A program made the translations under genes and the position numbers. A stretch of 64,000 bases of DNA from Bacteroidia bacterium (GTDB lineage Bacteria > Bacteroidota > Bacteroidia > Flavobacteriales > Flavobacteriaceae), in contig JAUIIU010000002.1 of NCBI GenBank assembly GCA_030431695.1, positions 57,309 through 121,308 of the forward strand. The letters run 5' to 3'. This document shows positions 1-64,000 of this stretch, in pieces. The notes beneath the pieces are model-generated. The model searched no databases, was not told where the DNA came from, and saw only the letters and a program-made list of their open reading frames with translations. Position 1 is the stretch's first letter, and each line of letters starts with the position of its first letter.

Positions 1-147
1 GGCCTTTTTCGCAGTTTTCGACTTATGCGCCATGCGTTTCAATTCAAGTAAACGTTCCAAAGGTGCCATTTCCATGTGGGATCGCTCACCCGGAAGCGGC
101 ATTTTTTTTATTTTTACGATCGCAGACCTGAATGATGAAAATTCCAT
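1..147 (-). CDS. CoA pyrophosphatase / NUDIX hydrolase, N-terminal part only (runs off left edge)
   Basis: Minus-strand reading gives MEFSSFRSAIVKIKKMPLPGERSHMEMAPLERLLELKRMAHKSKTAKKA; the PLPGExSHxxMAPLER stretch is typical of CoA pyrophosphatase N-termini. Confidence 0.6.
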   Translation of the reverse strand, partial: MEFSSFRSAIVKIKKMPLPGERSHMEMAPLERLLELKRMAHKSKTAKKA

Positions 148-890
148 TTATGAGATATCCCTGGATTTTATATCTATCACTTTTTTTCCTGTTGAATGGA
201 GCCTGTGAAGATAGCAAAAAGACGGTTGTTGAAAAAACGAACACAGCGGTAGAATCGATAAAAATTCCCGATACAACTATCGTTGAACCCGAGATTGACA
301 AGCAGGAAACAGATGGGGTCACAAATCCCGACTTCGAGAAAATCACTAACGAAAATGTAGTGGAATTCCTTACGGCCTATGGAAAGGAAAACCCGGAAAC
401 CAGGGTGAGGATCACCACTACCCATGGTAATATCGACATTGAATTGTACAAGGACACCCCCCTGCACAGGGCGAATTTTATCTACCTTGTTAAGCAGAAG
501 TACTTCTACGGAACCTTCTTCCACAGGGTTGTTCCCAATTTTATCATCCAGGCGGGTAACAGCGACAACCGCACTACCACGAAAAAAAGGGCGCAAATCG
601 GGAAGGATTATCTGCTGCCGGCAGAATTGGAAAACGGTCGTATTCATCAGTTCGGGACGGTTTCAGGGGCTAAGGAATACAGGGAGAATCCCGATAAGCG
701 TACCGCGCCTTTCGAATTCTTCATTTTCCTGGGTCCGAAATCGGCAACCGGGCACCTCAACGGTAATTACACCATCTTCGGGCGTGTGACCAGTGGAATG
801 GATGTAGTGAAAAAGATCGCTGATTTGCCTGCGGATGACGGCGACTGGCCCCTGGAGAACATCTATATCGACGCAGAGATCATTGATTGA
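132..890 (+). CDS. peptidylprolyl isomerase, cyclophilin type, probable lipoprotein (start may be 150)
   Basis: FFHRVVPNFIIQAGNSD / GxVSGAKEYRENPDKRTAPFEFFI cyclophilin motifs; N-terminal signal LFFLLNGAC. Confidence 0.9.
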   Translation: MMKIPFMRYPWILYLSLFFLLNGACEDSKKTVVEKTNTAVESIKIPDTTIVEPEIDKQETDGVTNPDFEKITNENVVEFLTAYGKENPETRVRITTTHGNIDIELYKDTPLHRANFIYLVKQKYFYGTFFHRVVPNFIIQAGNSDNRTTTKKRAQIGKDYLLPAELENGRIHQFGTVSGAKEYRENPDKRTAPFEFFIFLGPKSATGHLNGNYTIFGRVTSGMDVVKKIADLPADDGDWPLENIYIDAEIID

Positions 891-1500
891 GTTCTTCCCT
901 GGAGTAAATATTGGGTAAGGACCATTTAAACCATACTGCCAGCAATCGGATCGTCATCACCACAACCCCCGAGGCAATAGCTACAAGGTCGATCGGCAAA
1001 CCAGCCATCCGGAGAAGGTAGTACATAGAACCACCCACAATACAAGCTGTGGCATAGATCTCCTTTCTGAAAATTACAGGGATCTCATTGCACAACAGGT
1101 CGCGTATCACACCACCAAAACTCGCGGTAATCGTTCCCAGGGCAACGCATACCAGGAACGGGAATTCCGCTTCAAAACCTTTTTGGACGCCCACAACGGT
1201 ATATAGCGCAATCCCAATGGTATCAAATAAAAACAGGGACCGCCGCAGATAGCCTAATTTTTTTCTGAAGATAAGGGCAAAGACGGCTGCACCGGCAATC
1301 ACGTAAACAAAGGTGAGATCACGCATCCAGGTAATCGGGGCCTGAATAAGAATATCGCGTAGTGTACCGCCGCCAGCAGCGGTGACGAAGGCAATGATAA
1401 AGATCCCGAAAAGATCCATCCGTTTCTTGAAAGCCGTAAGTACGCCGGAAATGGCAAAAGCTATCGTTCCCAAAAGATCCAGTACGAGAGAGAGTTCCAT
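880..1500 (-). CDS. trimeric intracellular cation channel family protein (TRIC/YadS, UPF0126)
   Basis: Two glycine-rich repeats GTIAFAISG..TAAGGGTLRD and GVQKG..TASFGGVIRDLLCNEIP. Confidence 0.88.
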   Translation of the reverse strand: MELSLVLDLLGTIAFAISGVLTAFKKRMDLFGIFIIAFVTAAGGGTLRDILIQAPITWMRDLTFVYVIAGAAVFALIFRKKLGYLRRSLFLFDTIGIALYTVVGVQKGFEAEFPFLVCVALGTITASFGGVIRDLLCNEIPVIFRKEIYATACIVGGSMYYLLRMAGLPIDLVAIASGVVVMTIRLLAVWFKWSLPNIYSREELNQ

Positions 1501-2213
1501 TACTGCTGGGTGTAATAATTGTAATCCTGGATCACCTTGTTCACAAACGCCATGGGCGTACCTTCATATTTGATCTCCATCACATCCGAGACCTTAGCGG
1601 CCAGTGTAAGGATGATGTTATGGTTGCCATTGTACTTGGCTTCATCAAAAACCGATTTGATCGTCTGCATCTCGGTGTCGGAGAAAACCGTTACCTGGGG
1701 GTACAACGGCTGGTAGTCCTCCGGTATGTCCACAAGAATAGTTTGTGAAAGGAACATGGATGGTTTTTCACTAATTACCGTGGTCTGGGCTGCAATATCA
1801 CCCAGGCGTTGTCCCTTACCGTTAAAAAGAATCACCACAAGCGCCACAGCCCCGCTCGCGAGACTGATGTCGATAAGTCGTAGCAGCCACCTCAATAGGT
1901 AATTGGAGAATGCAGGCTTGGATCCGTCTATCTTCACCACGCGGATCTTCATTAGTCGCTTTCCCGGACTCTGACCGTTCCAGAACGCTTCGAACAATAG
2001 ATGGTACAACATCACCGGGAGACCGATCGTCATGATCACAATGAATATGTAATCATCACTCAGGTCCATCCATGAGAACAGTATGATCATCAGGAACAAA
2101 TAGATGCCCAACAGAATGCTGTCCACCAGGTAAGCAAGAATGCGATCACCCACACCGGCCACGTTCTGAACAATGTTCACATTTTGGGCTGTTTCTATTT
2201 GAAAATTATCCAT
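1500..2213 (-). CDS. RDD family membrane protein
   Basis: GDRILAYLVDSILL...GQSPGKRLMKIRVV RDD signature. Confidence 0.85.
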   Translation of the reverse strand: MDNFQIETAQNVNIVQNVAGVGDRILAYLVDSILLGIYLFLMIILFSWMDLSDDYIFIVIMTIGLPVMLYHLLFEAFWNGQSPGKRLMKIRVVKIDGSKPAFSNYLLRWLLRLIDISLASGAVALVVILFNGKGQRLGDIAAQTTVISEKPSMFLSQTILVDIPEDYQPLYPQVTVFSDTEMQTIKSVFDEAKYNGNHNIILTLAAKVSDVMEIKYEGTPMAFVNKVIQDYNYYTQQ

Positions 2214-2250
2214 TAAAACTGTTTCTTTGAAAATAAACTACGAAGGTACG

Positions 2251-3222
2251 ATGCGTGAAGCGGCATTTGCAAAGCAAAATAAAGATAAATGGCTAAAATT
2301 TGAAAATGTTCTTCGGAATAACGTGCGAATATCCCCGGACGAATTAAGCGCCCTTTATGTTGAGATCACAGATCACCTCAGTTATGCTCAGACCTTTTAC
2401 CCGAACAGCAATACTCTCAAATACCTGAACGGGCTATCAGTACTGGCCCATCAGAAGATATACAAGACGAAACGAGAGAACAGGTCCAGGTTCATCACTT
2501 TCTACACCAGGGAATTTCCGTTGTTCTTTTCCCAATATCAAAGACAACTGCTGATATCCTTCCTCACCTTTGCGATCTTTGCCCTGGTAGGAGCCTATTC
2601 TTCTGCAACGGATGGTGATTTTGTACGACTTATCCTTGGAGATGCCTATGTGAACATGACTTTGGAGAATATAGACAAGGGGGATCCCATGGCCGTGTAT
2701 AAGAAGATGGGTGAGATGAACATGTTTCTCGGGATCACCATAAACAATATTCGGGTTGCGCTGCTGGCCTTTGGATTTGGTATCTTCTTTTCGCTAGGTA
2801 CCTTGTATATCATGATGCGAAACGCCATCATGTTAGGGTCCTTTCAGTATTTTTTCTACGACCAGGGAATGCTTTGGGAAAGTGCTCGTACGATCTGGAT
2901 CCATGGAACCATCGAGATATCGGTGATCATTGTAGCCGGTGCCGCCGGACTGGTTTTTGGTAACGGAATCCTGTTTCCCGGGACCTATAGCAGGTTGCAG
3001 TCCTTTGTGCGAGGCGCAAAGGCCGGGTTGAAGATCGTGATCAGTACGGTTCCATTTTTCATCATTGCCGGATTCCTGGAAGGATTTGTGACAAGGCACA
3101 CGGAAATGCCCGATTGGCTTGCTATACTTATAATTTCAGGTTCGCTCGGCCTCATAATCTATTACTACGTTATTTACCCCATAAAACTCAAACGAAGACA
3201 TGAACGAGTTCATTCAGTTTAA
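2251..3222 (+). CDS. stage II sporulation protein M (SpoIIM)-like membrane protein
   Basis: MREAAFAKQNKDKW start, SpoIIM-like TM pattern, HGTIEISVIIVAGAAG; ORF track start 2227 is TTG, ATG at 2251 preferred. Confidence 0.82.
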   Translation: MREAAFAKQNKDKWLKFENVLRNNVRISPDELSALYVEITDHLSYAQTFYPNSNTLKYLNGLSVLAHQKIYKTKRENRSRFITFYTREFPLFFSQYQRQLLISFLTFAIFALVGAYSSATDGDFVRLILGDAYVNMTLENIDKGDPMAVYKKMGEMNMFLGITINNIRVALLAFGFGIFFSLGTLYIMMRNAIMLGSFQYFFYDQGMLWESARTIWIHGTIEISVIIVAGAAGLVFGNGILFPGTYSRLQSFVRGAKAGLKIVISTVPFFIIAGFLEGFVTRHTEMPDWLAILIISGSLGLIIYYYVIYPIKLKRRHERVHSV

Positions 3223-4072
3223 AAAAAGCAGGGAACTTGGAAAGATCATTACCGACATTTTCAAATTCCTACGTTATAACTATAAGGTTCTCTTCGGACT
3301 GATACTCAGGATCGCGGGACCCGCACTTATCCTTATGGTCGTTGCTTACGTCTATTACATGGAATCGTCCATGAGCATCTTCGACCCCTATAACACTCCA
3401 GGCGATTTTGGTGATGGGTTTGCATCATTGTTCCTTTCGCTCTTCGTGCTGTTGCTGGCAGCGGCACTTTACTTTGCACTCTTGTACGGGACCGTCTTAT
3501 CGGCGATCAGATCCTATGTTAACAACAATGGCACCATAGACAGGAAAGAGGTTTCACAGGGGGTGCGGGAGCATTTCTGGGGACTACTCGGTATGAGTAT
3601 CCTGAACGGTCTCATAGTTGGTGTGGGGCTTGTATTCTGCATTGCACCGGGTATATATCTGGGTGTTGTAGTGATCACAACTTACATGATCATGGTTTTT
3701 GAAAAAAGAAGTGTTACGGATTCCATCAGTTACAGCTTTGAGTTGATCAAAGGTTATTGGTGGACGACCTTCGCCACACTGATCGTGATCTACATAATTT
3801 ACTATATCGTGTCCATGATCTTCCAGGTTCCACAGTATATTTACTTTTTTACCAAGGAATTTACCACAAACCGAACCTATACCGGGGGAGATCTTTCGGA
3901 TGCATTCGACTGGGTTGATATTACATTGAGTTCCATAGGTCTTGTAGCACAGTACCTATTGCAGACCTTCATGGTAATCGCATCGGCATTTATTTATTTC
4001 GATCTGAACGAAAGGAAGAATTTTACGGGAACCATAGAAACCATAGATTCGCTGGGCAAGCGAGAAGAGTAA
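3200..4072 (+). CDS. multi-TM membrane protein of the SpoIIM/MoxR operon
   Basis: Co-directional, overlaps neighbours, many TM segments. Confidence 0.7.
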   Translation: MNEFIQFKKSRELGKIITDIFKFLRYNYKVLFGLILRIAGPALILMVVAYVYYMESSMSIFDPYNTPGDFGDGFASLFLSLFVLLLAAALYFALLYGTVLSAIRSYVNNNGTIDRKEVSQGVREHFWGLLGMSILNGLIVGVGLVFCIAPGIYLGVVVITTYMIMVFEKRSVTDSISYSFELIKGYWWTTFATLIVIYIIYYIVSMIFQVPQYIYFFTKEFTTNRTYTGGDLSDAFDWVDITLSSIGLVAQYLLQTFMVIASAFIYFDLNERKNFTGTIETIDSLGKREE

Positions 4073-4833
4073 TGATGCGGATTCTGCTGTTCATTTTTAT
4101 ATTTATTTCTTTTTCTTCGGAATTGTTTTCCCAGGATACACTACAGGGTACACCTCCGCTCGTAGTGGAATACGACAGGAATCCGGACCTAAGCCCTTTG
4201 GATCTCGATGAATCCATCATCGAAGATCTGAAGTCGGATGAAGATTTCGACTACACCGAATTGGAAGAGTCTGTTAGTCTTTTCGAAAAGTTCATGCGTT
4301 GGCTTGGAGACCTCTGGGACAGTTTCTGGAGATGGCTGCTGGGCGATTATGAGGCGCATGGTTTACTCGCATTCCTCATCCGAATACTTCCTTATATCAT
4401 AATAGCGGGGATCGTGATCTTCGTTATCTGGTTATTCTACAGGTTGAATCCCGGCGCAAGGTTGCTGAAATCCAAAGAGAAACCAGAGGTTTTCTTTACG
4501 GAGGAGGAAGAGATCATAAAATCGAGGAACATCAGTGAGCTGATCCAAAAAGCCCTGGAGGAGAAAAATTACAGGCTCGCCATACGATATTATTACTTGT
4601 TGGTTCTGAAGAAGCTCAGTTCGGCGGAGATCATCCACTACGAATTCGATAAGACCAACCGTGAGTACGTTTCTGAGATCGCCTCGACAGATATCAGTAA
4701 CCGCTTCAGTAATGTGACAAATATTTACGACTATATCTGGTACGGGAACTTCGACCTGTCCGAATCCGATTTCGGGATCGCTCAGAAATCATTTAAATCT
4801 CTTGTGAACCAAATACCCGGAGGCGATGAGTAG
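4072..4833 (+). CDS. DUF4129 domain-containing protein
   Basis: TM segment plus C-terminal KALEEKNYRLAIRYYYLLVLKKL...WYGNFDLSESDF typical of DUF4129; operon context. Confidence 0.78.
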   Translation: MMRILLFIFIFISFSSELFSQDTLQGTPPLVVEYDRNPDLSPLDLDESIIEDLKSDEDFDYTELEESVSLFEKFMRWLGDLWDSFWRWLLGDYEAHGLLAFLIRILPYIIIAGIVIFVIWLFYRLNPGARLLKSKEKPEVFFTEEEEIIKSRNISELIQKALEEKNYRLAIRYYYLLVLKKLSSAEIIHYEFDKTNREYVSEIASTDISNRFSNVTNIYDYIWYGNFDLSESDFGIAQKSFKSLVNQIPGGDE

Positions 4834-6043
4834 ATTTCAGAAATTAGTATTTCTCGGACTCGTGATCATTGTCGGGTCATTGGTGTATCTGGAAGCGTCC
4901 AAACCTGAGCCGGTGAACTGGTTTCCTAGTTATACCACTTCAGACAAGATACCATTGGGAACTTATGTGTTAGACCAGTTGTTGGAAGATAAGCTCGATG
5001 AGAATTACCTAAAGGTCAATATTCCGCCCTTCGAACAATTGAGGGATTCGAATTTTTCCGGGAATTACTTCTTTGTGAACAATTCCATCGATTTTGACCG
5101 TGCTGAAGTGGATAAATTACTGGACTGGGCCAGTCGGGGAAATACGGTTTTCGTTTCAGCGAATTATCACAGCTACGAACTGATGGACACACTCAAGATC
5201 GAAATGCGCAACGACTGGGTGGCTGGTAACCTGGGCTCTGAACCGCTTCTGAACCTCAGCAATCCTAAACTCAGGGCGAAGGATCCCTATCATATCCAGC
5301 GCGATTTCGACGTGCGGTATTTCGAAGCCATTGATACCTTGAACCAGGTGGTGTTGGGGGAAAGTCAGTTGTATACAGATACCCTGGCCATGACCGATCC
5401 CAAAGTGAACTTTATAAAAGCACCAATTGGAAAAGGTGCTATTTTCCTGCATGCGCAACCGGAGATCTTCTCGAACTATTTCCTTCTTTGGGAAGAACAT
5501 GCCGAACATACTGAAAACGTGCTTTCCTATGTTCAGAATGGAAAACCATTCTACTACGACAATTACTATAAGTCCGGAAAACCTATTAATCTTTCACCCC
5601 TGTACATCCTCCTGGGCAACAAATACCTCAAATGGTCGTATTATTTCGTATTGATCGGGGCCTTGCTGTATGTACTTTTTGAAGGAAAACGAAAACAACG
5701 GAAGATCCCGATTGTGAAACCACTTCGGAACCAGACCTTCGAATACACGCGAACCATAGCGGGGATGTATCTGGACCGAAGGGAATTCCACGATGTTGCC
5801 AGGAAGCAGATAGCATTATTTATGGACCATGTTCGTACACAGTACCGTGTTCCAACCAATAATATCAACAGCAGGTTCTTCAATACAGTAGCGGCACGAA
5901 GCGGTAATACCTTCGAAGAGACAAGAGAACTATTCATATACCTGGAACAGATAGAGAACAAACCCGAGATCTCCAGGCAGGAGCTCAGGGAATTACACAA
6001 TAAAATTGAATCATTTAAACAGCAGATAGATGGAAAATCCTGA
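4826..6043 (+). CDS. DUF4350 domain-containing protein
   Basis: Position between DUF4129 and MoxR; extracytoplasmic GATase-like N-domain and C-terminal TM. Confidence 0.75.
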   Translation: MSRFQKLVFLGLVIIVGSLVYLEASKPEPVNWFPSYTTSDKIPLGTYVLDQLLEDKLDENYLKVNIPPFEQLRDSNFSGNYFFVNNSIDFDRAEVDKLLDWASRGNTVFVSANYHSYELMDTLKIEMRNDWVAGNLGSEPLLNLSNPKLRAKDPYHIQRDFDVRYFEAIDTLNQVVLGESQLYTDTLAMTDPKVNFIKAPIGKGAIFLHAQPEIFSNYFLLWEEHAEHTENVLSYVQNGKPFYYDNYYKSGKPINLSPLYILLGNKYLKWSYYFVLIGALLYVLFEGKRKQRKIPIVKPLRNQTFEYTRTIAGMYLDRREFHDVARKQIALFMDHVRTQYRVPTNNINSRFFNTVAARSGNTFEETRELFIYLEQIENKPEISRQELRELHNKIESFKQQIDGKS

Positions 6044-7028
6044 AGAAACCAACGAAGAACTTCATTTCAACAACAGAATCCCACTGGATGAACTGAAGAA
6101 CGCCGTTTCACAGATCAAAGAACAACTCAATAAGGTGATCATAGGCCAGGAGGAGTTCATAGAACTTCTCATCGTGAGTTTACTGGCAAATGGCCATGTA
6201 CTTATCGAAGGAGTTCCCGGTATCGCCAAGACCATTACGGCCAAATTGTTCGCCAAAACCCTGAAAACGGATTTCAGCAGGATACAATTCACACCAGACC
6301 TCATGCCCAGTGATGTCCTGGGAACTTCGGTATTAAACATGAAGCAGAGTGAATTCGAATTTAAAAAAGGTCCGATTTTCAGCAATATCATCCTTATCGA
6401 CGAGATCAACAGGGCTCCTGCAAAAACACAGGCGGCATTGTTCGAAGTGATGGAAGAACGGCAGATCACCATGGATGGTATCAGGTACGATATGGAGTAC
6501 CCCTTCATGGTGTTGGCCACGCAAAACCCGGTCGAGCAGGAAGGCACCTATCCCCTTCCGGAGGCTCAGCTGGACCGTTTCCTGTTTAAGATCAAAGTAG
6601 GCTACCCCAGCCTTGATAATGAGGTGGACATTCTGAAGTCACATCACGAACGAAAACTAACCGCTCCCGAATCCCTGATCTCCGGAGTTTTGACACCGGA
6701 ATCCCTCAGGACATTCAGGGAACTGGTGCAAAGTGTGCTCATAGAGGACAAGATATTCTCCTATATCGCACAGATGGTGGACAAGACCAGGAATCACCCA
6801 CATCTTTATTTAGGAGGTTCCCCACGGGCTTCCATCGCCATTATGAACGCTTCCAAAGCCTTCGCAGCGATGAACGGACGCGATTTCGTGACCCCGGATG
6901 ATGTAAAACGGGCGTTAGCGCCTGTGCTGCGTCACAGGATCATACTCTCCCCGGAACGGGAAATGGAAGGTATGGCACCTGAGGCAGTGATCGATATGAT
7001 ATCACAATCCATTGAAATTCCCAGATAG
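6030..7028 (+). CDS. MoxR family AAA+ ATPase
   Basis: GVPGIAKTITAK Walker A, ILIDEINRAPAKTQAALFEVMEERQ Walker B, LATQNPVEQEGTYPLPEAQLDRF. Confidence 0.95.
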   Translation: MENPEETNEELHFNNRIPLDELKNAVSQIKEQLNKVIIGQEEFIELLIVSLLANGHVLIEGVPGIAKTITAKLFAKTLKTDFSRIQFTPDLMPSDVLGTSVLNMKQSEFEFKKGPIFSNIILIDEINRAPAKTQAALFEVMEERQITMDGIRYDMEYPFMVLATQNPVEQEGTYPLPEAQLDRFLFKIKVGYPSLDNEVDILKSHHERKLTAPESLISGVLTPESLRTFRELVQSVLIEDKIFSYIAQMVDKTRNHPHLYLGGSPRASIAIMNASKAFAAMNGRDFVTPDDVKRALAPVLRHRIILSPEREMEGMAPEAVIDMISQSIEIPR

Positions 7029-8359
7029 TGTTTAAATTCCTGAAATCCCTATACCTGAGTAAGAGGTTCTTCTATGTGATCTCCGGGATCGTTTTGTTGT
7101 TCCTGGTGTCCTACTGGATCAGGCCGCTCTACGGTATTGTTTGGTTACTGGTTCTCGGGCTTGTACTCCTACTCCTCATGGAGATCAGCATGATCTACAG
7201 TGGAAAGGGATTAGAAGGAAACAGGTTGCTTCCGGAGAAGTTCTCAAACAGCGACCTTAATGATGTGATCGTGCAGCTGCGCAATCGCTATCGCTTCACG
7301 GTCCGGGTAGATATTATCGACGAGCTCCCGGTACAATTTCAGAAACGTGACTTCTTAAGGAAGGCAAAGATCCCCGGGAAGCATAGTCAGACGCTGGAGT
7401 ATATGGTGCGTCCCGTGGACAGGGGCGAGTATACCTTCGGAAACCTGAATTGTTATGTGAGTTCGCTAATCGGACTGGTAAGGAGGCGATATACCTTCGA
7501 CAAGGAACAGATGGTCAAGGTGTATCCTTCGTTCATACAGATGAAGAAATACGATTTCATGGCGATCGACCATCGCTTGTCCTATGCCGGTTTGAAAAAG
7601 ATCCGGCGAATCGGGCACACTATGGAATTCGAACAGATCAAGGAATACGTAGTTGGTGATGATGTTCGTACTGTAAACTGGAAGGCTACTGCCAAGCACG
7701 CCCAACTGATGGTAAACCAGTACCAGGACGAAAAGATGCAACCGGTCTATTCGATAATCGATACGAGTAGGATCATGAAAATGCCGTTCAATGAACTAAA
7801 ACTAGTTGATTACGCAATTAACAGTTCTCTGGCATTTTCAAATATCGCTCTGAAAAAAGGCGATAAGGTGGGAGTCCTTGATTTTTCGAATAAGATCGGA
7901 AACTTCATACCGGCAAAGGCCAAAAAGACCCATCTGAACAACATACTCGAAAGTCTTTACAATGTAGATACGCGTTTCCTTGATGCAAGTTTCGGAAAGT
8001 TACAGGCCTTTGTAAAACAACAGATCACCCAAAGGAGTCTACTGATGCTTTACACCAATTTTGAGCATATCTCCTCACTACATCGACAGATGCATTACCT
8101 GCAGGCCATTGCGAAAAAACACGTACTTGTTGTCGTATTCTTTGAGAATACCGAATTAAAGGAATTGGTTTCGGATGAGGCCGAAAGTATCCCGGAGATC
8201 GTGGATCAGACCATTGCGAGGCAATTCGAATTCGACAAGAAGGTAATGGTGCTGGAACTTCAGCAAAGAGGAATTCAAACCGTCCTTACCCCTCCGGAGG
8301 ACCTCACAGTTAACACCATCAACAAATACCTGGAGATCAAGGCCAGGGGATTACTTTAG
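7028..8359 (+). CDS. DUF58 domain-containing protein
   Basis: GTG start adjacent to moxR stop; EYVVGDDVRTVNWKATAK DUF58 signature. Confidence 0.93.
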   Translation: MFKFLKSLYLSKRFFYVISGIVLLFLVSYWIRPLYGIVWLLVLGLVLLLLMEISMIYSGKGLEGNRLLPEKFSNSDLNDVIVQLRNRYRFTVRVDIIDELPVQFQKRDFLRKAKIPGKHSQTLEYMVRPVDRGEYTFGNLNCYVSSLIGLVRRRYTFDKEQMVKVYPSFIQMKKYDFMAIDHRLSYAGLKKIRRIGHTMEFEQIKEYVVGDDVRTVNWKATAKHAQLMVNQYQDEKMQPVYSIIDTSRIMKMPFNELKLVDYAINSSLAFSNIALKKGDKVGVLDFSNKIGNFIPAKAKKTHLNNILESLYNVDTRFLDASFGKLQAFVKQQITQRSLLMLYTNFEHISSLHRQMHYLQAIAKKHVLVVVFFENTELKELVSDEAESIPEIVDQTIARQFEFDKKVMVLELQQRGIQTVLTPPEDLTVNTINKYLEIKARGLL

Positions 8360-8395
8360 AAGTAACAAAATCCGGGTTGATTCGTCGTTTATTCA

Positions 8396-8830
8396 ATGGC
8401 GCTTACCGATTTAGCAGAAAAAATCCGTTCGTACCGAATCTTCAGGATCTTTTATTGGTTTCTGAAGATCAGTATGGGTCTGGCCTTTATCACTTCTGGG
8501 ATCCGTAAACTACCTGGTATTAAATTCACCCAACTCCCTGTCGAAAATCCAGTAGGCCTGTTCTTCGAAGGAATGTACGTTACAGGCTTCTACTGGAATT
8601 TCATTGGGTATTACCAGATCCTCACTGGACTGTTACTGATGACACCCTGGCTAAAACGGTTGAGCCCCTTACTGATACTACCTGTAACCTTTAATATCTG
8701 GCTGGTATCCCTTTCACTTGAGATGAGGGGAACACCGGTGATCACCAGTTTGATGTTACTGGCAAATCTCTTCCTGATCTTCTGGCACATCCGGTCCTAC
8801 TCAGGTATTTTCTCCGTGAGAGGTTCTTAA
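8396..8830 (+). CDS. DoxX-like membrane protein
   Basis: Four-TM protein, FYWFLKISMGLAFITSGIRKLPG..YVTGFYWNFIGYYQILTGLLL. Confidence 0.65.
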   Translation: MALTDLAEKIRSYRIFRIFYWFLKISMGLAFITSGIRKLPGIKFTQLPVENPVGLFFEGMYVTGFYWNFIGYYQILTGLLLMTPWLKRLSPLLILPVTFNIWLVSLSLEMRGTPVITSLMLLANLFLIFWHIRSYSGIFSVRGS

Positions 8831-8940
8831 AATACAGTTCGGTATGGAATTCCTACAGTTGGGTAGAATCCTTTATGCCTTCTGCCTACGGTTACTGACA
8901 TTTGAAGTGTCAATTAATAAATCACTTTAATTCAGTAACC

Positions 8941-9381
8941 ATGAAAACGATATTTTTAAGCATCACTATTCTACTAAGCAGCCTTATCCTGAAAGCGCAG
9001 GACAATGTAACAGACTACGATTCGGAAGCTGCTATTACAACTACGATCACAGTGACCGTTCCGGTGAAGAGTAACGACGGTACGGTTATTTTCGGTCTGT
9101 TCACAGAAGAGAACTTTCTCCAGGCGCCAGTAGTTGGATTGGAGTCCGAGATCGTAGACGGAAAAGCTACTGCTACCTTTGAAGATGTAGCAGCCGGAAC
9201 CTATGCGATCACCCTGTTCCACGACAAGAACGGAAACAAACAAATGGATTTTGAAACCAACGGTATGCCTATCGAAATGTACGGTGTATCGAATAATGTG
9301 ATGAGCATGGGGCCACCACAATGGAAGGACGCAAAATTCGAAGTGAACGGAGAACCTATCAATTTGGAGATCATAATGTAA
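8941..9381 (+). CDS. DUF2141 domain-containing secreted protein
   Basis: AAGTYAITLFHDKNGNKQMDFETNGMPIEMYGVSNN motif; signal peptide from ATG 8941. Confidence 0.85.
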   Translation: MKTIFLSITILLSSLILKAQDNVTDYDSEAAITTTITVTVPVKSNDGTVIFGLFTEENFLQAPVVGLESEIVDGKATATFEDVAAGTYAITLFHDKNGNKQMDFETNGMPIEMYGVSNNVMSMGPPQWKDAKFEVNGEPINLEIIM

Positions 9382-9400
9382 GCCAAGCCTTACCAAGAAA

Positions 9401-9427
9401 ACCGCCACATAGTTGGCGGTTTTTTTA
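9401..9427 (+). terminator. intrinsic terminator after DUF2141 gene
   Basis: aaCCGCCAcatagtTGGCGGttttttt. Confidence 0.85.
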
Positions 9428-9484
9428 TAACTTTTTTATAATAGTTTTTACGTATAAAATAGTAATTTTACATAAATTTTATAT

Positions 9485-10420
9485 ATGACCATCACTCAAT
9501 TAAAATATGTTCTCGCGGTTGCGGAGCACAAGAATTTTACGAAAGCTGCAGAAAAGACTTTTGTGACCCAGCCTACATTGAGTATGCAGATCCAGAAGCT
9601 TGAGGAGGAACTGGACATTCAGATATTCGACCGAACGAAAAAGCCCATTGAGCTCACTTCAGTGGGAAACAAGATCGTGAACCAGGCGAGAAACATCGTA
9701 AACGAAGCGGATCGTATGCAGGATGTGGTTGACCAGGAAAAAGGATTTATTGGCGGAGAATTCAAAATAGGGATCATTCCTACAGTTATGCCGACACTGT
9801 TGCCTATGTTCCTTCGGAATTTCACCAACAAATTCCCTAAGGTTCAGCTAAAAATAGAAGAACTCACTACAGACGAGATCATCTCTAAGATCACAGATGG
9901 CCACCTGGACGCCGCCATTGCTGCAACACCATTGTATAATGAAAAGATCAAAGAACGGGTGTTGTACTACGAACCTTTTGTAGGCTATATTCCACCGAGT
10001 CACAGGCTGGCCCAGAAGAAACAGATAGAACGAAGCGATCTCGATATTGACGATATCCTCTTACTCGAAGACGGACATTGCTTTCGAGACGGGGTCATCA
10101 ACCTCTGCCAGTCGGCAAAACTAAGTGGAAGCGATCGTTTCCAGTTGGAAAGCGGAAGTTTTGAGACGCTTATCAAACTTTCAAATGAGGGGATGGGAAT
10201 GACCCTCCTGCCCTACCTGCATACCATTGACGTAAGCGACGATATGAAATCGAACCTAAGGTATTTCACGGATCCACCGCCAGCCAGGGAAGTTAGTATC
10301 ATCTATAGCAAAAGTGAGCTCAAAATGCAGATCATAGATGCGCTGTACGACCTGATCGCAGCCATTGTTCGCGGAGCAATAGCCTTCCAGGACGTGAAGA
10401 TCATATCACCTACTAAATAG
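9485..10420 (+). CDS. oxyR: LysR family regulator, OxyR-like hydrogen-peroxide-inducible activator
   Basis: N-terminal LysR HTH; LEDGHCFRDGVINLC corresponds to the OxyR redox Cys region. Confidence 0.85.
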   Translation: MTITQLKYVLAVAEHKNFTKAAEKTFVTQPTLSMQIQKLEEELDIQIFDRTKKPIELTSVGNKIVNQARNIVNEADRMQDVVDQEKGFIGGEFKIGIIPTVMPTLLPMFLRNFTNKFPKVQLKIEELTTDEIISKITDGHLDAAIAATPLYNEKIKERVLYYEPFVGYIPPSHRLAQKKQIERSDLDIDDILLLEDGHCFRDGVINLCQSAKLSGSDRFQLESGSFETLIKLSNEGMGMTLLPYLHTIDVSDDMKSNLRYFTDPPPAREVSIIYSKSELKMQIIDALYDLIAAIVRGAIAFQDVKIISPTK

Positions 10421-10429
10421 AGAAAACGA

Positions 10430-10457
10430 AAAGTCCCGCATATCAGCGGGACTTTTT
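10430..10457 (+). terminator. intrinsic terminator after oxyR-like gene
   Basis: aaaGTCCCGCatatcaGCGGGACttttttat. Confidence 0.85.
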
Positions 10458-10654
10458 TATGGGTTTAGAAGGATTAAACATTGATTTAATTGGGGGTTCT
10501 GTCTAACAAGAGCGTCTATCCAAATCTTTAATTCCTCAATTTCGTAAGGGAGGAGTCGTGTAAGCGCTTTTTTCAACTCTTTACAGAACAAATTCACATC
10601 AAAGCTAACTTTTTTCAGAACGGCTTTGGTGTAGTCGAACATTGCTCTAGCCAT
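10457..10654 (-). CDS. small conserved hypothetical protein (65 aa)
   Basis: Acceptable coding sequence; stands alone after a terminator. Confidence 0.55.
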   Translation of the reverse strand: MARAMFDYTKAVLKKVSFDVNLFCKELKKALTRLLPYEIEELKIWIDALVRQNPQLNQCLILLNP

Positions 10655-10783
10655 AGTTAAACACGTATTAATTAGGTTAAGTATAGTTTTTTATAAGCGG
10701 TAAGGTTTTAATTAGACTGCTTCAAGATAACAAATTTTCTTTAATTATTATTTCACAATTAATATTTCTTTAACGACATCGAT

Positions 10784-11257
10784 CTATAACTTGCTGTCTT
10801 TCAGCTTTACAGTCCATTCGAAGTCGAATTCAGACACTATTTCCCCTTTTGCATTCTTTCCAACGGAATGCATCCAGCAGGTCTGTCCTTCCCCGGTATC
10901 GATTGTTCTTTGAATGGTTTCCCGGATGAGAGCTCCATCTTCACAAATAAAAGTGATCCTTCCAGTGGCTTTTTTGCTGAAGTTGGCCTTATTATTCGCT
11001 ACAAGCATGGAAACAGGCTTTCCACTTTCCCTGATGCAGGACATGACAAGGGCTCCTGTGCTCAGCTCTGCAGCCATGCCCTGAACGGCCCAAAACATAG
11101 ATTTAAACGGATTTTGGTTGATCCATCGGTGTCGAACCGAAGTAACGCAGCGCTCCGGGTCAATCGATTTCAACCGAACACCGGTAAAGTAAGCAGCTGG
11201 TAACCTGAACATTAGAAAAGTGTTGATAGCACTAGGTTTCATAGGCCTTAAGAACAA
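10784..11257 (-). CDS. DUF4442 (hotdog-fold thioesterase-like) protein
   Basis: FKSMFWAVQGMAAELSTGALVMSCI pattern of DUF4442. Confidence 0.75.
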   Translation of the reverse strand: MFLRPMKPSAINTFLMFRLPAAYFTGVRLKSIDPERCVTSVRHRWINQNPFKSMFWAVQGMAAELSTGALVMSCIRESGKPVSMLVANNKANFSKKATGRITFICEDGALIRETIQRTIDTGEGQTCWMHSVGKNAKGEIVSEFDFEWTVKLKDSKL

Positions 11258-11381
11258 ATTTCAGCTAAGATATTCAAATTAATTGAACCGATTAAATTGT
11301 TAACGTTCTGTTAAATTTTAGTACTATGCGTAACATAATACCTGTTTTTAGACGTATATTTGCATAAGAAGATAATTTGTC

Positions 11382-11882
11382 ATGGATAGAAACCCGTCAG
11401 AAAATCAAAAACAATTAGGTGCGCTTATACACCTGAGTACTTTTTCCAAGTACTTCTTTCCTTTCGGAAACTTTTTCGTTCCGCTTATCCTGTGGTCCTT
11501 TAATAAGGAGAAGCCATTTGTGGATGAGCATGGTAGACAGGCTATTAATTTCCAGCTCAGCATACTTGTGTATGCGCTGTTCATTGGCCTGCTCTGTATT
11601 CCATTCTTTATCATGTTCGCAACCGATTTTGTATCGCTGGTCGATGCGATCGAGCACAATGTTGGACATGTAACCGTGAATAACGCAACCAATCTAACGG
11701 GATTCGTGATCCTTTTCAGTATTGTGGCTTTGTTGCTCTTCGGACTTTTCCTGTTCGAACTCTATGCAGTGATAAGTGCCACTATGAAAGCAGCACGCGG
11801 AGAATCTTACAAATACCCGCTGTGTATACCATTTTTAAAATCTAACCTCGAAAATCAATCAACTCATGAGCACTCTAATTAA
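11382..11882 (+). CDS. DUF4870 domain-containing membrane protein
   Basis: HLSTFSKYFFPFGNFFVPLILWSFNKEKPFVDEHGRQAINFQLS. Confidence 0.88.
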   Translation: MDRNPSENQKQLGALIHLSTFSKYFFPFGNFFVPLILWSFNKEKPFVDEHGRQAINFQLSILVYALFIGLLCIPFFIMFATDFVSLVDAIEHNVGHVTVNNATNLTGFVILFSIVALLLFGLFLFELYAVISATMKAARGESYKYPLCIPFLKSNLENQSTHEHSN

Positions 11883-12045
11883 TTTAGCATTGGCGTTAGC
11901 GGCAAGTCTGCTATCCCTAACAGGTGTTCACAGGAGTGCGGAAAGTGCTCCTCAAGCTCAGGTTGAACAATGCAAGGAAATTCATATGAATACCTCTACG
12001 AATTGTTTGATCAAAAACGAACAGTTATCTCAATTAATCAAGTAA
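11866..12045 (+). CDS. small ORF, 59 aa, hydrophobic N-terminus, two Cys (below track cutoff)
   Basis: ATG 11866 to TAA 12043-12045: MSTLINLALALAASLLSLTGVHRSAESAPQAQVEQCKEIHMNTSTNCLIKNEQLSQLIK; fills the gap between DUF4870 and padR. Confidence 0.5.
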   Translation: MSTLINLALALAASLLSLTGVHRSAESAPQAQVEQCKEIHMNTSTNCLIKNEQLSQLIK

Positions 12046-12048
12046 AAG

Positions 12049-12387
12049 ATGAAGATCGAAAACACAAAAGCACAGATGCGAAAAGGGGTCCTGGAATACT
12101 GCATCCTCTCCATCCTAAAAGATGGTGAAGCCTATACGTCAGATATCCTGGATACACTCAAAGACGCAAAGATGCTTGTGGTAGAAGGAACCATCTATCC
12201 CCTGCTTACCCGCCTTAAGAACGCCGGTTTGCTGTCGTATCGATGGGAAGAATCCACCAGTGGACCGCCTCGCAAGTATTATGAACTTACCGAAACCGGT
12301 AAAATATTTCTCAAAGAATTAAACAACACCTGGAGCGAGTTGCAACAGGCCGTAAACCGAGTAACCAGCGAAACTATTAAAAAATGA
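12049..12387 (+). CDS. PadR family transcriptional regulator
   Basis: KGVLEYCILSILKDGEAYTSDIL...EGTIYPLLTRLKNAGLL. Confidence 0.92.
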   Translation: MKIENTKAQMRKGVLEYCILSILKDGEAYTSDILDTLKDAKMLVVEGTIYPLLTRLKNAGLLSYRWEESTSGPPRKYYELTETGKIFLKELNNTWSELQQAVNRVTSETIKK

Positions 12388-14138
12388 AAAAAACAGTCAA
12401 CATAAATTTAGCAGGTACTTTCTTCCACATAGATGAAGATGCCTTTGCCAAACTACAACGTTATCTTGAGGCGATCAAGAGATCGCTGTCGGATCCCCAG
12501 GGAAGTGACGAGATCCTCCGGGATATCGAGGCCCGTATTGCGGAACTGTTTTCTGAAAAGATCGAAAATAATTCGCAGGTAGTCTCTATTAAAGAACTGG
12601 ACGAGGTGATCGCAGTAATGGGTCAGCCCGAAGATTATATGGTGGACGAGGAGATCTTCGACGATGTACCTCCTGTATCAAAGAAACGCAGCAGACCATC
12701 CTATAAACAACTTTTCAGGGATATCGATAATAAATTCATCGCAGGGGTGTCGTCCGGGCTAGGACATTACCTCGGGATCGATGCTATCTGGGTACGCCTG
12801 CTTTGGGTACTGCTCACTGTATTCTCCAGCGGAATTTTTATCGTGGTCTATATTTTATTCTGGATCCTTGTTCCCGCAGCAGAATCGACTTCGGATAAAT
12901 TGAAAATGACGGGAGAACCCGTCAATATATCGAATATTGAAAAAAAGTTCAAGGAAGGATATGAAGCTGTTGCGGATAAGGTAAAAAACGCAGACTACGA
13001 CAAATACGGGGAGAAAGTGAAGAAAGGCGGAACAAGCTTTTTCGACGCCCTCGGTAATATCCTTCTGGCAATCCTGAACATATTTGTCAAATTCTTTGGA
13101 ATCATACTTATAATTACAGCTTTGTCAACCCTGGTTGGGCTTATCGTAGGCTTGTTCACCCTCGGATCGGTAGATATCTGGGGCCATGGTGAACTTATCG
13201 ATTACTTCACGGCTGTGGATACGTCGAATACACCTATCTGGCTGCTGTCGCTATTATTGCTACTCGCCATAGGAATACCATTCTTCGTACTACTGATCCT
13301 CGGACTCAAATTGCTCATCAGTAACCTGAAATCCATTGGAACCACTGCCAAGGTCGTATTGCTCATACTTTGGGTAGCCTCTTTAGTTGGTTTGGGAATC
13401 ATCGGTGTGCGCCAGGCAACTAAGCAGGCGTACAACGGTGATTTCATCACCGAGAATGTCCTGCAGGTCGTTCCCGGTGATACCCTGGCTGTTGCAATGC
13501 GTGCAAACGACCAATACAGCTACTCTGTTTACCGTAACGGGGGTATCAGGATCGAACAGGATGCCAACAATGAAAAGGTGATCTATTCCAACGACATTCG
13601 TCTTGTTGTAAGGTCTACCACCGATCCGACGGCAAAACTGGTAGTGGAAAAACACGCAGACGGCAGTAGCTATAACGACGCTAAGGCCCGTGCCCAGGCC
13701 ATCGACTACAATTATAGCTTCGATAACGGAACCTTACTTCTCGACGGATATTTTACAACAGATTTCGAGAATAAATACCAGGACCAGGAGGTTGATCTTA
13801 TCCTCTACCTGCCTGAAGGAACTGTGCTGATAGCAGATGACAACACCTATTCATTCCATCGAAACTATTCTTCTTGGAGGGATATTCTGAATAATGGCGA
13901 TGAAGGTCATTACCTGCTTATTCAGAAAAACAAAACACTTTGCCTGGATTGCCCCGAAGGTGAGACCAATGCACAGGAAAGCAGAGAGGCCGAAGGCTGG
14001 GAGCAGGAAGTGATCGAAAGCCTTGATGATGACGACGGCATGTCCTCTTCCGAAGAAACAATAGTCGAAACCGAAACGGTACCAACGGAAACCGAAGAGA
14101 CCGTGATCGTAACAGACTCTACACAAATAGATAATTAA
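12384..14138 (+). CDS. PspC domain-containing protein
   Basis: DNKFIAGVSSGLGHYLGIDAIWVRLLWVLLTVFSSGIFIVVYILFWILVP PspC domain; ATGA overlap with padR. Confidence 0.92.
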   Translation: MKKTVNINLAGTFFHIDEDAFAKLQRYLEAIKRSLSDPQGSDEILRDIEARIAELFSEKIENNSQVVSIKELDEVIAVMGQPEDYMVDEEIFDDVPPVSKKRSRPSYKQLFRDIDNKFIAGVSSGLGHYLGIDAIWVRLLWVLLTVFSSGIFIVVYILFWILVPAAESTSDKLKMTGEPVNISNIEKKFKEGYEAVADKVKNADYDKYGEKVKKGGTSFFDALGNILLAILNIFVKFFGIILIITALSTLVGLIVGLFTLGSVDIWGHGELIDYFTAVDTSNTPIWLLSLLLLLAIGIPFFVLLILGLKLLISNLKSIGTTAKVVLLILWVASLVGLGIIGVRQATKQAYNGDFITENVLQVVPGDTLAVAMRANDQYSYSVYRNGGIRIEQDANNEKVIYSNDIRLVVRSTTDPTAKLVVEKHADGSSYNDAKARAQAIDYNYSFDNGTLLLDGYFTTDFENKYQDQEVDLILYLPEGTVLIADDNTYSFHRNYSSWRDILNNGDEGHYLLIQKNKTLCLDCPEGETNAQESREAEGWEQEVIESLDDDDGMSSSEETIVETETVPTETEETVIVTDSTQIDN

Positions 14139-14178
14139 ATCAACTAATCGCCGAAAGGCATAAAATCAAGCATTCATC

Positions 14179-14898
14179 ATGAAAACTATTAAAATCATAA
14201 TCGCATTTGTAGCAGCCGCTACCCTGACCAGCTGCCATTTTGATATGAACTTCGGACAGATACAGGGGAATGGAAATGTAATTACTGAAGAACGACCTGT
14301 GGGCGATTTTACCAAGGTAAAAGGTTCGGCGGGAATTGATGTTTACCTAACCGAAGGTACTGAGAACAAAGTAGTCGTGGAGGCAGATGAGAACCTTATG
14401 GAGGCGATCGAAACCCACGTGGAAGGTGGAAAACTTCGCATCCGCTCCAACCAGAATATCGGGAGGGCCAAGTCGAAAAAAGTACATGTCACTTACGTGA
14501 ATCTTACTAGCATTGAAGCTAGCAGCGGTGCGGATGTCATAGGTAATTCAGTAATAAAAAGTGAAACTCTGAACCTGGATTCCAGCAGTGGGGCCGATCT
14601 GGAACTCGAGATACTTTCTAAGGAAGTGTTCGCGGAAACCAGTAGTGGCAGCGACATGAAACTGTCCGGGAAAGCAACCACACTACGGGCTAAGGCCTCA
14701 AGTGGAAGCGACCTGAATGCGAGAGAACTTATGGTGGCAACCTGCAACGCAGACGCCAGCAGCGGTGCCGATATCAAGGTGAATGTCAAGGAACGACTGA
14801 GTGCCGAAGCCTCGAGCGGTGGCGATGTACACTACTACGGAGATCCCGCAGCCGTTACCAATAAGGGCGGCCGAACCGGAGGCGTTCACAAAATGTAA
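14179..14898 (+). CDS. head GIN domain (DUF2807) lipoprotein
   Basis: GIDVYLTEG..., repeated SSGAD/SSGSD turns; lipobox LTSC. Confidence 0.88.
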   Translation: MKTIKIIIAFVAAATLTSCHFDMNFGQIQGNGNVITEERPVGDFTKVKGSAGIDVYLTEGTENKVVVEADENLMEAIETHVEGGKLRIRSNQNIGRAKSKKVHVTYVNLTSIEASSGADVIGNSVIKSETLNLDSSSGADLELEILSKEVFAETSSGSDMKLSGKATTLRAKASSGSDLNARELMVATCNADASSGADIKVNVKERLSAEASSGGDVHYYGDPAAVTNKGGRTGGVHKM

Positions 14899-14976
14899 AC
14901 CAAAGAAACACCAACCACCCATGATGAAGCCCGGGGTAATGTCCATAGTGCCCTGGGTTTCTCTATTGCAAAACAT

Positions 14977-15465
14977 ATGAAAGCAGTATTATTTCTTCTG
15001 ATGTTCCAGTCGGTAAGCATAGTGGCACAGGTCGCACCGAACTCCGAACTATTCTTAAACCTGAAACAAAAGGACAGCCTGATCTTTGAAAGAGGTTTCA
15101 ACAACTGTGAGCTCGAAGCCTTTGTAGATCTGATCGCCGAAGACCTGGAATTCTATCACGACAAGGCAGGACTTTCGGTTGGCAAGGAAGTGTTTATTCG
15201 GCAATACAAGGATGGAATATGCGGAAACCCGAATTTCTCGGCAAGACGAGAATTGATCGATGGCAGCCTTGAGGTGTTCCCGCTATATAAGAATGGAGAA
15301 TTGTACGGAGCACTTCAGAAGGGAATTCACCGTTTCTTCGAAAAACCCAAAGGAAAGCCTGAGGTTCCGGGAAGTACCGCCAGGTTCACCCATCTGTGGC
15401 TGCTGGAGGATGGCAACTGGCAATTAAAGCGTGTGCTGAGCTATGATCATGTGATGAAGGATTGA
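14977..15465 (+). CDS. NTF2-like / DUF4440 secreted protein
   Basis: Signal peptide; LVAEDLEFYHDKAGLSVGKEVFI...FTHLWLLEDGNWQLKRVLSYDH. Confidence 0.75.
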   Translation: MKAVLFLLMFQSVSIVAQVAPNSELFLNLKQKDSLIFERGFNNCELEAFVDLIAEDLEFYHDKAGLSVGKEVFIRQYKDGICGNPNFSARRELIDGSLEVFPLYKNGELYGALQKGIHRFFEKPKGKPEVPGSTARFTHLWLLEDGNWQLKRVLSYDHVMKD

Positions 15466-15536
15466 TCTCTCAATCACTTAACCCGCTTCTGAACTAAATT
15501 CAGAATAACCTTGGTATAATCTTGAAATTACTTACT

Positions 15537-16499
15537 TCAGGTCGTCACCTTCGCCTCGATACCCTGAAGGTATCGCTCTGCATCAAGGGCCGCCATACAA
15601 CCGGTCCCAGCCGCGGTCACTGCCTGCCGGTATTCCTTATCCTGCACATCCCCGCTTGCAAACACACCAGGTTTGTTGGTTTTGGTGGTTTTACCCTGGG
15701 TGATTATGTACCCGGTTCCGTCCATGTCCAACTGACCTTTGAAGATCTCTGTATTCGGTTTGTGACCAATAGCTATAAACAATCCGGTGATTGGGATTTC
15801 TTCGATCTCACCCGTTACATTATTCTTCATCTTCAGGCCTTCCACAACCATATCACCCACAACCTCCTCTACTTCGGTATTGTAGCGAAGATCGATATTT
15901 TTCATCGAGTTAACACGATGCTGCATCGCTTTCGAAGCACGCATTTCATCCCGACGAACGAGCATGGTCACCTTACTGCAAATATTTGCCAGGTAGGTGG
16001 CTTCCTCGGCGGCAGTATCACCCCCACCAACGATCGCTACTTCCTGACCTTTGTAGAAAAATCCATCGCAAACCGCACAGGCAGATACGCCACCACCTCG
16101 TAACCGTTGTTCACTGGGAATCCCAAGATATTTTGCCGTGGCTCCTGTTGAAATGATCACGGTTTCGGCCTCGATCTCCTTTGTATTGTCCACAATTACC
16201 TTATGAATGCCCCCTTCTTCCTCACTGAATTCAACAGAGGTCACCATCCCGATGCGAACTTCAGTCCCGAAACGTTCGGCCTGTTGCTGGAGCTGCACCA
16301 TCATAGTGGGCCCGTCAACACCCTCCGGATAGCCGGGAAAATTATCCACTTCCGTAGTGGTAGTAAGCTGTCCTCCCGGTTCCAAACCCGTGTACAACAC
16401 AGGTTTCAGGTCGGCCCGGGAAGCATATATCGCTGCCGTGTAACCGGCAGGGCCCGATCCAATGATCAGACATTTTATTCGTTCGATTTGTTCAGACAT
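15537..16499 (-). CDS. trxB: thioredoxin-disulfide reductase
   Basis: GSGPAGYTAAIYASRA, CAVCDGFFYKGQEVAIVGGGDTAAEEA, GVFASGDVQD. Confidence 0.96.
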   Translation of the reverse strand: MSEQIERIKCLIIGSGPAGYTAAIYASRADLKPVLYTGLEPGGQLTTTTEVDNFPGYPEGVDGPTMMVQLQQQAERFGTEVRIGMVTSVEFSEEEGGIHKVIVDNTKEIEAETVIISTGATAKYLGIPSEQRLRGGGVSACAVCDGFFYKGQEVAIVGGGDTAAEEATYLANICSKVTMLVRRDEMRASKAMQHRVNSMKNIDLRYNTEVEEVVGDMVVEGLKMKNNVTGEIEEIPITGLFIAIGHKPNTEIFKGQLDMDGTGYIITQGKTTKTNKPGVFASGDVQDKEYRQAVTAAGTGCMAALDAERYLQGIEAKVTT

Positions 16500-16601
16500 A
16501 ATAAGTTCTTGCTTGATTTTATGCTGAAGTAAAAGTAGTAACTTTCAGATTAACCTTACATTAAAAGTTATCAATAAATGGGATGGATTTATCAAGAAAA
16601 A

Positions 16602-17090
16602 TTATTTGCTCCACACTTTCGGAAAGAATCTCCCTGTGGCCTTTTTATATTGACTATACTTCGGAAATCGCTCGATCAGTAATTTTTCTTCAAGTTCCGA
16701 TTTAAAATAGAAAACCACTAGCAAAACAGCAGTGATGATAAGCCTGCCCGCAGATCCGGAATAAAAGCTGAAAGCGGTCATCGCGATAATAATTCCAGCG
16801 TAGATAGGATGACGAACATACCTGTACACCCCACCGGATATCAAATAAGAATTTCGCTTTGGTGATGGAAAAGGTGTAATATTTTCGTTGAGGTTAATAA
16901 TTCCCATTAGAATAAGTAATCCTCCCAGGGAACCAATACTGATGATTACTACTTCAGCCCACAACGGCCAACTGAAGTCCATGCCAGGAACCGGTATGTC
17001 GATGAAGAATATTGCAAACAGTACAAATTGTACGAGTACAAATATGAAATCCTTTGTCATAATTATACGAATACTGACCAAAACGGGCAA
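16602..17090 (-). CDS. isoprenylcysteine carboxyl methyltransferase (ICMT)-family protein
   Basis: YRYVRHPIYAGIIIA...EEKLLIERFPKYSQYKKATGRFFP. Confidence 0.85.
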   Translation of the reverse strand: MPVLVSIRIIMTKDFIFVLVQFVLFAIFFIDIPVPGMDFSWPLWAEVVIISIGSLGGLLILMGIINLNENITPFPSPKRNSYLISGGVYRYVRHPIYAGIIIAMTAFSFYSGSAGRLIITAVLLVVFYFKSELEEKLLIERFPKYSQYKKATGRFFPKVWSK

Positions 17091-17175
17091 TGGCGACCAA
17101 AAGTAATCAATTATTCTGTTTTTCGGTATTCTGAACCTAATGCTGAAAAATTTACACCGACATTTTTACCGCAGT

Positions 17176-17187
17176 TGATAACTGTCA
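17176..17187. promoter_or_regulatory. Fnr-like box TGATAACTGTCA (USP 17236 promoter)
   Basis: Palindrome centre 17181.5; -7 TATCTTTA begins at 17211 (29.5 bp). Confidence 0.7.
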
Positions 17188-17235
17188 ATAAATTTTAAGG
17201 TGGAATCCGCTATCTTTATAGTATAATCTTGTAAC

Positions 17236-18066
17236 ATGAAAAATATACTGTTGCCAACCGATTTTTCGGATAATTCCTATCTCGCGATGGATTACGCAAT
17301 GCGCCTATTCACGGGGCAGAGCATGAATTTCACGGTGCTGAATATTCAAAAATCTTCCGAGTATATTATGGATGACCTCATGGCAGCCAGTCCGGGCTCA
17401 TCGGTGCACGAAGCGATCTCGGCAGACAATAAGGCTGAACTGGACATGGTCGTGGAGCGATATAGGGCCGAATATTCTTCCGAAGAATACAAAATAGAAG
17501 GAGTATTCGACTTCGACGTCTTTATCGACGGGATTGCGCAAACAGTGGATTCCAGGGAGATCGAGCTGATCGTAATGGGCACCAACGGTGCCAGTGGAGC
17601 AAGGGAAGCTATTTTCGGCAGCAATACCCTGCAGGTGATACGAAATATCCAATGTCCTGTCCTCGCTATCCCAAAGGTTTATAAATACCGCCAACCTCAG
17701 CAAGTGATGTTGACTGTAGTTGATGAGCAGCTTCCTTCCAATACCGCCATAAATTCCTTGAAAAAGATAATGAAGCTTCATAACCCGGAACTTCATGTAC
17801 TTCACGTAAGTAGTGCAGAATCTTCAATTTCGGAAAACACGAATGAAAAACTAAGTGAAATTTTCGATGGTTTTGATATTACCTATCATTACCTCAGCGG
17901 GATTCCGGTACCCATGGCCATACAGTCGTTCATACAGCTTAAGCAGGTCGATTTACACTGCCTGCTGATCGAACAGAGGTCCTTCCTGGATCGATTTATA
18001 CATGGATCCGATACTTCTAGGATCAGTTATGGAACCCAGGTACCGCTACTTGTAGTTCACGATTAG
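17236..18066 (+). CDS. universal stress protein (tandem UspA domains)
   Basis: MKNILLPTDFSDNS...VMGTNGASGAREAIFGSNTLQVIRNIQCPVLAIP. Confidence 0.93.
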   Translation: MKNILLPTDFSDNSYLAMDYAMRLFTGQSMNFTVLNIQKSSEYIMDDLMAASPGSSVHEAISADNKAELDMVVERYRAEYSSEEYKIEGVFDFDVFIDGIAQTVDSREIELIVMGTNGASGAREAIFGSNTLQVIRNIQCPVLAIPKVYKYRQPQQVMLTVVDEQLPSNTAINSLKKIMKLHNPELHVLHVSSAESSISENTNEKLSEIFDGFDITYHYLSGIPVPMAIQSFIQLKQVDLHCLLIEQRSFLDRFIHGSDTSRISYGTQVPLLVVHD

Positions 18067-18067
18067 A

Positions 18068-19054
18068 TCAAAGCTGATGATCCGGAGTTTCACCTTTACT
18101 CCATGTATCAAGGTTGTAAAAGGTTGTTTCTGCGATCTTTGCAAGGGCTTCTTCGGTAGCGAATGCCTGGTGCGGTGTCAGAACTACATTTGGATTATCC
18201 ATTAATTGCTTCAGGTTGGGATCGTTTAGTTTCTCCCCCCTCCTGTCGTAGAAATATATTCCACTCTCCTTGTCGTAGACATCGGATGCGTAGCCTCCCA
18301 ATTTACCTGTCTTCAGTGCATCGATCACCGCAGTAGTTTCAACAATGGCTCCACGAGCGATATTCACTACTAACGCTTTGTCCTTCATTCCATCGATCAC
18401 AGTTGTGTCGATCAGGTGATGGGTTTCCGAAGTTAACGGTAAGCAAATGACAAGTACATCACAAATACCCTGGATTTCCTGTTTGCTAAGGTAGGTCACA
18501 CCATACTTATTGTGAAGGTCGAGATTTGGTTTCAGGTCGTTGGCAAAGATCTCGCAACCAAAACCATGAAGTAGTTTCACAACAACACTACCAATGGCAC
18601 CGGTTCCCAGTACCCCCACCTTCTTACGATGCAGATCAAAACCTACGAGATTCGTGAGAGTAAAATCCTGCTGCTTCATCTGTTCACGAGCCCTGACGAT
18701 CTTGCGATTCAATGAAAGCAACAGGGCAATTGCATGTTCGGCAATCGCATGCGGAGAATAACCTGGGGCATTGGCAACTTTTATTTTAAATTTCGCAGCC
18801 GTTTTAAGGTTGACATTATCGTAGCCCGTCGATCGCAACGCGATATATCGAATACCGAAATCATGAAGCTTTTCGAGTACGTTGGTAGAGGCGTCGTCTG
18901 CCGAAAATATAGAGATCGCATCGTATCCAAGCGACTTCATGGCGGTATTGGTAGTAAGCCTGTCGCGAGTGAAGACCGTTTCCAGCCCCATGGTATTTGC
19001 GGCTTTTAGGTAGGGTATCTCGAAATCCTTAGCGCTGTAAATAAGTATTTTCAT
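18068..19054 (-). CDS. D-2-hydroxyacid dehydrogenase (D-lactate dehydrogenase type)
   Basis: GVLGTGAIGSVVVKLLHGFGCEIFANDLKPN, LPLTSETHHLID, NIARGAIVETTAVIDALKTGKLGGYASDVYDKE. Confidence 0.9.
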   Translation of the reverse strand: MKILIYSAKDFEIPYLKAANTMGLETVFTRDRLTTNTAMKSLGYDAISIFSADDASTNVLEKLHDFGIRYIALRSTGYDNVNLKTAAKFKIKVANAPGYSPHAIAEHAIALLLSLNRKIVRAREQMKQQDFTLTNLVGFDLHRKKVGVLGTGAIGSVVVKLLHGFGCEIFANDLKPNLDLHNKYGVTYLSKQEIQGICDVLVICLPLTSETHHLIDTTVIDGMKDKALVVNIARGAIVETTAVIDALKTGKLGGYASDVYDKESGIYFYDRRGEKLNDPNLKQLMDNPNVVLTPHQAFATEEALAKIAETTFYNLDTWSKGETPDHQL

Positions 19055-19686
19055 TCGGCCACGATTAGAATTTCCTTTTTTTCAAGGTTCTTGAGAAGGA
19101 TTCTGACATATTCATTCACATTGCGTTCGCGATTGTACGGATCGACAATATCGATACTTCCTTTCCACAAAAGTTCCCTGGCCTTTCCAGGGCACAAACA
19201 GAAGACCGTTGTTTCTGTATGAAAGATCCTGTATGATTCGGTCTTGCCTTTGCGATAAAGTTCCTGGTTACTCCTGTAATAATCCTTAAAATTCTGGAAA
19301 TCGTTCACAAACCCGCGAACTGCCTGAACAGTGGTCACCTTATCTTCCGTCCCGGTGATCCTTGAGATCAGTACGGAATCAAATCCGGCGTTTAGCAGCT
19401 TGCTTTCGATCCTGTCCAGGTCTTCTTCCGTTTTATCTGAATCTGTAAATGAGCCCTCAAAGAAATCCACACTACGCACGGCAATTATCCTTTCCTTTTC
19501 CAGCCCAGAGGCCAGTTTGTCTTCAAAGGTCCTGCGCAATTCTGTGTCGGCGCTCATACCGATCACCAGCACCCTGTTGGCCTCATATACCGGTGTGTCC
19601 GGACTTTCCCACTCGTCTACCAGGCGGGTAGAAGAACAGGATAGTAAGAGCAGCGAAGTGAATACTAGCAACGATATCTTTTTCAT
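19051..19686 (-). CDS. hypothetical lipoprotein (DUF4136-like)
   Basis: MKKISLLVFTSLLLLSCSS lipobox from ATG 19686; overlaps start of downstream dehydrogenase. Confidence 0.7.
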   Translation of the reverse strand: MKKISLLVFTSLLLLSCSSTRLVDEWESPDTPVYEANRVLVIGMSADTELRRTFEDKLASGLEKERIIAVRSVDFFEGSFTDSDKTEEDLDRIESKLLNAGFDSVLISRITGTEDKVTTVQAVRGFVNDFQNFKDYYRSNQELYRKGKTESYRIFHTETTVFCLCPGKARELLWKGSIDIVDPYNRERNVNEYVRILLKNLEKKEILIVAE

Positions 19687-19737
19687 AGCGGTTAAGTTTA
19701 AGGGTTCATTATGTTTAGAACGGTTAATCCGCACAAC

Positions 19738-20202
19738 TTATTCCCGCGATTCATTTCCGGGTTTCAGTAGTTTGTGCTTCTTCTTTTCCTTTAGTATTTT
19801 TTTGATCAGTCTGAAGACTCTTCTCTTCAGTTTTTTAAAACTTGCCAAACAAGCCACAGCTTCGAACATGAGCTGGTAGTGAGCGTTCTTGTATTCATCA
19901 TCTTCGTCCGGGACATCGATATCATCCAAAAGTGTTTCAAGCACATTGGAGTGATTCATCAGTTCTTTAATAAGGGGCTTGACCCTCTTTTTCTGTTTGC
20001 TCAGTTCAAGGGCTATCACGCGGCTCTCTTCAAACAGGTTCTCGCTGAGGATGTCAAGAGTGTGACTTTTCATTAAATCGGACAGAAACTGGATCTCATC
20101 TTTGAGGAATCGAATTTCCGAGATACAGGTGATGGTGTCTTCGTGAAGTCCTTGCGGGCTCCTCCATTCAATATACTTAATGGATGATGGGTTGATATGC
20201 AT
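19738..20202 (-). CDS. hypothetical cytoplasmic helical protein
   Basis: Coding-like ORF in operon with 19051 and 18068. Confidence 0.65.
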   Translation of the reverse strand: MHINPSSIKYIEWRSPQGLHEDTITCISEIRFLKDEIQFLSDLMKSHTLDILSENLFEESRVIALELSKQKKRVKPLIKELMNHSNVLETLLDDIDVPDEDDEYKNAHYQLMFEAVACLASFKKLKRRVFRLIKKILKEKKKHKLLKPGNESRE

Positions 20203-20222
20203 GATGTAGCTATTAAAAATAA

Positions 20223-20256
20223 GGCAGAAAACGAACCATTGGTTCCGTTTTCTGCC
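20223..20256 (-). terminator. terminator downstream of hsp20
   Basis: GGCAGAAAACGaaccattggttCCGTTTTCTGCC hairpin. Confidence 0.75.
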
Positions 20257-20268
20257 TTTTATCAGAAG

Positions 20269-20712
20269 TTATTTAATTGCGATCTTCTTCTTTGGCAGCT
20301 CTTTAGCAACTTTCGTTTTGGTAAGTTGCAGATTCAGCACACCATTGTTGTAGATGGCTTTAACTTCTTTATCCTGATTTACTGTGTTAGGTACCTTGAT
20401 CTTCCGTTCGAATGAGTTATAGCTGAATTCTTTGCGGGTGTATCCTTCCACATCTTCTTCTACAGTTTCTTTTTCCTTTTCGGCAGAAACATGTAACACG
20501 TCATTTTCAAGTGATACTTCGATCTCTTCTTTGGTAAAACCGGGGATCGCCAATTCGATATCGAATGTCTTCTCGGTTTCCTTCACATTCATCGGTGGCA
20601 TTAACTTGCCATTGTCGAAGAAATCTTCGTCGAACATATCATTTGTGTCAAACCATGTTGGGAATCCACGATCTATAAGTGGCATTCTCCTTCTGAATTT
20701 AATAAGTGACAT
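20269..20712 (-). CDS. Hsp20/alpha-crystallin small heat shock protein
   Basis: FDIELAIPGFTKEEIEVSLENDVLHVSAEKE...GVLNLQLTK. Confidence 0.94.
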   Translation of the reverse strand: MSLIKFRRRMPLIDRGFPTWFDTNDMFDEDFFDNGKLMPPMNVKETEKTFDIELAIPGFTKEEIEVSLENDVLHVSAEKEKETVEEDVEGYTRKEFSYNSFERKIKVPNTVNQDKEVKAIYNNGVLNLQLTKTKVAKELPKKKIAIK

Positions 20713-20778
20713 AGCATTCTGTTTAAGTTACTATTACTTGAATCTATTAAATGTAGAACAATGCCATATTTCAGACAA

Positions 20779-20790
20779 TGACATCCGTCA
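20779..20790. promoter_or_regulatory. Fnr-like box TGACATCCGTCA (hsp20 promoter)
   Basis: Centre 20784.5; minus-strand -7 TACATTTA begins at 20755 (29.5 bp). Confidence 0.7.
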
Positions 20791-20829
20791 GATTTAAACA
20801 AAAATAACTTCGGAAACTATCCCTGGCCA

Positions 20830-22200
20830 TCACACCATAACTGTCACACTATCAAACAAATGAGGTGTTTGAACACGCCAGTTGAAGCTGTCCTGAATCT
20901 TGGTTCTCAGCACATCTCGTGCTTGAGGTTCCCCATGGATAAGAAAAGTTTGTTCGGGAATATTGTTTATTTCTGAAAGCCAGTCCAGGATCTCACCCTG
21001 GTCTGCATGAGCCGACAGGCTCTCAACGTGGTGTACTTCGGCGCGGACGGGGTAGTATTTCCCAAAGATCTTCAACTCATGCGTACCTTCCAGTAATTGA
21101 CGCCCACGCGTGCCCTCTGCCTGGTAGCCTACCAAAAGCACCATGGTGTTCTCGTTGTCCACCAATTGTTTCAAATAGGTAAGCACCCTTCCGCCGGTAA
21201 CCATACCACTACCGGCCATAACAACTTTGGACCTGGGGTCATCTATGGTTTCCCATGTTTCCCTGTACGATGTAATAATGTCCATTCGCTTCTGCATCGC
21301 CCTGAAATCGGCCGGATCCAACTTATACCATTCCGGGTAGCTGGCAAAGACATCCAGGACGTTGTTTCCCATTGGGCTGTCTACAAAGATCGGGATGTTC
21401 GGAATGCGGTTCTCACTGTACAGTTTCCACAACAGGTACATAAGCACCTGTAGTCGTTCCACCGCAAACGAAGGCACTATAAGTGCTCCCCTGCTGTAGA
21501 TGGTTTTATGGACCAGTTCGGTAAGTTTGTCTGTCACACTCTCGGAGGGGTGTAGTTTGTCCCCATAGGTGCTTTCAACAAAAAGATAATCTGCCCACTC
21601 GGGTTTTTCCGGAGGATACAAAAGATGGTCATTCGTTCGCCCGATATCACCTGAGAAGACGAACAGTTTGTCGAAGATCTTCAATTCGATAAAAGTAGAA
21701 CCGATGATGTGTCCGTTATATCGAAATCGGCAACTGCAATTATTACTGAGGTCGATCCATTCGTCTTTGTCTATATCCGAAAAGAACCGCAAGGTAGCTT
21801 CGGCCTCACGCACGGTATAGAACGGAAGAGCCGGGTCGTGCTTGCTGAAACCTTCCTTATTGGCCTTATCGGCTTCTTCCTCATGTATCTTCGCACTGTC
21901 CTCCAGGATGATCCTGGTAATTGCCAGCGTGGGCGAAGTACCCATTATCTTACCTCTGAAACCCTGTTTCACCAGTCTTGGAAGATAGCCTGTATGATCC
22001 AGGTGCCCATGCGTGAGCAGTACCACATCGATCCTGGAAGCATCGAACGGCAGGGGATCCCAGTTTCGTTGCCTCAGTTCTTTGAGTCCCTGGAACATTC
22101 CGCAGTCGATCATGATATTGATCTCGGGGGTCTCAAGTACAAATTTTGATCCTGTCACCGTACCGGCGGCACCCAGGAAATGAATGGTAGTTGTTCGCAT
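20830..22200 (-). CDS. MBL-fold beta-CASP metallo-hydrolase (RNA-specificity domain)
   Basis: LTHGHLDHTGYLPRLV, GDIGR, PSFAVERLQ, HHVESLSAHADQGEILDWL, LIHGEPQA. Confidence 0.93.
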   Translation of the reverse strand: MRTTTIHFLGAAGTVTGSKFVLETPEINIMIDCGMFQGLKELRQRNWDPLPFDASRIDVVLLTHGHLDHTGYLPRLVKQGFRGKIMGTSPTLAITRIILEDSAKIHEEEADKANKEGFSKHDPALPFYTVREAEATLRFFSDIDKDEWIDLSNNCSCRFRYNGHIIGSTFIELKIFDKLFVFSGDIGRTNDHLLYPPEKPEWADYLFVESTYGDKLHPSESVTDKLTELVHKTIYSRGALIVPSFAVERLQVLMYLLWKLYSENRIPNIPIFVDSPMGNNVLDVFASYPEWYKLDPADFRAMQKRMDIITSYRETWETIDDPRSKVVMAGSGMVTGGRVLTYLKQLVDNENTMVLLVGYQAEGTRGRQLLEGTHELKIFGKYYPVRAEVHHVESLSAHADQGEILDWLSEINNIPEQTFLIHGEPQARDVLRTKIQDSFNWRVQTPHLFDSVTVMV

Positions 22201-22205
22201 AAGGC

Positions 22206-23033
22206 TTAGAAATTACAAAGCATATTTACTTCTTCCAAAATCCTGGCTTTCCGGCTGTCTGAAACTCCCAAATGGTCCAGGTAGAAATTGTCTTTGTGCA
22301 GCTGTCGGCATAACACAATATCCCGACTCAGCAGAAACTGTTTCTCACGCTTGGTCAGTAAGGTGGAAACAGTGATCGGGTAAAGCCCCAGACGGTCGAT
22401 CCGTTCTCTAAGGCTGTTTCCTTTCGGGTGATCCCAGCTCAGCAGGTACAAACCGGCACACAGGCCGTAATCGAGAGCATCCCGTGTAAAACGGGTATTG
22501 GTCACCACCCATCCAGCGGTTGGAGTGTCCACTTTCTGACGACTAACGATATCGCGATATCGGGAGTGAATGTAAAGGGGAATTTTCACATCGCAGTTCC
22601 GACTCTCGTCACTGTGAAATTTACATTCCGCGATCACGTAATCCGAATTCTTCCTGGCGATCACATCCACTTCATGCGTTACACACCGTCCATTCAGAAA
22701 TTTTCCGATTTCAACCTCATAGCCTGAATATTGCAGCAATGCGCCCACAAACTTTTCGAAAGGAAAGCCGGTTGGCCCGAGTTCATAGATGGCCTTTTTT
22801 AGTTTGTATTTTGAAGCAAAGATGGATTTCTTACGCTTCAGCATGGCGTAAGCCCTGTTGTAGATCTCCTTGGTCGAGATCCCCTCGTACAATTCGTCCC
22901 TCACCGTATTTATGATGGATTTGATCAAGGCATCGCCCGCGCCGCTTCGCCTCAGCGAACCTCTTAATTTATCCAGTGAGAAATCTACCTTCTCACCCGT
23001 AGCCTTGGTGATCTGTATGTGTTCTTCCTTCAT
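22206..23033 (-). CDS. ATP-cone plus restriction-endonuclease-like (Mrr/PD-(D/E)XK) protein
   Basis: ITKATGEKVDFSLDKLRGSLRRSGA ATP-cone; EVDVIARKNSDYVIAECKFH nuclease core. Confidence 0.85.
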   Translation of the reverse strand: MKEEHIQITKATGEKVDFSLDKLRGSLRRSGAGDALIKSIINTVRDELYEGISTKEIYNRAYAMLKRKKSIFASKYKLKKAIYELGPTGFPFEKFVGALLQYSGYEVEIGKFLNGRCVTHEVDVIARKNSDYVIAECKFHSDESRNCDVKIPLYIHSRYRDIVSRQKVDTPTAGWVVTNTRFTRDALDYGLCAGLYLLSWDHPKGNSLRERIDRLGLYPITVSTLLTKREKQFLLSRDIVLCRQLHKDNFYLDHLGVSDSRKARILEEVNMLCNF

Positions 23034-23052
23034 ATTTTGAACTTATTGGAGG

Positions 23053-23904
23053 TCAATTGCGCAAGTCGTGTAAGGCGAGTACAGGCACTCGCGAATGGAT
23101 ACCGAGTTCCTTTACCAGCGGCCTGGAGAATACGCTTCCGAAGAAGGTGTGTTTCTTATTGATAAAGGCGATCATCCCACTGTTCCTGCTCTGTACGAAT
23201 AATTCAACCGCCTCCCCGATATCACTTTTCTCAAGGGTGTGAAAGCTATATTCGAGTCCTTCAAAATACTCCTCGAGCAAACCCCTGTAATTGAGCTGGG
23301 TCTCACTAAGTTGTTTTTCGGTTTGAACGTGCAGAACGCGAACCGGCGCATCGGTGATCCTGGCAATGTCGATAAGGTATGCCAACTCGCGTTTTTTGAA
23401 ATGCGTCTTGAAACTTGTGGGAAAGACAATTTCGGTTGGCGGAGTAAACACAGTATCAGGCGGTATGGCCATCACCGGGCAATTGCGTTCCTTTTCCATA
23501 ACCATAACGGTATTACTTCCGAAGGAAACATTCAGCGCGTCCGTATCACCCTTTGTGCCCATGATCACCAGGTCGATATCCTTCAATTCGACCACCTCCT
23601 TTATCGCATCCAGGAGGTTATCGTTTTTCGACAGGGTATAGAATTCGTGATCAGTAGACTCGTCGCGAAAGGAAATTCGCTGTAGTAGCTTTTCAAGCCC
23701 CTTGATTGACTTCTCGCGTACCGCATCCGCATATTCATTGTTTGGCTGTGCGATGACAATATTATCCATGGCATAGCCAGAAAAATTGTAAACATTCAGA
23801 ATATAAAAATCGCAGGCTTCATCCTTAAAAAGTTCAATAGCATAGGAAATAGCCTCCCATGCATTCCTTGAAAAATCGGTAGGTAACAATATCTTTCGTC
23901 GCAT
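23053..23904 (-). CDS. universal stress protein (tandem UspA)
   Basis: RRKILLPTDFSRNAWEAI...VIMGTKGDTDALNVSFGSNTVMV. Confidence 0.9.
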   Translation of the reverse strand: MRRKILLPTDFSRNAWEAISYAIELFKDEACDFYILNVYNFSGYAMDNIVIAQPNNEYADAVREKSIKGLEKLLQRISFRDESTDHEFYTLSKNDNLLDAIKEVVELKDIDLVIMGTKGDTDALNVSFGSNTVMVMEKERNCPVMAIPPDTVFTPPTEIVFPTSFKTHFKKRELAYLIDIARITDAPVRVLHVQTEKQLSETQLNYRGLLEEYFEGLEYSFHTLEKSDIGEAVELFVQSRNSGMIAFINKKHTFFGSVFSRPLVKELGIHSRVPVLALHDLRN

Positions 23905-23957
23905 GGTAAAAGGGTTTCGTAAATTTTAAATGTACGTTCCGTTCCTGGGAATCCCCA

Positions 23958-23969
23958 TGATTTTCATCA
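23958..23969. promoter_or_regulatory. Fnr-like box TGATTTTCATCA (USP 23053 promoter)
   Basis: Centre 23963.5; minus-strand -7 TACATTTA begins at 23934 (29.5 bp). Confidence 0.65.
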
Positions 23970-24812
23970 ATTGGCGGGTATTACAAGATACGGTATAATC
24001 GGGTCTCGTCCTATTTTCTTCACAACGGATTCCCGGAACAACTGAACGATGAAATTGTGCTTGTAAAAGATCATTGCCAGGATATCTGCCTGTTGCTCAT
24101 CTATATAATCATTTATGGCAGAGGTTACCCCATCGCCCGTCTCCAGCCATTCCACATTAGAGGGTATATTCCCGAACAATTTCATCAACTGATCCAGGTT
24201 CTCCCTTTGCTCATCGCTGATCTTTTCGTCCTCCTGGACGTGTAATATCTTTATCTCTGCCCCAAAAAGTTCGGCCAGGTATGAAATTGCCTCCAGGTTG
24301 CCTGGCTTATATCCATGCTCGAAGGATGAAGGAAATGCGATGGTTTTAATTCCACCGAAATCGGTCTCCGGGGGAACGATCAGTACGGGGGTTGTCCATA
24401 TCTTCCTGATCACCTGTATGGCGGTACTTCCAAGAATGACTTCTTTGGCTCCTGTCAGGCCCTTGGTTCCCATCACCACAAGGTCTGTATCTTCCCGTGA
24501 ACTCAGCCAATTGAGTGCTCTGGGCAGGGACATGGCTGTGGAAACAATATCGAAGGTATGACCGTATCCGTGGCCTTCATTGATAAGACGATCCTTCACT
24601 TCCTCACATCTGCGATCCGCCTTATCGTAGAGTTCATCAAAAACCTCTTCCGATCTGCCAATATCTATCCTGGACGTAAGGCGTGATGCCTGGAAATCAA
24701 ATGAGTGAAGTATAAGGATAACGCTAGGATCCTTCTCGAATGCCTTACTGGCATAGACAAGCGCATTATACGCATTCTCTGAAAAATCGGTGGCTACTAT
24801 TATATGTCTCAT
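23967..24812 (-). CDS. universal stress protein (tandem UspA)
   Basis: RHIIVATDFSENAYNAL...VVMGTKGLTGAKEVILGSTAIQVIRK. Confidence 0.92.
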   Translation of the reverse strand: MRHIIVATDFSENAYNALVYASKAFEKDPSVILILHSFDFQASRLTSRIDIGRSEEVFDELYDKADRRCEEVKDRLINEGHGYGHTFDIVSTAMSLPRALNWLSSREDTDLVVMGTKGLTGAKEVILGSTAIQVIRKIWTTPVLIVPPETDFGGIKTIAFPSSFEHGYKPGNLEAISYLAELFGAEIKILHVQEDEKISDEQRENLDQLMKLFGNIPSNVEWLETGDGVTSAINDYIDEQQADILAMIFYKHNFIVQLFRESVVKKIGRDPIIPYLVIPAN

Positions 24813-24829
24813 GATGTTTCAATTTAGAG

Positions 24830-25684
24830 TTAGTGCATCATGCGTTCTTCGGAAGGAATGACAAGGAACGGTATCCGGGTGTGATACGCGATCTCGTTGA
24901 CCACCGGTTTAAAGATCATATTCTCAAAGAAGTTATGTCTGTTGTGGATCATGATCAGTAAATTGATCTTGTGCGTGGTTTGAAATTTCTCGATCGCACC
25001 AACCACATCGGTATCTTCAGTTATGTGAAACAGGTGGGCATTGTCTTTGAAATATGCATCTAGATAGGCCTTGGTTTGTTTTTGCTCGTTGTCTAATGGA
25101 TCTCCATAGTAGGCATTGAGTATGTTGAGTCTGGCTAGCTGTAGATCGCATATCTCTCTGATGAGCGACAGGTAAGGGTTGCTTGTGCTCAGGCGGTAAT
25201 CCGTTGGAAACAGTATCTCCTTCGGAGGTTCATAACCGAAACCGGAAGGAACCGCAATAACAGGGCATTTTGCTTTCTTGATAGTATACATGGTATGAGT
25301 TCCGAGGAAGATCTCCTGGGCTCCGGTTGCTCCCTGGGTTCCCATAACGATTAAATCTATTCCCTTTTTCTCCACCATGTCCTGGATTTCCAGCACAAGG
25401 AGATTAAAAGTGATCACTTTGATAAAGTGGTGGTTCTTGTTCTTGAATTCTGACCTGATGGTCTTTTCAACCTCATCCATTTCACGTTCGGCATTTTCTT
25501 TGGTCACCCTCTGAAGTTCGAGTGCCGAATAGCTATCGGCCATACTTCCAACATTGTAAGCAGCCGGTGTATAGGTATGAAGCAGATAAAACTCGCAGGA
25601 AGAATTCTTGAACAACTGTATAGCGTATCGGATGGCATTCAGCGCATTGTCCGAAAAATCCGTTGGTAAAAGAATTCGTCTCAT
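24830..25684 (-). CDS. universal stress protein (tandem UspA)
   Basis: RRILLPTDFSDNALNAI...IVMGTQGATGAQEIFLGTHTMYTIKKAKCPVIAVP. Confidence 0.92.
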   Translation of the reverse strand: MRRILLPTDFSDNALNAIRYAIQLFKNSSCEFYLLHTYTPAAYNVGSMADSYSALELQRVTKENAEREMDEVEKTIRSEFKNKNHHFIKVITFNLLVLEIQDMVEKKGIDLIVMGTQGATGAQEIFLGTHTMYTIKKAKCPVIAVPSGFGYEPPKEILFPTDYRLSTSNPYLSLIREICDLQLARLNILNAYYGDPLDNEQKQTKAYLDAYFKDNAHLFHITEDTDVVGAIEKFQTTHKINLLIMIHNRHNFFENMIFKPVVNEIAYHTRIPFLVIPSEERMMH

Positions 25685-25694
25685 GGCGATATTG

Positions 25695-26540
25695 TTAATT
25701 TCGCGGCAAATTCTGCAGTACCAGGAATGGAATCTTTATTTCCAGTCCTATCTTTTCGACCTTGGAGGTGAACAGATAGTCCTCCAAAAATGAGTGCCGC
25801 GAGTTGATCATCACTAATAGGTCGGTGGTATAGTTCGCTACGGCGTCGTTGATGACCGCTGTAATATCCGTTCCCGGAAGCTGGATGTAGGTAGGTTTGA
25901 CCTGTTCCAGGCAGTATTCCAGAAATGCCTTATTGTCTTCCTGCCGAAATGATAGTTCATCAAATTTCGAGATATGAAGCACCTTCAGCGAGGCTGCAAA
26001 ATTCTGAGCAAGTGTACTGAGTAATTTCAGCTCCCTCCGCTGATATGGCAGCATATAGTCTGTGGCAAACAAAATGTTCTTCGGCTGTATATCCGTATAG
26101 CCTGATGGCACCGCAAGTACCGGGCATTTCACATATTTTATCACCTGCAATGTATTGCTTCCGAAGGTTAGGTTCCTGTCGTCCGACTTCCCCTTGGTTC
26201 CCATTACTATCACATCGGCGTTCTCCAATTCGGCAATTTCGTTGGCCTCATCCACAAGTGCCCCGAAGACAGCGATGGGAAAATAATTATGGCGGGGGTT
26301 TGGAGAAACCTCCTTCATCTTCTCTATAATGCCTTTCAGTTCCTCCCTTGAATGCTGAAGAACTTCCTCCTTGGCTGCATTCACTTCTTCCCTGCTCATC
26401 CCCGGAGTGCTGTAAACCTCATCTCCATAGGCATGCAGGATATAAAAATCGGTTCGATCATATTTAAACAACTCCAATGCATAGGTAATTGCATTCCAGG
26501 CATTCTCGGAGAAATCGGTGGGTATTAGAACTTTACGCAT
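25695..26540 (-). CDS. universal stress protein (tandem UspA); start revised from 26567
   Basis: MRKVLIPTDFSENAWNAI from ATG 26540; predicted TSS lies just upstream. Confidence 0.9.
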   Translation of the reverse strand: MRKVLIPTDFSENAWNAITYALELFKYDRTDFYILHAYGDEVYSTPGMSREEVNAAKEEVLQHSREELKGIIEKMKEVSPNPRHNYFPIAVFGALVDEANEIAELENADVIVMGTKGKSDDRNLTFGSNTLQVIKYVKCPVLAVPSGYTDIQPKNILFATDYMLPYQRRELKLLSTLAQNFAASLKVLHISKFDELSFRQEDNKAFLEYCLEQVKPTYIQLPGTDITAVINDAVANYTTDLLVMINSRHSFLEDYLFTSKVEKIGLEIKIPFLVLQNLPRN

Positions 26541-26595
26541 AAGGGATGGTTTTATGGATACTATCAAATTTATTAGCCAGGCCTTTCAGAAACAA

Positions 26596-26607
26596 TGATA
26601 ATTATCA
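26596..26607. promoter_or_regulatory. Fnr-like box TGATAATTATCA (USP 25695 operon promoter)
   Basis: Centre 26601.5; minus-strand -7 TAAATTTG begins at 26572 (29.5 bp). Confidence 0.7.
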
Positions 26608-26677
26608 GATGGGTACGATTTGGCAATTCCTTAATACCGGGACAAAAAAGTATGTCGTATCTTTAAAAGAAAAAGCG

Positions 26678-26905
26678 ATGAGACTTTCTGCAATGGCATT
26701 TTTGGCCATCACTACGTTGATATTGTTGACCGTGGTTCTCTTTTCCTCACTGAATTTTCCATTCAGTTGGGTATTCCTGCTTACAACAATCGGACAGATA
26801 TTACTGGTTGTGACCGTTTATAAGGTGTTAAGGGATAACTATACTACCGACAAAACTTTTGAGGATTTTTACGAGGATCATCCAATAGGTGAAAAATACC
26901 GCTAG
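26678..26905 (+). CDS. small two-TM membrane protein (75 aa)
   Basis: ATG 26678: MRLSAMAFLAITTLILLTVVLFSSLNFPFSWVFLLTTIGQILLVVTVYKVLRDNYTTDKTFEDFYEDHPIGEKYR; TATCTTTA at 26658. Confidence 0.6.
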   Translation: MRLSAMAFLAITTLILLTVVLFSSLNFPFSWVFLLTTIGQILLVVTVYKVLRDNYTTDKTFEDFYEDHPIGEKYR

Positions 26906-26915
26906 GTAAATTTCG

Positions 26916-27752
26916 TCATTCGTGCAAGACCAGGAATGGAATTTCGGTATGGTAACTGATCTTGGCCACCGTTGGCCGGAACAGCAAACGCTGGAAGAAA
27001 TTCAGGTTCTTGGCAACCATTGCTATGATCTGGATGTCCATCAGGTCGATGAATTCCTGTAGTCCCTGTTCTAGATCAGGGTTCTTTACACAATGGAAAC
27101 TGTTCGGTCTGTTATCCAGAGCATCCCTGAGAAATTCACGGTTCTTATTCTGATCATCGTTCAAGGCGTATTCGTCACTGGCAACTCTTAATACCCTAAT
27201 GGAGGAATCATGAACATCCGCCATGCTGAAAAGGGTTTCAAGAACCTTTTGCCTGTAGAAAATATTGAAGTCGGTAGGAAACACGATATTCTCAGGTCGC
27301 TCGAATGCAGCTCTTTCCGGGATGACCAGCACCGGGCATTTCACCCTGGTGATGACAGAACCTGTGTGGCTTCCAACAGTGACTTCTTTCAATCCGGAAG
27401 CTCCTTTGGTTCCCATTATGATCAGGTCGATATCAAGTTCGCGTACCGTGTTCTTGATCCCTTCCACGAAAAGAGAGTGGACAACCCGAACATCGATATT
27501 TGCTTTACACCTTGGGTATAGGATCTCGATCTTCCGTTTGATCTCTTCCAACTGATCGATTTTCGTCGTGCCGGGATCTTCCAGTATTGATACCCCATTA
27601 GAGTGAAGATCATTTTCACTGGACACACGACCGGAATAGACAATATGAAGCAGGTGAATGTTCACTGGCAGGTTATTGTAAAATGCCAGCGAATACTCAA
27701 TTGCATTCCACGCGTTATGCGAAAAATCTGTTGGAATTAAGATCCGCTTCAT
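26916..27752 (-). CDS. universal stress protein (tandem UspA); start revised from 27800
   Basis: MKRILIPTDFSHNAWNAIEYS from ATG 27752. Confidence 0.9.
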   Translation of the reverse strand: MKRILIPTDFSHNAWNAIEYSLAFYNNLPVNIHLLHIVYSGRVSSENDLHSNGVSILEDPGTTKIDQLEEIKRKIEILYPRCKANIDVRVVHSLFVEGIKNTVRELDIDLIIMGTKGASGLKEVTVGSHTGSVITRVKCPVLVIPERAAFERPENIVFPTDFNIFYRQKVLETLFSMADVHDSSIRVLRVASDEYALNDDQNKNREFLRDALDNRPNSFHCVKNPDLEQGLQEFIDLMDIQIIAMVAKNLNFFQRLLFRPTVAKISYHTEIPFLVLHE

Positions 27753-27804
27753 TCGTCTACTTACTCTTAGAGGCAAAAATAGGTGCCTTGGGAGGTTCAA
27801 AGAA

Positions 27805-27816
27805 TGATATATATCA
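27805..27816. promoter_or_regulatory. Fnr-like box TGATATATATCA (USP 26916 promoter)
   Basis: Centre 27810.5; minus-strand -7 TATTTTTG begins at 27781 (29.5 bp). Confidence 0.7.
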
Positions 27817-27827
27817 GATTTGAATAA

Positions 27828-28889
27828 TTACTCGATATGCCGAAGGCCTTCAAGATCCACGATCCGGATATTGCGCCCTTCAATTTCAACAAGGCCATCC
27901 TTTTTGAAACCGGATAAGGTGCGAATCAAACTTTCGGTAGCGATCCCGGCCACACTGGCAAGGTCGTGACGGGAGATCTTTATATTGTCGTTCTGGTGTT
28001 TGTTCAGTATATCGGCGAACTGGAGAATAGTAGATGCCGTCTTTTTCCGAACCGAACTATATGCCATCTGGAGCAATTGCTCCTTTATCCCGGAAAGATT
28101 CTCCGTGAGTACATTCATCAATTCCAGGGAAACGGCGTTGCTTTTTGTGAGTATATCCTTTAGCACATTTTTCGAGACAACGGCAAGTTCAACTTCCTCA
28201 ACGGCCGTGGCGGATTCCTGGTAAGGGACCGCCTCTTCAAACGAAGTGAAACCCAGGAAGTCATCGGGCTTGTGGAGTTCCGTGATCAACTCCTTTCCAT
28301 TCTCATCCATCTTATGACTTTTTACTATGCCTTTCAGGATCAAATAGATGTTGTTGGAATGTCCGCCTTCGTTATAAATGGTTTCTCCTTTGCTGTAATT
28401 TGCTATTTCCCCGTTATCATCGAAGAAGTTCTTTAATTCATTCAAATTTCGAATGCTGTCCTCACTATCTTCCTTGGCACTGCTCTCAACACTCATCTCC
28501 ATTGCCTGTCTCAGTAATTCCGACTTCGCCATCCGGCTTTCAATGGCGCTTATCAGTTCACTTTCCTCAAAGGGCTTGGTGATGTAGTCATCGGCTCCAA
28601 GGTCCATGCCCTTTCGAATTTCCTTGTGTTCTGTCTTTGCTGAAAGAAATATGAACGGGATATGCTGAGTTTCGGAATCCTTGGCAAGAGCATTGAGCAC
28701 CCCGTAACCATCTACCTCCGGCATCATTATATCGCACACAATTACGTGGGGGTGATTGGTTTTTGCCTTTTCTATACCTATTTTCCCATTCGGGGCCGTG
28801 ATTACCGAATACCCGGAAAGTTCAAGAATTTCCGCCGTGTTCTCGCGCAAGGCCGAATCGTCTTCGATGAGAAGAATGCTTTTGATCAT
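27828..28889 (-). CDS. hybrid response regulator: CheY-like receiver, cNMP-binding domain, Crp/Fnr HTH
   Basis: IEDDSALRENTAEIL..VIVCDIMMPEVDGYG..ADDYITKPFEESEL receiver; GETIYNEGGHSNNIYLILKG cNMP domain; ISRHDLASVAGIATESLIRTLSGFKKDG HTH. Confidence 0.93.
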   Translation of the reverse strand: MIKSILLIEDDSALRENTAEILELSGYSVITAPNGKIGIEKAKTNHPHVIVCDIMMPEVDGYGVLNALAKDSETQHIPFIFLSAKTEHKEIRKGMDLGADDYITKPFEESELISAIESRMAKSELLRQAMEMSVESSAKEDSEDSIRNLNELKNFFDDNGEIANYSKGETIYNEGGHSNNIYLILKGIVKSHKMDENGKELITELHKPDDFLGFTSFEEAVPYQESATAVEEVELAVVSKNVLKDILTKSNAVSLELMNVLTENLSGIKEQLLQMAYSSVRKKTASTILQFADILNKHQNDNIKISRHDLASVAGIATESLIRTLSGFKKDGLVEIEGRNIRIVDLEGLRHIE

Positions 28890-30115
28890 AGATTACCCGT
28901 AGTTGGGATAGTGACTTTAAAAGTACTTCCCTTGTTTTCTTCACTCGTAAAGGTAATGGTACCACGTAGGTTTTCCAAATGGTTTTTGACAATATTAAGA
29001 CCGATACCGGTACCCTGGTTCAGCAAGGCATTCTCGGCCCTGAAATATCGATTGAAGATATGCTTCTGTTCACTTTCAGGGATACCGATCCCTTCATCCA
29101 CGATCTCGATTTCAAGGTGGTCTTCTTCCTCCCTCACCCGAATGTCTATGGTAGTGTTTTCCGGGGAGTATTTGATGGCATTGTTCACCAGGTTGGTGAG
29201 GGTTAACTCAAGTATCTTTTCATCAAAATAGATCACTATATTATCGATCCCCAGAGGATAATTGATATTCTGACCTTCCTTCAGTAGCATATTAGCCTCA
29301 TAGATCACTTCATTGATCACTTTGCTGATGGGGAATTCACTGAATTTATAATTCACCTTCCCGCTTTCCATACGTTCTATGGACAGGAAATCGTCTAGTA
29401 TATTGTTCAGATACTTTACTTTATTCTGAATGGTCTTTATATGCTTATCCCGCTTCTCCTGCTGTTCACTTTCAGTGTATTTTCCTGCCAGGGTTGCCGA
29501 AGTGTATATCCCGCTCAGCGGGGTTTTGAACTCATGTGAAACAAGGGATAGGAATTTAGTTTTCAGCTCGTTAAGCTCTCGCTCTTTTCGCAACGACTCC
29601 TTGATCTTGTTCTCGGCTTTCACACGTCGTTCTACCTCTGCCTCCAGCCTACTGATACTTTTCTTGAGTTCTTTTGTTCGCTCCGTGACCTTGTTCTCGA
29701 GTTGTGAATTCAGCAACTGAATTTCCTCCTCCTGTTTTTTTCGTACTGAAATATCAATAACAATCGCCATCACATAATGCTTGTCGTAAACAGAAAAAGG
29801 GTTTAATCCGGCTTCCACCGGGAAAAGGGTACCGTCCTTCTTTACACCAAAAAGATTACGACCATGGCCCATTTGTCGTTTCGAACGCTCCTCCATAAAA
29901 GAGGAAAAATGTGATCCGTGATCGGTATGATAATCTTTCGGAATGAGGACATTCAGAGGTTTTCCAACCAGTTCATTCTTCTTATATCCGAATAAGGTAT
30001 TCAGCGATTGATTAGTAGCAACTATCTCCTGTTGGTCATTAACAACCACGATCCCCTCGGAAATTGCTTCTGTGAGAATCTGGTAGATATCATCACTGCT
30101 CTCAAAAACCTCCAT
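28886..30115 (-). CDS. PAS-domain sensor histidine kinase (FixL-like PAS)
   Basis: PAS ...PKDYHTDHGSHFSSFMEERSKRQMGHGRNLFGVKKDGTLFPVEAG; H-box SLVSHEFKTPLSGI; NLVNNAIKYSP; GTGIGLNIVK. Confidence 0.92.
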   Translation of the reverse strand: MEVFESSDDIYQILTEAISEGIVVVNDQQEIVATNQSLNTLFGYKKNELVGKPLNVLIPKDYHTDHGSHFSSFMEERSKRQMGHGRNLFGVKKDGTLFPVEAGLNPFSVYDKHYVMAIVIDISVRKKQEEEIQLLNSQLENKVTERTKELKKSISRLEAEVERRVKAENKIKESLRKERELNELKTKFLSLVSHEFKTPLSGIYTSATLAGKYTESEQQEKRDKHIKTIQNKVKYLNNILDDFLSIERMESGKVNYKFSEFPISKVINEVIYEANMLLKEGQNINYPLGIDNIVIYFDEKILELTLTNLVNNAIKYSPENTTIDIRVREEEDHLEIEIVDEGIGIPESEQKHIFNRYFRAENALLNQGTGIGLNIVKNHLENLRGTITFTSEENKGSTFKVTIPTTGNL

Positions 30116-30151
30116 AGCTCAAAAATAGGGAAATTAAAAATTCCATCGAAC

Positions 30152-30163
30152 TGATATATATCA
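30152..30163. promoter_or_regulatory. Fnr-like box TGATATATATCA between kinase and 30218 ORF
   Basis: Centre 30157.5; plus -7 TAATTTTA at 30187 (29.5 bp); minus TATTTTTG at 30127 (30.5 bp). Confidence 0.65.
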
Positions 30164-30217
30164 TAAAATCTGTGCCGACGTAAAATTAATTTTAACCTAA
30201 CAAAACAGAAAAATCAG

Positions 30218-30622
30218 ATGACCTATATAGAAAAACCCCAAATTGCTTTCTACCAGAAAGTTGGCGAATTATTCTACGCCGTGGCTGCGGCAGACAAAGT
30301 CGTTCGCGAATCGGAATACAATGCACTCAAGAAACTGGTTCGTGAAGTTTGGTCGAAACATGACTCCAGTGTGGATGAATTCGATTCTCAGGCCATATAT
30401 CAAATGGAGGTGGTCTTTGACTGGTTCGACTATGAACAAATGGATTCCGACGCTTGCTACGAGAGTTTCGAAAATTATATGAAAGAACATCCTTCGCTCT
30501 TTACCGAGGAACGCAAAAAACTCATTTATCTTACCGCAAACGAGATAGCCGATGCCTTCTCTGGCAAGAATAAATCGGAACTCATCATCCTTGGAAAACT
30601 TCAATTACTTCTAACTGCTTAG
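30218..30622 (+). CDS. TerB-like helical protein, unknown function
   Basis: YQKVGELFYAVAAADKVVRESEYNALKKLVREVW resembles TerB/tellurite-resistance-like N-region. Confidence 0.65.
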   Translation: MTYIEKPQIAFYQKVGELFYAVAAADKVVRESEYNALKKLVREVWSKHDSSVDEFDSQAIYQMEVVFDWFDYEQMDSDACYESFENYMKEHPSLFTEERKKLIYLTANEIADAFSGKNKSELIILGKLQLLLTA

Positions 30623-30670
30623 ATCCATTCGGTTTCAAATAAATTGAGTTTTTCGGCCACAAAGTGTTGC

Positions 30671-30682
30671 TGAGGAATATCA
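30671..30682. promoter_or_regulatory. degenerate Fnr-like box TGAGGAATATCA (30733 promoter)
   Basis: Centre 30676.5; plus -7 TATTTTTA at 30706 (29.5 bp). Confidence 0.4.
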
Positions 30683-30732
30683 TATTTATTGCCGAACCTT
30701 GCTCTTATTTTTACTGAAACAAGTCCAATATC

Positions 30733-31611
30733 ATGAAACGAGCATTATTAGTCACTACTGTACTTCTTCTGCTTCTGGCCTGTAAGGAAGATGCAAAAAA
30801 GGAGGTGATAGATGAAACACTGATCGAGGAAACAGATTCCCAGGTCGGGGATACTATTGTCGCCAACGAGAATGATCTCGATCTGCAACGACAGATAGAT
30901 GTAGAGCTTCGAAAGAAGCAACTGGTGGAAAGGCCGGACGAACGGGAACAACTGGAAGAACTGATCATCGCCAAACAATTTCTCAGGGAGGAAGATCTGT
31001 ATACCATAGATTTCAAATACCCATTCCTCAATGAAAACCTGAAACCATCTTATGTCAATTTCAACGAATACATCGCCGAGACCTACCTCGACATTCCCGG
31101 TGTGGAAGCACAGATACTCGAAGACAAGGAATTGCTTTGTGATACGCTTCGAATCAATAAATATCGCGAAAAAAGATATGTGGATTACAAGGTGTACAAC
31201 GTGAATGAAAAACTGGTGAGCGTCTTGTTCTACAAGGAAAACTTCTATTCCGGAACCCTACACCCCTCCTTCACCTTCGACTGTCTGAATTTTGACCTGG
31301 GCAGGTCGGTTTTCATGAATTACGAGGATTTCTTTATCGAAGGTTCCGAAGAAGAATTGCGGAAGATCCTGAACGAGATCCTGATCGCCAGGATAGAATC
31401 CGGTGAAGTGTATTACGATTGCTGGGGTATTTCCGAAGAAGACTTCTTCGAATACAAGGATAACTTCGTAGTGGACGACAGGAAGGTGGAATACTATTTC
31501 GACGACTGCGTAATATGTCCTACCTACACAGGGAATTTTTCGGTAGAGATACCGCTGGAGGAATTATTACCTGTACTGAGACGGTATAACCTGAACCCAC
31601 TGCAACTTTAA
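30733..31611 (+). CDS. hypothetical lipoprotein
   Basis: MKRALLVTTVLLLLLACKED lipobox; coding-like throughout. Confidence 0.7.
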   Translation: MKRALLVTTVLLLLLACKEDAKKEVIDETLIEETDSQVGDTIVANENDLDLQRQIDVELRKKQLVERPDEREQLEELIIAKQFLREEDLYTIDFKYPFLNENLKPSYVNFNEYIAETYLDIPGVEAQILEDKELLCDTLRINKYREKRYVDYKVYNVNEKLVSVLFYKENFYSGTLHPSFTFDCLNFDLGRSVFMNYEDFFIEGSEEELRKILNEILIARIESGEVYYDCWGISEEDFFEYKDNFVVDDRKVEYYFDDCVICPTYTGNFSVEIPLEELLPVLRRYNLNPLQL

Positions 31612-31628
31612 GTATAACCTTTGCTCTT

Positions 31629-31931
31629 ATGAGATCCTCCTTCAACGATATCATCAAAGGTAACAAGCTGGTCCTTGTAGACTTTTCAGCCGAATGGTGC
31701 GGTCCCTGTAAGGTACTTGGCCCCATCCTAACGGAAGTAAAAATGGAGATTGGAGATACTGCCCGAATAGTTAAGATCGATGTCGATAAGAACCAGGCCT
31801 TGTCTGCACGGTACAAGGTCATGGGCGTTCCCACCCTGATATTATTTAAGGACGGGGCTCAAATTTGGAGACAATCCGGGGTGATGCAGAAACAAGAGTT
31901 AGTATCTTTACTGCAGTCCAACGCTACATGA
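31629..31931 (+). CDS. thioredoxin family protein
   Basis: VDFSAEWCGPCKVLGPIL. Confidence 0.95.
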   Translation: MRSSFNDIIKGNKLVLVDFSAEWCGPCKVLGPILTEVKMEIGDTARIVKIDVDKNQALSARYKVMGVPTLILFKDGAQIWRQSGVMQKQELVSLLQSNAT

Positions 31932-32581
31932 AACCCCTGAACCAATACATAGACCACACCCTGCTACATCCCGCCGCATTGCCGGAAGATATCATTAAGT
32001 TATGCGACGAGGCCAGGAAATTCAATTTTTACGCGGTTTGTGTTAACAGCAGTTATGTGTATCTGGCTGTTAAGGAATTGCATGACAGTCCGGTTAAAAT
32101 TGCAGCTACAGTTGGTTTTCCATTGGGTGCGAGTTCAACCAAAGCCAAGGTGGCCGAAGCAGCGCAAGCCGTCAGTGAAGGTGCCGATGAGATCGATATG
32201 GTGATGAATATAGGTTTCCTGAGATCAGGGCTTCACAAGAATGTGAAAGAAGACATTGAAGCCGTTAAGAAAGCCATTGGCAACAAGGCACTCAAAGTGA
32301 TACTTGAAACCTGCTATCTCACAGATTCTGAAAAGAAGACTGCATGCCAGATCGCCGAAAAAGCCGGTGCCGATTACGTTAAGACCTCAACCGGATTTGG
32401 CGATGGAGGTGCAACCTTTGAAGATGTGGCTTTAATGCGTTCTTCTGTAAGTAAGACGGTAAAGATCAAGGCCTCCGGAGGTATCAGCTCCTATGAGGAA
32501 GCCATGAAGTATATCGGGTTGGGGGTGGATAGGATAGGTACTAGCAGGGGAATACAATTGATCAAAGGACATTCAGAATAA
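31928..32581 (+). CDS. deoC: deoxyribose-phosphate aldolase
   Basis: NQYIDHTLLHPAA, KVILETCYLT, DYVKTSTGFGDGGAT, KASGGI; ATGA overlap, start revised from 31865. Confidence 0.95.
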   Translation: MKPLNQYIDHTLLHPAALPEDIIKLCDEARKFNFYAVCVNSSYVYLAVKELHDSPVKIAATVGFPLGASSTKAKVAEAAQAVSEGADEIDMVMNIGFLRSGLHKNVKEDIEAVKKAIGNKALKVILETCYLTDSEKKTACQIAEKAGADYVKTSTGFGDGGATFEDVALMRSSVSKTVKIKASGGISSYEEAMKYIGLGVDRIGTSRGIQLIKGHSE

Positions 32582-32585
32582 AGTT

Positions 32586-33290
32586 ATGAGTACACACCTT
32601 GAGGCCCGGAAGGGCGACATTGCAGAATCCGTACTACTTCCCGGTGACCCCATGAGGGCAAAATGGATTGCCGAAACTTTCCTTGAGGACGCGGTATGCT
32701 ATAACGATGTGCGAGCTATGCTGGGTTATACGGGAACGTACAAAGGGAAACGGATCTCGGTACAGGGATCGGGAATGGGGATACCTTCGGCACTTATATA
32801 TTGTCATGAACTCATTACCGAATACGGCGTGAAGAACCTGATCCGCGTAGGAAGTGCGGGATCCTATCAACCGGATATAAAACTCAGGGATATTGTGATC
32901 GCAATGGCAGCGTCTTCTACTTCGGGGATCAATAATTCCCGCTTTATCAATGCCGATTACTCCCCAACTGCGAACTTCGAACTGCTTATAAAGGCTGCCA
33001 ACTATGCCAGTAAACACAACATCCCGATCAAAGCGGGTAACGTGTTGTCCACTGACGAATTCTACGAAGACAACCCAGATGCTTTTAAATTATGGGCCGA
33101 GTTCGGTGTGCTTTGTGTAGAAATGGAAGCTGCAGGACTGTATACCATCGCGGCCAAGCACAACGTGAGAGCTTTAGCGATTCTTACTATTTCGGATTCA
33201 CTTGTCAGTCATCAGAGAAGCAGCCAGGAAGAGCGAGAAAGCACATTCACACAAATGGTGGAAATCGCCTTGAACACTCTCATCGAATAA
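32586..33290 (+). CDS. deoD: purine-nucleoside phosphorylase
   Basis: LLPGDPMRAKWIAETFL, RVGSAGSYQPDIKLRDIVIA, VEMEAAGLYTIA. Confidence 0.95.
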   Translation: MSTHLEARKGDIAESVLLPGDPMRAKWIAETFLEDAVCYNDVRAMLGYTGTYKGKRISVQGSGMGIPSALIYCHELITEYGVKNLIRVGSAGSYQPDIKLRDIVIAMAASSTSGINNSRFINADYSPTANFELLIKAANYASKHNIPIKAGNVLSTDEFYEDNPDAFKLWAEFGVLCVEMEAAGLYTIAAKHNVRALAILTISDSLVSHQRSSQEERESTFTQMVEIALNTLIE

Positions 33291-33291
33291 A

Positions 33292-33318
33292 AAGGGGGTC
33301 CGTTCGGAACCCCCTTCT
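33292..33318 (+). terminator. terminator after deoD
   Basis: aAGGGGGTccgttcggaACCCCCTt. Confidence 0.75.
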
Positions 33319-33339
33319 TAACTAACAATTAGCCGTAAA

Positions 33340-34176
33340 TTACATTTTGAAAGTAATGACAGGTAGATCGGAGTGATTTACCAGGTCCTCACTTATACTT
33401 CCGGAGAAGAAATGTGCCAGCCCTTTGCGACCATGAGTTGGGATGGCGATCAGATCGGCATTCACCTTGTTGCTATATGTGAATATCCCTTCTTCGATGG
33501 AGTAGGCGCTGTAGTACACCACGTCGTTCACGCCATATTCGCCATTTACACCAGCTTCAGTAAAGAAATCGGCTACTTTTTCCTCCATTTCCTGAGTGCT
33601 TCTGAATCCGTCTCCAGGGGTATTTATGTAGACCAATTGCATGTTGACATCAAGTTGGTCGAATAACTTCTTTGCTTTTTTGAACGAAGAGATATTCTCC
33701 TTATCAAAGTTATTGGCAAAGATCACTTTGTTCATCGCCTGGTCGCCCATACGATTCTTGATCACCAGAACGGGCATTTCGGAAGTTCGGACTACTTTTT
33801 CGGTATTCGAACCAACAAATACTTCTTTCAAACCGCTGCTTCCGTGTGATCCCATTACGATAAGATCCGCATCGAACTCTTTGGCCACGGAATCAATTTC
33901 GTGGAATAACTTGTAATTCTGAACCGTTGTCTGCACCTCGATCCCTTTGAGGTAATCTCGGTCCAGGAACTCCTGGAAGCGCTTTTCGGCCAGCTTCATA
34001 TAGTACATGGCTTCGAATACTTCCTGTGAATCATCCTTGGTAAGAACGGCTTGCGACAAGCCCATCATATGCAATGCAACTATGGAAGCGTCATGCCTTT
34101 TGGCGATCTTGGCAGCCACTTCCAAAGCGTATTCGGAATGATTCGAGAAATCTATGGGTACTAAGAGAGTTTTCAT
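33340..34176 (-). CDS. universal stress protein (tandem UspA)
   Basis: KTLLVPIDFSNHSEYAL...VMGSHGSSGLKEVFVGSNTEKVVRTSEMPVLVIK. Confidence 0.93.
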   Translation of the reverse strand: MKTLLVPIDFSNHSEYALEVAAKIAKRHDASIVALHMMGLSQAVLTKDDSQEVFEAMYYMKLAEKRFQEFLDRDYLKGIEVQTTVQNYKLFHEIDSVAKEFDADLIVMGSHGSSGLKEVFVGSNTEKVVRTSEMPVLVIKNRMGDQAMNKVIFANNFDKENISSFKKAKKLFDQLDVNMQLVYINTPGDGFRSTQEMEEKVADFFTEAGVNGEYGVNDVVYYSAYSIEEGIFTYSNKVNADLIAIPTHGRKGLAHFFSGSISEDLVNHSDLPVITFKM

Positions 34177-34202
34177 GTTATTTGGGTTTTGGTTTATTAG
34201 GA

Positions 34203-34505
34203 TTAGTGATTGAAGGTTGTTTCTTTTCGTTTCTTAAGCTGGCGTCCGAGATCATTCAGCGTCTCTTTAACCGCCACCTCAAAATTAGCTTCTTTGGATG
34301 TTGCAAATATCTTTGGTCCGGGTAAACTAAGTTCGATCTCACAGATCTTCTTCCCCATCGCATCCTTTTCCTTCTCCAATTTGAAATACACGTTTGCGGC
34401 AATAAGCCAGCTGTACTTTTTAGCTAATTTCTGTAGTCTTTTTTCAGTAAATTCAGTCAAAGATTCACTGGTTGGCATCTTTACGTATTGAATTGAAATT
34501 GTCAT
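34203..34505 (-). CDS. hpf: ribosome hibernation promoting factor / RaiA family
   Basis: MTISIQYVKMPTSESLTEFTEKRLQKLAKKY...EVAVKETLNDLGRQLKKRKE. Confidence 0.9.
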   Translation of the reverse strand: MTISIQYVKMPTSESLTEFTEKRLQKLAKKYSWLIAANVYFKLEKEKDAMGKKICEIELSLPGPKIFATSKEANFEVAVKETLNDLGRQLKKRKETTFNH

Positions 34506-34559
34506 ACCTGTTGTTGTTTAATTATATTCAAATGTACTTTTCTGATCATTTTTAAAATA

Positions 34560-34571
34560 TGACACACGTCA
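34560..34571. promoter_or_regulatory. Fnr-like box TGACACACGTCA (hpf-USP promoter)
   Basis: Centre 34565.5; minus-strand -7 TACATTTG begins at 34536 (29.5 bp). Confidence 0.72.
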
Positions 34572-34665
34572 TATGACCTGTATTTCCAATACTTTTGGAA
34601 AAACGTAAAGATCGCAGAAATATATGAAACCACATACTATCGGACTTCCGACTTTGCGTTAAATT

Positions 34666-34677
34666 TGATATTTATCA
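34666..34677. promoter_or_regulatory. Fnr-like box TGATATTTATCA (efflux operon promoter)
   Basis: Centre 34671.5; plus -7-like GAATTTTG at 34701 (29.5 bp, one mismatch). Confidence 0.55.
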
Positions 34678-34724
34678 TAGCCACAGTAAATATTATTACT
34701 GAATTTTGAAGCAAATCGCTGATA

Positions 34725-35807
34725 ATGAGAATCTACCCGATATTTAGCTTTATCGTAATCCTTTTGTTTGGCTGTAACTCAAGAAATGAAAGAATCCAGC
34801 CGGTGGAAATGGATCTTACCGAATCTGTTTACGCTTCTGCAACCGTGCAGCCGGACAGTCTTTACAAAGTATATGCTGCCGTAAACGGGATCCTGGATGA
34901 AATTTATGTCGAAGAAGGCGATACGGTTTCCAGGGGACAACCACTGATGAAGATCGTTAACACCAATCCTTCCCTTACAACCGAAAACGCCAAACTCGCC
35001 TACGAACTGGCCAGGAGTAACTTTTCAGGGAGTACCGGTTTGCTGAAATCATTGCTGGAAGAGATCGAATCGGCCAAGCTGAAACTGTCCAATGATTCCA
35101 TTTCCTATTTCAGGCAGAAGAACCTCTGGGAACAAAAGATCGGGTCTAAGGCGGAATATGATAACCGAAAGTTGGCCTTTGATATTTCCAGGAGAACCCT
35201 CACCCGGCTAGAAAACGACTATGCCAGAACCCGGAATGAACTTCAGACACAGGTGGAGCAGGCACAAAATCAATACAAGGCCTCCCTGGTAACCTTCGGG
35301 GATTTCACCATAAAAAGTAAACTGGACGGAACAGTATACGCCTTGAACAAGAATCCTGGGGAACTTGTGAGTTCAGTTGAACCCATTGCATCGGTTGGCT
35401 GCACAAACAACTTCCTGATCGAACTCCTGGTGGATGAAGTGGACGTTGTGAAGATAAGAGAAGACCAGCAGGTTATCGTTACCCTCGATGCTTATGAAGA
35501 CCGGGCCTTTGAAGCCCTTGTATCCAAGATCCTCCCGGAAAAAGACTTCAGGAATCAAACCTTCACGATCGAAGCCTCATTCGTCAACCCGCCGGATAGG
35601 TTGTACCCTGGGCTTTCAGGTGAGGCTAATGTGGTAGTGGCTATTAAGGAAAAGGTCCTGGCCATCCCAACGAACTACCTGGTCAATGGAACCAGTGTTG
35701 AAACAGAAAATGGTCTAGTGGAAATTGTTACGGGTCTCAGGAACCTTGACTATGTTGAAGTTGTTTCGGGGCTTTCCAAAGAAGATTATATCCTAAAGCC
35801 GGAATAA
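34725..35807 (+). CDS. HlyD-family periplasmic adaptor lipoprotein
   Basis: Biotinyl-lipoyl-like GILDEIYVEEGDTVSRGQPLMKI; lipobox FGC. Confidence 0.9.
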   Translation: MRIYPIFSFIVILLFGCNSRNERIQPVEMDLTESVYASATVQPDSLYKVYAAVNGILDEIYVEEGDTVSRGQPLMKIVNTNPSLTTENAKLAYELARSNFSGSTGLLKSLLEEIESAKLKLSNDSISYFRQKNLWEQKIGSKAEYDNRKLAFDISRRTLTRLENDYARTRNELQTQVEQAQNQYKASLVTFGDFTIKSKLDGTVYALNKNPGELVSSVEPIASVGCTNNFLIELLVDEVDVVKIREDQQVIVTLDAYEDRAFEALVSKILPEKDFRNQTFTIEASFVNPPDRLYPGLSGEANVVVAIKEKVLAIPTNYLVNGTSVETENGLVEIVTGLRNLDYVEVVSGLSKEDYILKPE

Positions 35808-37069
35808 TGAATCAAACGAAGGTTTTACTGAATATCGCAAAGACGCATTTGCTCACAAAGTTCCGGCAGACGTCCACTGCCGCGCTTGGTGTGACCTTCG
35901 GAATAGGAGCATATATTACCCTGGTGAGCTTTATGACCGGACTGAACAAGATGCTGGACGATATGATCCTGAACCAGACCCCGCATGTTCACATTTACAA
36001 TGAAATACAACCTTCGGAAGAGCAACCAATTCAACGGTATGAAACTTTCAAAAATGCCTTCAACGTAGTCCATACAGTAAAACCGAAACAAAATCAGAAC
36101 AGGATCCACGATGCTCTCCCAATCATTCAAAAACTAAACAGGGATCCAAATGTTCTGTGCGCATTACCACAGGTGCGGGCCCAGGTCTTTTACGTTGCCG
36201 GTACAATCGAAATGGGCGGGACGATCACCGGGATCGACATCATGAAAGAGGTTGAATACTTCAATTTTGCCGACTATATTGTTGAAGGCAACCCGGTAGA
36301 CCTGAAGAATACAGACAATGGAATTCTGCTTGGAATTGGAATTGCGGAGGATATGTCGCTGGAAATTGGCGATCGGGTGCAGGTCACTTCAACATCCGGA
36401 ACCGTTTTCCCACTGAAGATCGTAGGCTTCTTTCAAAGCGGATTGGCCGAGATCGACAATGCACGAAGCTATACGACCATCAAGACCGCTCAAAAACTGG
36501 TTCAGGGAGCGACAAACTACATAACGGATATCAACCTCAAACTCCGCAATATCTCCGAGGCTCCGGCCGTGGCGGGATCGGTAGAACGACAGTTCGGGCT
36601 GACGGCTGTTGATATCAACGAAGCAAACGCCCAGTTTGAAACCGGAACGACCATCCGAAACCTGATCACATACGCGGTATCGATTACACTTTTGATCGTT
36701 GCCGGCTTTGGTATATACAACATTCTAAATATGCTGATCTACGAAAAAATGAACGATATCGCTATTTTGAAAGCCACGGGCTTTTCAGGCGGTGACGTGC
36801 AACTCATCTTTATCATGCAGGCACTCATCATCGGGATCGTGGGTGGGATCCTGGGATTGATCATTGGCATCGGCCTGGCACACCTTATCGATGGTATACC
36901 ATTTGAAACCGAAGCCTTGCCAACGGTGTCCACTTATCCGGTCAATCACAATCCGTGGTTCTACGCTATCGGAATCACATTTGCCATCATATCCACATTC
37001 CTAGCCGGCTATCTGCCGTCACGAAGAGCAAAACGCATGGATCCGGTGAAAATAATCAGGGGACAGTAA
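35807..37069 (+). CDS. ABC transporter permease (MacB/FtsX/LolC-E type)
   Basis: IRNLITYAVSITLLIVAGFGIYNILNMLIYEKMNDIAILKATGFSGGDV. Confidence 0.93.
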   Translation: MNQTKVLLNIAKTHLLTKFRQTSTAALGVTFGIGAYITLVSFMTGLNKMLDDMILNQTPHVHIYNEIQPSEEQPIQRYETFKNAFNVVHTVKPKQNQNRIHDALPIIQKLNRDPNVLCALPQVRAQVFYVAGTIEMGGTITGIDIMKEVEYFNFADYIVEGNPVDLKNTDNGILLGIGIAEDMSLEIGDRVQVTSTSGTVFPLKIVGFFQSGLAEIDNARSYTTIKTAQKLVQGATNYITDINLKLRNISEAPAVAGSVERQFGLTAVDINEANAQFETGTTIRNLITYAVSITLLIVAGFGIYNILNMLIYEKMNDIAILKATGFSGGDVQLIFIMQALIIGIVGGILGLIIGIGLAHLIDGIPFETEALPTVSTYPVNHNPWFYAIGITFAIISTFLAGYLPSRRAKRMDPVKIIRGQ

Positions 37070-37070
37070 A

Positions 37071-37751
37071 ATGGAAAAGGTTCTTGAGGCTAGACATATC
37101 AACAAACATTTTCGGAAGCCTGTAGAGTTTCATGTGTTGAAAGACATAAACCTCGAAGTTCGAAAAGGCGAGTTCGTTACGGTTATGGGCAAGTCGGGCT
37201 GTGGCAAATCGACCCTTTTGTACATCCTGTCTACCATGGATACGGAGTACGATGGTGAATTATGGCTGAACAACAAGTTGATCAGCGGACTACATGCAGA
37301 CAGGCTCTCTCACATCAGGAATAAATACCTGGGGTTCGTCTTTCAGTTTCATTATTTATTATCTGAATTCACCGTTCTGGAAAACGTCATGCTACCCGCA
37401 AAGAAACTTGGAGAGCGACCCATTGAGCAGATCAGGGAGGATGCCATGCAAAAACTGGATGTGCTGGAGATCGGTCACCTCGCCGAAAAACGCGCAAACC
37501 GGATATCCGGTGGTGAAAAACAGCGGGTGGCCATAGCTAGGGCCCTCATCAACGATCCCGTACTTCTTATGGGAGATGAACCTACCGGGAATCTTGACAG
37601 TCAGAATGCTGAAAATGTCTTCCGGATATTCAGAAATCTTAGTCAGGAACAAGGCTTATCACTACTTGTGGTAACCCATGATGATGACTTTGCGCAAAAA
37701 ACCGACAGGATCATACGCATGGAGGACGGTTATATACTGGATAAGGGATAG
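37071..37751 (+). CDS. ABC transporter ATP-binding protein (LolD/MacB type)
   Basis: GKSGCGKSTLLYIL, RISGGEKQRVAIARALINDPVLLMGDEPTGNLDS. Confidence 0.96.
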   Translation: MEKVLEARHINKHFRKPVEFHVLKDINLEVRKGEFVTVMGKSGCGKSTLLYILSTMDTEYDGELWLNNKLISGLHADRLSHIRNKYLGFVFQFHYLLSEFTVLENVMLPAKKLGERPIEQIREDAMQKLDVLEIGHLAEKRANRISGGEKQRVAIARALINDPVLLMGDEPTGNLDSQNAENVFRIFRNLSQEQGLSLLVVTHDDDFAQKTDRIIRMEDGYILDKG

Positions 37752-38023
37752 AAAGGCACAGAGAGAACTTTCAGGTAATATCAAAAGTGTATAATAGATA
37801 TCATTGTCCGTCAGACGACAGGACCGGATTTTCATTAGGTAATGATATTGTTGCGATTGTTAGTAATACATTCCTTATCATTTACTACAATTATCTGAGT
37901 ATCAATTTAGTTCAGTATTCACCTTACCCCTTCAAAATTCAGGGATACAAAAGATCCTATTCGAACACATTCATACCAAAACAAGACGTTAGAAATTAAC
38001 GAATAATTGTTTATTTTGATGCG

Positions 38024-38617
38024 ATGAAAAAAGTATTAATTGTCTTTGCTCATCCAAGGTTTGAAAACTCCCGGGCAAATGCTGCCTTGGTTGATCGGTT
38101 AGGGGCGAAGGAACATCTTACCTTTCACGATCTTTACGAGGAATACCCGCATTTTCACATCGATGTGAAAAAAGAACAACAACTATTACAGGAAAATGAT
38201 ATCATTATCTGGCACCATCCATTTTACTGGTACAGTTGTCCGGCACTTTTAAAACAATGGTTCGATATGGTTTTGGAGTTCAATTGGGCATATGGCCCGG
38301 AGGGTCATGCACTGGAGGGTAAAACCGTGTTCAATGTTATCACTACCGGTAGTTCCAGAGAGGTTTATTGTTCCGAAGGAATTAACAGTTACACCATCAA
38401 TGAATTTCTACGTCCTTTCGAGCAAACCGCGAATCTCTGCGGAATGAGCTATCTGCCTCCTTTTGCAGTTATGGGCACTTATAATCTTACAGACGATCGA
38501 CTAAAGGCCTATGCCGATAAATATGAGAACTTAATTGATCAGCTTCAAAATGATCGTTTAACCGAGAGTTTGTCCAACTGCCTATTCCTGAACGATTCAT
38601 CATTGTTAAAAAACTAA
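38024..38617 (+). CDS. NAD(P)H-dependent quinone reductase (KefF-like)
   Basis: VFAHPRFENSRANAALVD...WHHPFYWYSCPALLKQWFDMVLEFNWAYG; next to KefC-like antiporter. Confidence 0.9.
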   Translation: MKKVLIVFAHPRFENSRANAALVDRLGAKEHLTFHDLYEEYPHFHIDVKKEQQLLQENDIIIWHHPFYWYSCPALLKQWFDMVLEFNWAYGPEGHALEGKTVFNVITTGSSREVYCSEGINSYTINEFLRPFEQTANLCGMSYLPPFAVMGTYNLTDDRLKAYADKYENLIDQLQNDRLTESLSNCLFLNDSSLLKN

Positions 38618-38623
38618 TCATTT

Positions 38624-40519
38624 ATGTCTGGTTCATTACTCTTTGATGCTATAGTATTTTTGGCAGGAGCGCTTATTTGTGTGTCCCTGGCAAAACGCCT
38701 TGGGCTAAGCTCTGTACTGGGTTATTTGATAGCCGGTGTGCTTATTGGTCCGTATGTACTGGGTTTTGTTGGGGAAGAAGGTGAAGACATCCTGCATTTT
38801 GCCGAGTTTGGTGTGGTAATGATGCTATTCTTGATCGGTCTGGAGATCGAACCCAGGAATTTTTGGAATATGCGCAAGTCAATCCTCGGAATGGGAGGGT
38901 TTCAGGTAGTTGTAACCGTCTTGCTCACCTATCTCCTTTTTACTTTTTTGGGATTCGATTGGCGTGTGGCATTGGTAATTGGTATGGCAGTAGCATTATC
39001 ATCGACGGCTATTGCCATGCAAACCATAAAGGAAAAGGGGTTAATGGATACTACTTTCGGGATAAGTTCTTTTTCAATCTTGCTCTTCCAGGATATCATT
39101 GTCATATTCATGCTAGGTGCCTTACCCCTTTTAACCAGCGATGATCATTCTATACCGGTTGATGACCACAGTACGGCCACGCTGATTGAGAATCTGCCAA
39201 TCGGATTGCAAACCCTGGCAATTATTGCTTCTGTAGCGGTGATCATCTTGATGGGAAGCTACCTGATCGTCCCAATGCTTCGAAAAGTTTCCCGGGCTGG
39301 TATACGCGAATTGCTTATTGCTGCGGCATTTCTTATCGTATTTGCCATTTCTTACCTGATGGAATTCGTAGGTTTAAGTCCGGCCCTGGGTGCGTTTTTG
39401 GGGGGAGTGGTATTGTCGACCAGTGAATTCAAACACGAATTGGAAAGCACCCTGGAGCCATTTAAGAACTTACTCCTGGGGTTATTCTTTATGGCAGTTG
39501 GAGCTTCCATCAATTTCATTGTTATCGCAGAAAGCCCGCTGACGATCGGTGGCATTCTCCTGGCGATAATACTTCTGAAAGCAACGGTACTATTCTTGGC
39601 GGGAAGACTTTTCAAACTAAAACTGGATCAAAAATTACTGCTAACCTTCAGCCTGGCCCAGGTGGGAGAATTTGCATTCGTTTTACTGTCGTTTGCTTTT
39701 CAACTGGATATTCTCGAACCGGAACAAATGGATATGATGTTGGTTATTACGGCGGTCTCAATGTCGCTCACACCTATTCTAAGTGTTGTAAACGAACGTT
39801 TCATTTTACCGAAAGTGGGCACGAAGGAATCCATACCTCATCCAATGGATCATATTGCAAAGTCACAAAAGATCATTCTTCTTGGATTCGGTCATTTTGG
39901 AAGTACGGTAGGCAGGTTTTTGAGATCTCACGGGGTGGAGGCAACCATATTGGACTTTGATTCCAACCGCGTCGATTTCTTGCGGAAAATGGGATTTGAG
40001 GTGTACTATGGCGATGCTACTCGTTTGGATCTGCTGGAATCGGCGGGGATCAAGGATGCCAACCTGATCATTTGTGCAATCGATAAACCATCGGTTACAA
40101 AGGAAGTGGCCAAATTGGTAAAGGAGAACTATCCACATATTGAGCTGATGGTTCGGGCCAAGAACAGGTACGAAGCCTACGAGTTACTCAATCTTGGGAT
40201 CGAAAATATCTACCGGGAAACCCTGGACACTTCCCTAGCCCTGGCAAGCGATGTACTTCACAAATTTGGTTTCAGAAAATATACTCTGAACCGACAAGTG
40301 CATAATTTCATCACTTACGATGAAGAGAGCCTGAGACGTATGGCTAAGGAACCGAGAAGAGGCAAGGACTACATTTACAGGGCCAGGCAGGAACTCGCGC
40401 AGCAAGAAGAGCTGTTGGAAAAGGATCTGAAAAGAGGGCTAATGACCGATGATATGCACTGGGATGGTGAACACATCCGTAAAACACTGAAAGAGGATAA
40501 GGAAAACCGTGATATGTAG
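38624..40519 (+). CDS. CPA2 K+/H+ antiporter with TrkA-N (KefB/KefC-like)
   Basis: LSSVLGYLIAGVLIGPYVLG, FLIGLEIEP, HFGSTVGRFLRSHGVEATILDFD. Confidence 0.94.
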   Translation: MSGSLLFDAIVFLAGALICVSLAKRLGLSSVLGYLIAGVLIGPYVLGFVGEEGEDILHFAEFGVVMMLFLIGLEIEPRNFWNMRKSILGMGGFQVVVTVLLTYLLFTFLGFDWRVALVIGMAVALSSTAIAMQTIKEKGLMDTTFGISSFSILLFQDIIVIFMLGALPLLTSDDHSIPVDDHSTATLIENLPIGLQTLAIIASVAVIILMGSYLIVPMLRKVSRAGIRELLIAAAFLIVFAISYLMEFVGLSPALGAFLGGVVLSTSEFKHELESTLEPFKNLLLGLFFMAVGASINFIVIAESPLTIGGILLAIILLKATVLFLAGRLFKLKLDQKLLLTFSLAQVGEFAFVLLSFAFQLDILEPEQMDMMLVITAVSMSLTPILSVVNERFILPKVGTKESIPHPMDHIAKSQKIILLGFGHFGSTVGRFLRSHGVEATILDFDSNRVDFLRKMGFEVYYGDATRLDLLESAGIKDANLIICAIDKPSVTKEVAKLVKENYPHIELMVRAKNRYEAYELLNLGIENIYRETLDTSLALASDVLHKFGFRKYTLNRQVHNFITYDEESLRRMAKEPRRGKDYIYRARQELAQQEELLEKDLKRGLMTDDMHWDGEHIRKTLKEDKENRDM

Positions 40520-40559
40520 TCTACTCTCAATCCGTATTTTATTCACCCGTTAATAAAAA

Positions 40560-40590
40560 TGCCCAAGGACTTTATCCTCAGGCATCTATT
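40560..40590 (+). terminator. probable terminator after antiporter gene
   Basis: TGCCcAAGGActttaTCCTcaGGCA then T-rich. Confidence 0.6.
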
Positions 40591-40600
40591 TGTCGGTATG

Positions 40601-40828
40601 ACAGGATTTGCAGAATCCTACTAAACCCTCAGTGCAAATCAAAAGCGAATACTGCGTATTTCTTTTCCCCCTACCAAGAAAACAGGATTTGCAGAATCCT
40701 ACTAAACCCTCAGTGCAAATCAAAAGTGAATACTGCGTATTTCTTTTCCCCCTACCAAGAAAACAGGATTTGCAGAATCCTACTAAACCCTCAGTGCAAA
40801 TCAAAAGTGAATACTGCGTATTTCTTTT
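40601..40828. repeat. three tandem copies of an 81-bp repeat (third truncated)
   Basis: Units start 40601, 40682, 40763: ACAGGATTTGCAGAATCCTACTAAACCCTCAGTGCAAATCAAAAG[C/T]GAATACTGCGTATTTCTTTTCCCCCTACCAAGAAA. Confidence 0.95.
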
Positions 40829-40883
40829 TTTATTTCCTCAAGCTTAACGAAATGAATTTCGTACGCTTTCAGAAATAAAAAAA

Positions 40884-40907
40884 GTGATTCATCTCTGAAT
40901 CACTTTT
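40884..40907 (-). terminator. terminator of tRNA-Pro(GGG)
   Basis: GTGATTCAtctcTGAATCAC with T-run on minus strand. Confidence 0.85.
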
Positions 40908-40911
40908 GGTT

Positions 40912-40989
<78 letters not shown>

Positions 40990-41147
40990 AAACAGAATGC
41001 AAAAATAACGATTTTAAAAAGTTCAGCCAACGCAGTTTTAATTTTCTTTCCTGAATTTGATCGTAATGTTCTAATTTCACGATAATTCATCTAAATCGTA
41101 GTTTTACAGCCAAAATCGAATAAACTCCTAACATTGTCAATCAACAA

Positions 41148-42029
41148 ATGAAAACCTTGTTCATCAGTCTTTTGATCGTAGTGGTTTCGATCGGTGGCTG
41201 CCGAAATAATAATGTTACTTCGGAAGACATCGAAACACCTTCAGGGATGGTTCTCATTCCCGGAGGTACCAGTATTATAGGGTCTAACGAAGTGTTCGAT
41301 CCGGAAGGCCCGGAGCACGAAGTGACGATTAATGCCTTCTTTATGGACATACACCCGGTAACAGTGGAACAATTCAGGGAGTTCATCAGTGCAACGAAGT
41401 ATACAACCGAAGCCGAACGATTCGGGAATGCGGGAGTTTTCGACATAGATACCGGCCGATGGTCGCTGGTAGACGGAGCAACCTGGCAGTACCCGCAGGG
41501 CCCCGGCAAAAATAAGGCTGAAGACAACCATCCCGTGACCCAGGTATCATGGAATGATGCAAAAGCCTATTGTGAATGGGCTGGAAAACGACTTCCAACG
41601 GAAGAGGAATGGGAATATGCAGCCCGCAATGCCGGAGCAACCCAGGATTATATCTATCCCTGGAATAGTGATCTCGACCACGAAGGGAGTACATATCTCG
41701 CAAATGTTTGGCAGGGTGCCTTTCCTGCCTATAACAGCGGTGAAGACGGTTATCTTCTCACCTCTCCGGTTGGAGCTTTTGGAAGTACCCCGCTCGGACT
41801 ACAGGACATGGCGGGAAATGTCTGGGAGTGGTGTGAGAACTGGAAAATACCGTACAATCAGAACCCATCCGATTTTAATCCAGGTCCGGAAAGTGAAAAA
41901 GTCCAGCGTGGTGGATCCTACCTCTGCGACCTGAAGGTCTGTCACGGCTACAGGGTTTCGGGAAGAAGCGGATCAACCCCGGAAACATCCCTCATGCATG
42001 TTGGATTCCGGTGCGTGAAAGATAATTAA
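41148..42029 (+). CDS. formylglycine-generating enzyme (SUMF1/FGE) family, predicted exported lipoprotein
   Basis: MVLIPGGTSIIG..., GNVWEWCENW, RGGSYLCDLKVCHGYRVSGRSGSTPETSLMHVGFRC; lipobox IGGC. Confidence 0.92.
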   Translation: MKTLFISLLIVVVSIGGCRNNNVTSEDIETPSGMVLIPGGTSIIGSNEVFDPEGPEHEVTINAFFMDIHPVTVEQFREFISATKYTTEAERFGNAGVFDIDTGRWSLVDGATWQYPQGPGKNKAEDNHPVTQVSWNDAKAYCEWAGKRLPTEEEWEYAARNAGATQDYIYPWNSDLDHEGSTYLANVWQGAFPAYNSGEDGYLLTSPVGAFGSTPLGLQDMAGNVWEWCENWKIPYNQNPSDFNPGPESEKVQRGGSYLCDLKVCHGYRVSGRSGSTPETSLMHVGFRCVKDN

Positions 42030-42052
42030 ATAACACGGCTAGTTTATAATGA

Positions 42053-42083
42053 TAAAAAGTGACACCGAGGTGTCACTTTTTTA
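42053..42083. terminator. bidirectional terminator between FGE and DsrE genes
   Basis: aaaaaGTGACACcgagGTGTCACttttttat. Confidence 0.85.
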
Positions 42084-42114
42084 TCAATCAAAAATAATAA
42101 CAACTATAAAACGA

Positions 42115-42591
42115 TCAGATGAACAACAGATGGGTTCCTTCCTGATCTGCCCTGCCGTAAAAGTCACCAATGGTCAGGATACCATCGAGTTCATCGATCA
42201 GGTCTTCTTCTTTCAAATGGAACATGTCCACCGCCAGCTTACAGCCCCAAAGTTTACATCCGGAATCAGAAAGTATCTCCAGGAATTCACCAATTGGTGG
42301 CATGTCCAGTTTTTCCATTTCCTTTTTCATCATTTTCGTGGCAAGGGCTTCCATCCCGGGCAAACCACCAAGCATGGTTGGGATATGCATGGCCGGGTTA
42401 CCAACCGTTGCTACGTGCAGGTGTTCGAGTTTCTTCTTCTGAATTGCCTCCAGCCCGAAGAAAGTGAAAAATATCTCTGCCTCAATTCCTTCCATGCGAG
42501 CACCATTTGCCATCACGAAGGCGGCATATGCATTCTCTATCGTTCCTTTCGAAAGGATAAAAAGCATTTTCTTAACTTTTGTTTCGCCCAT
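42115..42591 (-). CDS. DsrE/DsrF/DrsH-like (DsrE2-type) sulfur-relay protein
   Basis: MLFILSKGTIENAYAAFVMANGARMEGIEAEIFFTFFGLEA...GCKLWGCKLAVDMF. Confidence 0.88.
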   Translation of the reverse strand: MGETKVKKMLFILSKGTIENAYAAFVMANGARMEGIEAEIFFTFFGLEAIQKKKLEHLHVATVGNPAMHIPTMLGGLPGMEALATKMMKKEMEKLDMPPIGEFLEILSDSGCKLWGCKLAVDMFHLKEEDLIDELDGILTIGDFYGRADQEGTHLLFI

Positions 42592-42623
42592 AACTTGAGA
42601 TTTATTCGATTATTCTTTTCTTA

Positions 42624-42932
42624 TTAAATACAGCTTTTTGGTTTGGGAATCCCTGCGATCAAAGTCGATTTTTTGAGAGGTCCCCCGGGGAATAAACTGT
42701 AGAATTCCTTCACATTTAGCACTCCGCTTTTCTTGATACCGCGTATGGAAAGAGGTTCTTCCTTTTGATGCTTATCGTGCAGGTAATCGATCACTTCCCA
42801 ATGGCGATCTGTCATTGTGATGTCGTTCTCCGCTGCCAGCGCTTCCCCTATTTCCTTACTCCACTGATTGAAATCCAGCAAATATCCTTCTTCATTAACA
42901 TCAATTTCTTTTTGTGCGATGATCTTTTTCAT
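42624..42932 (-). CDS. TusE/DsrC family protein
   Basis: DEEGYLLDF-like NEEGYLLDFNQWSKEIGEALA...FPGGPLKKSTLIAGIPKPKSCI. Confidence 0.9.
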   Translation of the reverse strand: MKKIIAQKEIDVNEEGYLLDFNQWSKEIGEALAAENDITMTDRHWEVIDYLHDKHQKEEPLSIRGIKKSGVLNVKEFYSLFPGGPLKKSTLIAGIPKPKSCI

Positions 42933-42944
42933 GGTCTCTTGTAT

Positions 42945-44192
42945 TTATGTATTAACTGTTTCTAATTTCTTTCCTTTTTCGTTCATTTTCGCCGACACGA
43001 ACGGGATTGGAACGCCTTTCAGGAGCATATTCCAGTACACCCATCGGAAGGCCAGTTTTCCTAAATGATTCGCCTTGCTTTCCTTCAGTAAACGAAGCGG
43101 GCCTATTCCGGGGATCGGGAATGTCCCTTCCACGGGTTCGTGCACATAGTTGAAATCGATCAGCAGTGCTTTGCCGTTTCCGGTTTCCACAAAACAATTG
43201 GCATGCCCGTCGAAGGCTTCTTCCAACTGCTCCCCTTTGATATACCGCAGAATGTTTTCGGTGAGTATCTCCGCTTCGAAATGCGCCACCGACCCTGCTT
43301 TGGAAGTAGGTAAATTAGTAGCGTCACCTATCACAAAGACGTTTTCGTATTCCTTGCTCTGAAGCGAACCTTTGTTCGTTGAAACGAAATTAAGGTCGTC
43401 TCCTATTCCGGAGCGTTCAATCACCGAATCACCCATATTTGTTGGTACAGTCACCAACAGGTCATATTCCACCTCCACATCGGCGTAATCGATGATCTTA
43501 TTATTCTCGTAGTCAACCCTTTCGATGTTGAAACTTGTAACTTCCTTAATATCCTTTTCCTCCAACAGATAGTCCAGTGCTTTAGCCGCCCTTGGTTTGG
43601 TGAATGCGCCATCCAGGGGAGTGACATAAGTGATCTCCACTTTATCTCTCATCCCTTTGTTCTTAAAGTATGAATCGGCCAGGAAGGCAAACTCAAGTGG
43701 AGCCACCGGGCATTTTATCGGCATCTCTGTGACATGCACAACCAATTTTCCTCCCTCCCACTCACGCAGTTTGTCGCGTAGTGCCTTTGCTCCTTCATAG
43801 GTGTAAAAGTCAAAGATATTCTTATGCCACATCGGGCCGTCCATGCCTTCGATCTCTTCAGGAGCAATGGTAGAGCCGGTAGCAATGATCAGGAGATCGT
43901 AGTTCACCTGCTCCCCACCCTCCAGTTGAACACAATTCGCTTCGGGTTGGATTAGCTCGATCTTTTTCTGGATATACTCCACCGACTTAGGTATGAACTT
44001 CGTTCCGTCCTTTTTAACCTGGTCTTCGGTATAAATGTCAAAAGGCAGAAACAAGAACCCCGGTTGGTAGTAATGTGTTTCGTGCTGATCTACTATGGTG
44101 ATTTGCCATTCTTGCTTTGGAAGTTTCTTGGTTAGGTGATTGGCCATCATGGTGCCAGCTGTTCCTGCGCCAAGAATAAGAAGATTTTTCAT
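42945..44192 (-). CDS. sulfide:quinone oxidoreductase-like FAD flavoprotein
   Basis: LGAGTAGTMMANHL, ATGSTIAPEEIEGMDG, PIKCPVAPLEFAFL, FVIGDATNLPTSKAGSVAHFEAE. Confidence 0.9.
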   Translation of the reverse strand: MKNLLILGAGTAGTMMANHLTKKLPKQEWQITIVDQHETHYYQPGFLFLPFDIYTEDQVKKDGTKFIPKSVEYIQKKIELIQPEANCVQLEGGEQVNYDLLIIATGSTIAPEEIEGMDGPMWHKNIFDFYTYEGAKALRDKLREWEGGKLVVHVTEMPIKCPVAPLEFAFLADSYFKNKGMRDKVEITYVTPLDGAFTKPRAAKALDYLLEEKDIKEVTSFNIERVDYENNKIIDYADVEVEYDLLVTVPTNMGDSVIERSGIGDDLNFVSTNKGSLQSKEYENVFVIGDATNLPTSKAGSVAHFEAEILTENILRYIKGEQLEEAFDGHANCFVETGNGKALLIDFNYVHEPVEGTFPIPGIGPLRLLKESKANHLGKLAFRWVYWNMLLKGVPIPFVSAKMNEKGKKLETVNT

Positions 44193-44271
44193 GTGGTGAA
44201 TTTATTCTTAAGAAGGTTATTGGTCTATTAATTTCACGGGTAAAATTAAAGTTGGATCGGAAAATGAATTA

Positions 44272-44283
44272 TGATATATATCA
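44272..44283. promoter_or_regulatory. Fnr-like box TGATATATATCA (SQR operon promoter)
   Basis: Centre 44277.5; minus-strand -7 TAATTTTA begins at 44248 (29.5 bp). Confidence 0.7.
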
Positions 44284-44308
44284 TGATCAACGATTCTTTA
44301 TGATATCA

Positions 44309-44320
44309 TGATTATTGTCA
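44309..44320. promoter_or_regulatory. Fnr-like box TGATTATTGTCA (FadL-like gene promoter)
   Basis: Centre 44314.5; plus -7 TAGCTTTG begins at 44344 (29.5 bp). Confidence 0.7.
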
Positions 44321-44437
44321 TATTTCCTAATGCCTGCCGTCAATAGCTTTGTCTTCCTAATTCTGAATTTAACACAGCTATTTATGGAACGCAGCCAGGT
44401 ATAGTTGTAGTCCCGAATAGCTTCTAAACAATAGATC

Positions 44438-45763
44438 ATGAGAAACATACTTAGTATTCTTGCGTGCCTGTTTTCATTAGCCCTCTACTCTCAGGCAGGA
44501 CACATTATGCAGGGTGCAGGTGCCGTAAACATGTCCATGGGTGGAGCGGCCACAGGGCAACCCACCGACATATCCGGCGCCTTACACTGGAACCCAGCAG
44601 CTATTAGTACCTTCGATAGCGATATTCTGAAGTTCGACATCGGGCTTTTCTTTTCTTCTCCCGAGCTTAGTTCAACCGTTCCGGTGTTCGACAGCATGGG
44701 TATGCCTACCGGCGAATTTTTCAGTGGTGTTACAGAAGACGACCGTGGTGTCTCTCCACTACCCAACCTGGCCATGGTTTGGGGAGCTTCGGATAGTAAG
44801 CATACCTTTGGTGCATCTGCATTCGGTATAAGTGGATTCGGGGTTACTTTCCCGGAAAATGCCATGAACCCGATCAATGCACCTCAGAGTATGGGAGGCT
44901 TTGGCCGCGTTGAATCCGACTATAGTTTACTTCAATTCGGATTTACCTGGGCTTACCAGATCTCGGAACAATTTTCAATAGGTGTACAACCAACCTTTAA
45001 CTATGCAACACTGGAACTAATGCCTAACCCGACGGCCAATCCAACGGCTTTTGGATATCCTTCAACCGATAAGGCAACTGCACTTGGGTTTGGAGGACAG
45101 ATCGGTCTTTATTACGATACCGGTGTAGGTTTCAAATTCGGTACATCGTATAAAACCGTACAATCCTTTGGTGATTTTGAATTCGATAATACCTATCTGA
45201 ACGGTGCTATGGCAACAAACGAATTTGCCATGGATTATCCGGCCATCTGGTCGTTCGGAGCAGGTTTCTCCGAAGGAGATTTCGATATTGCATTGGATTA
45301 CCGTCTCGTGGATTATGAGAATACAGATGGTTTTTCTGAAGTTGGATGGACACCAACAGCATCTGTTGCTGGATTCGGATGGAAGAATATCAGTATTATT
45401 TCCGCAGGAATACAGTACAAAGGTGTGGACAGACTACCATTGCGAGTAGGGTATACATATAGTTCGAACCCTATCGAAAGCGATGTGGCGTTCTTCAATA
45501 TCCCGGCTACGGCCATTATTGAGAATGCGTTTCAATTCGGATTGAGCTACGAAGTCAATGACGCTTTCAAACTCGACGGGCTGTTCCACTATGGATCCAG
45601 CGGTGGTGCTACATCCGGTCCGCTGCTCAACCCTATGTTCATTTCCAGTTATCCACCCTATGGCGCGATACCCGGAAGTGAGGTTTCCTATGATATGACG
45701 ACCTCCATGGTAATGATTGGTGCCAGTTATACTTTTAAAACCAAAACCGAGGAGAGAGAATAA
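44438..45763 (+). CDS. OmpP1/FadL/TodX-family outer membrane protein
   Basis: GAGAVNMSMGGAATGQPTDISGALHWNPAAI. Confidence 0.92.
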   Translation: MRNILSILACLFSLALYSQAGHIMQGAGAVNMSMGGAATGQPTDISGALHWNPAAISTFDSDILKFDIGLFFSSPELSSTVPVFDSMGMPTGEFFSGVTEDDRGVSPLPNLAMVWGASDSKHTFGASAFGISGFGVTFPENAMNPINAPQSMGGFGRVESDYSLLQFGFTWAYQISEQFSIGVQPTFNYATLELMPNPTANPTAFGYPSTDKATALGFGGQIGLYYDTGVGFKFGTSYKTVQSFGDFEFDNTYLNGAMATNEFAMDYPAIWSFGAGFSEGDFDIALDYRLVDYENTDGFSEVGWTPTASVAGFGWKNISIISAGIQYKGVDRLPLRVGYTYSSNPIESDVAFFNIPATAIIENAFQFGLSYEVNDAFKLDGLFHYGSSGGATSGPLLNPMFISSYPPYGAIPGSEVSYDMTTSMVMIGASYTFKTKTEERE

Positions 45764-45780
45764 ATAGATTAAGTATTCGG

Positions 45781-45823
45781 CGAACTATTTAAGGACCCGC
45801 CATTCGAGTCTTTAAATAGTTCG
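45781..45823 (+). terminator. terminator after FadL-like gene
   Basis: CGAACTATTTAAgGAC...GTCtTTAAATAGTTCG long inverted repeat. Confidence 0.75.
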
Positions 45824-45847
45824 TTACTTTATAAGCAAAAGAACTGA

Positions 45848-46552
45848 ATGGAAGACAGCTTTCCCTTTCTCGCCGCACTGCTGGCGTCGATGCTTCATGT
45901 AATCACAGGCCCTGATCACCTTGCGGCGGTGACGCCATTTGCCCTCGTTGCCAAACGTAAAGCCTGGAAAGTTGGCCTGGCCTGGGGCCTGGGACATCTC
46001 GTCGGGATGGCGATCATCGGTGTATTGATGTATCTTTTTTCTGAATTAATACCTGTGGAGGCCATCTCGAACTATTCGGAACAGATCGTCGGACTACTAC
46101 TGATCGGAATTGGGATCTGGGTGCTTTATCGATTGTATCGCCCGAAGAAGTCGCACAAACACCTTCATGTGCACGCAGGAAAATACAACCTGATCCACAC
46201 ACATTCACACGACCATAGTCATAAACCGAATCACGAACACCAGCATGATAAACTACAGCGCCAGGGAGGCATAGCTGCATTCGGAATAGGTATATTACAC
46301 GGCCTTGCAGGTGTAGCCCACTTTCTTCTATTCCTTCCTGTTCTCACCTTCGAGACCTGGACAGATACACTGAATTATATCGGGGGTTTTAGCCTGGGGA
46401 TACTACTGGCAATGATCGCCTATGCCTTTGCCATTGGATCGGTGGCTGCACTGGCCAATGACAGGCACAGCCTTACTTTTTTCAATGGAATCCGACTGGC
46501 TGCCGGACTTTTTGCAATTGTAGTTGGTATCTATTGGGTGACCGCTTTTTAA
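45848..46552 (+). CDS. nickel permease-like membrane protein (NicO/UreH-type) with His-rich loop
   Basis: HVITGPDHLAAVTPF, GLAWGLGHLVGM, HTHSHDHSHKPNHEHQHD, GILHGLAGVAHF; next to hyp genes. Confidence 0.82.
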   Translation: MEDSFPFLAALLASMLHVITGPDHLAAVTPFALVAKRKAWKVGLAWGLGHLVGMAIIGVLMYLFSELIPVEAISNYSEQIVGLLLIGIGIWVLYRLYRPKKSHKHLHVHAGKYNLIHTHSHDHSHKPNHEHQHDKLQRQGGIAAFGIGILHGLAGVAHFLLFLPVLTFETWTDTLNYIGGFSLGILLAMIAYAFAIGSVAALANDRHSLTFFNGIRLAAGLFAIVVGIYWVTAF

Positions 46553-47574
46553 CAGATCCGGGGAAGTTGTTCTCCTATCAACGGACTCACGATTCGTTTT
46601 CCTCCAATGTTCGAATGCAATACTACCTTCGGTACTTCCCGATCCGAAATAGTACCGATACAACATGCCTTTCTTCCCTTTTCCGAAGCGCGAAGCATCG
46701 AAACAACCTCTTCCTCTATTTCAGGAGAAATAATAACAACGAACAGTCCTTCATTAGCTACGTACAAAGGATCCAGTCCAAGTATCTCACAGGCCGCTGC
46801 CACCTGGGTGTCCAAAGGAATATCCTTTTCATAAATTTCGACTTCCCTGCCCGTATCCGCCGCTATCTCTGAAAGCACCCCGGATAATCCACCACGGGTT
46901 GGATCGCGAAACAGGTGTATCTTCTCACCGAATTGATCAAGCAGGTCCCTGACGAGGTAATTAAGGTTGGTGGAATCACTTACAATATCCGACTCGAACT
47001 CCAATCCTTCCCGTTGAGACATTATGGCCATACCGTGCTGAGCCAGCGGGCCGCTCAAAATGATCTTGTCCCCGGGCTTAACTCTTGCCATGGAGATATT
47101 CGCCTTTGGGTGCACTCTTCCGATGCCGGTAGTATTGATAAAGATCTGATCTCCCTTTCCTCGTTCAACAACTTTTGTATCACCCGTAACCACTTGGACA
47201 CCACTTTCATCGGCAGCTTCTTTGACCGACCGGACGACCGAAATGAAATCCTTCATCTCCATTCCCTCTTCCACGATAAAGGACAATGACAGATATTGCG
47301 GGATGGCCCCACACATAGCTACGTCATTCACGGTACCATGAACAGCCAGCGACCCGATGTTTCCACCCTTAAAGAATATCGGACTCACAACAAAACTATC
47401 CGTCGAGATGGCCACCTCCCCTGAGAGATCAAGTATGGCGCCATCGTGCCTGGTGTTCAGGAATGGATTGTTGAATGTTTTGAAGATAACCTCATCAAGG
47501 AGTTCACGTGTCATTACACCACCGCTCCCGTGTCCGAGGTTTATTGTTGATTTAGACAGGTTGTTATCCTTCAT
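46549..47574 (-). CDS. hypE: hydrogenase expression/formation protein HypE
   Basis: GHGSGGVMTRELLDEV; C-terminal LPRIC (HypE PRIC). Confidence 0.96.
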   Translation of the reverse strand: MKDNNLSKSTINLGHGSGGVMTRELLDEVIFKTFNNPFLNTRHDGAILDLSGEVAISTDSFVVSPIFFKGGNIGSLAVHGTVNDVAMCGAIPQYLSLSFIVEEGMEMKDFISVVRSVKEAADESGVQVVTGDTKVVERGKGDQIFINTTGIGRVHPKANISMARVKPGDKIILSGPLAQHGMAIMSQREGLEFESDIVSDSTNLNYLVRDLLDQFGEKIHLFRDPTRGGLSGVLSEIAADTGREVEIYEKDIPLDTQVAAACEILGLDPLYVANEGLFVVIISPEIEEEVVSMLRASEKGRKACCIGTISDREVPKVVLHSNIGGKRIVSPLIGEQLPRIC

Positions 47575-47583
47575 CTATATTTT

Positions 47584-48669
47584 TTAAAGTGTTTCTGAAA
47601 AATGATAATATGCAGCACAGGCTCCTTCCGAAGAAACCATCGGCGCACCCAGCGGATTGGACGGATCACAACCTTTACCAAATTCGGGGCACTGATGTGG
47701 TTTCTTTATTCCTTTCAATATCTCCCCTGCAATACAACTGCTGTGCTCCTTTGCTCCAATGCTCGCGACTCCATATTTCAATTCAGCATCAAAAGCGGAA
47801 TAGTTTTCCCGCAATTTATATCCACTCTTCGGAATGGTTCCAATACCACGCCAGTCACGATCCGCTACTTCGAACACCCGACTGATCACTTTTTTCGCCG
47901 CCAGGTTCCCTTCATCTTTCACTATACGCACATATTGATTCTCAACAACCGCACGCTTCTCTTCAAGCTGGGAAACTGCCATATAGATCCCCTGAACCAG
48001 GTCCAGCGGCTCAAAGCCGGTAACCACAACAGGCACCTTGTATTTTTTGCTCAGTGGGTGATATTCGGCCGTTCCCATGATCGCACAGACATTACCTGCG
48101 CCCAGGAAGGCATCGATGGTGCAGAATTCATCATCCAGGATAGCCTCCATAGCCGGCGGAACCAGGACGTGGGAAACCAGGATAGAGTAATTCGAAAGTC
48201 CCTCTTTTTCTGCCTGCAACACAGAGAGTGCGTTGGCCGGTGCAGTAGTTTCGAAACCAACCGCGAAAAAGACCACTTCCCTATCGGGATTTACCCTGGC
48301 GATGGATACAGCCTCAAGCGGAGAATACAATATCCTGAGATCTCCTCCTTCAGCTTTGGCTTCCAGCAAACTCTTCTTACTTCCCGGAACACGTATCATA
48401 TCGCCAAATGAGCATACGATCACGCCTTGTTCCATCAAGGCAATGGCCTTGTCGATCAAGGTAAGCGGTGTCACACAGACAGGGCATCCTGGGCCATGGA
48501 TCATGCGCACCTGTTCGGGCAGCAGGTCGATAATACCGTTCTTGATCAAACCGTGGGTTTGTCCGCCGCAAACCTCCATGATATTCCAGGGTTTGGTCAC
48601 GGTTTCACGGATACGCTGCAAATAGCGTTTCGTGGCTTCAAGGTCTCGGTATTCATTCAGATATTTCAT
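47584..48669 (-). CDS. hypD: hydrogenase formation protein HypD
   Basis: [64 protein letters not shown]. Confidence 0.96.
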
Positions 48670-50938
48670 CAGTTTCCGGTGTGCAATGCAGGTAATACAT
48701 CAATTGACCCAGGGAGATATTCTCATCGTTGGGTGATAATCTTTGGTGAAAATACAGCTTGAATTCCTTTCCAACTATGTCATTTATCATATCTGTGAGA
48801 ATTGTATTCTGAAAAACCCCTCCGCTAAAGGCAATATTCTGCACCCCATGGGCCTTCGCGATCACGCTCACAGCACTAGCCAGCGTGTAAAGGAAATTTT
48901 CTATGATCAATTCTGAAGACTTTCCGACAGCGTGGTCTTGGCAAATTCGACTCCAGATCGAGCTTGTTGAAATTTCCCCCGGATCATCAAAGTCGGTATA
49001 TAATTCACGGGTATCGAGGTCGTAGCCCGTTAACCGGTTCTCGAGTAAAATTGCTGCCTGCCCTTCAAAATTGTTGTGATCCGTGAGTCCGAGCAGTGAT
49101 GCCACGGCATCAAACAACCTGCCAACAGAGGAGGTCTTAAGCGAATTATGCTCTTTAACTGTTTTGTATATGCGGATCTCTTCAGTACTGAATTTTGATG
49201 CGATCAATGTCGAGTCTGAGTCTTCCGTCAGGGAGAAAAGGGATAGCCTTGGTTCCGCCGACATCTTATCACCGGCCAGCCAGTCGAAATACTCGAAATG
49301 TGCCACACGCTCCATTTCAGCATTCTCATACAGGAAGAACTCCCCGCCCCAGATATTACCATCGTCTCCGTAACCCGTTCCGTCCCAGACCACTCCTAGA
49401 ACCCTTTCTCCTGAATCGAAAAGTGAATGTTCCCCCATTATCGCTGCAAAATGCGCTTTGTGATGCTGTATCCCAACATACTCTATATCCAGCTTGTCTG
49501 CCAGTGATTTCCCAAACAAGGTGCTTTGGTAGGCCGGGTGTTTGTCGACCAGGATAACACCTGACTCCTGTTCGAATATTGCGAGCATCTTCGTTATGTT
49601 TGAACAGAACCTGTCATACACTTCAGCGTTATCCAGGACTCCAAGATATTCGCTTACATAAATGAAATCATTGGGTAACAAGGCGATCGTGCTTTTGAGA
49701 TGACCGCCTAAGGCGAGAACACGGGTTTGATTTGAAGTGTTATTCCGCGAAAAATTAGGCGCATAACCTCTCGACCTTCGGAACATTATTGGAATATGGT
49801 TGGTGCGGCTGATCTTTATTACTGAATCATCCTGAGGATTTGCAATTGGTAAATTGTGGTGTAAAAAGTAATCGGCTACTGTGCCAAGTTTCTCCTCCGC
49901 TTCTCCGACCTCACTCAGTATTGGAGAACCGTGCAGGTTTCCACTGGTGGCAACGATCGGTCGATCCAATTCGTCTGTCAGCAGTTGCATGACTCCTGTG
50001 TAGGGCAGCATAACCCCAAGTTGGTTCAGTCCGGGTGCAACTGCTTCGTACGCCACACCGCCATCGTAGGAGGCTGAATTCAGGATTACGATGGGACGCT
50101 CGGGAGATGTGAGTAACTGCTGTTCGGACTCGGACAAAACGAATTCCGCTTGAATCTGGTCCATGGATGGATACATAAGCGCGAAAGGTTTGTCCGGCCG
50201 TTGTTTTTTATGTCGAAGTTGATTAACGGCAGCTTCGGAAGTAGCATCGCAACACAGCAGGTAGCCCGACGTATTCCTTATCGCAAGTATTTTTCCTTCT
50301 CGTATCATCCGGGCCATTTCAGTAAAAACATCATGATCGGAGACATTCAGTTGATTACCTGAACTATCGGTCAGCCAATAAGAAATCCCGCAGGTCGGAC
50401 AGGAATTCGTCTGGGAGTGGAATCTCCAGTTAGCAGGATCGGTGTATTCTTCCAGGCAGGGAGGACACATTTCAAATTCGGCCAGGGTCGTATTCTCACG
50501 TTCGAATGGAAATGTTTTGGTGACCGCCCATCGCGGACCGCAATGAACACAAGTAGTGAAAGGGTAATTATAACGGCGATTCTTCGGATCCCGGATCTCT
50601 GCCGCACAGGCTTCACAAATAGCAAGATCGGGAGTCAGCTGAAGGTTCAGCTTACTGCCCTTTTCCGAAGGAACAATTCTGAAATCCTCAAAACTTACAG
50701 TATCGATCTCCTCGATCCGGTGATCTAAAATCCTGGATGCCCTGGAAGGTTGCTCAATCAGGGTGTTGTAAAAACTCCGTGCTACTCCCTCTTTCCCGGA
50801 GACATATATGATCACACCTTCTTCGTTGTTAGAAACCGTACCTGTTAGACCGAAAGACCTTGCCAGCAGATAAACGTGGGGGCGAAATCCCACACCCTGT
50901 ACCCGGCCTGTAATTACGATCTTGAAGGTTTTTTGCAT
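48653..50938 (-). CDS. hypF: carbamoyltransferase HypF
   Basis: [16 protein letters not shown] acylphosphatase, two CxxC-x18-CxxC fingers, [24 protein letters not shown]. Confidence 0.96.
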
Positions 50939-50994
50939 TCGCTGACTTTCTGTACTTCGAATTGTGTTGTAAATTTAAGGCAATATTTGAAGCT

Positions 50995-51333
50995 ATGCAC
51001 GAAATGTCGATCGCCCTTAGTATTGTTGATATTGCTGAAAAAGAAGCTAAGAAAGCTTCGGTGGAGGCCTTCGATACGATCGAACTTGAGATCGGCAGCC
51101 TGACGGGAATCGAACTGGACGCACTTGAATTCGTTTGGAACTCGGCAGTTCGGAATACCGTTCTGGATAAGGCGCAACGCAAGATCACTACCATTCAGGC
51201 GGTAGCGAGATGTTCGAATTGTAAGACCGAATTCGAACTGGATTTCCTCCACGATCCCTGTCCAAACTGTGACAGCTTTGAGAAGGAGATATTGCAAGGC
51301 AAGGAGCTTCGTGTAAAGCGGCTGACTACCTGA
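50995..51333 (+). CDS. hypA: hydrogenase nickel insertion protein HypA (start revised from 50962)
   Basis: MHEMSIALSIVDIAE; CSNCKTEF..CPNCDS zinc site. Confidence 0.95.
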   Translation: MHEMSIALSIVDIAEKEAKKASVEAFDTIELEIGSLTGIELDALEFVWNSAVRNTVLDKAQRKITTIQAVARCSNCKTEFELDFLHDPCPNCDSFEKEILQGKELRVKRLTT

Positions 51334-51355
51334 TCCTAACTTGTTTTGGAATATA

Positions 51356-51367
51356 TGACTAAGGTCA
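51356..51367. promoter_or_regulatory. Fnr-like box TGACTAAGGTCA (hydrogenase structural operon promoter)
   Basis: Centre 51361.5; plus -7 TACATTTG begins at 51391 (29.5 bp). Confidence 0.75.
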
Positions 51368-51424
51368 TTCCAAAGGATATAAATCTGTTATACATTTGAT
51401 TCTAAACCTAATAGAAAACGATCA

Positions 51425-53245
51425 ATGATAACAGCGAACAATCTTGACCGCAGCAAGTTAATGGATGTTATCTGGGACATTCAGCGCAAAAAAAATCACA
51501 TCGGACATGACGACATCACCAAAATTGCTCAGCAATTCGATATGTCCAGGATGGAACTCGAAGGGATCGTAACCTTTTACCACTTTTACCACAGGATTCC
51601 CTCTGGTAAATTCACGATTTACTTGAACGACTCTATTGTTTCTGAACATTCCGGGCGGCCGGAAGTTCTTGAGGCTTTTGAAAAATCACTTGGTATCAAA
51701 CTAGGCAGGATAAGTGCCGATGGACTTTTCGGCCTGTATAAAACACCATGTATCGGTTTGAGTGACCAGGAGCCTTCCTGTTTGATAAACTTCAAACCCT
51801 TCACCAACCTTACGCCGGAAAAGGTATATGATATTGTTGAACAACTTCGGAATGGTGCAAAACCCTCGAAGATCTGCGACCATCCCGAAACCAATGTCCG
51901 TTATACACCCGAACCCGAGCGAACGATCTTCTTCAAACCCTACGACCGGTTCACCTCTCTTACCAAACTGAATGAGTACGAACCATTCGAGATCATAGAG
52001 ATCATCAAGAATTCGAAACTTACCGGCCGCGGTGGTGCCTTTTTCCCAACCGGCCTTAAATGGCAGTTCTGCCGTCAGAATGAAGGTCCGATAAAATACC
52101 TCATCTGTAATGCGGATGAAGGAGAACCAGGGACCTTTAAGGATCGTGTTCTTATGCAACAACACCCGGAATTACTGATCGAGGGAATGATCCTCGGTGC
52201 ATACGCCATAGGTGCTGCACAGGGAGCTATTTACCTCAGAGCCGAGTATATGTACTTGAGGAAGAGCCTGGAAACCCTGTTGCAAACCTACCGCGAACAA
52301 GGATACCTGGGTAGAAATATCAGGGCAAAGAGACCATTCGATTTTGATATTTACATCCACATGGGCGCAGGTGCATATGTTTGTGGGGAAGAGACCGCCC
52401 TTATTCATTCCATGGAAGGAAAAAGAGGGGAGCCGAGTACCAAGGAATATTTCCCCGTAGAGCGCGGATTCAACAATAGGCCTACCGTAGTCAACAATGT
52501 GGAGACGCTATCGGCAGTCCCCAGGATCCTTATGATGGGACTCGATAAATACCTGGAACTGGGTACCGAAAAAACTCCGGGAACCAAGTTACTGAGTGTG
52601 TCGGGAGACTGTGAACTACCGGGTCTTTATGAGATCGAATGGGGAATGAAATTGAGAGATTTCCTCGAATTGATCGGGGCAAAAGACACGAAATTCATAT
52701 TGTTCAACGGTTATGCCGGCGAATGTTTGTCGGAAGTCGATTTCGACAGGGAGATCTCCGGCGAGAACCTGCTGGCCGATGATGTTTTGTTCCATTTCAA
52801 GAACCCGATCGAATACGCCCAGAAGATGAGTGGTATCGGACTTAGGGCGGGTGGATCCGTAATGATCTTCAACAAAAGCCGGGATGTTCTCAATGTTATG
52901 AAGAATGTCGCCGATTTCTTCGTGGATGAATCCTGCGGAATCTGCGTCCCTTGTCGCACGGGTAACTTCCTTCTCAATAAAAAGATAGACCGGATAAAGC
53001 TCGGGCACGGTGAAGAAAGGGACCTGGAGGAGATCAAGGAATGGAGCAAGATCATAAAAACCACCAGTCGCTGTGGCCTGGGCAAGATGTCCTCAACGGC
53101 CCTGAACGACGCAATATTCAAGTTCCCAGATGTTTTCGGAACAGTACTTTCTGAAAACACAGATTTCAACAAGGCCTTCAACCTGAAGGATGCCACTGTT
53201 GACTACGACCGCATAATTAACGAAATGACCTCCGATTATGAGTAA
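51425..53245 (+). CDS. hoxF: NAD-linked hydrogenase diaphorase subunit HoxF (NuoE-like plus NuoF-like domains)
   Basis: N-terminal NuoE-like; GRGGAFFPTGLKWQF, CNADEGEPGTFKDR, GAGAYVCGEETALIHSMEGKRGEP, ESCGICVPCRTGN. Confidence 0.93.
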   Translation: MITANNLDRSKLMDVIWDIQRKKNHIGHDDITKIAQQFDMSRMELEGIVTFYHFYHRIPSGKFTIYLNDSIVSEHSGRPEVLEAFEKSLGIKLGRISADGLFGLYKTPCIGLSDQEPSCLINFKPFTNLTPEKVYDIVEQLRNGAKPSKICDHPETNVRYTPEPERTIFFKPYDRFTSLTKLNEYEPFEIIEIIKNSKLTGRGGAFFPTGLKWQFCRQNEGPIKYLICNADEGEPGTFKDRVLMQQHPELLIEGMILGAYAIGAAQGAIYLRAEYMYLRKSLETLLQTYREQGYLGRNIRAKRPFDFDIYIHMGAGAYVCGEETALIHSMEGKRGEPSTKEYFPVERGFNNRPTVVNNVETLSAVPRILMMGLDKYLELGTEKTPGTKLLSVSGDCELPGLYEIEWGMKLRDFLELIGAKDTKFILFNGYAGECLSEVDFDREISGENLLADDVLFHFKNPIEYAQKMSGIGLRAGGSVMIFNKSRDVLNVMKNVADFFVDESCGICVPCRTGNFLLNKKIDRIKLGHGEERDLEEIKEWSKIIKTTSRCGLGKMSSTALNDAIFKFPDVFGTVLSENTDFNKAFNLKDATVDYDRIINEMTSDYE

Positions 53246-54503
53246 CCTGGTAAACCTAAAGATAGATGGCAAACCAATTCAGGCGGAAGCAGGTACCAAC
53301 CTCGTGGACGTTGCCAAACAAAATGGGACTTATATCCCAACACTTTGTTATTTCAAAGAACTGAATCCCCTGGCTACCTGTAGGATCTGTACAGTGAAGG
53401 TAAACGGCAGGGAGACCACCGGCTGTACGGTGAAGGTTGCCGAAGGAATGGATGTTGAGGTAAGCACACCCGAACTACTCGATAACAGGAAAGCCATCAT
53501 CGAGATGCTTTATGCCGAAGGAAACCACTTCTGCCCTTCCTGTGAAAAGAGTGGGAACTGTGATATGCAAAACCTTGGATACGATATGGGGATCACCGTT
53601 ACCCGGTATCCACACGTTTTCAGCGATAAGATAGTAGACTTCAATCCGAAAAGAATGATCATGGAGTCGAACCGCTGTATCCTATGTAAACGTTGTGTGG
53701 AGGAAGTAAAAACTTCGGATGGCAAAGACGTATTCTCCTTTGTTCAGCGAGGTGTAAAGACACGGGTGCACATCGATTATGAGCAGGAGGCAAAACTCAC
53801 CGAAGCCGAGGCTATTCACGCGATGAATATCTGCCCTGTGGGAGCGATCCTCGTTAAAGGAATGATCCACGAGCAGCCTTTCGGCGAACGGAAATATGAC
53901 CTTTTAGGTAAGGACATCAAGCCACGAGTAAAAGAAGAGAGCCTTAGAGAAACGGAAGACGGTAAGTTTATCGTTGCCACTACATCCCTGGCCGGATGTT
54001 TCGGTTGTCATATGTCACTTCTCGATATTGACACCGATCTCCTGGATGTACTTGAGATCGTGGAGTTCAACAAATCCCCGTTGACCGATATCAAGAATTT
54101 CAGCAAACAATGTCACATCGGACTTGTAGAAGGTGGTTGTGCCAATTCGGAGAACGTGGAAGTTCTTCGGGAATTCCGTAAGAAGTGTGATATCCTGGTA
54201 GGTTTTGGTGAATGTGCCATCATGGGTGGAATCCCCGCAATGCGGAATTTCGTTCCGTTAAAGGAATGCCTGGATGAAGCCTACCTCAATGGTATGACCA
54301 CGGAAGTGGGGGCAGATATCATCCCAGGACATGAGGACATTCCGAAGATACTGAACAATGTGTACCCATGTAACGAGGTCGTCAAGATCGACTATTACAT
54401 TCCGGGTTGTCCGCCAAATGCTCAGCACATCTGGAAAGTGGTGAAAAGTATTCTTTTAGGAGAAGAATTCTCCATCGCCCACGATGAATTCAAATACGAC
54501 TAA
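53238..54503 (+). CDS. fused HoxU (2Fe-2S diaphorase) and HoxY (hydrogenase small subunit)
   Basis: HoxU part PTLCYFKELNPLATCRICTVKV, HFCPSCEKSGNC, CILCKRC; HoxY part LAGCFGCHMSLLDIDTDLL...EGGCANSENVEVLREFRKKCDILVGFGECAIMGG...IPGCPPNAQHIW in one frame. Confidence 0.93.
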   Translation: MSNLVNLKIDGKPIQAEAGTNLVDVAKQNGTYIPTLCYFKELNPLATCRICTVKVNGRETTGCTVKVAEGMDVEVSTPELLDNRKAIIEMLYAEGNHFCPSCEKSGNCDMQNLGYDMGITVTRYPHVFSDKIVDFNPKRMIMESNRCILCKRCVEEVKTSDGKDVFSFVQRGVKTRVHIDYEQEAKLTEAEAIHAMNICPVGAILVKGMIHEQPFGERKYDLLGKDIKPRVKEESLRETEDGKFIVATTSLAGCFGCHMSLLDIDTDLLDVLEIVEFNKSPLTDIKNFSKQCHIGLVEGGCANSENVEVLREFRKKCDILVGFGECAIMGGIPAMRNFVPLKECLDEAYLNGMTTEVGADIIPGHEDIPKILNNVYPCNEVVKIDYYIPGCPPNAQHIWKVVKSILLGEEFSIAHDEFKYD

Positions 54504-54523
54504 CGCCTTGAAAATTTACTGAT

Positions 54524-55975
54524 ATGTCACAAAAATTAGTAATAGATCCCGTAACCAGGGTAGAAGGACACGGCAAAGTAACGGTCCACCTGGACGATCA
54601 TAATAACGTAAAGGACGCTTTCTTCCACATCGTGGAGTTCAGGGGTTTCGAACGCTTTATACAGGGCCATCCATACTGGGAGGCTCCGGTTTTAGTACAA
54701 CGTCTGTGCGGAATCTGCCCTGTAAGCCACCACCTTGCTGCTGCCAAGGCCATCGACCAGATCGTCGGACTGGATCCTGAAGACCTGTCGTTGCCTGCAC
54801 AAAAGATCCGAAAACTGTTGCACTACGGACAGGTTTTCCAATCGCACGCCCTGCATTTCTTCTACCTCGCATCGCCAGACCTGCTGTTTGGCTATGATGC
54901 CGACCCGGTAAAACGAAATGTGGTTGGAGTTGCAATGGAGTATCCTTCACTGGCCAAGAAAGGGATACTGATGCGAAAATTCGGACAGGAGATCATTAAA
55001 ATGGTGGCCGGGAAACGTATCCATGGTATATCCACTACTCCCGGAGGTGTTCATAAAAAGATCACGGTCAAGGAACGAAACAGGTTCCTCGATGGTAAAG
55101 AAATGCCTTCTATTGATACCATGATCGAATGGTCTGTTGAGATCCTGGATTTCATGAAGGAATACCATCAGAAGAACAGTGCGTTCCTGGATACTTTTGC
55201 GAATTATCCTTCAGGCCACCTGGGACTCGTAAAAAAAGATAACGGATTCCTCGAATTATACGACGGACACCTGAGAGCCCTTGATTGCGACGGCAATGTT
55301 ACCCTGCCGGATATCCCCGATGTCGATTACGCCAAACACTTTTACGAAGGCGTAGAGAAATGGTCCTACCTGAAATTCCCATACCTGAGACATATAGGCA
55401 GGGAACACGGCTGGAACCGGGTTGGACCACTGGCACGTATCAATGTGTGTGACGGGATCGAGACACCACTTGCTGAAAAGGAACGACTGGATTTCGAACT
55501 GGCAGGAGGAAATATCAACAATATGACCATGCATACGCACTGGGCGCGATTGATCGAGATCCTGTATTGTGCTGAAATGATGAAGAGGTTGCTGGAGGAC
55601 GATGATATCATCTCCAATGACCTGCTCCGTAAAGGTGAGCGCAGAAATGAAGGTATAGGCATCATTGAAGCGCCTCGCGGAACGCTGATCCACCACTACG
55701 AAGTAGATGATAAGGACCGCATCACGCGTTGTAACCTCATCGTTTCGACAACCCACAACAATGAAGCAATGAACCGGGCGGTTCGATGGGTCGCTAAGCA
55801 CGAATTAAGCGGCAAGCCACAGATCACCGAGGCAATGATGAACCAGATCGAGGTTGCGATCAGGGCGTACGACCCTTGTTTGAGCTGTGCCACTCATGCT
55901 CTCGGAAAGATGCCATTGGACATTTCCATTGTTGACGCCTACGGAAATATACTCGATGAAAAGCTCAGAAACTAA
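54524..55975 (+). CDS. hoxH: [NiFe] hydrogenase large subunit HoxH
   Basis: L1 motif RLCGICPVSHH, L2 motif DPCLSCATHALGKMPLDI with C-terminal tail. Confidence 0.96.
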   Translation: MSQKLVIDPVTRVEGHGKVTVHLDDHNNVKDAFFHIVEFRGFERFIQGHPYWEAPVLVQRLCGICPVSHHLAAAKAIDQIVGLDPEDLSLPAQKIRKLLHYGQVFQSHALHFFYLASPDLLFGYDADPVKRNVVGVAMEYPSLAKKGILMRKFGQEIIKMVAGKRIHGISTTPGGVHKKITVKERNRFLDGKEMPSIDTMIEWSVEILDFMKEYHQKNSAFLDTFANYPSGHLGLVKKDNGFLELYDGHLRALDCDGNVTLPDIPDVDYAKHFYEGVEKWSYLKFPYLRHIGREHGWNRVGPLARINVCDGIETPLAEKERLDFELAGGNINNMTMHTHWARLIEILYCAEMMKRLLEDDDIISNDLLRKGERRNEGIGIIEAPRGTLIHHYEVDDKDRITRCNLIVSTTHNNEAMNRAVRWVAKHELSGKPQITEAMMNQIEVAIRAYDPCLSCATHALGKMPLDISIVDAYGNILDEKLRN

Positions 55976-56420
55976 CATACTGATCATAGGAATAGGCAAC
56001 TCGGGCCGCTCGGATGACGGCCTGGGTTGGGCATTCCTCGAAGCGCTGGAAAGTGATATCCCTTCAAACTACCAGCTGGAATATCGATATCAGCTTCAGA
56101 TCGAAGATGCCGAATTGATCTCCCGTTATGACCGCATCTATTTCGTAGATGCTCATATCGAACAATTTGAAAAAGGATTTCAGCTGAAAAAAGGCGTTCC
56201 GAAGCCTACGGAGAGCTATACGACCCATCAACTGGACCCTGAAACGGTACTGTTTCTGGCCGAATCCATATACGATGCCAGGCCGGAATCATTTGTACTG
56301 GGAATTTCGGGGGTAAATTACGATCTTGAGATCGGTTTGTCGGAAAGGGCAAAAATCAACCTCGAGAGCGCCCTCAAGTTCTTCAATGAAGAAATATTAG
56401 AACTAACTCTTAAATCTTGA
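55956..56420 (+). CDS. hydrogenase maturation protease (HoxW-like); start revised from 55887
   Basis: ILIIGIGNSGRSDDGLGWAFLEAL; overlaps hoxH 3' end. Confidence 0.9.
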   Translation: MKSSETNILIIGIGNSGRSDDGLGWAFLEALESDIPSNYQLEYRYQLQIEDAELISRYDRIYFVDAHIEQFEKGFQLKKGVPKPTESYTTHQLDPETVLFLAESIYDARPESFVLGISGVNYDLEIGLSERAKINLESALKFFNEEILELTLKS

Positions 56421-56423
56421 AAT

Positions 56424-57266
56424 ATGTGCGGAACCTGCGGATGTTCTTCAGAAAATAAAGTGATCATACTCGAACCGGGAACTGAAAAGTCTCAACACGA
56501 GCATCAACACCATCATGGCCATCATCATCACGACCATGATCATGATCACCACAATCACCACCACCACCATCATCACCATGATAACAAGGTGATCGATGTA
56601 GAAGAAGATATTCTCCATCACAACGACCTGATGGCGCAAAAGAACCGGGGATATTTCGAAGCCAAAGGGGTTCTCGCGTTAAATCTGGTCAGCTCACCGG
56701 GATCCGGGAAGACTGCTGTGCTGGAACGCACCCTGGCAGACATGAAGGATGAAGTACCTTTTTACGTGATCGAAGGAGACCAGCAGACGCGAAATGATGC
56801 CAACAGGATAGCTGCATTGGGAGTTCCGGTACTTCAGATTAACACCGGTAAAGGATGTCACCTGGAGAGTGAGATAGTCCTGGAGGCGGTAAAAAAACTT
56901 GGAATTAAAGACAGCGGTATCCTGATGATCGAAAACGTGGGCAACCTGGTTTGCCCGTCCATGTTCGACCTGGGAGAAAGCAATCGGGTGGTTATTATCA
57001 GTCCGACAGAAGGAGACGATAAACCCCTCAAGTACCCGGATATGTTCCATACTTCGGATTTATGTATCATTAATAAAATAGATTTGTTGCCATATCTTGA
57101 TGCCGATGTTGAACTGCTGAAGGAAAACGCCCTGAAGGTGAATCCGAACCTTCGGTTCTTTGAACTATCGGCAACAAAGGGGATCGGCATGACGGAATGG
57201 TATGATTGGCTGCGAGAGGAATTCAAATTAAACAGTATAGAATATGTGCCTGGCAATCCCCGGTAA
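56424..57266 (+). CDS. hypB: hydrogenase nickel incorporation GTPase HypB with His-rich stretch
   Basis: MCGTCGC, HHHGHHHHDHDHDHHNHHHHHHHH, SSPGSGKTAVLERTL, NKIDLLPYL. Confidence 0.96.
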   Translation: MCGTCGCSSENKVIILEPGTEKSQHEHQHHHGHHHHDHDHDHHNHHHHHHHHDNKVIDVEEDILHHNDLMAQKNRGYFEAKGVLALNLVSSPGSGKTAVLERTLADMKDEVPFYVIEGDQQTRNDANRIAALGVPVLQINTGKGCHLESEIVLEAVKKLGIKDSGILMIENVGNLVCPSMFDLGESNRVVIISPTEGDDKPLKYPDMFHTSDLCIINKIDLLPYLDADVELLKENALKVNPNLRFFELSATKGIGMTEWYDWLREEFKLNSIEYVPGNPR

Positions 57267-57501
57267 ACTTATAGAGATCACTTCTGCTGAAGGTGAAGAA
57301 TTCCCAACGGGAAGGGTTTCTTTTGACGGTGTTATAAAGGAAGTCAGCCTGGCTCTGGTCCCGGAAGCCGAGGTAGACAATTACGTGCTGGTACATGTTG
57401 GGGCCGCCATAAGTATCGTGGATGAGGAGGAGGCCATAAAAACCTTCCAGTTATTGAAAGATATGGACGAACTGGACGAACTCGATACTTCGGAATCCTG
57501 A
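57244..57501 (+). CDS. hypC: HypC/HybG/HupF family chaperone
   Basis: MCLAIPGKLIEI...VDNYVLVHVGAAISIVDEEEA. Confidence 0.96.
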   Translation: MCLAIPGKLIEITSAEGEEFPTGRVSFDGVIKEVSLALVPEAEVDNYVLVHVGAAISIVDEEEAIKTFQLLKDMDELDELDTSES

Positions 57502-57549
57502 AAATCATCCGAGACAAACAAGCAACTTACAGTCGTACTGTGTATGTTA

Positions 57550-57655
57550 CCCTGAACTTGATTCAGAGTCTCAGGATTACTCTCCGCCAAAGGCGGATCG
57601 TGATCCTGAAGTGGGGGCGGTGCTCGAGACAAACCCGCAACCTGCGGTTGCACTG
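57550..57655. repeat. REP-like palindromic intergenic element
   Basis: Nested arms CAGGAT(57572)..CCGCCaaaGGCGG..ATCCTG(57608) and GCAACCtgcGGTTGC (57637-57651). Confidence 0.65.
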
Positions 57656-57744
57656 CTTTTTTTTATTCCCTTCACTTAGAAAAACAAGTTTTTCACGTTC
57701 GAGAATAAAAAAAACCAGTCATCTCTATGACTGGTTTATCTCGG

Positions 57745-57819
57745 TCGGGGTGGCAGGATTCGAACCTGCGACCTCCTGCTCCCAAAGCAGGCGCGATAAC
57801 CGGGCTACGCTACACCCCG
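57745..57819 (-). tRNA. tRNA-Pro (anticodon TGG)
   Basis: Minus strand CGGGGTGTAGCGTAGCCCGGTTATCGCGCCTGCTTTGGGAGCAGGAGGTCGCAGGTTCGAATCCTGCCACCCCGA cloverleaf; loop TTTGGGA. Confidence 0.95.
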
Positions 57820-58041
57820 ATGAAACAGCTTACGCTGAAAAAAACAATATACAAATCCCAAATTCCAAAAAAACTACTTAAACCAAGTAGCCCGGGAACC
57901 GGGCGGAGTTTATCCTGAGCGACGCCTCGCGGAGTCGAAGGGCTACACCCCGAGTAAACAGCTTGCGCTGAAAAAAACAATATACAAATCCCAAATTCCA
58001 AAAAAAACTACTCAAACTAAGTAGCCCGGAAACCGGGCGGA
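57810..58041. repeat. tandem ~99-bp direct repeat of the tRNA-Pro(TGG) 5' edge/upstream region, 133 bp apart
   Basis: ctacaccccgaTGAAACAGCTTaCGCTGAAAAAAACAATATACAAATCCCAAATTCC..AAGTAGCCCGGgAACCGGGCGGAG at 57810-57908 and 57943-58041. Confidence 0.9.
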
Positions 58042-58138
58042 GAGCTTTAAAAGAATGATTTCTGTAAGCACTCCAATTTAGGTGTGCAAATATATCCTAT
58101 TTTTTTGAACAGAAAAGTCCACGCGGGAAATTTACGCC

Positions 58139-59956
58139 TCAGAGTTTGGCCAATTTTGGAAGCATATGCTCATTCTTTTCATGAAACTGTTCCATATCCA
58201 CCAGAATCGTGTTCAACAGGCGAATTGCATCCATGATATAAGTTCCCTTATTAAGCATCACACACTCGGCTCGTAAGGAAGTGGTGGCATCTGTGATCTC
58301 TGAACGGGATGGCAGTCCTTTCTTTGCCATATTTTCAAGTACCTGGGTTGCCCAGACAACAGGAATATGAGCCGATTCGCAAAGAGAAAGTATTTCATTC
58401 TGAACTTGTCCGATCCTGTCCCAACCGATCTCTACGGCCAGATCTCCCCTGGCGATCATCACCCCGATATACCTGGACCGCATGGCCTCCAGCAGGATAT
58501 CCTTTAGGTTCAGGTATGCAGATTGGGTTTCGATCTTTAAGATCACACTCAACCTGTCGAACGCATTCAGTAAATTCAATTCGGAAAACAATTCCCGAAC
58601 ATCCTCAACCGTGTTTACAAATGAAAAATTAACGATATCGGCATATTTTGCCACGAATTTCAGATCTTCCCTGTCTTTCTTCGACAAGCCTTTGATATTA
58701 AGATCGCTCCGCGGAAAATTCATGCCCTTTTCAGCTTTCAGCCTGGAACCATTTACATTAGCGCGTGTGACCCGAACTTTAAAATGATCCCGGCTACATT
58801 CCTCGATCACTCCTTCGATCTTACCATCATCGAAAAGCACTCGCTCGCCTTCTTTCACCTGCTCGATCAACTCAGGAGTTAAACAAGGAATTCTTGCACT
58901 CTCGATCACATTACCGTCGTTATCGACCTTGGCCGGCACACCAGGCAATTGAGTACTGGTGATCCGAATGAATTCTCCCGGATGAATCAGGATAGACTGC
59001 TCCAACGCAGGTAATAATCCTACCCGAGTACTCGACAAATGAGTCTTCTTAGGGACAATTTCCGTTCCCGTGCCGATATATGATGTCTCATAGGTATGAA
59101 CCTGGACCCTCTCGCCTGTTTCCATTACCATTAGACGACGCTTCTTATCCCGTGTGTCGATAAGTTCCAGTTTGTCACCTTTTTGTAATTGCCGGAGCCA
59201 GTTCTCATCAACTACCAATTCTTTTTTGTCTATACTTTCCGATAGCTCGCTTACCAGGTAGATCACGGCAGGTTTCTGAATTCGGCCCGCTTCGTCTCTC
59301 TTGGGAGTAAACTTTCGAATCCTAGGGCCGGGTTCCATCGCACCGGTCCTTATTTTCGGACCTGCAAGATCCATAGCTATCCGTACTTCCTTGCCTAATA
59401 CCGATGCCGCGGCTTTTACATTGTTAATGATCTCAAGCCAGACTTCTTCGTTGTCATGCGCACAATTGATCCTTGCACAATCCATTCCGGAAGCGACCAT
59501 ATTGTGAACCATCTCATAATTCGTAGCGGCTTCGCTTGGCAGGGTTACCATGATCCGAACCCTTCTCGATCCATTGTTAACTCCCAGCAGATCATCGGTA
59601 CGGGATCTCAGCATTAGCTTTCCCTTCTCTATCGGAAGGCGATTAACCTCTTCCGGCCCGGGTAGTTCGCCCAACAGTCGTTTTAAGATGTATATGGTAT
59701 TCAATAGACTTGATTCCAAGTGACTTCCCGCATTTGCCAAGCGTGAAAGCGCCAGGTTTCGGAGTGATTTCTGAATCTCCCTGAGATCCTTCTCCCTGAA
59801 TGCGTCGTAGTGAACCAAATTTATAGCACTCTCCCGGTAATAGGGATCTACCGATTCTATCCTGGGTTTTTCTGAATCTTCTCTAAGATGGATATGATTT
59901 ATGATCGCTTCGATCCTCTCAATCAGATCGGCTACCTGTGAATGATCGATCTTCAT
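58139..59956 (-). CDS. atypical pyruvate kinase family protein (605 aa)
   Basis: IAMDLAGPKIRTG, GVMIARGDLAVEIGWDRIGQVQNEIL, PVVWATQVLENMAKKGLPSRSEITDA. Confidence 0.85.
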   Translation of the reverse strand: MKIDHSQVADLIERIEAIINHIHLREDSEKPRIESVDPYYRESAINLVHYDAFREKDLREIQKSLRNLALSRLANAGSHLESSLLNTIYILKRLLGELPGPEEVNRLPIEKGKLMLRSRTDDLLGVNNGSRRVRIMVTLPSEAATNYEMVHNMVASGMDCARINCAHDNEEVWLEIINNVKAAASVLGKEVRIAMDLAGPKIRTGAMEPGPRIRKFTPKRDEAGRIQKPAVIYLVSELSESIDKKELVVDENWLRQLQKGDKLELIDTRDKKRRLMVMETGERVQVHTYETSYIGTGTEIVPKKTHLSSTRVGLLPALEQSILIHPGEFIRITSTQLPGVPAKVDNDGNVIESARIPCLTPELIEQVKEGERVLFDDGKIEGVIEECSRDHFKVRVTRANVNGSRLKAEKGMNFPRSDLNIKGLSKKDREDLKFVAKYADIVNFSFVNTVEDVRELFSELNLLNAFDRLSVILKIETQSAYLNLKDILLEAMRSRYIGVMIARGDLAVEIGWDRIGQVQNEILSLCESAHIPVVWATQVLENMAKKGLPSRSEITDATTSLRAECVMLNKGTYIMDAIRLLNTILVDMEQFHEKNEHMLPKLAKL

Positions 59957-60097
59957 GCTGACAGGTTTTTAGATTAGTAATGTTTTGTTAATTCACACCT
60001 GACTCTGCCGAAAATATCATAATTTTCGGTCTCTCTAAGGTACTCAATACGGCATGAAAATCATAGTTTTTCATGTTAATCTATCGATAATTTTTAC

Positions 60098-61219
60098 ATG
60101 AAAAAATATATATTTCTAGTCTCCTTTTCGGTTCTTTTGATCTCCTGTAATGATCAGAAAAGAGAAAACGACGTCGCCATTAAAACAGAGGTAAAACGTG
60201 AATACTCTACAGAAAAGATACTGTCGGGTCTAAGTAATCCCTGGGGTATGGCCTGGTTACCGGACGGAGGTATGCTGATCACCGAAAAAAGGGGTGAGAT
60301 CATACTTTTTAAGGACGGGGTGAGAACGGAGATTCAGAATGTACCCGAAGTATATGTTCGAGGTCAGGGAGGTCTTCTTGACATCGAAGTTCATCCCGAT
60401 TATGAGAACAATCCCTGGATCTACTTTACATACGCCTCATCGGACGGAGGTGGAAGCGGGGGTAATACGAAACTTTCGAGAGCGAAACTCAGGGGTAATT
60501 CCCTGGTCGACATCGAAGATCTGTACAAAGGAAATCCGAATTCCAGCCGGGGGCAGCATTTTGGTTCAAGAATAGAGTTCGACAATGAGGGATTTTTGTA
60601 TTTCAGTATTGGTGACCGTGGTGATCGTGATGTGAACCCACAGGACATTACCAGGGATTGTGGAAAGATTTACCGATTGAATTCAGATGGATCCATACCA
60701 AATTCTAATCCGTTTGTAAACGAACCCAACGCTAAACACGCTATTTTCACCTATGGGAATCGCAACCCCCAGGGGATGGCAAAACACCCGAAAACGGGCG
60801 ATATATGGATCCACGAGCATGGTCCCAAAGGCGGTGACGAAGTCAATATTGTAAAAAAAGGGGCAAACTACGGCTGGCCGGTGATCTCCTATGGTGTAAA
60901 CTACAGCGGTACTAAATTTACAGAGGAGACGCGCAGGGATGGTATGGAACAACCCGTCTACTACTGGGTTCCTTCCATCGCACCTTGTGGTATGACATTC
61001 GTGAGCGGTGATCGATATCCGGAATGGAAAGGACATCTGCTGGTTGGTTCATTAAAATTCAATTACGTTGAACTTCTGAAGCTCAATGGTGACAAAGTCG
61101 TAGGACGTGAAAAGATCGCCGAGGATATAGGAAGGGTAAGAAACGTAAAGCAGGGCCCGGACGGCTATATCTACATAGCAGTTGAAGGCGATGGAATCTA
61201 CAAAGTGATCCCAAAATAA
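60098..61219 (+). CDS. PQQ-dependent sugar dehydrogenase family lipoprotein (YliI/GdhB-like)
   Basis: LSNPWGMAWLPDGGMLITEKRGEI, SIGDRGDRDVNPQD, HEHGPKGGDEVNIV. Confidence 0.92.
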   Translation: MKKYIFLVSFSVLLISCNDQKRENDVAIKTEVKREYSTEKILSGLSNPWGMAWLPDGGMLITEKRGEIILFKDGVRTEIQNVPEVYVRGQGGLLDIEVHPDYENNPWIYFTYASSDGGGSGGNTKLSRAKLRGNSLVDIEDLYKGNPNSSRGQHFGSRIEFDNEGFLYFSIGDRGDRDVNPQDITRDCGKIYRLNSDGSIPNSNPFVNEPNAKHAIFTYGNRNPQGMAKHPKTGDIWIHEHGPKGGDEVNIVKKGANYGWPVISYGVNYSGTKFTEETRRDGMEQPVYYWVPSIAPCGMTFVSGDRYPEWKGHLLVGSLKFNYVELLKLNGDKVVGREKIAEDIGRVRNVKQGPDGYIYIAVEGDGIYKVIPK

Positions 61220-61245
61220 AAAGGGGGCCAAGAGCCCCCTTTTTC
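61220..61245. terminator. bidirectional terminator
   Basis: aAAGGGGGCcaagaGCCCCCTTttt. Confidence 0.85.
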
Positions 61246-61260
61246 AGATCAATAAACTAC

Positions 61261-62625
61261 TTAGAAACTTATAACAGATTCAATGACCACTCCATTGAAT
61301 TTACCTTCGTTGAACTGACTTCCAACAGGATAGTCATTATAGGTCTGGCTAACATACTCTAGCTTGGCAAGCACGTTCTTTGTGAAGAAGACACCGGCAC
61401 CAACGTTGATACGATTGATGGTAACATCCTCTGTCATTCCTCTGAAAGGACCAGTTGCCGTATTGTATCGGCCTCCGATATAGAAGTTTTCGTTATTTCC
61501 GAATCTATACAGGGCTTCTGCCATTATGTGAGTCCAGTTTCTGTCTGTATTATTTCCGCTGGCGTCGAATTCTGAATCGGCTCTACCAGTTGTGGTTTCA
61601 AATAAACCGAAGAACTCAAAGCCCTGGTATTTCACGAACGGGTTGATCATGATTGCGGTAACCTCGTTTGAGAATCCCGGGTCAATTCTACCTGATGTGA
61701 AATATCCTCGTCCCCCTGATGTTGCATTGGCATCTTCCATCACGAAGTAGTAGCGAGATCCAGCACGGTCGGCTCCATAAAGATAGGTTCTTGCACTATG
61801 TGCAGTGTTGTATACAGAACCTGTGAGTCGCAATCTCAAGTCTTCATTCAATTGTTTATCCCATCCCAGTTTACCAATCAAACTTGGAGAAGTAGTTTCC
61901 GGATTGTCGACTGCCTGGTTTAATTTTCCGTTGAACAAACCTACCATGGCGATCCAACCGTTATTTCGGTAGTAGATCTCACCACCCACCTCCTGAGAGA
62001 ATCCATCAAGAATGGAGTTTCCTACGAATGGGTTGTAAATGGTTTGAGAGTTATCTGAACGTCTGAAGTGCTGGTCACCGTAGTTCACTTCCATGTGACC
62101 GATCTTAACTGTAACATACTTCATAACGTCAGCCAGAGTTCCTTCACCTATCCAGTTCAGGTTGTCGATCTGCAGATATCCACCTTTTACATATGGTTCC
62201 GGGTGGTGTCTTGAAGACAGGTATGTACGTAAGTGCATACGCAATCCATCGTGCAAAGTAACATCCAGATCGAGGTTGGCAGTTGCAAGGTTGAAGTTTG
62301 AACCAATTTCCTTAAGCGGCAGGTTCGCGTTTCCTCCCATACCATCATCTATGAACCAAGGGCTACCCGGCATGATAGTGTTTTCCGCTGGTCGGCCATT
62401 TTCATGGTCCAACGCCTGGAATTGAAGTGTGGAAGATCCACCAATTCGAACCTTAACTCCTTCGAATGCCTTGGTTACTGAAGTATCCTTAGGCGCTTCA
62501 AAGACATTGATGCCATCTTTAGAAGGTTCTCTGAAGTTGTTCAGACTTCGTTTGTTCTGCGCAGTTACAGCAACCATGCTGAACAAAATACTAATTAAAA
62601 AAAGTTGTTTTACTAATTGTTTCAT
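61261..62625 (-). CDS. outer membrane porin-like beta-barrel protein
   Basis: Signal peptide, aromatic-rich beta-strands, C-terminal VVIESVISF. Confidence 0.8.
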   Translation of the reverse strand: MKQLVKQLFLISILFSMVAVTAQNKRSLNNFREPSKDGINVFEAPKDTSVTKAFEGVKVRIGGSSTLQFQALDHENGRPAENTIMPGSPWFIDDGMGGNANLPLKEIGSNFNLATANLDLDVTLHDGLRMHLRTYLSSRHHPEPYVKGGYLQIDNLNWIGEGTLADVMKYVTVKIGHMEVNYGDQHFRRSDNSQTIYNPFVGNSILDGFSQEVGGEIYYRNNGWIAMVGLFNGKLNQAVDNPETTSPSLIGKLGWDKQLNEDLRLRLTGSVYNTAHSARTYLYGADRAGSRYYFVMEDANATSGGRGYFTSGRIDPGFSNEVTAIMINPFVKYQGFEFFGLFETTTGRADSEFDASGNNTDRNWTHIMAEALYRFGNNENFYIGGRYNTATGPFRGMTEDVTINRINVGAGVFFTKNVLAKLEYVSQTYNDYPVGSQFNEGKFNGVVIESVISF

Positions 62626-63236
62626 GACACAACAAAGTTTAGGTTAAAGATTATCGTTATTTCATTTCCTGTTTTAAGCGTACCGAGCAAAGCTGTAGGT
62701 GGTTCTACGTTGTGATCGGTCATTTTCATTGGTAAACTACCCTTGATATTCATGACACCACTCTTCATTTCTATGGTGACATCAATATTCACGGATTTTG
62801 CCACACCTGCTACATCAAGAGTCCCGTTAAGTTTCGCTTTGTACTTTCCGGCACCTTCCTTGGAGATAGAGGACAGCTTTTTGAATTTGTATAATACATT
62901 GGGGTGATCTTCGTGCTTCAATGCAGCATAGCACTTCTTGTCCATCACTTTTTTACCACTCTTCAAGGTAGTCACCCCTACCCTGATTACGATGTCTGAT
63001 ATCCCGATTGTTCCATCAGTTTCATTATATTCCAGTTTACCTTTGCATGAATGGGAAACCATTTCCCAATCGTGTAGTGAGGAAGTTCCCTGAATGGTAA
63101 AACTCGATGAGATTGGGTCACAGGAGAGCGTGGTATTACTCATCCCGGGTTCGAGACCCGGTTCCGACTGTGCGGGTAAATTGAAACCTATAAAGAATAG
63201 TGCAAGGACAGTTAACAGGTCTTTTAAAGTTCTCAT
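62622..63236 (-). CDS. YceI family protein
   Basis: SSFTIQGTSSLHDWEMVSHSCKG...KLNGTLDVAGVAKSVNIDVTI. Confidence 0.88.
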   Translation of the reverse strand: MRTLKDLLTVLALFFIGFNLPAQSEPGLEPGMSNTTLSCDPISSSFTIQGTSSLHDWEMVSHSCKGKLEYNETDGTIGISDIVIRVGVTTLKSGKKVMDKKCYAALKHEDHPNVLYKFKKLSSISKEGAGKYKAKLNGTLDVAGVAKSVNIDVTIEMKSGVMNIKGSLPMKMTDHNVEPPTALLGTLKTGNEITIIFNLNFVVS

Positions 63237-63293
63237 TGATCTTTTGTTTGTAACATTTGATACAAAACTATGCGCTGACGCACATACTATTTA

Positions 63294-63305
63294 TGATTTA
63301 TGTCA
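63294..63305. promoter_or_regulatory. Fnr-like box TGATTTATGTCA (YceI-porin operon promoter)
   Basis: Centre 63299.5; minus-strand -7 TAGTTTTG begins at 63270 (29.5 bp). Confidence 0.7.
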
Positions 63306-63325
63306 GTTAAACAGTTCAATATTTA

Positions 63326-63337
63326 TGATTTATATCA
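63326..63337. promoter_or_regulatory. second Fnr-like box TGATTTATATCA between yceI and cytochrome c genes
   Basis: Perfect half-sites; 32 bp from the first box; no -7 at 29.5 bp in either direction. Confidence 0.5.
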
Positions 63338-63395
63338 TTATTTAACCGGATAAATTTTTTAACGAAAGTTGATTTTTTAATTTCTGAAACTAAAA

Positions 63396-63881
63396 ATGAA
63401 GCTGGAAAACGATACATTTTCACCAATGAAATACAGTTCTTACATAATGACATTTATGATTTTGCTAAATTTTTCATGTAAACAAAATACTGGCAAGATC
63501 CGGGAAGGAAATTCAACAGAAATAAAGGATACTCAGGTCGAAAATGACCGATTAGCATCCAGTATTGAACGTGGAGAAACTATTTACAACGATTTTTGTG
63601 TGCAATGCCATATGGCGGATGGCAAGGGTATTAAACAAACCTTCCCTCCTCTTTCAGGATCCAACTGGCTCACAGACAAACGTGAGGAGAGCATACGTGC
63701 GGTGAAATTCGGCCAATCCGGTGAGATTCTTGTCAATGGAGAACCTTACAATAGTGTCATGATACCCATGGGTCTGAGCGACGAAGAAGTTGCCGATGTC
63801 CTGAATTATGTGATGAATTCATGGGAAAATACTGAAGACGATATGGTTACTCCCGAAGAAGTTTCAGGGGTTACTGAATAA
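63396..63881 (+). CDS. c-type cytochrome, probable lipoprotein (start may be 63426)
   Basis: CVQCHMADGKGIKQTFPPLSGS, VMIPMGLSDEEVADVLNYV. Confidence 0.9.
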   Translation: MKLENDTFSPMKYSSYIMTFMILLNFSCKQNTGKIREGNSTEIKDTQVENDRLASSIERGETIYNDFCVQCHMADGKGIKQTFPPLSGSNWLTDKREESIRAVKFGQSGEILVNGEPYNSVMIPMGLSDEEVADVLNYVMNSWENTEDDMVTPEEVSGVTE

Positions 63882-63957
63882 CGTGGTTTGTAAATTAGGA
63901 CGGCTGTCATATTTTCTCTAGTACATAATTGCTACTTTTGTATAAACCGTATAGCCT

Positions 63958-64000
63958 ATGCTCACAATTGGTATCGCGGGTGGTACCGGTAGCGGAAAGA
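63958..64000 (+). CDS. udk: uridine kinase, N-terminus only (runs off right edge)
   Basis: MLTIGIAGGTGSGK Walker A start. Confidence 0.7.
   Translation, partial: MLTIGIAGGTGSGK

What the first reader, a model, noticed from the sequence alone, without database searches (positions are those of the whole stretch)
17176..63337. Recurrent Fnr-like operator TGAY-N4-RTCA at a fixed 29.5 bp from a TAnnTTTR -7 element defines an undescribed regulon
Read directly. Box centres 17181.5 (USP), 20784.5 (hsp20), 23963.5 (USP), 26601.5 (USP), 27810.5 (USP), 30157.5 (TerB-like), 34565.5 (hpf), 44277.5 (SQR), 44314.5 (FadL), 51361.5 (hox) and 63299.5 (yceI) each lie exactly 29.5 bp from the first T of TATCTTTA, TACATTTA, TACATTTA, TAAATTTG, TATTTTTG, TAATTTTA, TACATTTG, TAATTTTA, TAGCTTTG, TACATTTG and TAGTTTTG. 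Box 34671.5 (efflux) has the same spacing with GAATTTTG; 30676.5 has a degenerate box. With a Bacteroidetes -7 element this puts the box near -41.5, the class II activator position of Crp/Fnr proteins. By rough count the 12-mer is expected about once per 16 kb at random, so about 0.3-0.5 times in all intergenic DNA here.
Basis: partly seen in the sequence, partly recalled or inferred. Interest (0 to 1): 0.93.

Follow-up and report, generated by a model that had tools for sequence, protein, structure and literature searches.

The report
FixL-like kinase, Crp-type regulator, Flavobacteriaceae regulon
A short DNA switch sits at one exact distance in front of about 37 low-oxygen and stress genes of this Flavobacteriaceae bacterium, and the protein that most likely reads it is an unusual hybrid, a two-component response regulator fused to an Fnr/Crp-type DNA-binding protein, encoded beside a kinase that looks like a haem-based oxygen sensor.

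Summary
All 11 strict boxes named lie exactly 29.5 bp from TAnnTTTR; random sequence gives none. In the own genome (Flavobacteriaceae MAG) 30 of 53 box-element pairs have N23 and 7 have N22; the other 29 gap lengths share 16. In 80 orthologous loci 361 pairs have N23, against about 2 per gap elsewhere.

The likely regulator is the 27828-28889 product, a receiver domain fused to a Crp/Fnr protein, next to a kinase whose PAS domain best matches haem PAS of DosP and FixL; the haem-ligand histidine is kept in 80/80 orthologues. Across 150 genera, sites follow this protein or a separate cysteine-rich FNR-like protein: median 15, 10, 25 (both) and 1 (neither). Targets are typical low-oxygen genes (cbb3 oxidase, HemN, hydrogenase, ferredoxin, USPs, HPF).

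The operator is polar (T on the promoter side in 210/211). The regulator's own operon shares a box with a divergent gene but sits 1-3 bp off register, facing away, and appears leaderless. Binding, oxygen sensing and start sites are inferred. No description was found in the open-access library searched.

The parts
27828..28889 (-). Candidate regulator: response regulator with receiver domain (5-117), cNMP-type effector domain (164-249) and Crp-type HTH (285-351); P0001
   Evidence: Pfam; D53 and recognition-helix E319-S-L-I-R323 in 81/81 orthologues
28886..30115 (-). Sensor kinase: FixL/DosP-like PAS (about 11-125), HisKA, HATPase; P0002
   Evidence: Pfam, PDB sequence and fold matches to haem PAS, H66 80/80, R86 78/80
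30152..30163 (.). Shared operator TGATATATATCA between kinase operon (-) and 30218 gene (+)
   Evidence: arrangement conserved
30187..30194 (+). -7 element TAATTTTA for the 30218 gene, N23
30120..30127 (-). -7 element TATTTTTG of the kinase-regulator operon at N24, 4 nt before the ATG (30115): predicted leaderless mRNA
30218..30622 (+). Small conserved target gene (reader: TerB-like; no Pfam or NCBIfam match)
   Evidence: N23 box upstream in 65 of 80 loci
17176..17187 (+). Operator, -7 element TATCTTTA at 17211-17218; target USP 17236-18066
   Evidence: Usp
20779..20790 (-). Operator, -7 element TACATTTA at 20748-20755; target Hsp20 20269-20712
   Evidence: HSP20; 8 loci
23958..23969 (-). Operator, -7 element TACATTTA at 23927-23934; target USP 23053-23904
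   Evidence: Usp; 12 loci
26596..26607 (-). Operator, -7 element TAAATTTG at 26565-26572; target USP 25695-26567 (likely start a few codons in)
   Evidence: Usp; 35 loci
27805..27816 (-). Operator, -7 element TATTTTTG at 27774-27781; target USP 26916-27800 (likely the 278 aa form)
   Evidence: Usp; 77 of 80 loci
30671..30682 (+). Degenerate operator TGAGGAATATCA, -7 element TATTTTTA at 30706-30713; target 30733-31611 (DUF3298-like, below Pfam cut-off)
   Evidence: strict N23 box in 20 orthologous loci
34560..34571 (-). Operator, -7 element TACATTTG at 34529-34536; target HPF 34203-34505
   Evidence: S30AE, yfiA family; 27 loci
34666..34677 (+). Operator with non-consensus -7 GAATTTTG at 34701-34708; target efflux operon 34725-37751 (HlyD, FtsX/MacB, ABC)
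44272..44283 (-). Operator, -7 element TAATTTTA at 44241-44248; target type III SQR 42945-44192
   Evidence: NF049943 above cut-off
44309..44320 (+). Operator, -7 element TAGCTTTG at 44344-44351; target FadL/TodX porin 44438-45763
51356..51367 (+). Operator, -7 element TACATTTG at 51391-51398; target NiFe hydrogenase operon 51425-55975
63294..63305 (-). Operator, -7 element TAGTTTTG at 63263-63270; target YceI 62622-63236
63326..63337 (.). Second box 32 bp from 63294, no -7 element at N23; lies upstream of cytochrome c 63396-63881
   Evidence: cytochrome c orthologues have N23 boxes in 2 loci

Best explanation
The boxes are operators of one global activator, the REC-Crp response regulator at 27828-28889, phosphorylated by the FixL/DosP-like haem-PAS kinase at 28886-30115 when oxygen falls. 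The dimer binds (C/A)TGAY-N4-RTCAT centred at -41.5 and activates by class II contact at promoters with a Bacteroidota -7 element. The circuit works like the rhizobial FixL-FixJ-FixK cascade, with the receiver and the Crp/Fnr protein fused into one polypeptide. In many other Flavobacteriaceae a separate cysteine-rich FNR-like protein shares the same operators. SHOWN: sites, spacing, polarity, conservation, covariation of site number with the two regulators, target identities, residue conservation. INFERRED: binding, phosphotransfer, haem and oxygen as signal, activation rather than repression, start sites.
For: Spacing. Footprint of orthologous promoters: USP_26916 in 77/80 loci, the 30218 gene in 65, all at N23. 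Regulator: P0001 and L032 are the only Crp-HTH proteins above the Pfam cut-off in the own genome. L032's recognition helix (TSRVVISR) lacks the glutamate; P0001's ATESLIR is invariant apart from one T. An FNR-like orthologue is absent from the own genome. Site number across 150 genera: REC-Crp only median 15 (31 genera), FNR-like only 10 (60), both 25 (31), neither 1 (28, of which 24 have at most 2); P values below 2e-8 by Mann-Whitney, not corrected for phylogeny. Sensor: PAS best PDB matches DosP 1e-14 and FixL 1e-10, fold matches FixL/DosP haem domains, H66 80/80. Targets: cbb3 oxidase, HemN, ferredoxin, 2-oxoacid:ferredoxin oxidoreductase, hydrogenase, cytochrome c, USPs, HPF. Recognition helices of REC-Crp and FNR-like proteins match.
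Against: No binding, expression or TSS data. Covariation is not phylogenetically corrected; four of 28 'neither' genomes have 5-29 sites (three are 73-88% complete; G427 has 10 sites and 3 control hits). R86 is not kept in several more distant kinases. The REC-Crp model has low inter-domain confidence (pTM 0.41) and the PAS model is moderate, with its weakest parts around the helix that carries the histidine. PAS domains of this type may carry the histidine without proven haem. The MAG is 98% complete, so a missing second regulator cannot be fully excluded.
Confidence: 0.72

Rival explanations
1. Same regulator and operators, but the signal is not oxygen: the kinase senses NO, CO, redox state, sulfide or a metabolite, and the low-oxygen targets reflect a correlated stress.
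For: Haem PAS domains can bind NO/CO (established knowledge); SQR, efflux and many USPs are among the targets; the FixL R220-type arginine is lost in some distant kinases.
Against: Nearest solved relatives are dedicated oxygen sensors; the target list (cbb3 oxidase, HemN, hydrogenase, ferredoxin enzymes) is that of oxygen limitation.
Confidence: 0.17
2. Another Crp/Fnr protein reads the boxes in this genome (L032 or one in the missing 2%), and the REC-Crp protein has its own, different sites.
For: FNR-like proteins with the same recognition helix carry the same box in other genera.
Against: FNR-like orthologue not found in the own genome; L032 lacks the TGA-reading glutamate; 31 genera with the REC-Crp protein but no FNR-like hit keep 6-37 sites; boxes cluster around the REC-Crp gene in 80 loci.
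Confidence: 0.08
3. Repression rather than class II activation: the box blocks RNAP at -41.5 and is relieved by low oxygen.
For: The box overlaps where a -33 element would lie; no -33 consensus is visible in N23 promoters; at the kinase operon the site is off register, as expected for a repressor-like site.
Against: Rigid single-base spacing and a polar T on the promoter side are typical of activator-RNAP contact; absence of a -33 element fits activator dependence.
Confidence: 0.07
4. Chance or a trivial consequence of AT-rich promoters.
For: Box alone is only 2.6-fold enriched in the window.
Against: Spacing spike, zero hits in shuffles, reversed controls 80 against 2160 in 150 genomes.
Confidence: 0.01

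Closest known systems
Rhizobial FixL-FixJ-FixK cascade
   Same: Haem-PAS kinase, receiver-domain partner, Crp/Fnr activator at class II sites of cbb3 oxidase and related genes; the Crp half scores best with NCBIfam FixK among Crp-type models (75.8 bits, below cut-off)
   Different: FixJ (REC-LuxR HTH) and FixK (separate Crp protein) are replaced by one REC-Crp protein; operator outer bases differ from the FixK/FNR consensus; the PAS itself is closer by sequence to DosP
E. coli FNR / Pseudomonas ANR regulons
   Same: TGA...TCA core, -41.5 position, low-oxygen targets including HemN, cbb3 oxidase, USPs
   Different: No Fe-S cysteines in P0001 (only C52), outer bases not TTGAT/ATCAA, recognition helix E-S-L-I-R instead of E-T-I-S-R
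Flavobacteriaceae standalone FNR-like proteins (e.g. L133, L138)
   Same: Recognition helix TES-x-IR and the same box
   Different: No receiver; CxxC plus two more conserved cysteines suggest an Fe-S cluster in the protein itself
Bacteroides Cur/MalR (BT4338) and HcpR
   Same: Crp/Fnr family in Bacteroidota
   Different: Carbon or nitrosative signals in the literature; PMC8510549 filed Flavobacteriales Crp/Fnr homologues near MalR by phylogeny, and a search of its text shows no receiver domain

Membership tests
Class II Crp/Fnr-type promoter | Operator centred at about -41.5 | tested here: inconclusive
   Box centre 29.5 bp from the first T of the -7 element in nearly all sites; this equals -41.5 if the start lies 12 nt after that T, which the apparently leaderless kinase gene suggests. 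No TSS was measured
Class II Crp/Fnr-type promoter | Activation by contact with RNAP | not testable with these tools
   needs transcription assays
FNR regulator | Cysteines for a [4Fe-4S] cluster | tested here: not met
   P0001 has a single cysteine, C52
FNR regulon | Site TTGAT-N4-ATCAA | tested here: not met
   Outer T at -1 in 4/37 and outer A at +13 in 2/37 own sites; instead A/C and T
FNR regulator | Recognition helix E-x-x-S-R | tested here: not met
   E and R present, S replaced by I in 81/81
FixL-type haem sensor kinase | PAS fold with proximal haem histidine | tested here: met
   H66 aligned to the DosP/FixL haem-ligand position, 80/80; fold match
FixL-type haem sensor kinase | Regulatory arginine (FixL R220, DosP R97) | tested here: met
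   R86 in 78/80 orthologues, lost in several more distant kinases
FixL-type haem sensor kinase | Haem binding and O2-controlled kinase activity | not testable with these tools
   needs protein
FixJ response regulator | REC plus LuxR-type HTH | tested here: not met
   Output is cNMP_binding plus HTH_Crp_2
Response regulator | Phospho-acceptor Asp, acidic pair, conserved T/S and K | tested here: met
   E9, D10, D53 in 81/81; S83 and K105 invariant in the 24-sequence alignment
CRP (cAMP-dependent) | TGTGA-type site and match to the CRP model | tested here: not met
   Site core is TGAY with A/C before it; P0001 is below the CRP cut-off (70 against 266 bits). cAMP binding itself not testable

The most novel reading that the evidence does not exclude
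A family-wide oxygen regulon of Flavobacteriaceae run by a one-polypeptide FixJ-FixK fusion under a FixL/DosP-like kinase. Its polar operator is used interchangeably with an Fe-S FNR-like protein. Its own operon is kept off register, facing the wrong way and leaderless, so that the circuit limits its own gain.
Probability: 0.4. Interest if true: 0.78.

Novelty: new variant of a known kind. Interest (0 to 1): 0.64.

Why it matters
Oxygen control in Flavobacteriaceae, major degraders of marine organic matter, appears to be little studied. A single clean pattern now predicts a regulon in about 120 of 150 sampled genera, names two alternative regulators and a sensor, and can be tested in cultured strains. 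The 31 genera with only the two-component regulator, the 60 with only the FNR-like protein and the 31 with both form a natural experiment on how one operator set is passed between two ways of sensing. The off-register, reversed and leaderless self-promoter and the divergent promoter pairs sharing one operator are unusual enough to test class II rules in a phylum with its own promoter consensus.

Tried and rejected
Chance or AT-richness: rejected by the spacing spike, reversed controls and shuffles. L032 as regulator: its helix lacks the glutamate. L033: a MarR-like/GNAT protein with a weak, partial HTH hit, not a Crp protein. Canonical FNR regulon: cysteines and outer bases fail. cAMP-CRP: site and score fail. 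A palindromic operator: first assumed, then dropped, because the flanks are polar. The kinase operon as an ordinary autoactivated class II target: dropped, since 43 of 43 kinase-side sites are N24-N26 against 361 of 365 others at N23. Literature: ten searches for a Crp/Fnr response regulator, FixL in Bacteroidetes or an FNR regulon in Flavobacteria gave no description; the phrase with a slash could not be searched, 'crp fnr' matched nothing, and single words were used instead. PMC9953108 and PMC4618731 mention cNMP only as a sensing domain.
Full report
CHECK. Every box and every spacing stated is in the sequence. The box alone is modestly enriched in the window (16 against 6.2), but box plus N23 plus TAnnTTTR occurs 11 times where local Markov shuffles give 0 in 200 trials. 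In the own genome (2.98 Mb, 126 contigs, 98% complete) gaps of 8 to 38 give 53 pairs: 30 at N23, 7 at N22 and 16 over the other 29 gaps, a Poisson probability of about 4e-41 for N23. The reversed control at N23 is zero.

FOOTPRINT. The regulator gene has close relatives throughout Flavobacteriaceae. In the 80 fetched loci (1.28 Mb) the gap histogram is 361 at N23, 24 at N24, 19 at N25 and about 2 per gap elsewhere. These loci were chosen by homology to the regulator and many are Aquimarina, so they are not independent. Genes behind N23 boxes are orthologues of the window's targets: USP 26916 (77 loci), the small 30218 gene (65), USP 25695 (35), HPF (27), DUF3298-like 30733 (20, although its box is degenerate in the window), USP 23053 (12), Hsp20 (8). 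In 150 genomes of the family, one per genus, the strict pattern occurs 2160 times and the reversed control 80 times.

REGULATOR. The own genome has two proteins above the cut-off for Crp-type HTH. P0001 (27828-28889) is a receiver domain joined to a cNMP-type domain and a Crp HTH, preceded by a PAS-HisKA-HATPase kinase whose gene overlaps it by four bases. L032's helix lacks the glutamate that reads TGA (the role of that residue is from established knowledge of FNR and CRP). P0001's E319-S-L-I-R323 and D53 are invariant in 81 sequences. In other Flavobacteriaceae a separate protein of about 225-280 aa with CxxC and further cysteines has the same TES-x-IR helix; the own genome has none. Site counts follow the two proteins: only REC-Crp, median 15; only FNR-like, 10; both, 25; neither, 1. 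This is the strongest link between regulator and box, with the caveat that shared ancestry was not corrected for and that some genomes are incomplete.

SENSOR. The kinase PAS matches haem PAS of DosP (1e-14) and FixL (1e-10) best among solved structures; a predicted model of moderate quality (pLDDT 71) finds FixL and DosP haem domains first. H66, aligned with the proximal haem ligand, is kept in 80/80 orthologues amid variable neighbours; R86 in 78/80. Other Bacteroidota REC-Crp proteins (L126, L128, L129, L158) with the FNR-type ET-x-SR helix lie next to kinases with an even more FixL-like PAS, so the pairing of this sensor class with this output is recurrent. Haem and oxygen remain inferred.

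TARGETS. Beyond the window the sites precede a CcoN-type cbb3 oxidase, HemN, a ferredoxin and a 2-oxoacid:ferredoxin oxidoreductase (one shared box), formate-tetrahydrofolate ligase, AsnA, glutamate dehydrogenase, a Cys/Met-metabolism PLP enzyme (methionine-gamma-lyase-like) and a beta-eliminating lyase, a Band 7 protein, MlaE, an HMA protein, a TonB-like protein and cytochrome c. PPDK (L005) was named by reading the sequence only. In the window: four promoters of USPs, Hsp20, HPF, type III SQR, a FadL-type porin, an efflux operon, a NiFe hydrogenase operon and YceI. This is a low-oxygen and dormancy list.

OPERATOR POLARITY. Across 355 sites the distal flank is C (66%) or A (24%) and the promoter-side flank is T (97%). 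In one-directional sites T is 210/211, while boxes with no -7 element on either side show 48% T. The motif is therefore (C/A)TGAY-N4-RTCAT, pointed at its promoter; it is not the FNR consensus. Own-genome sites show the same trend more weakly (T 28/37).

OWN OPERON. The kinase operon shares a box with the divergent 30218 gene. Toward 30218 it is N23 with the T; toward the kinase it is N24, N25 or N26 in 43 of 43 cases, against 361 of 365 at N23 for all other sites, with G on that side in 17 of 20 distinct boxes. The kinase -7 element lies 3-5 nt before the start codon in 61 of 79 loci (50 at exactly 4), where N23 targets mostly have 17-30 nt. In the window it is TATTTTTG-AGCT-ATG. The kinase mRNA is thus predicted leaderless. 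If the start is the A of the ATG, the first T of the -7 element is -12 and N23 boxes sit at -41.5. The best guess is that the off-register, reversed box gives weak or negative autoregulation, as the auto-repressed fixK2 does (abstract of PMC9104804); this is inference.

SHARED OPERATORS. 61 of 150 genera have at least one box with -7 elements at N22-N25 on both sides; three genomes show a control hit. Those with N23 on both sides mostly have A...T flanks, a T facing each promoter (23 of 34 read). Whether both promoters can fire from one dimer is untested.

VERDICT. Real, conserved and functional-looking. A new variant of a known kind: a class-II-like Crp/Fnr-type oxygen regulon with a fused response regulator. 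No prior description was found in the open-access library, which is not proof of absence.

Noticed in passing
30116-30127 and 61 of 79 orthologous loci: TAnnTTTR 3-5 nt before the kinase start codon: predicted leaderless mRNA, conserved across genera.
   Followed up: yes
L029 (G000:C68:6810-6883); for the family: Single operators at N23 from two divergent -7 elements, e.g. between a ferredoxin and a 2-oxoacid:ferredoxin oxidoreductase; pairs at N22-N25 found in 61 of 150 genera.
   Followed up: partly
42945-44192: The SQR passes the NCBIfam cut-off for 'type III sulfide quinone reductase, selenoprotein subtype'; no selenocysteine codon or selenium genes were looked for.
   Followed up: no
L126, L128, L129, L158: REC-Crp proteins with an FNR-type ET-x-SR helix next to kinases with a very FixL-like PAS (MPSPDREKHD...IIGHGRDV); they may read the true TTGAT-N4-ATCAA box.
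   Followed up: partly
G271 (family f46, same phylum); L136: 28 N23 sites and no controls in a distant Bacteroidota genome whose best regulator hit is a 235 aa cysteine-rich FNR-like protein.
   Followed up: partly
L032 1057-1689: Standalone Crp-type protein with helix TSRVVISR next to what looks by eye like a TauE/SafE-type exporter; possibly a different, sulfur-related regulator.
   Followed up: no
L036, L039, L041, L044 and others; genes starting MTLYAKINADFSENYIGYSALAIIASTCLGS: An unannotated small membrane protein repeatedly behind N23 boxes near the regulator in Aquimarina and others.
   Followed up: no
30218-30622: Small protein with no Pfam or NCBIfam match, divergent from the kinase and a target in 65 of 80 loci: a very constant partner of the system, of unknown function.
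   Followed up: partly
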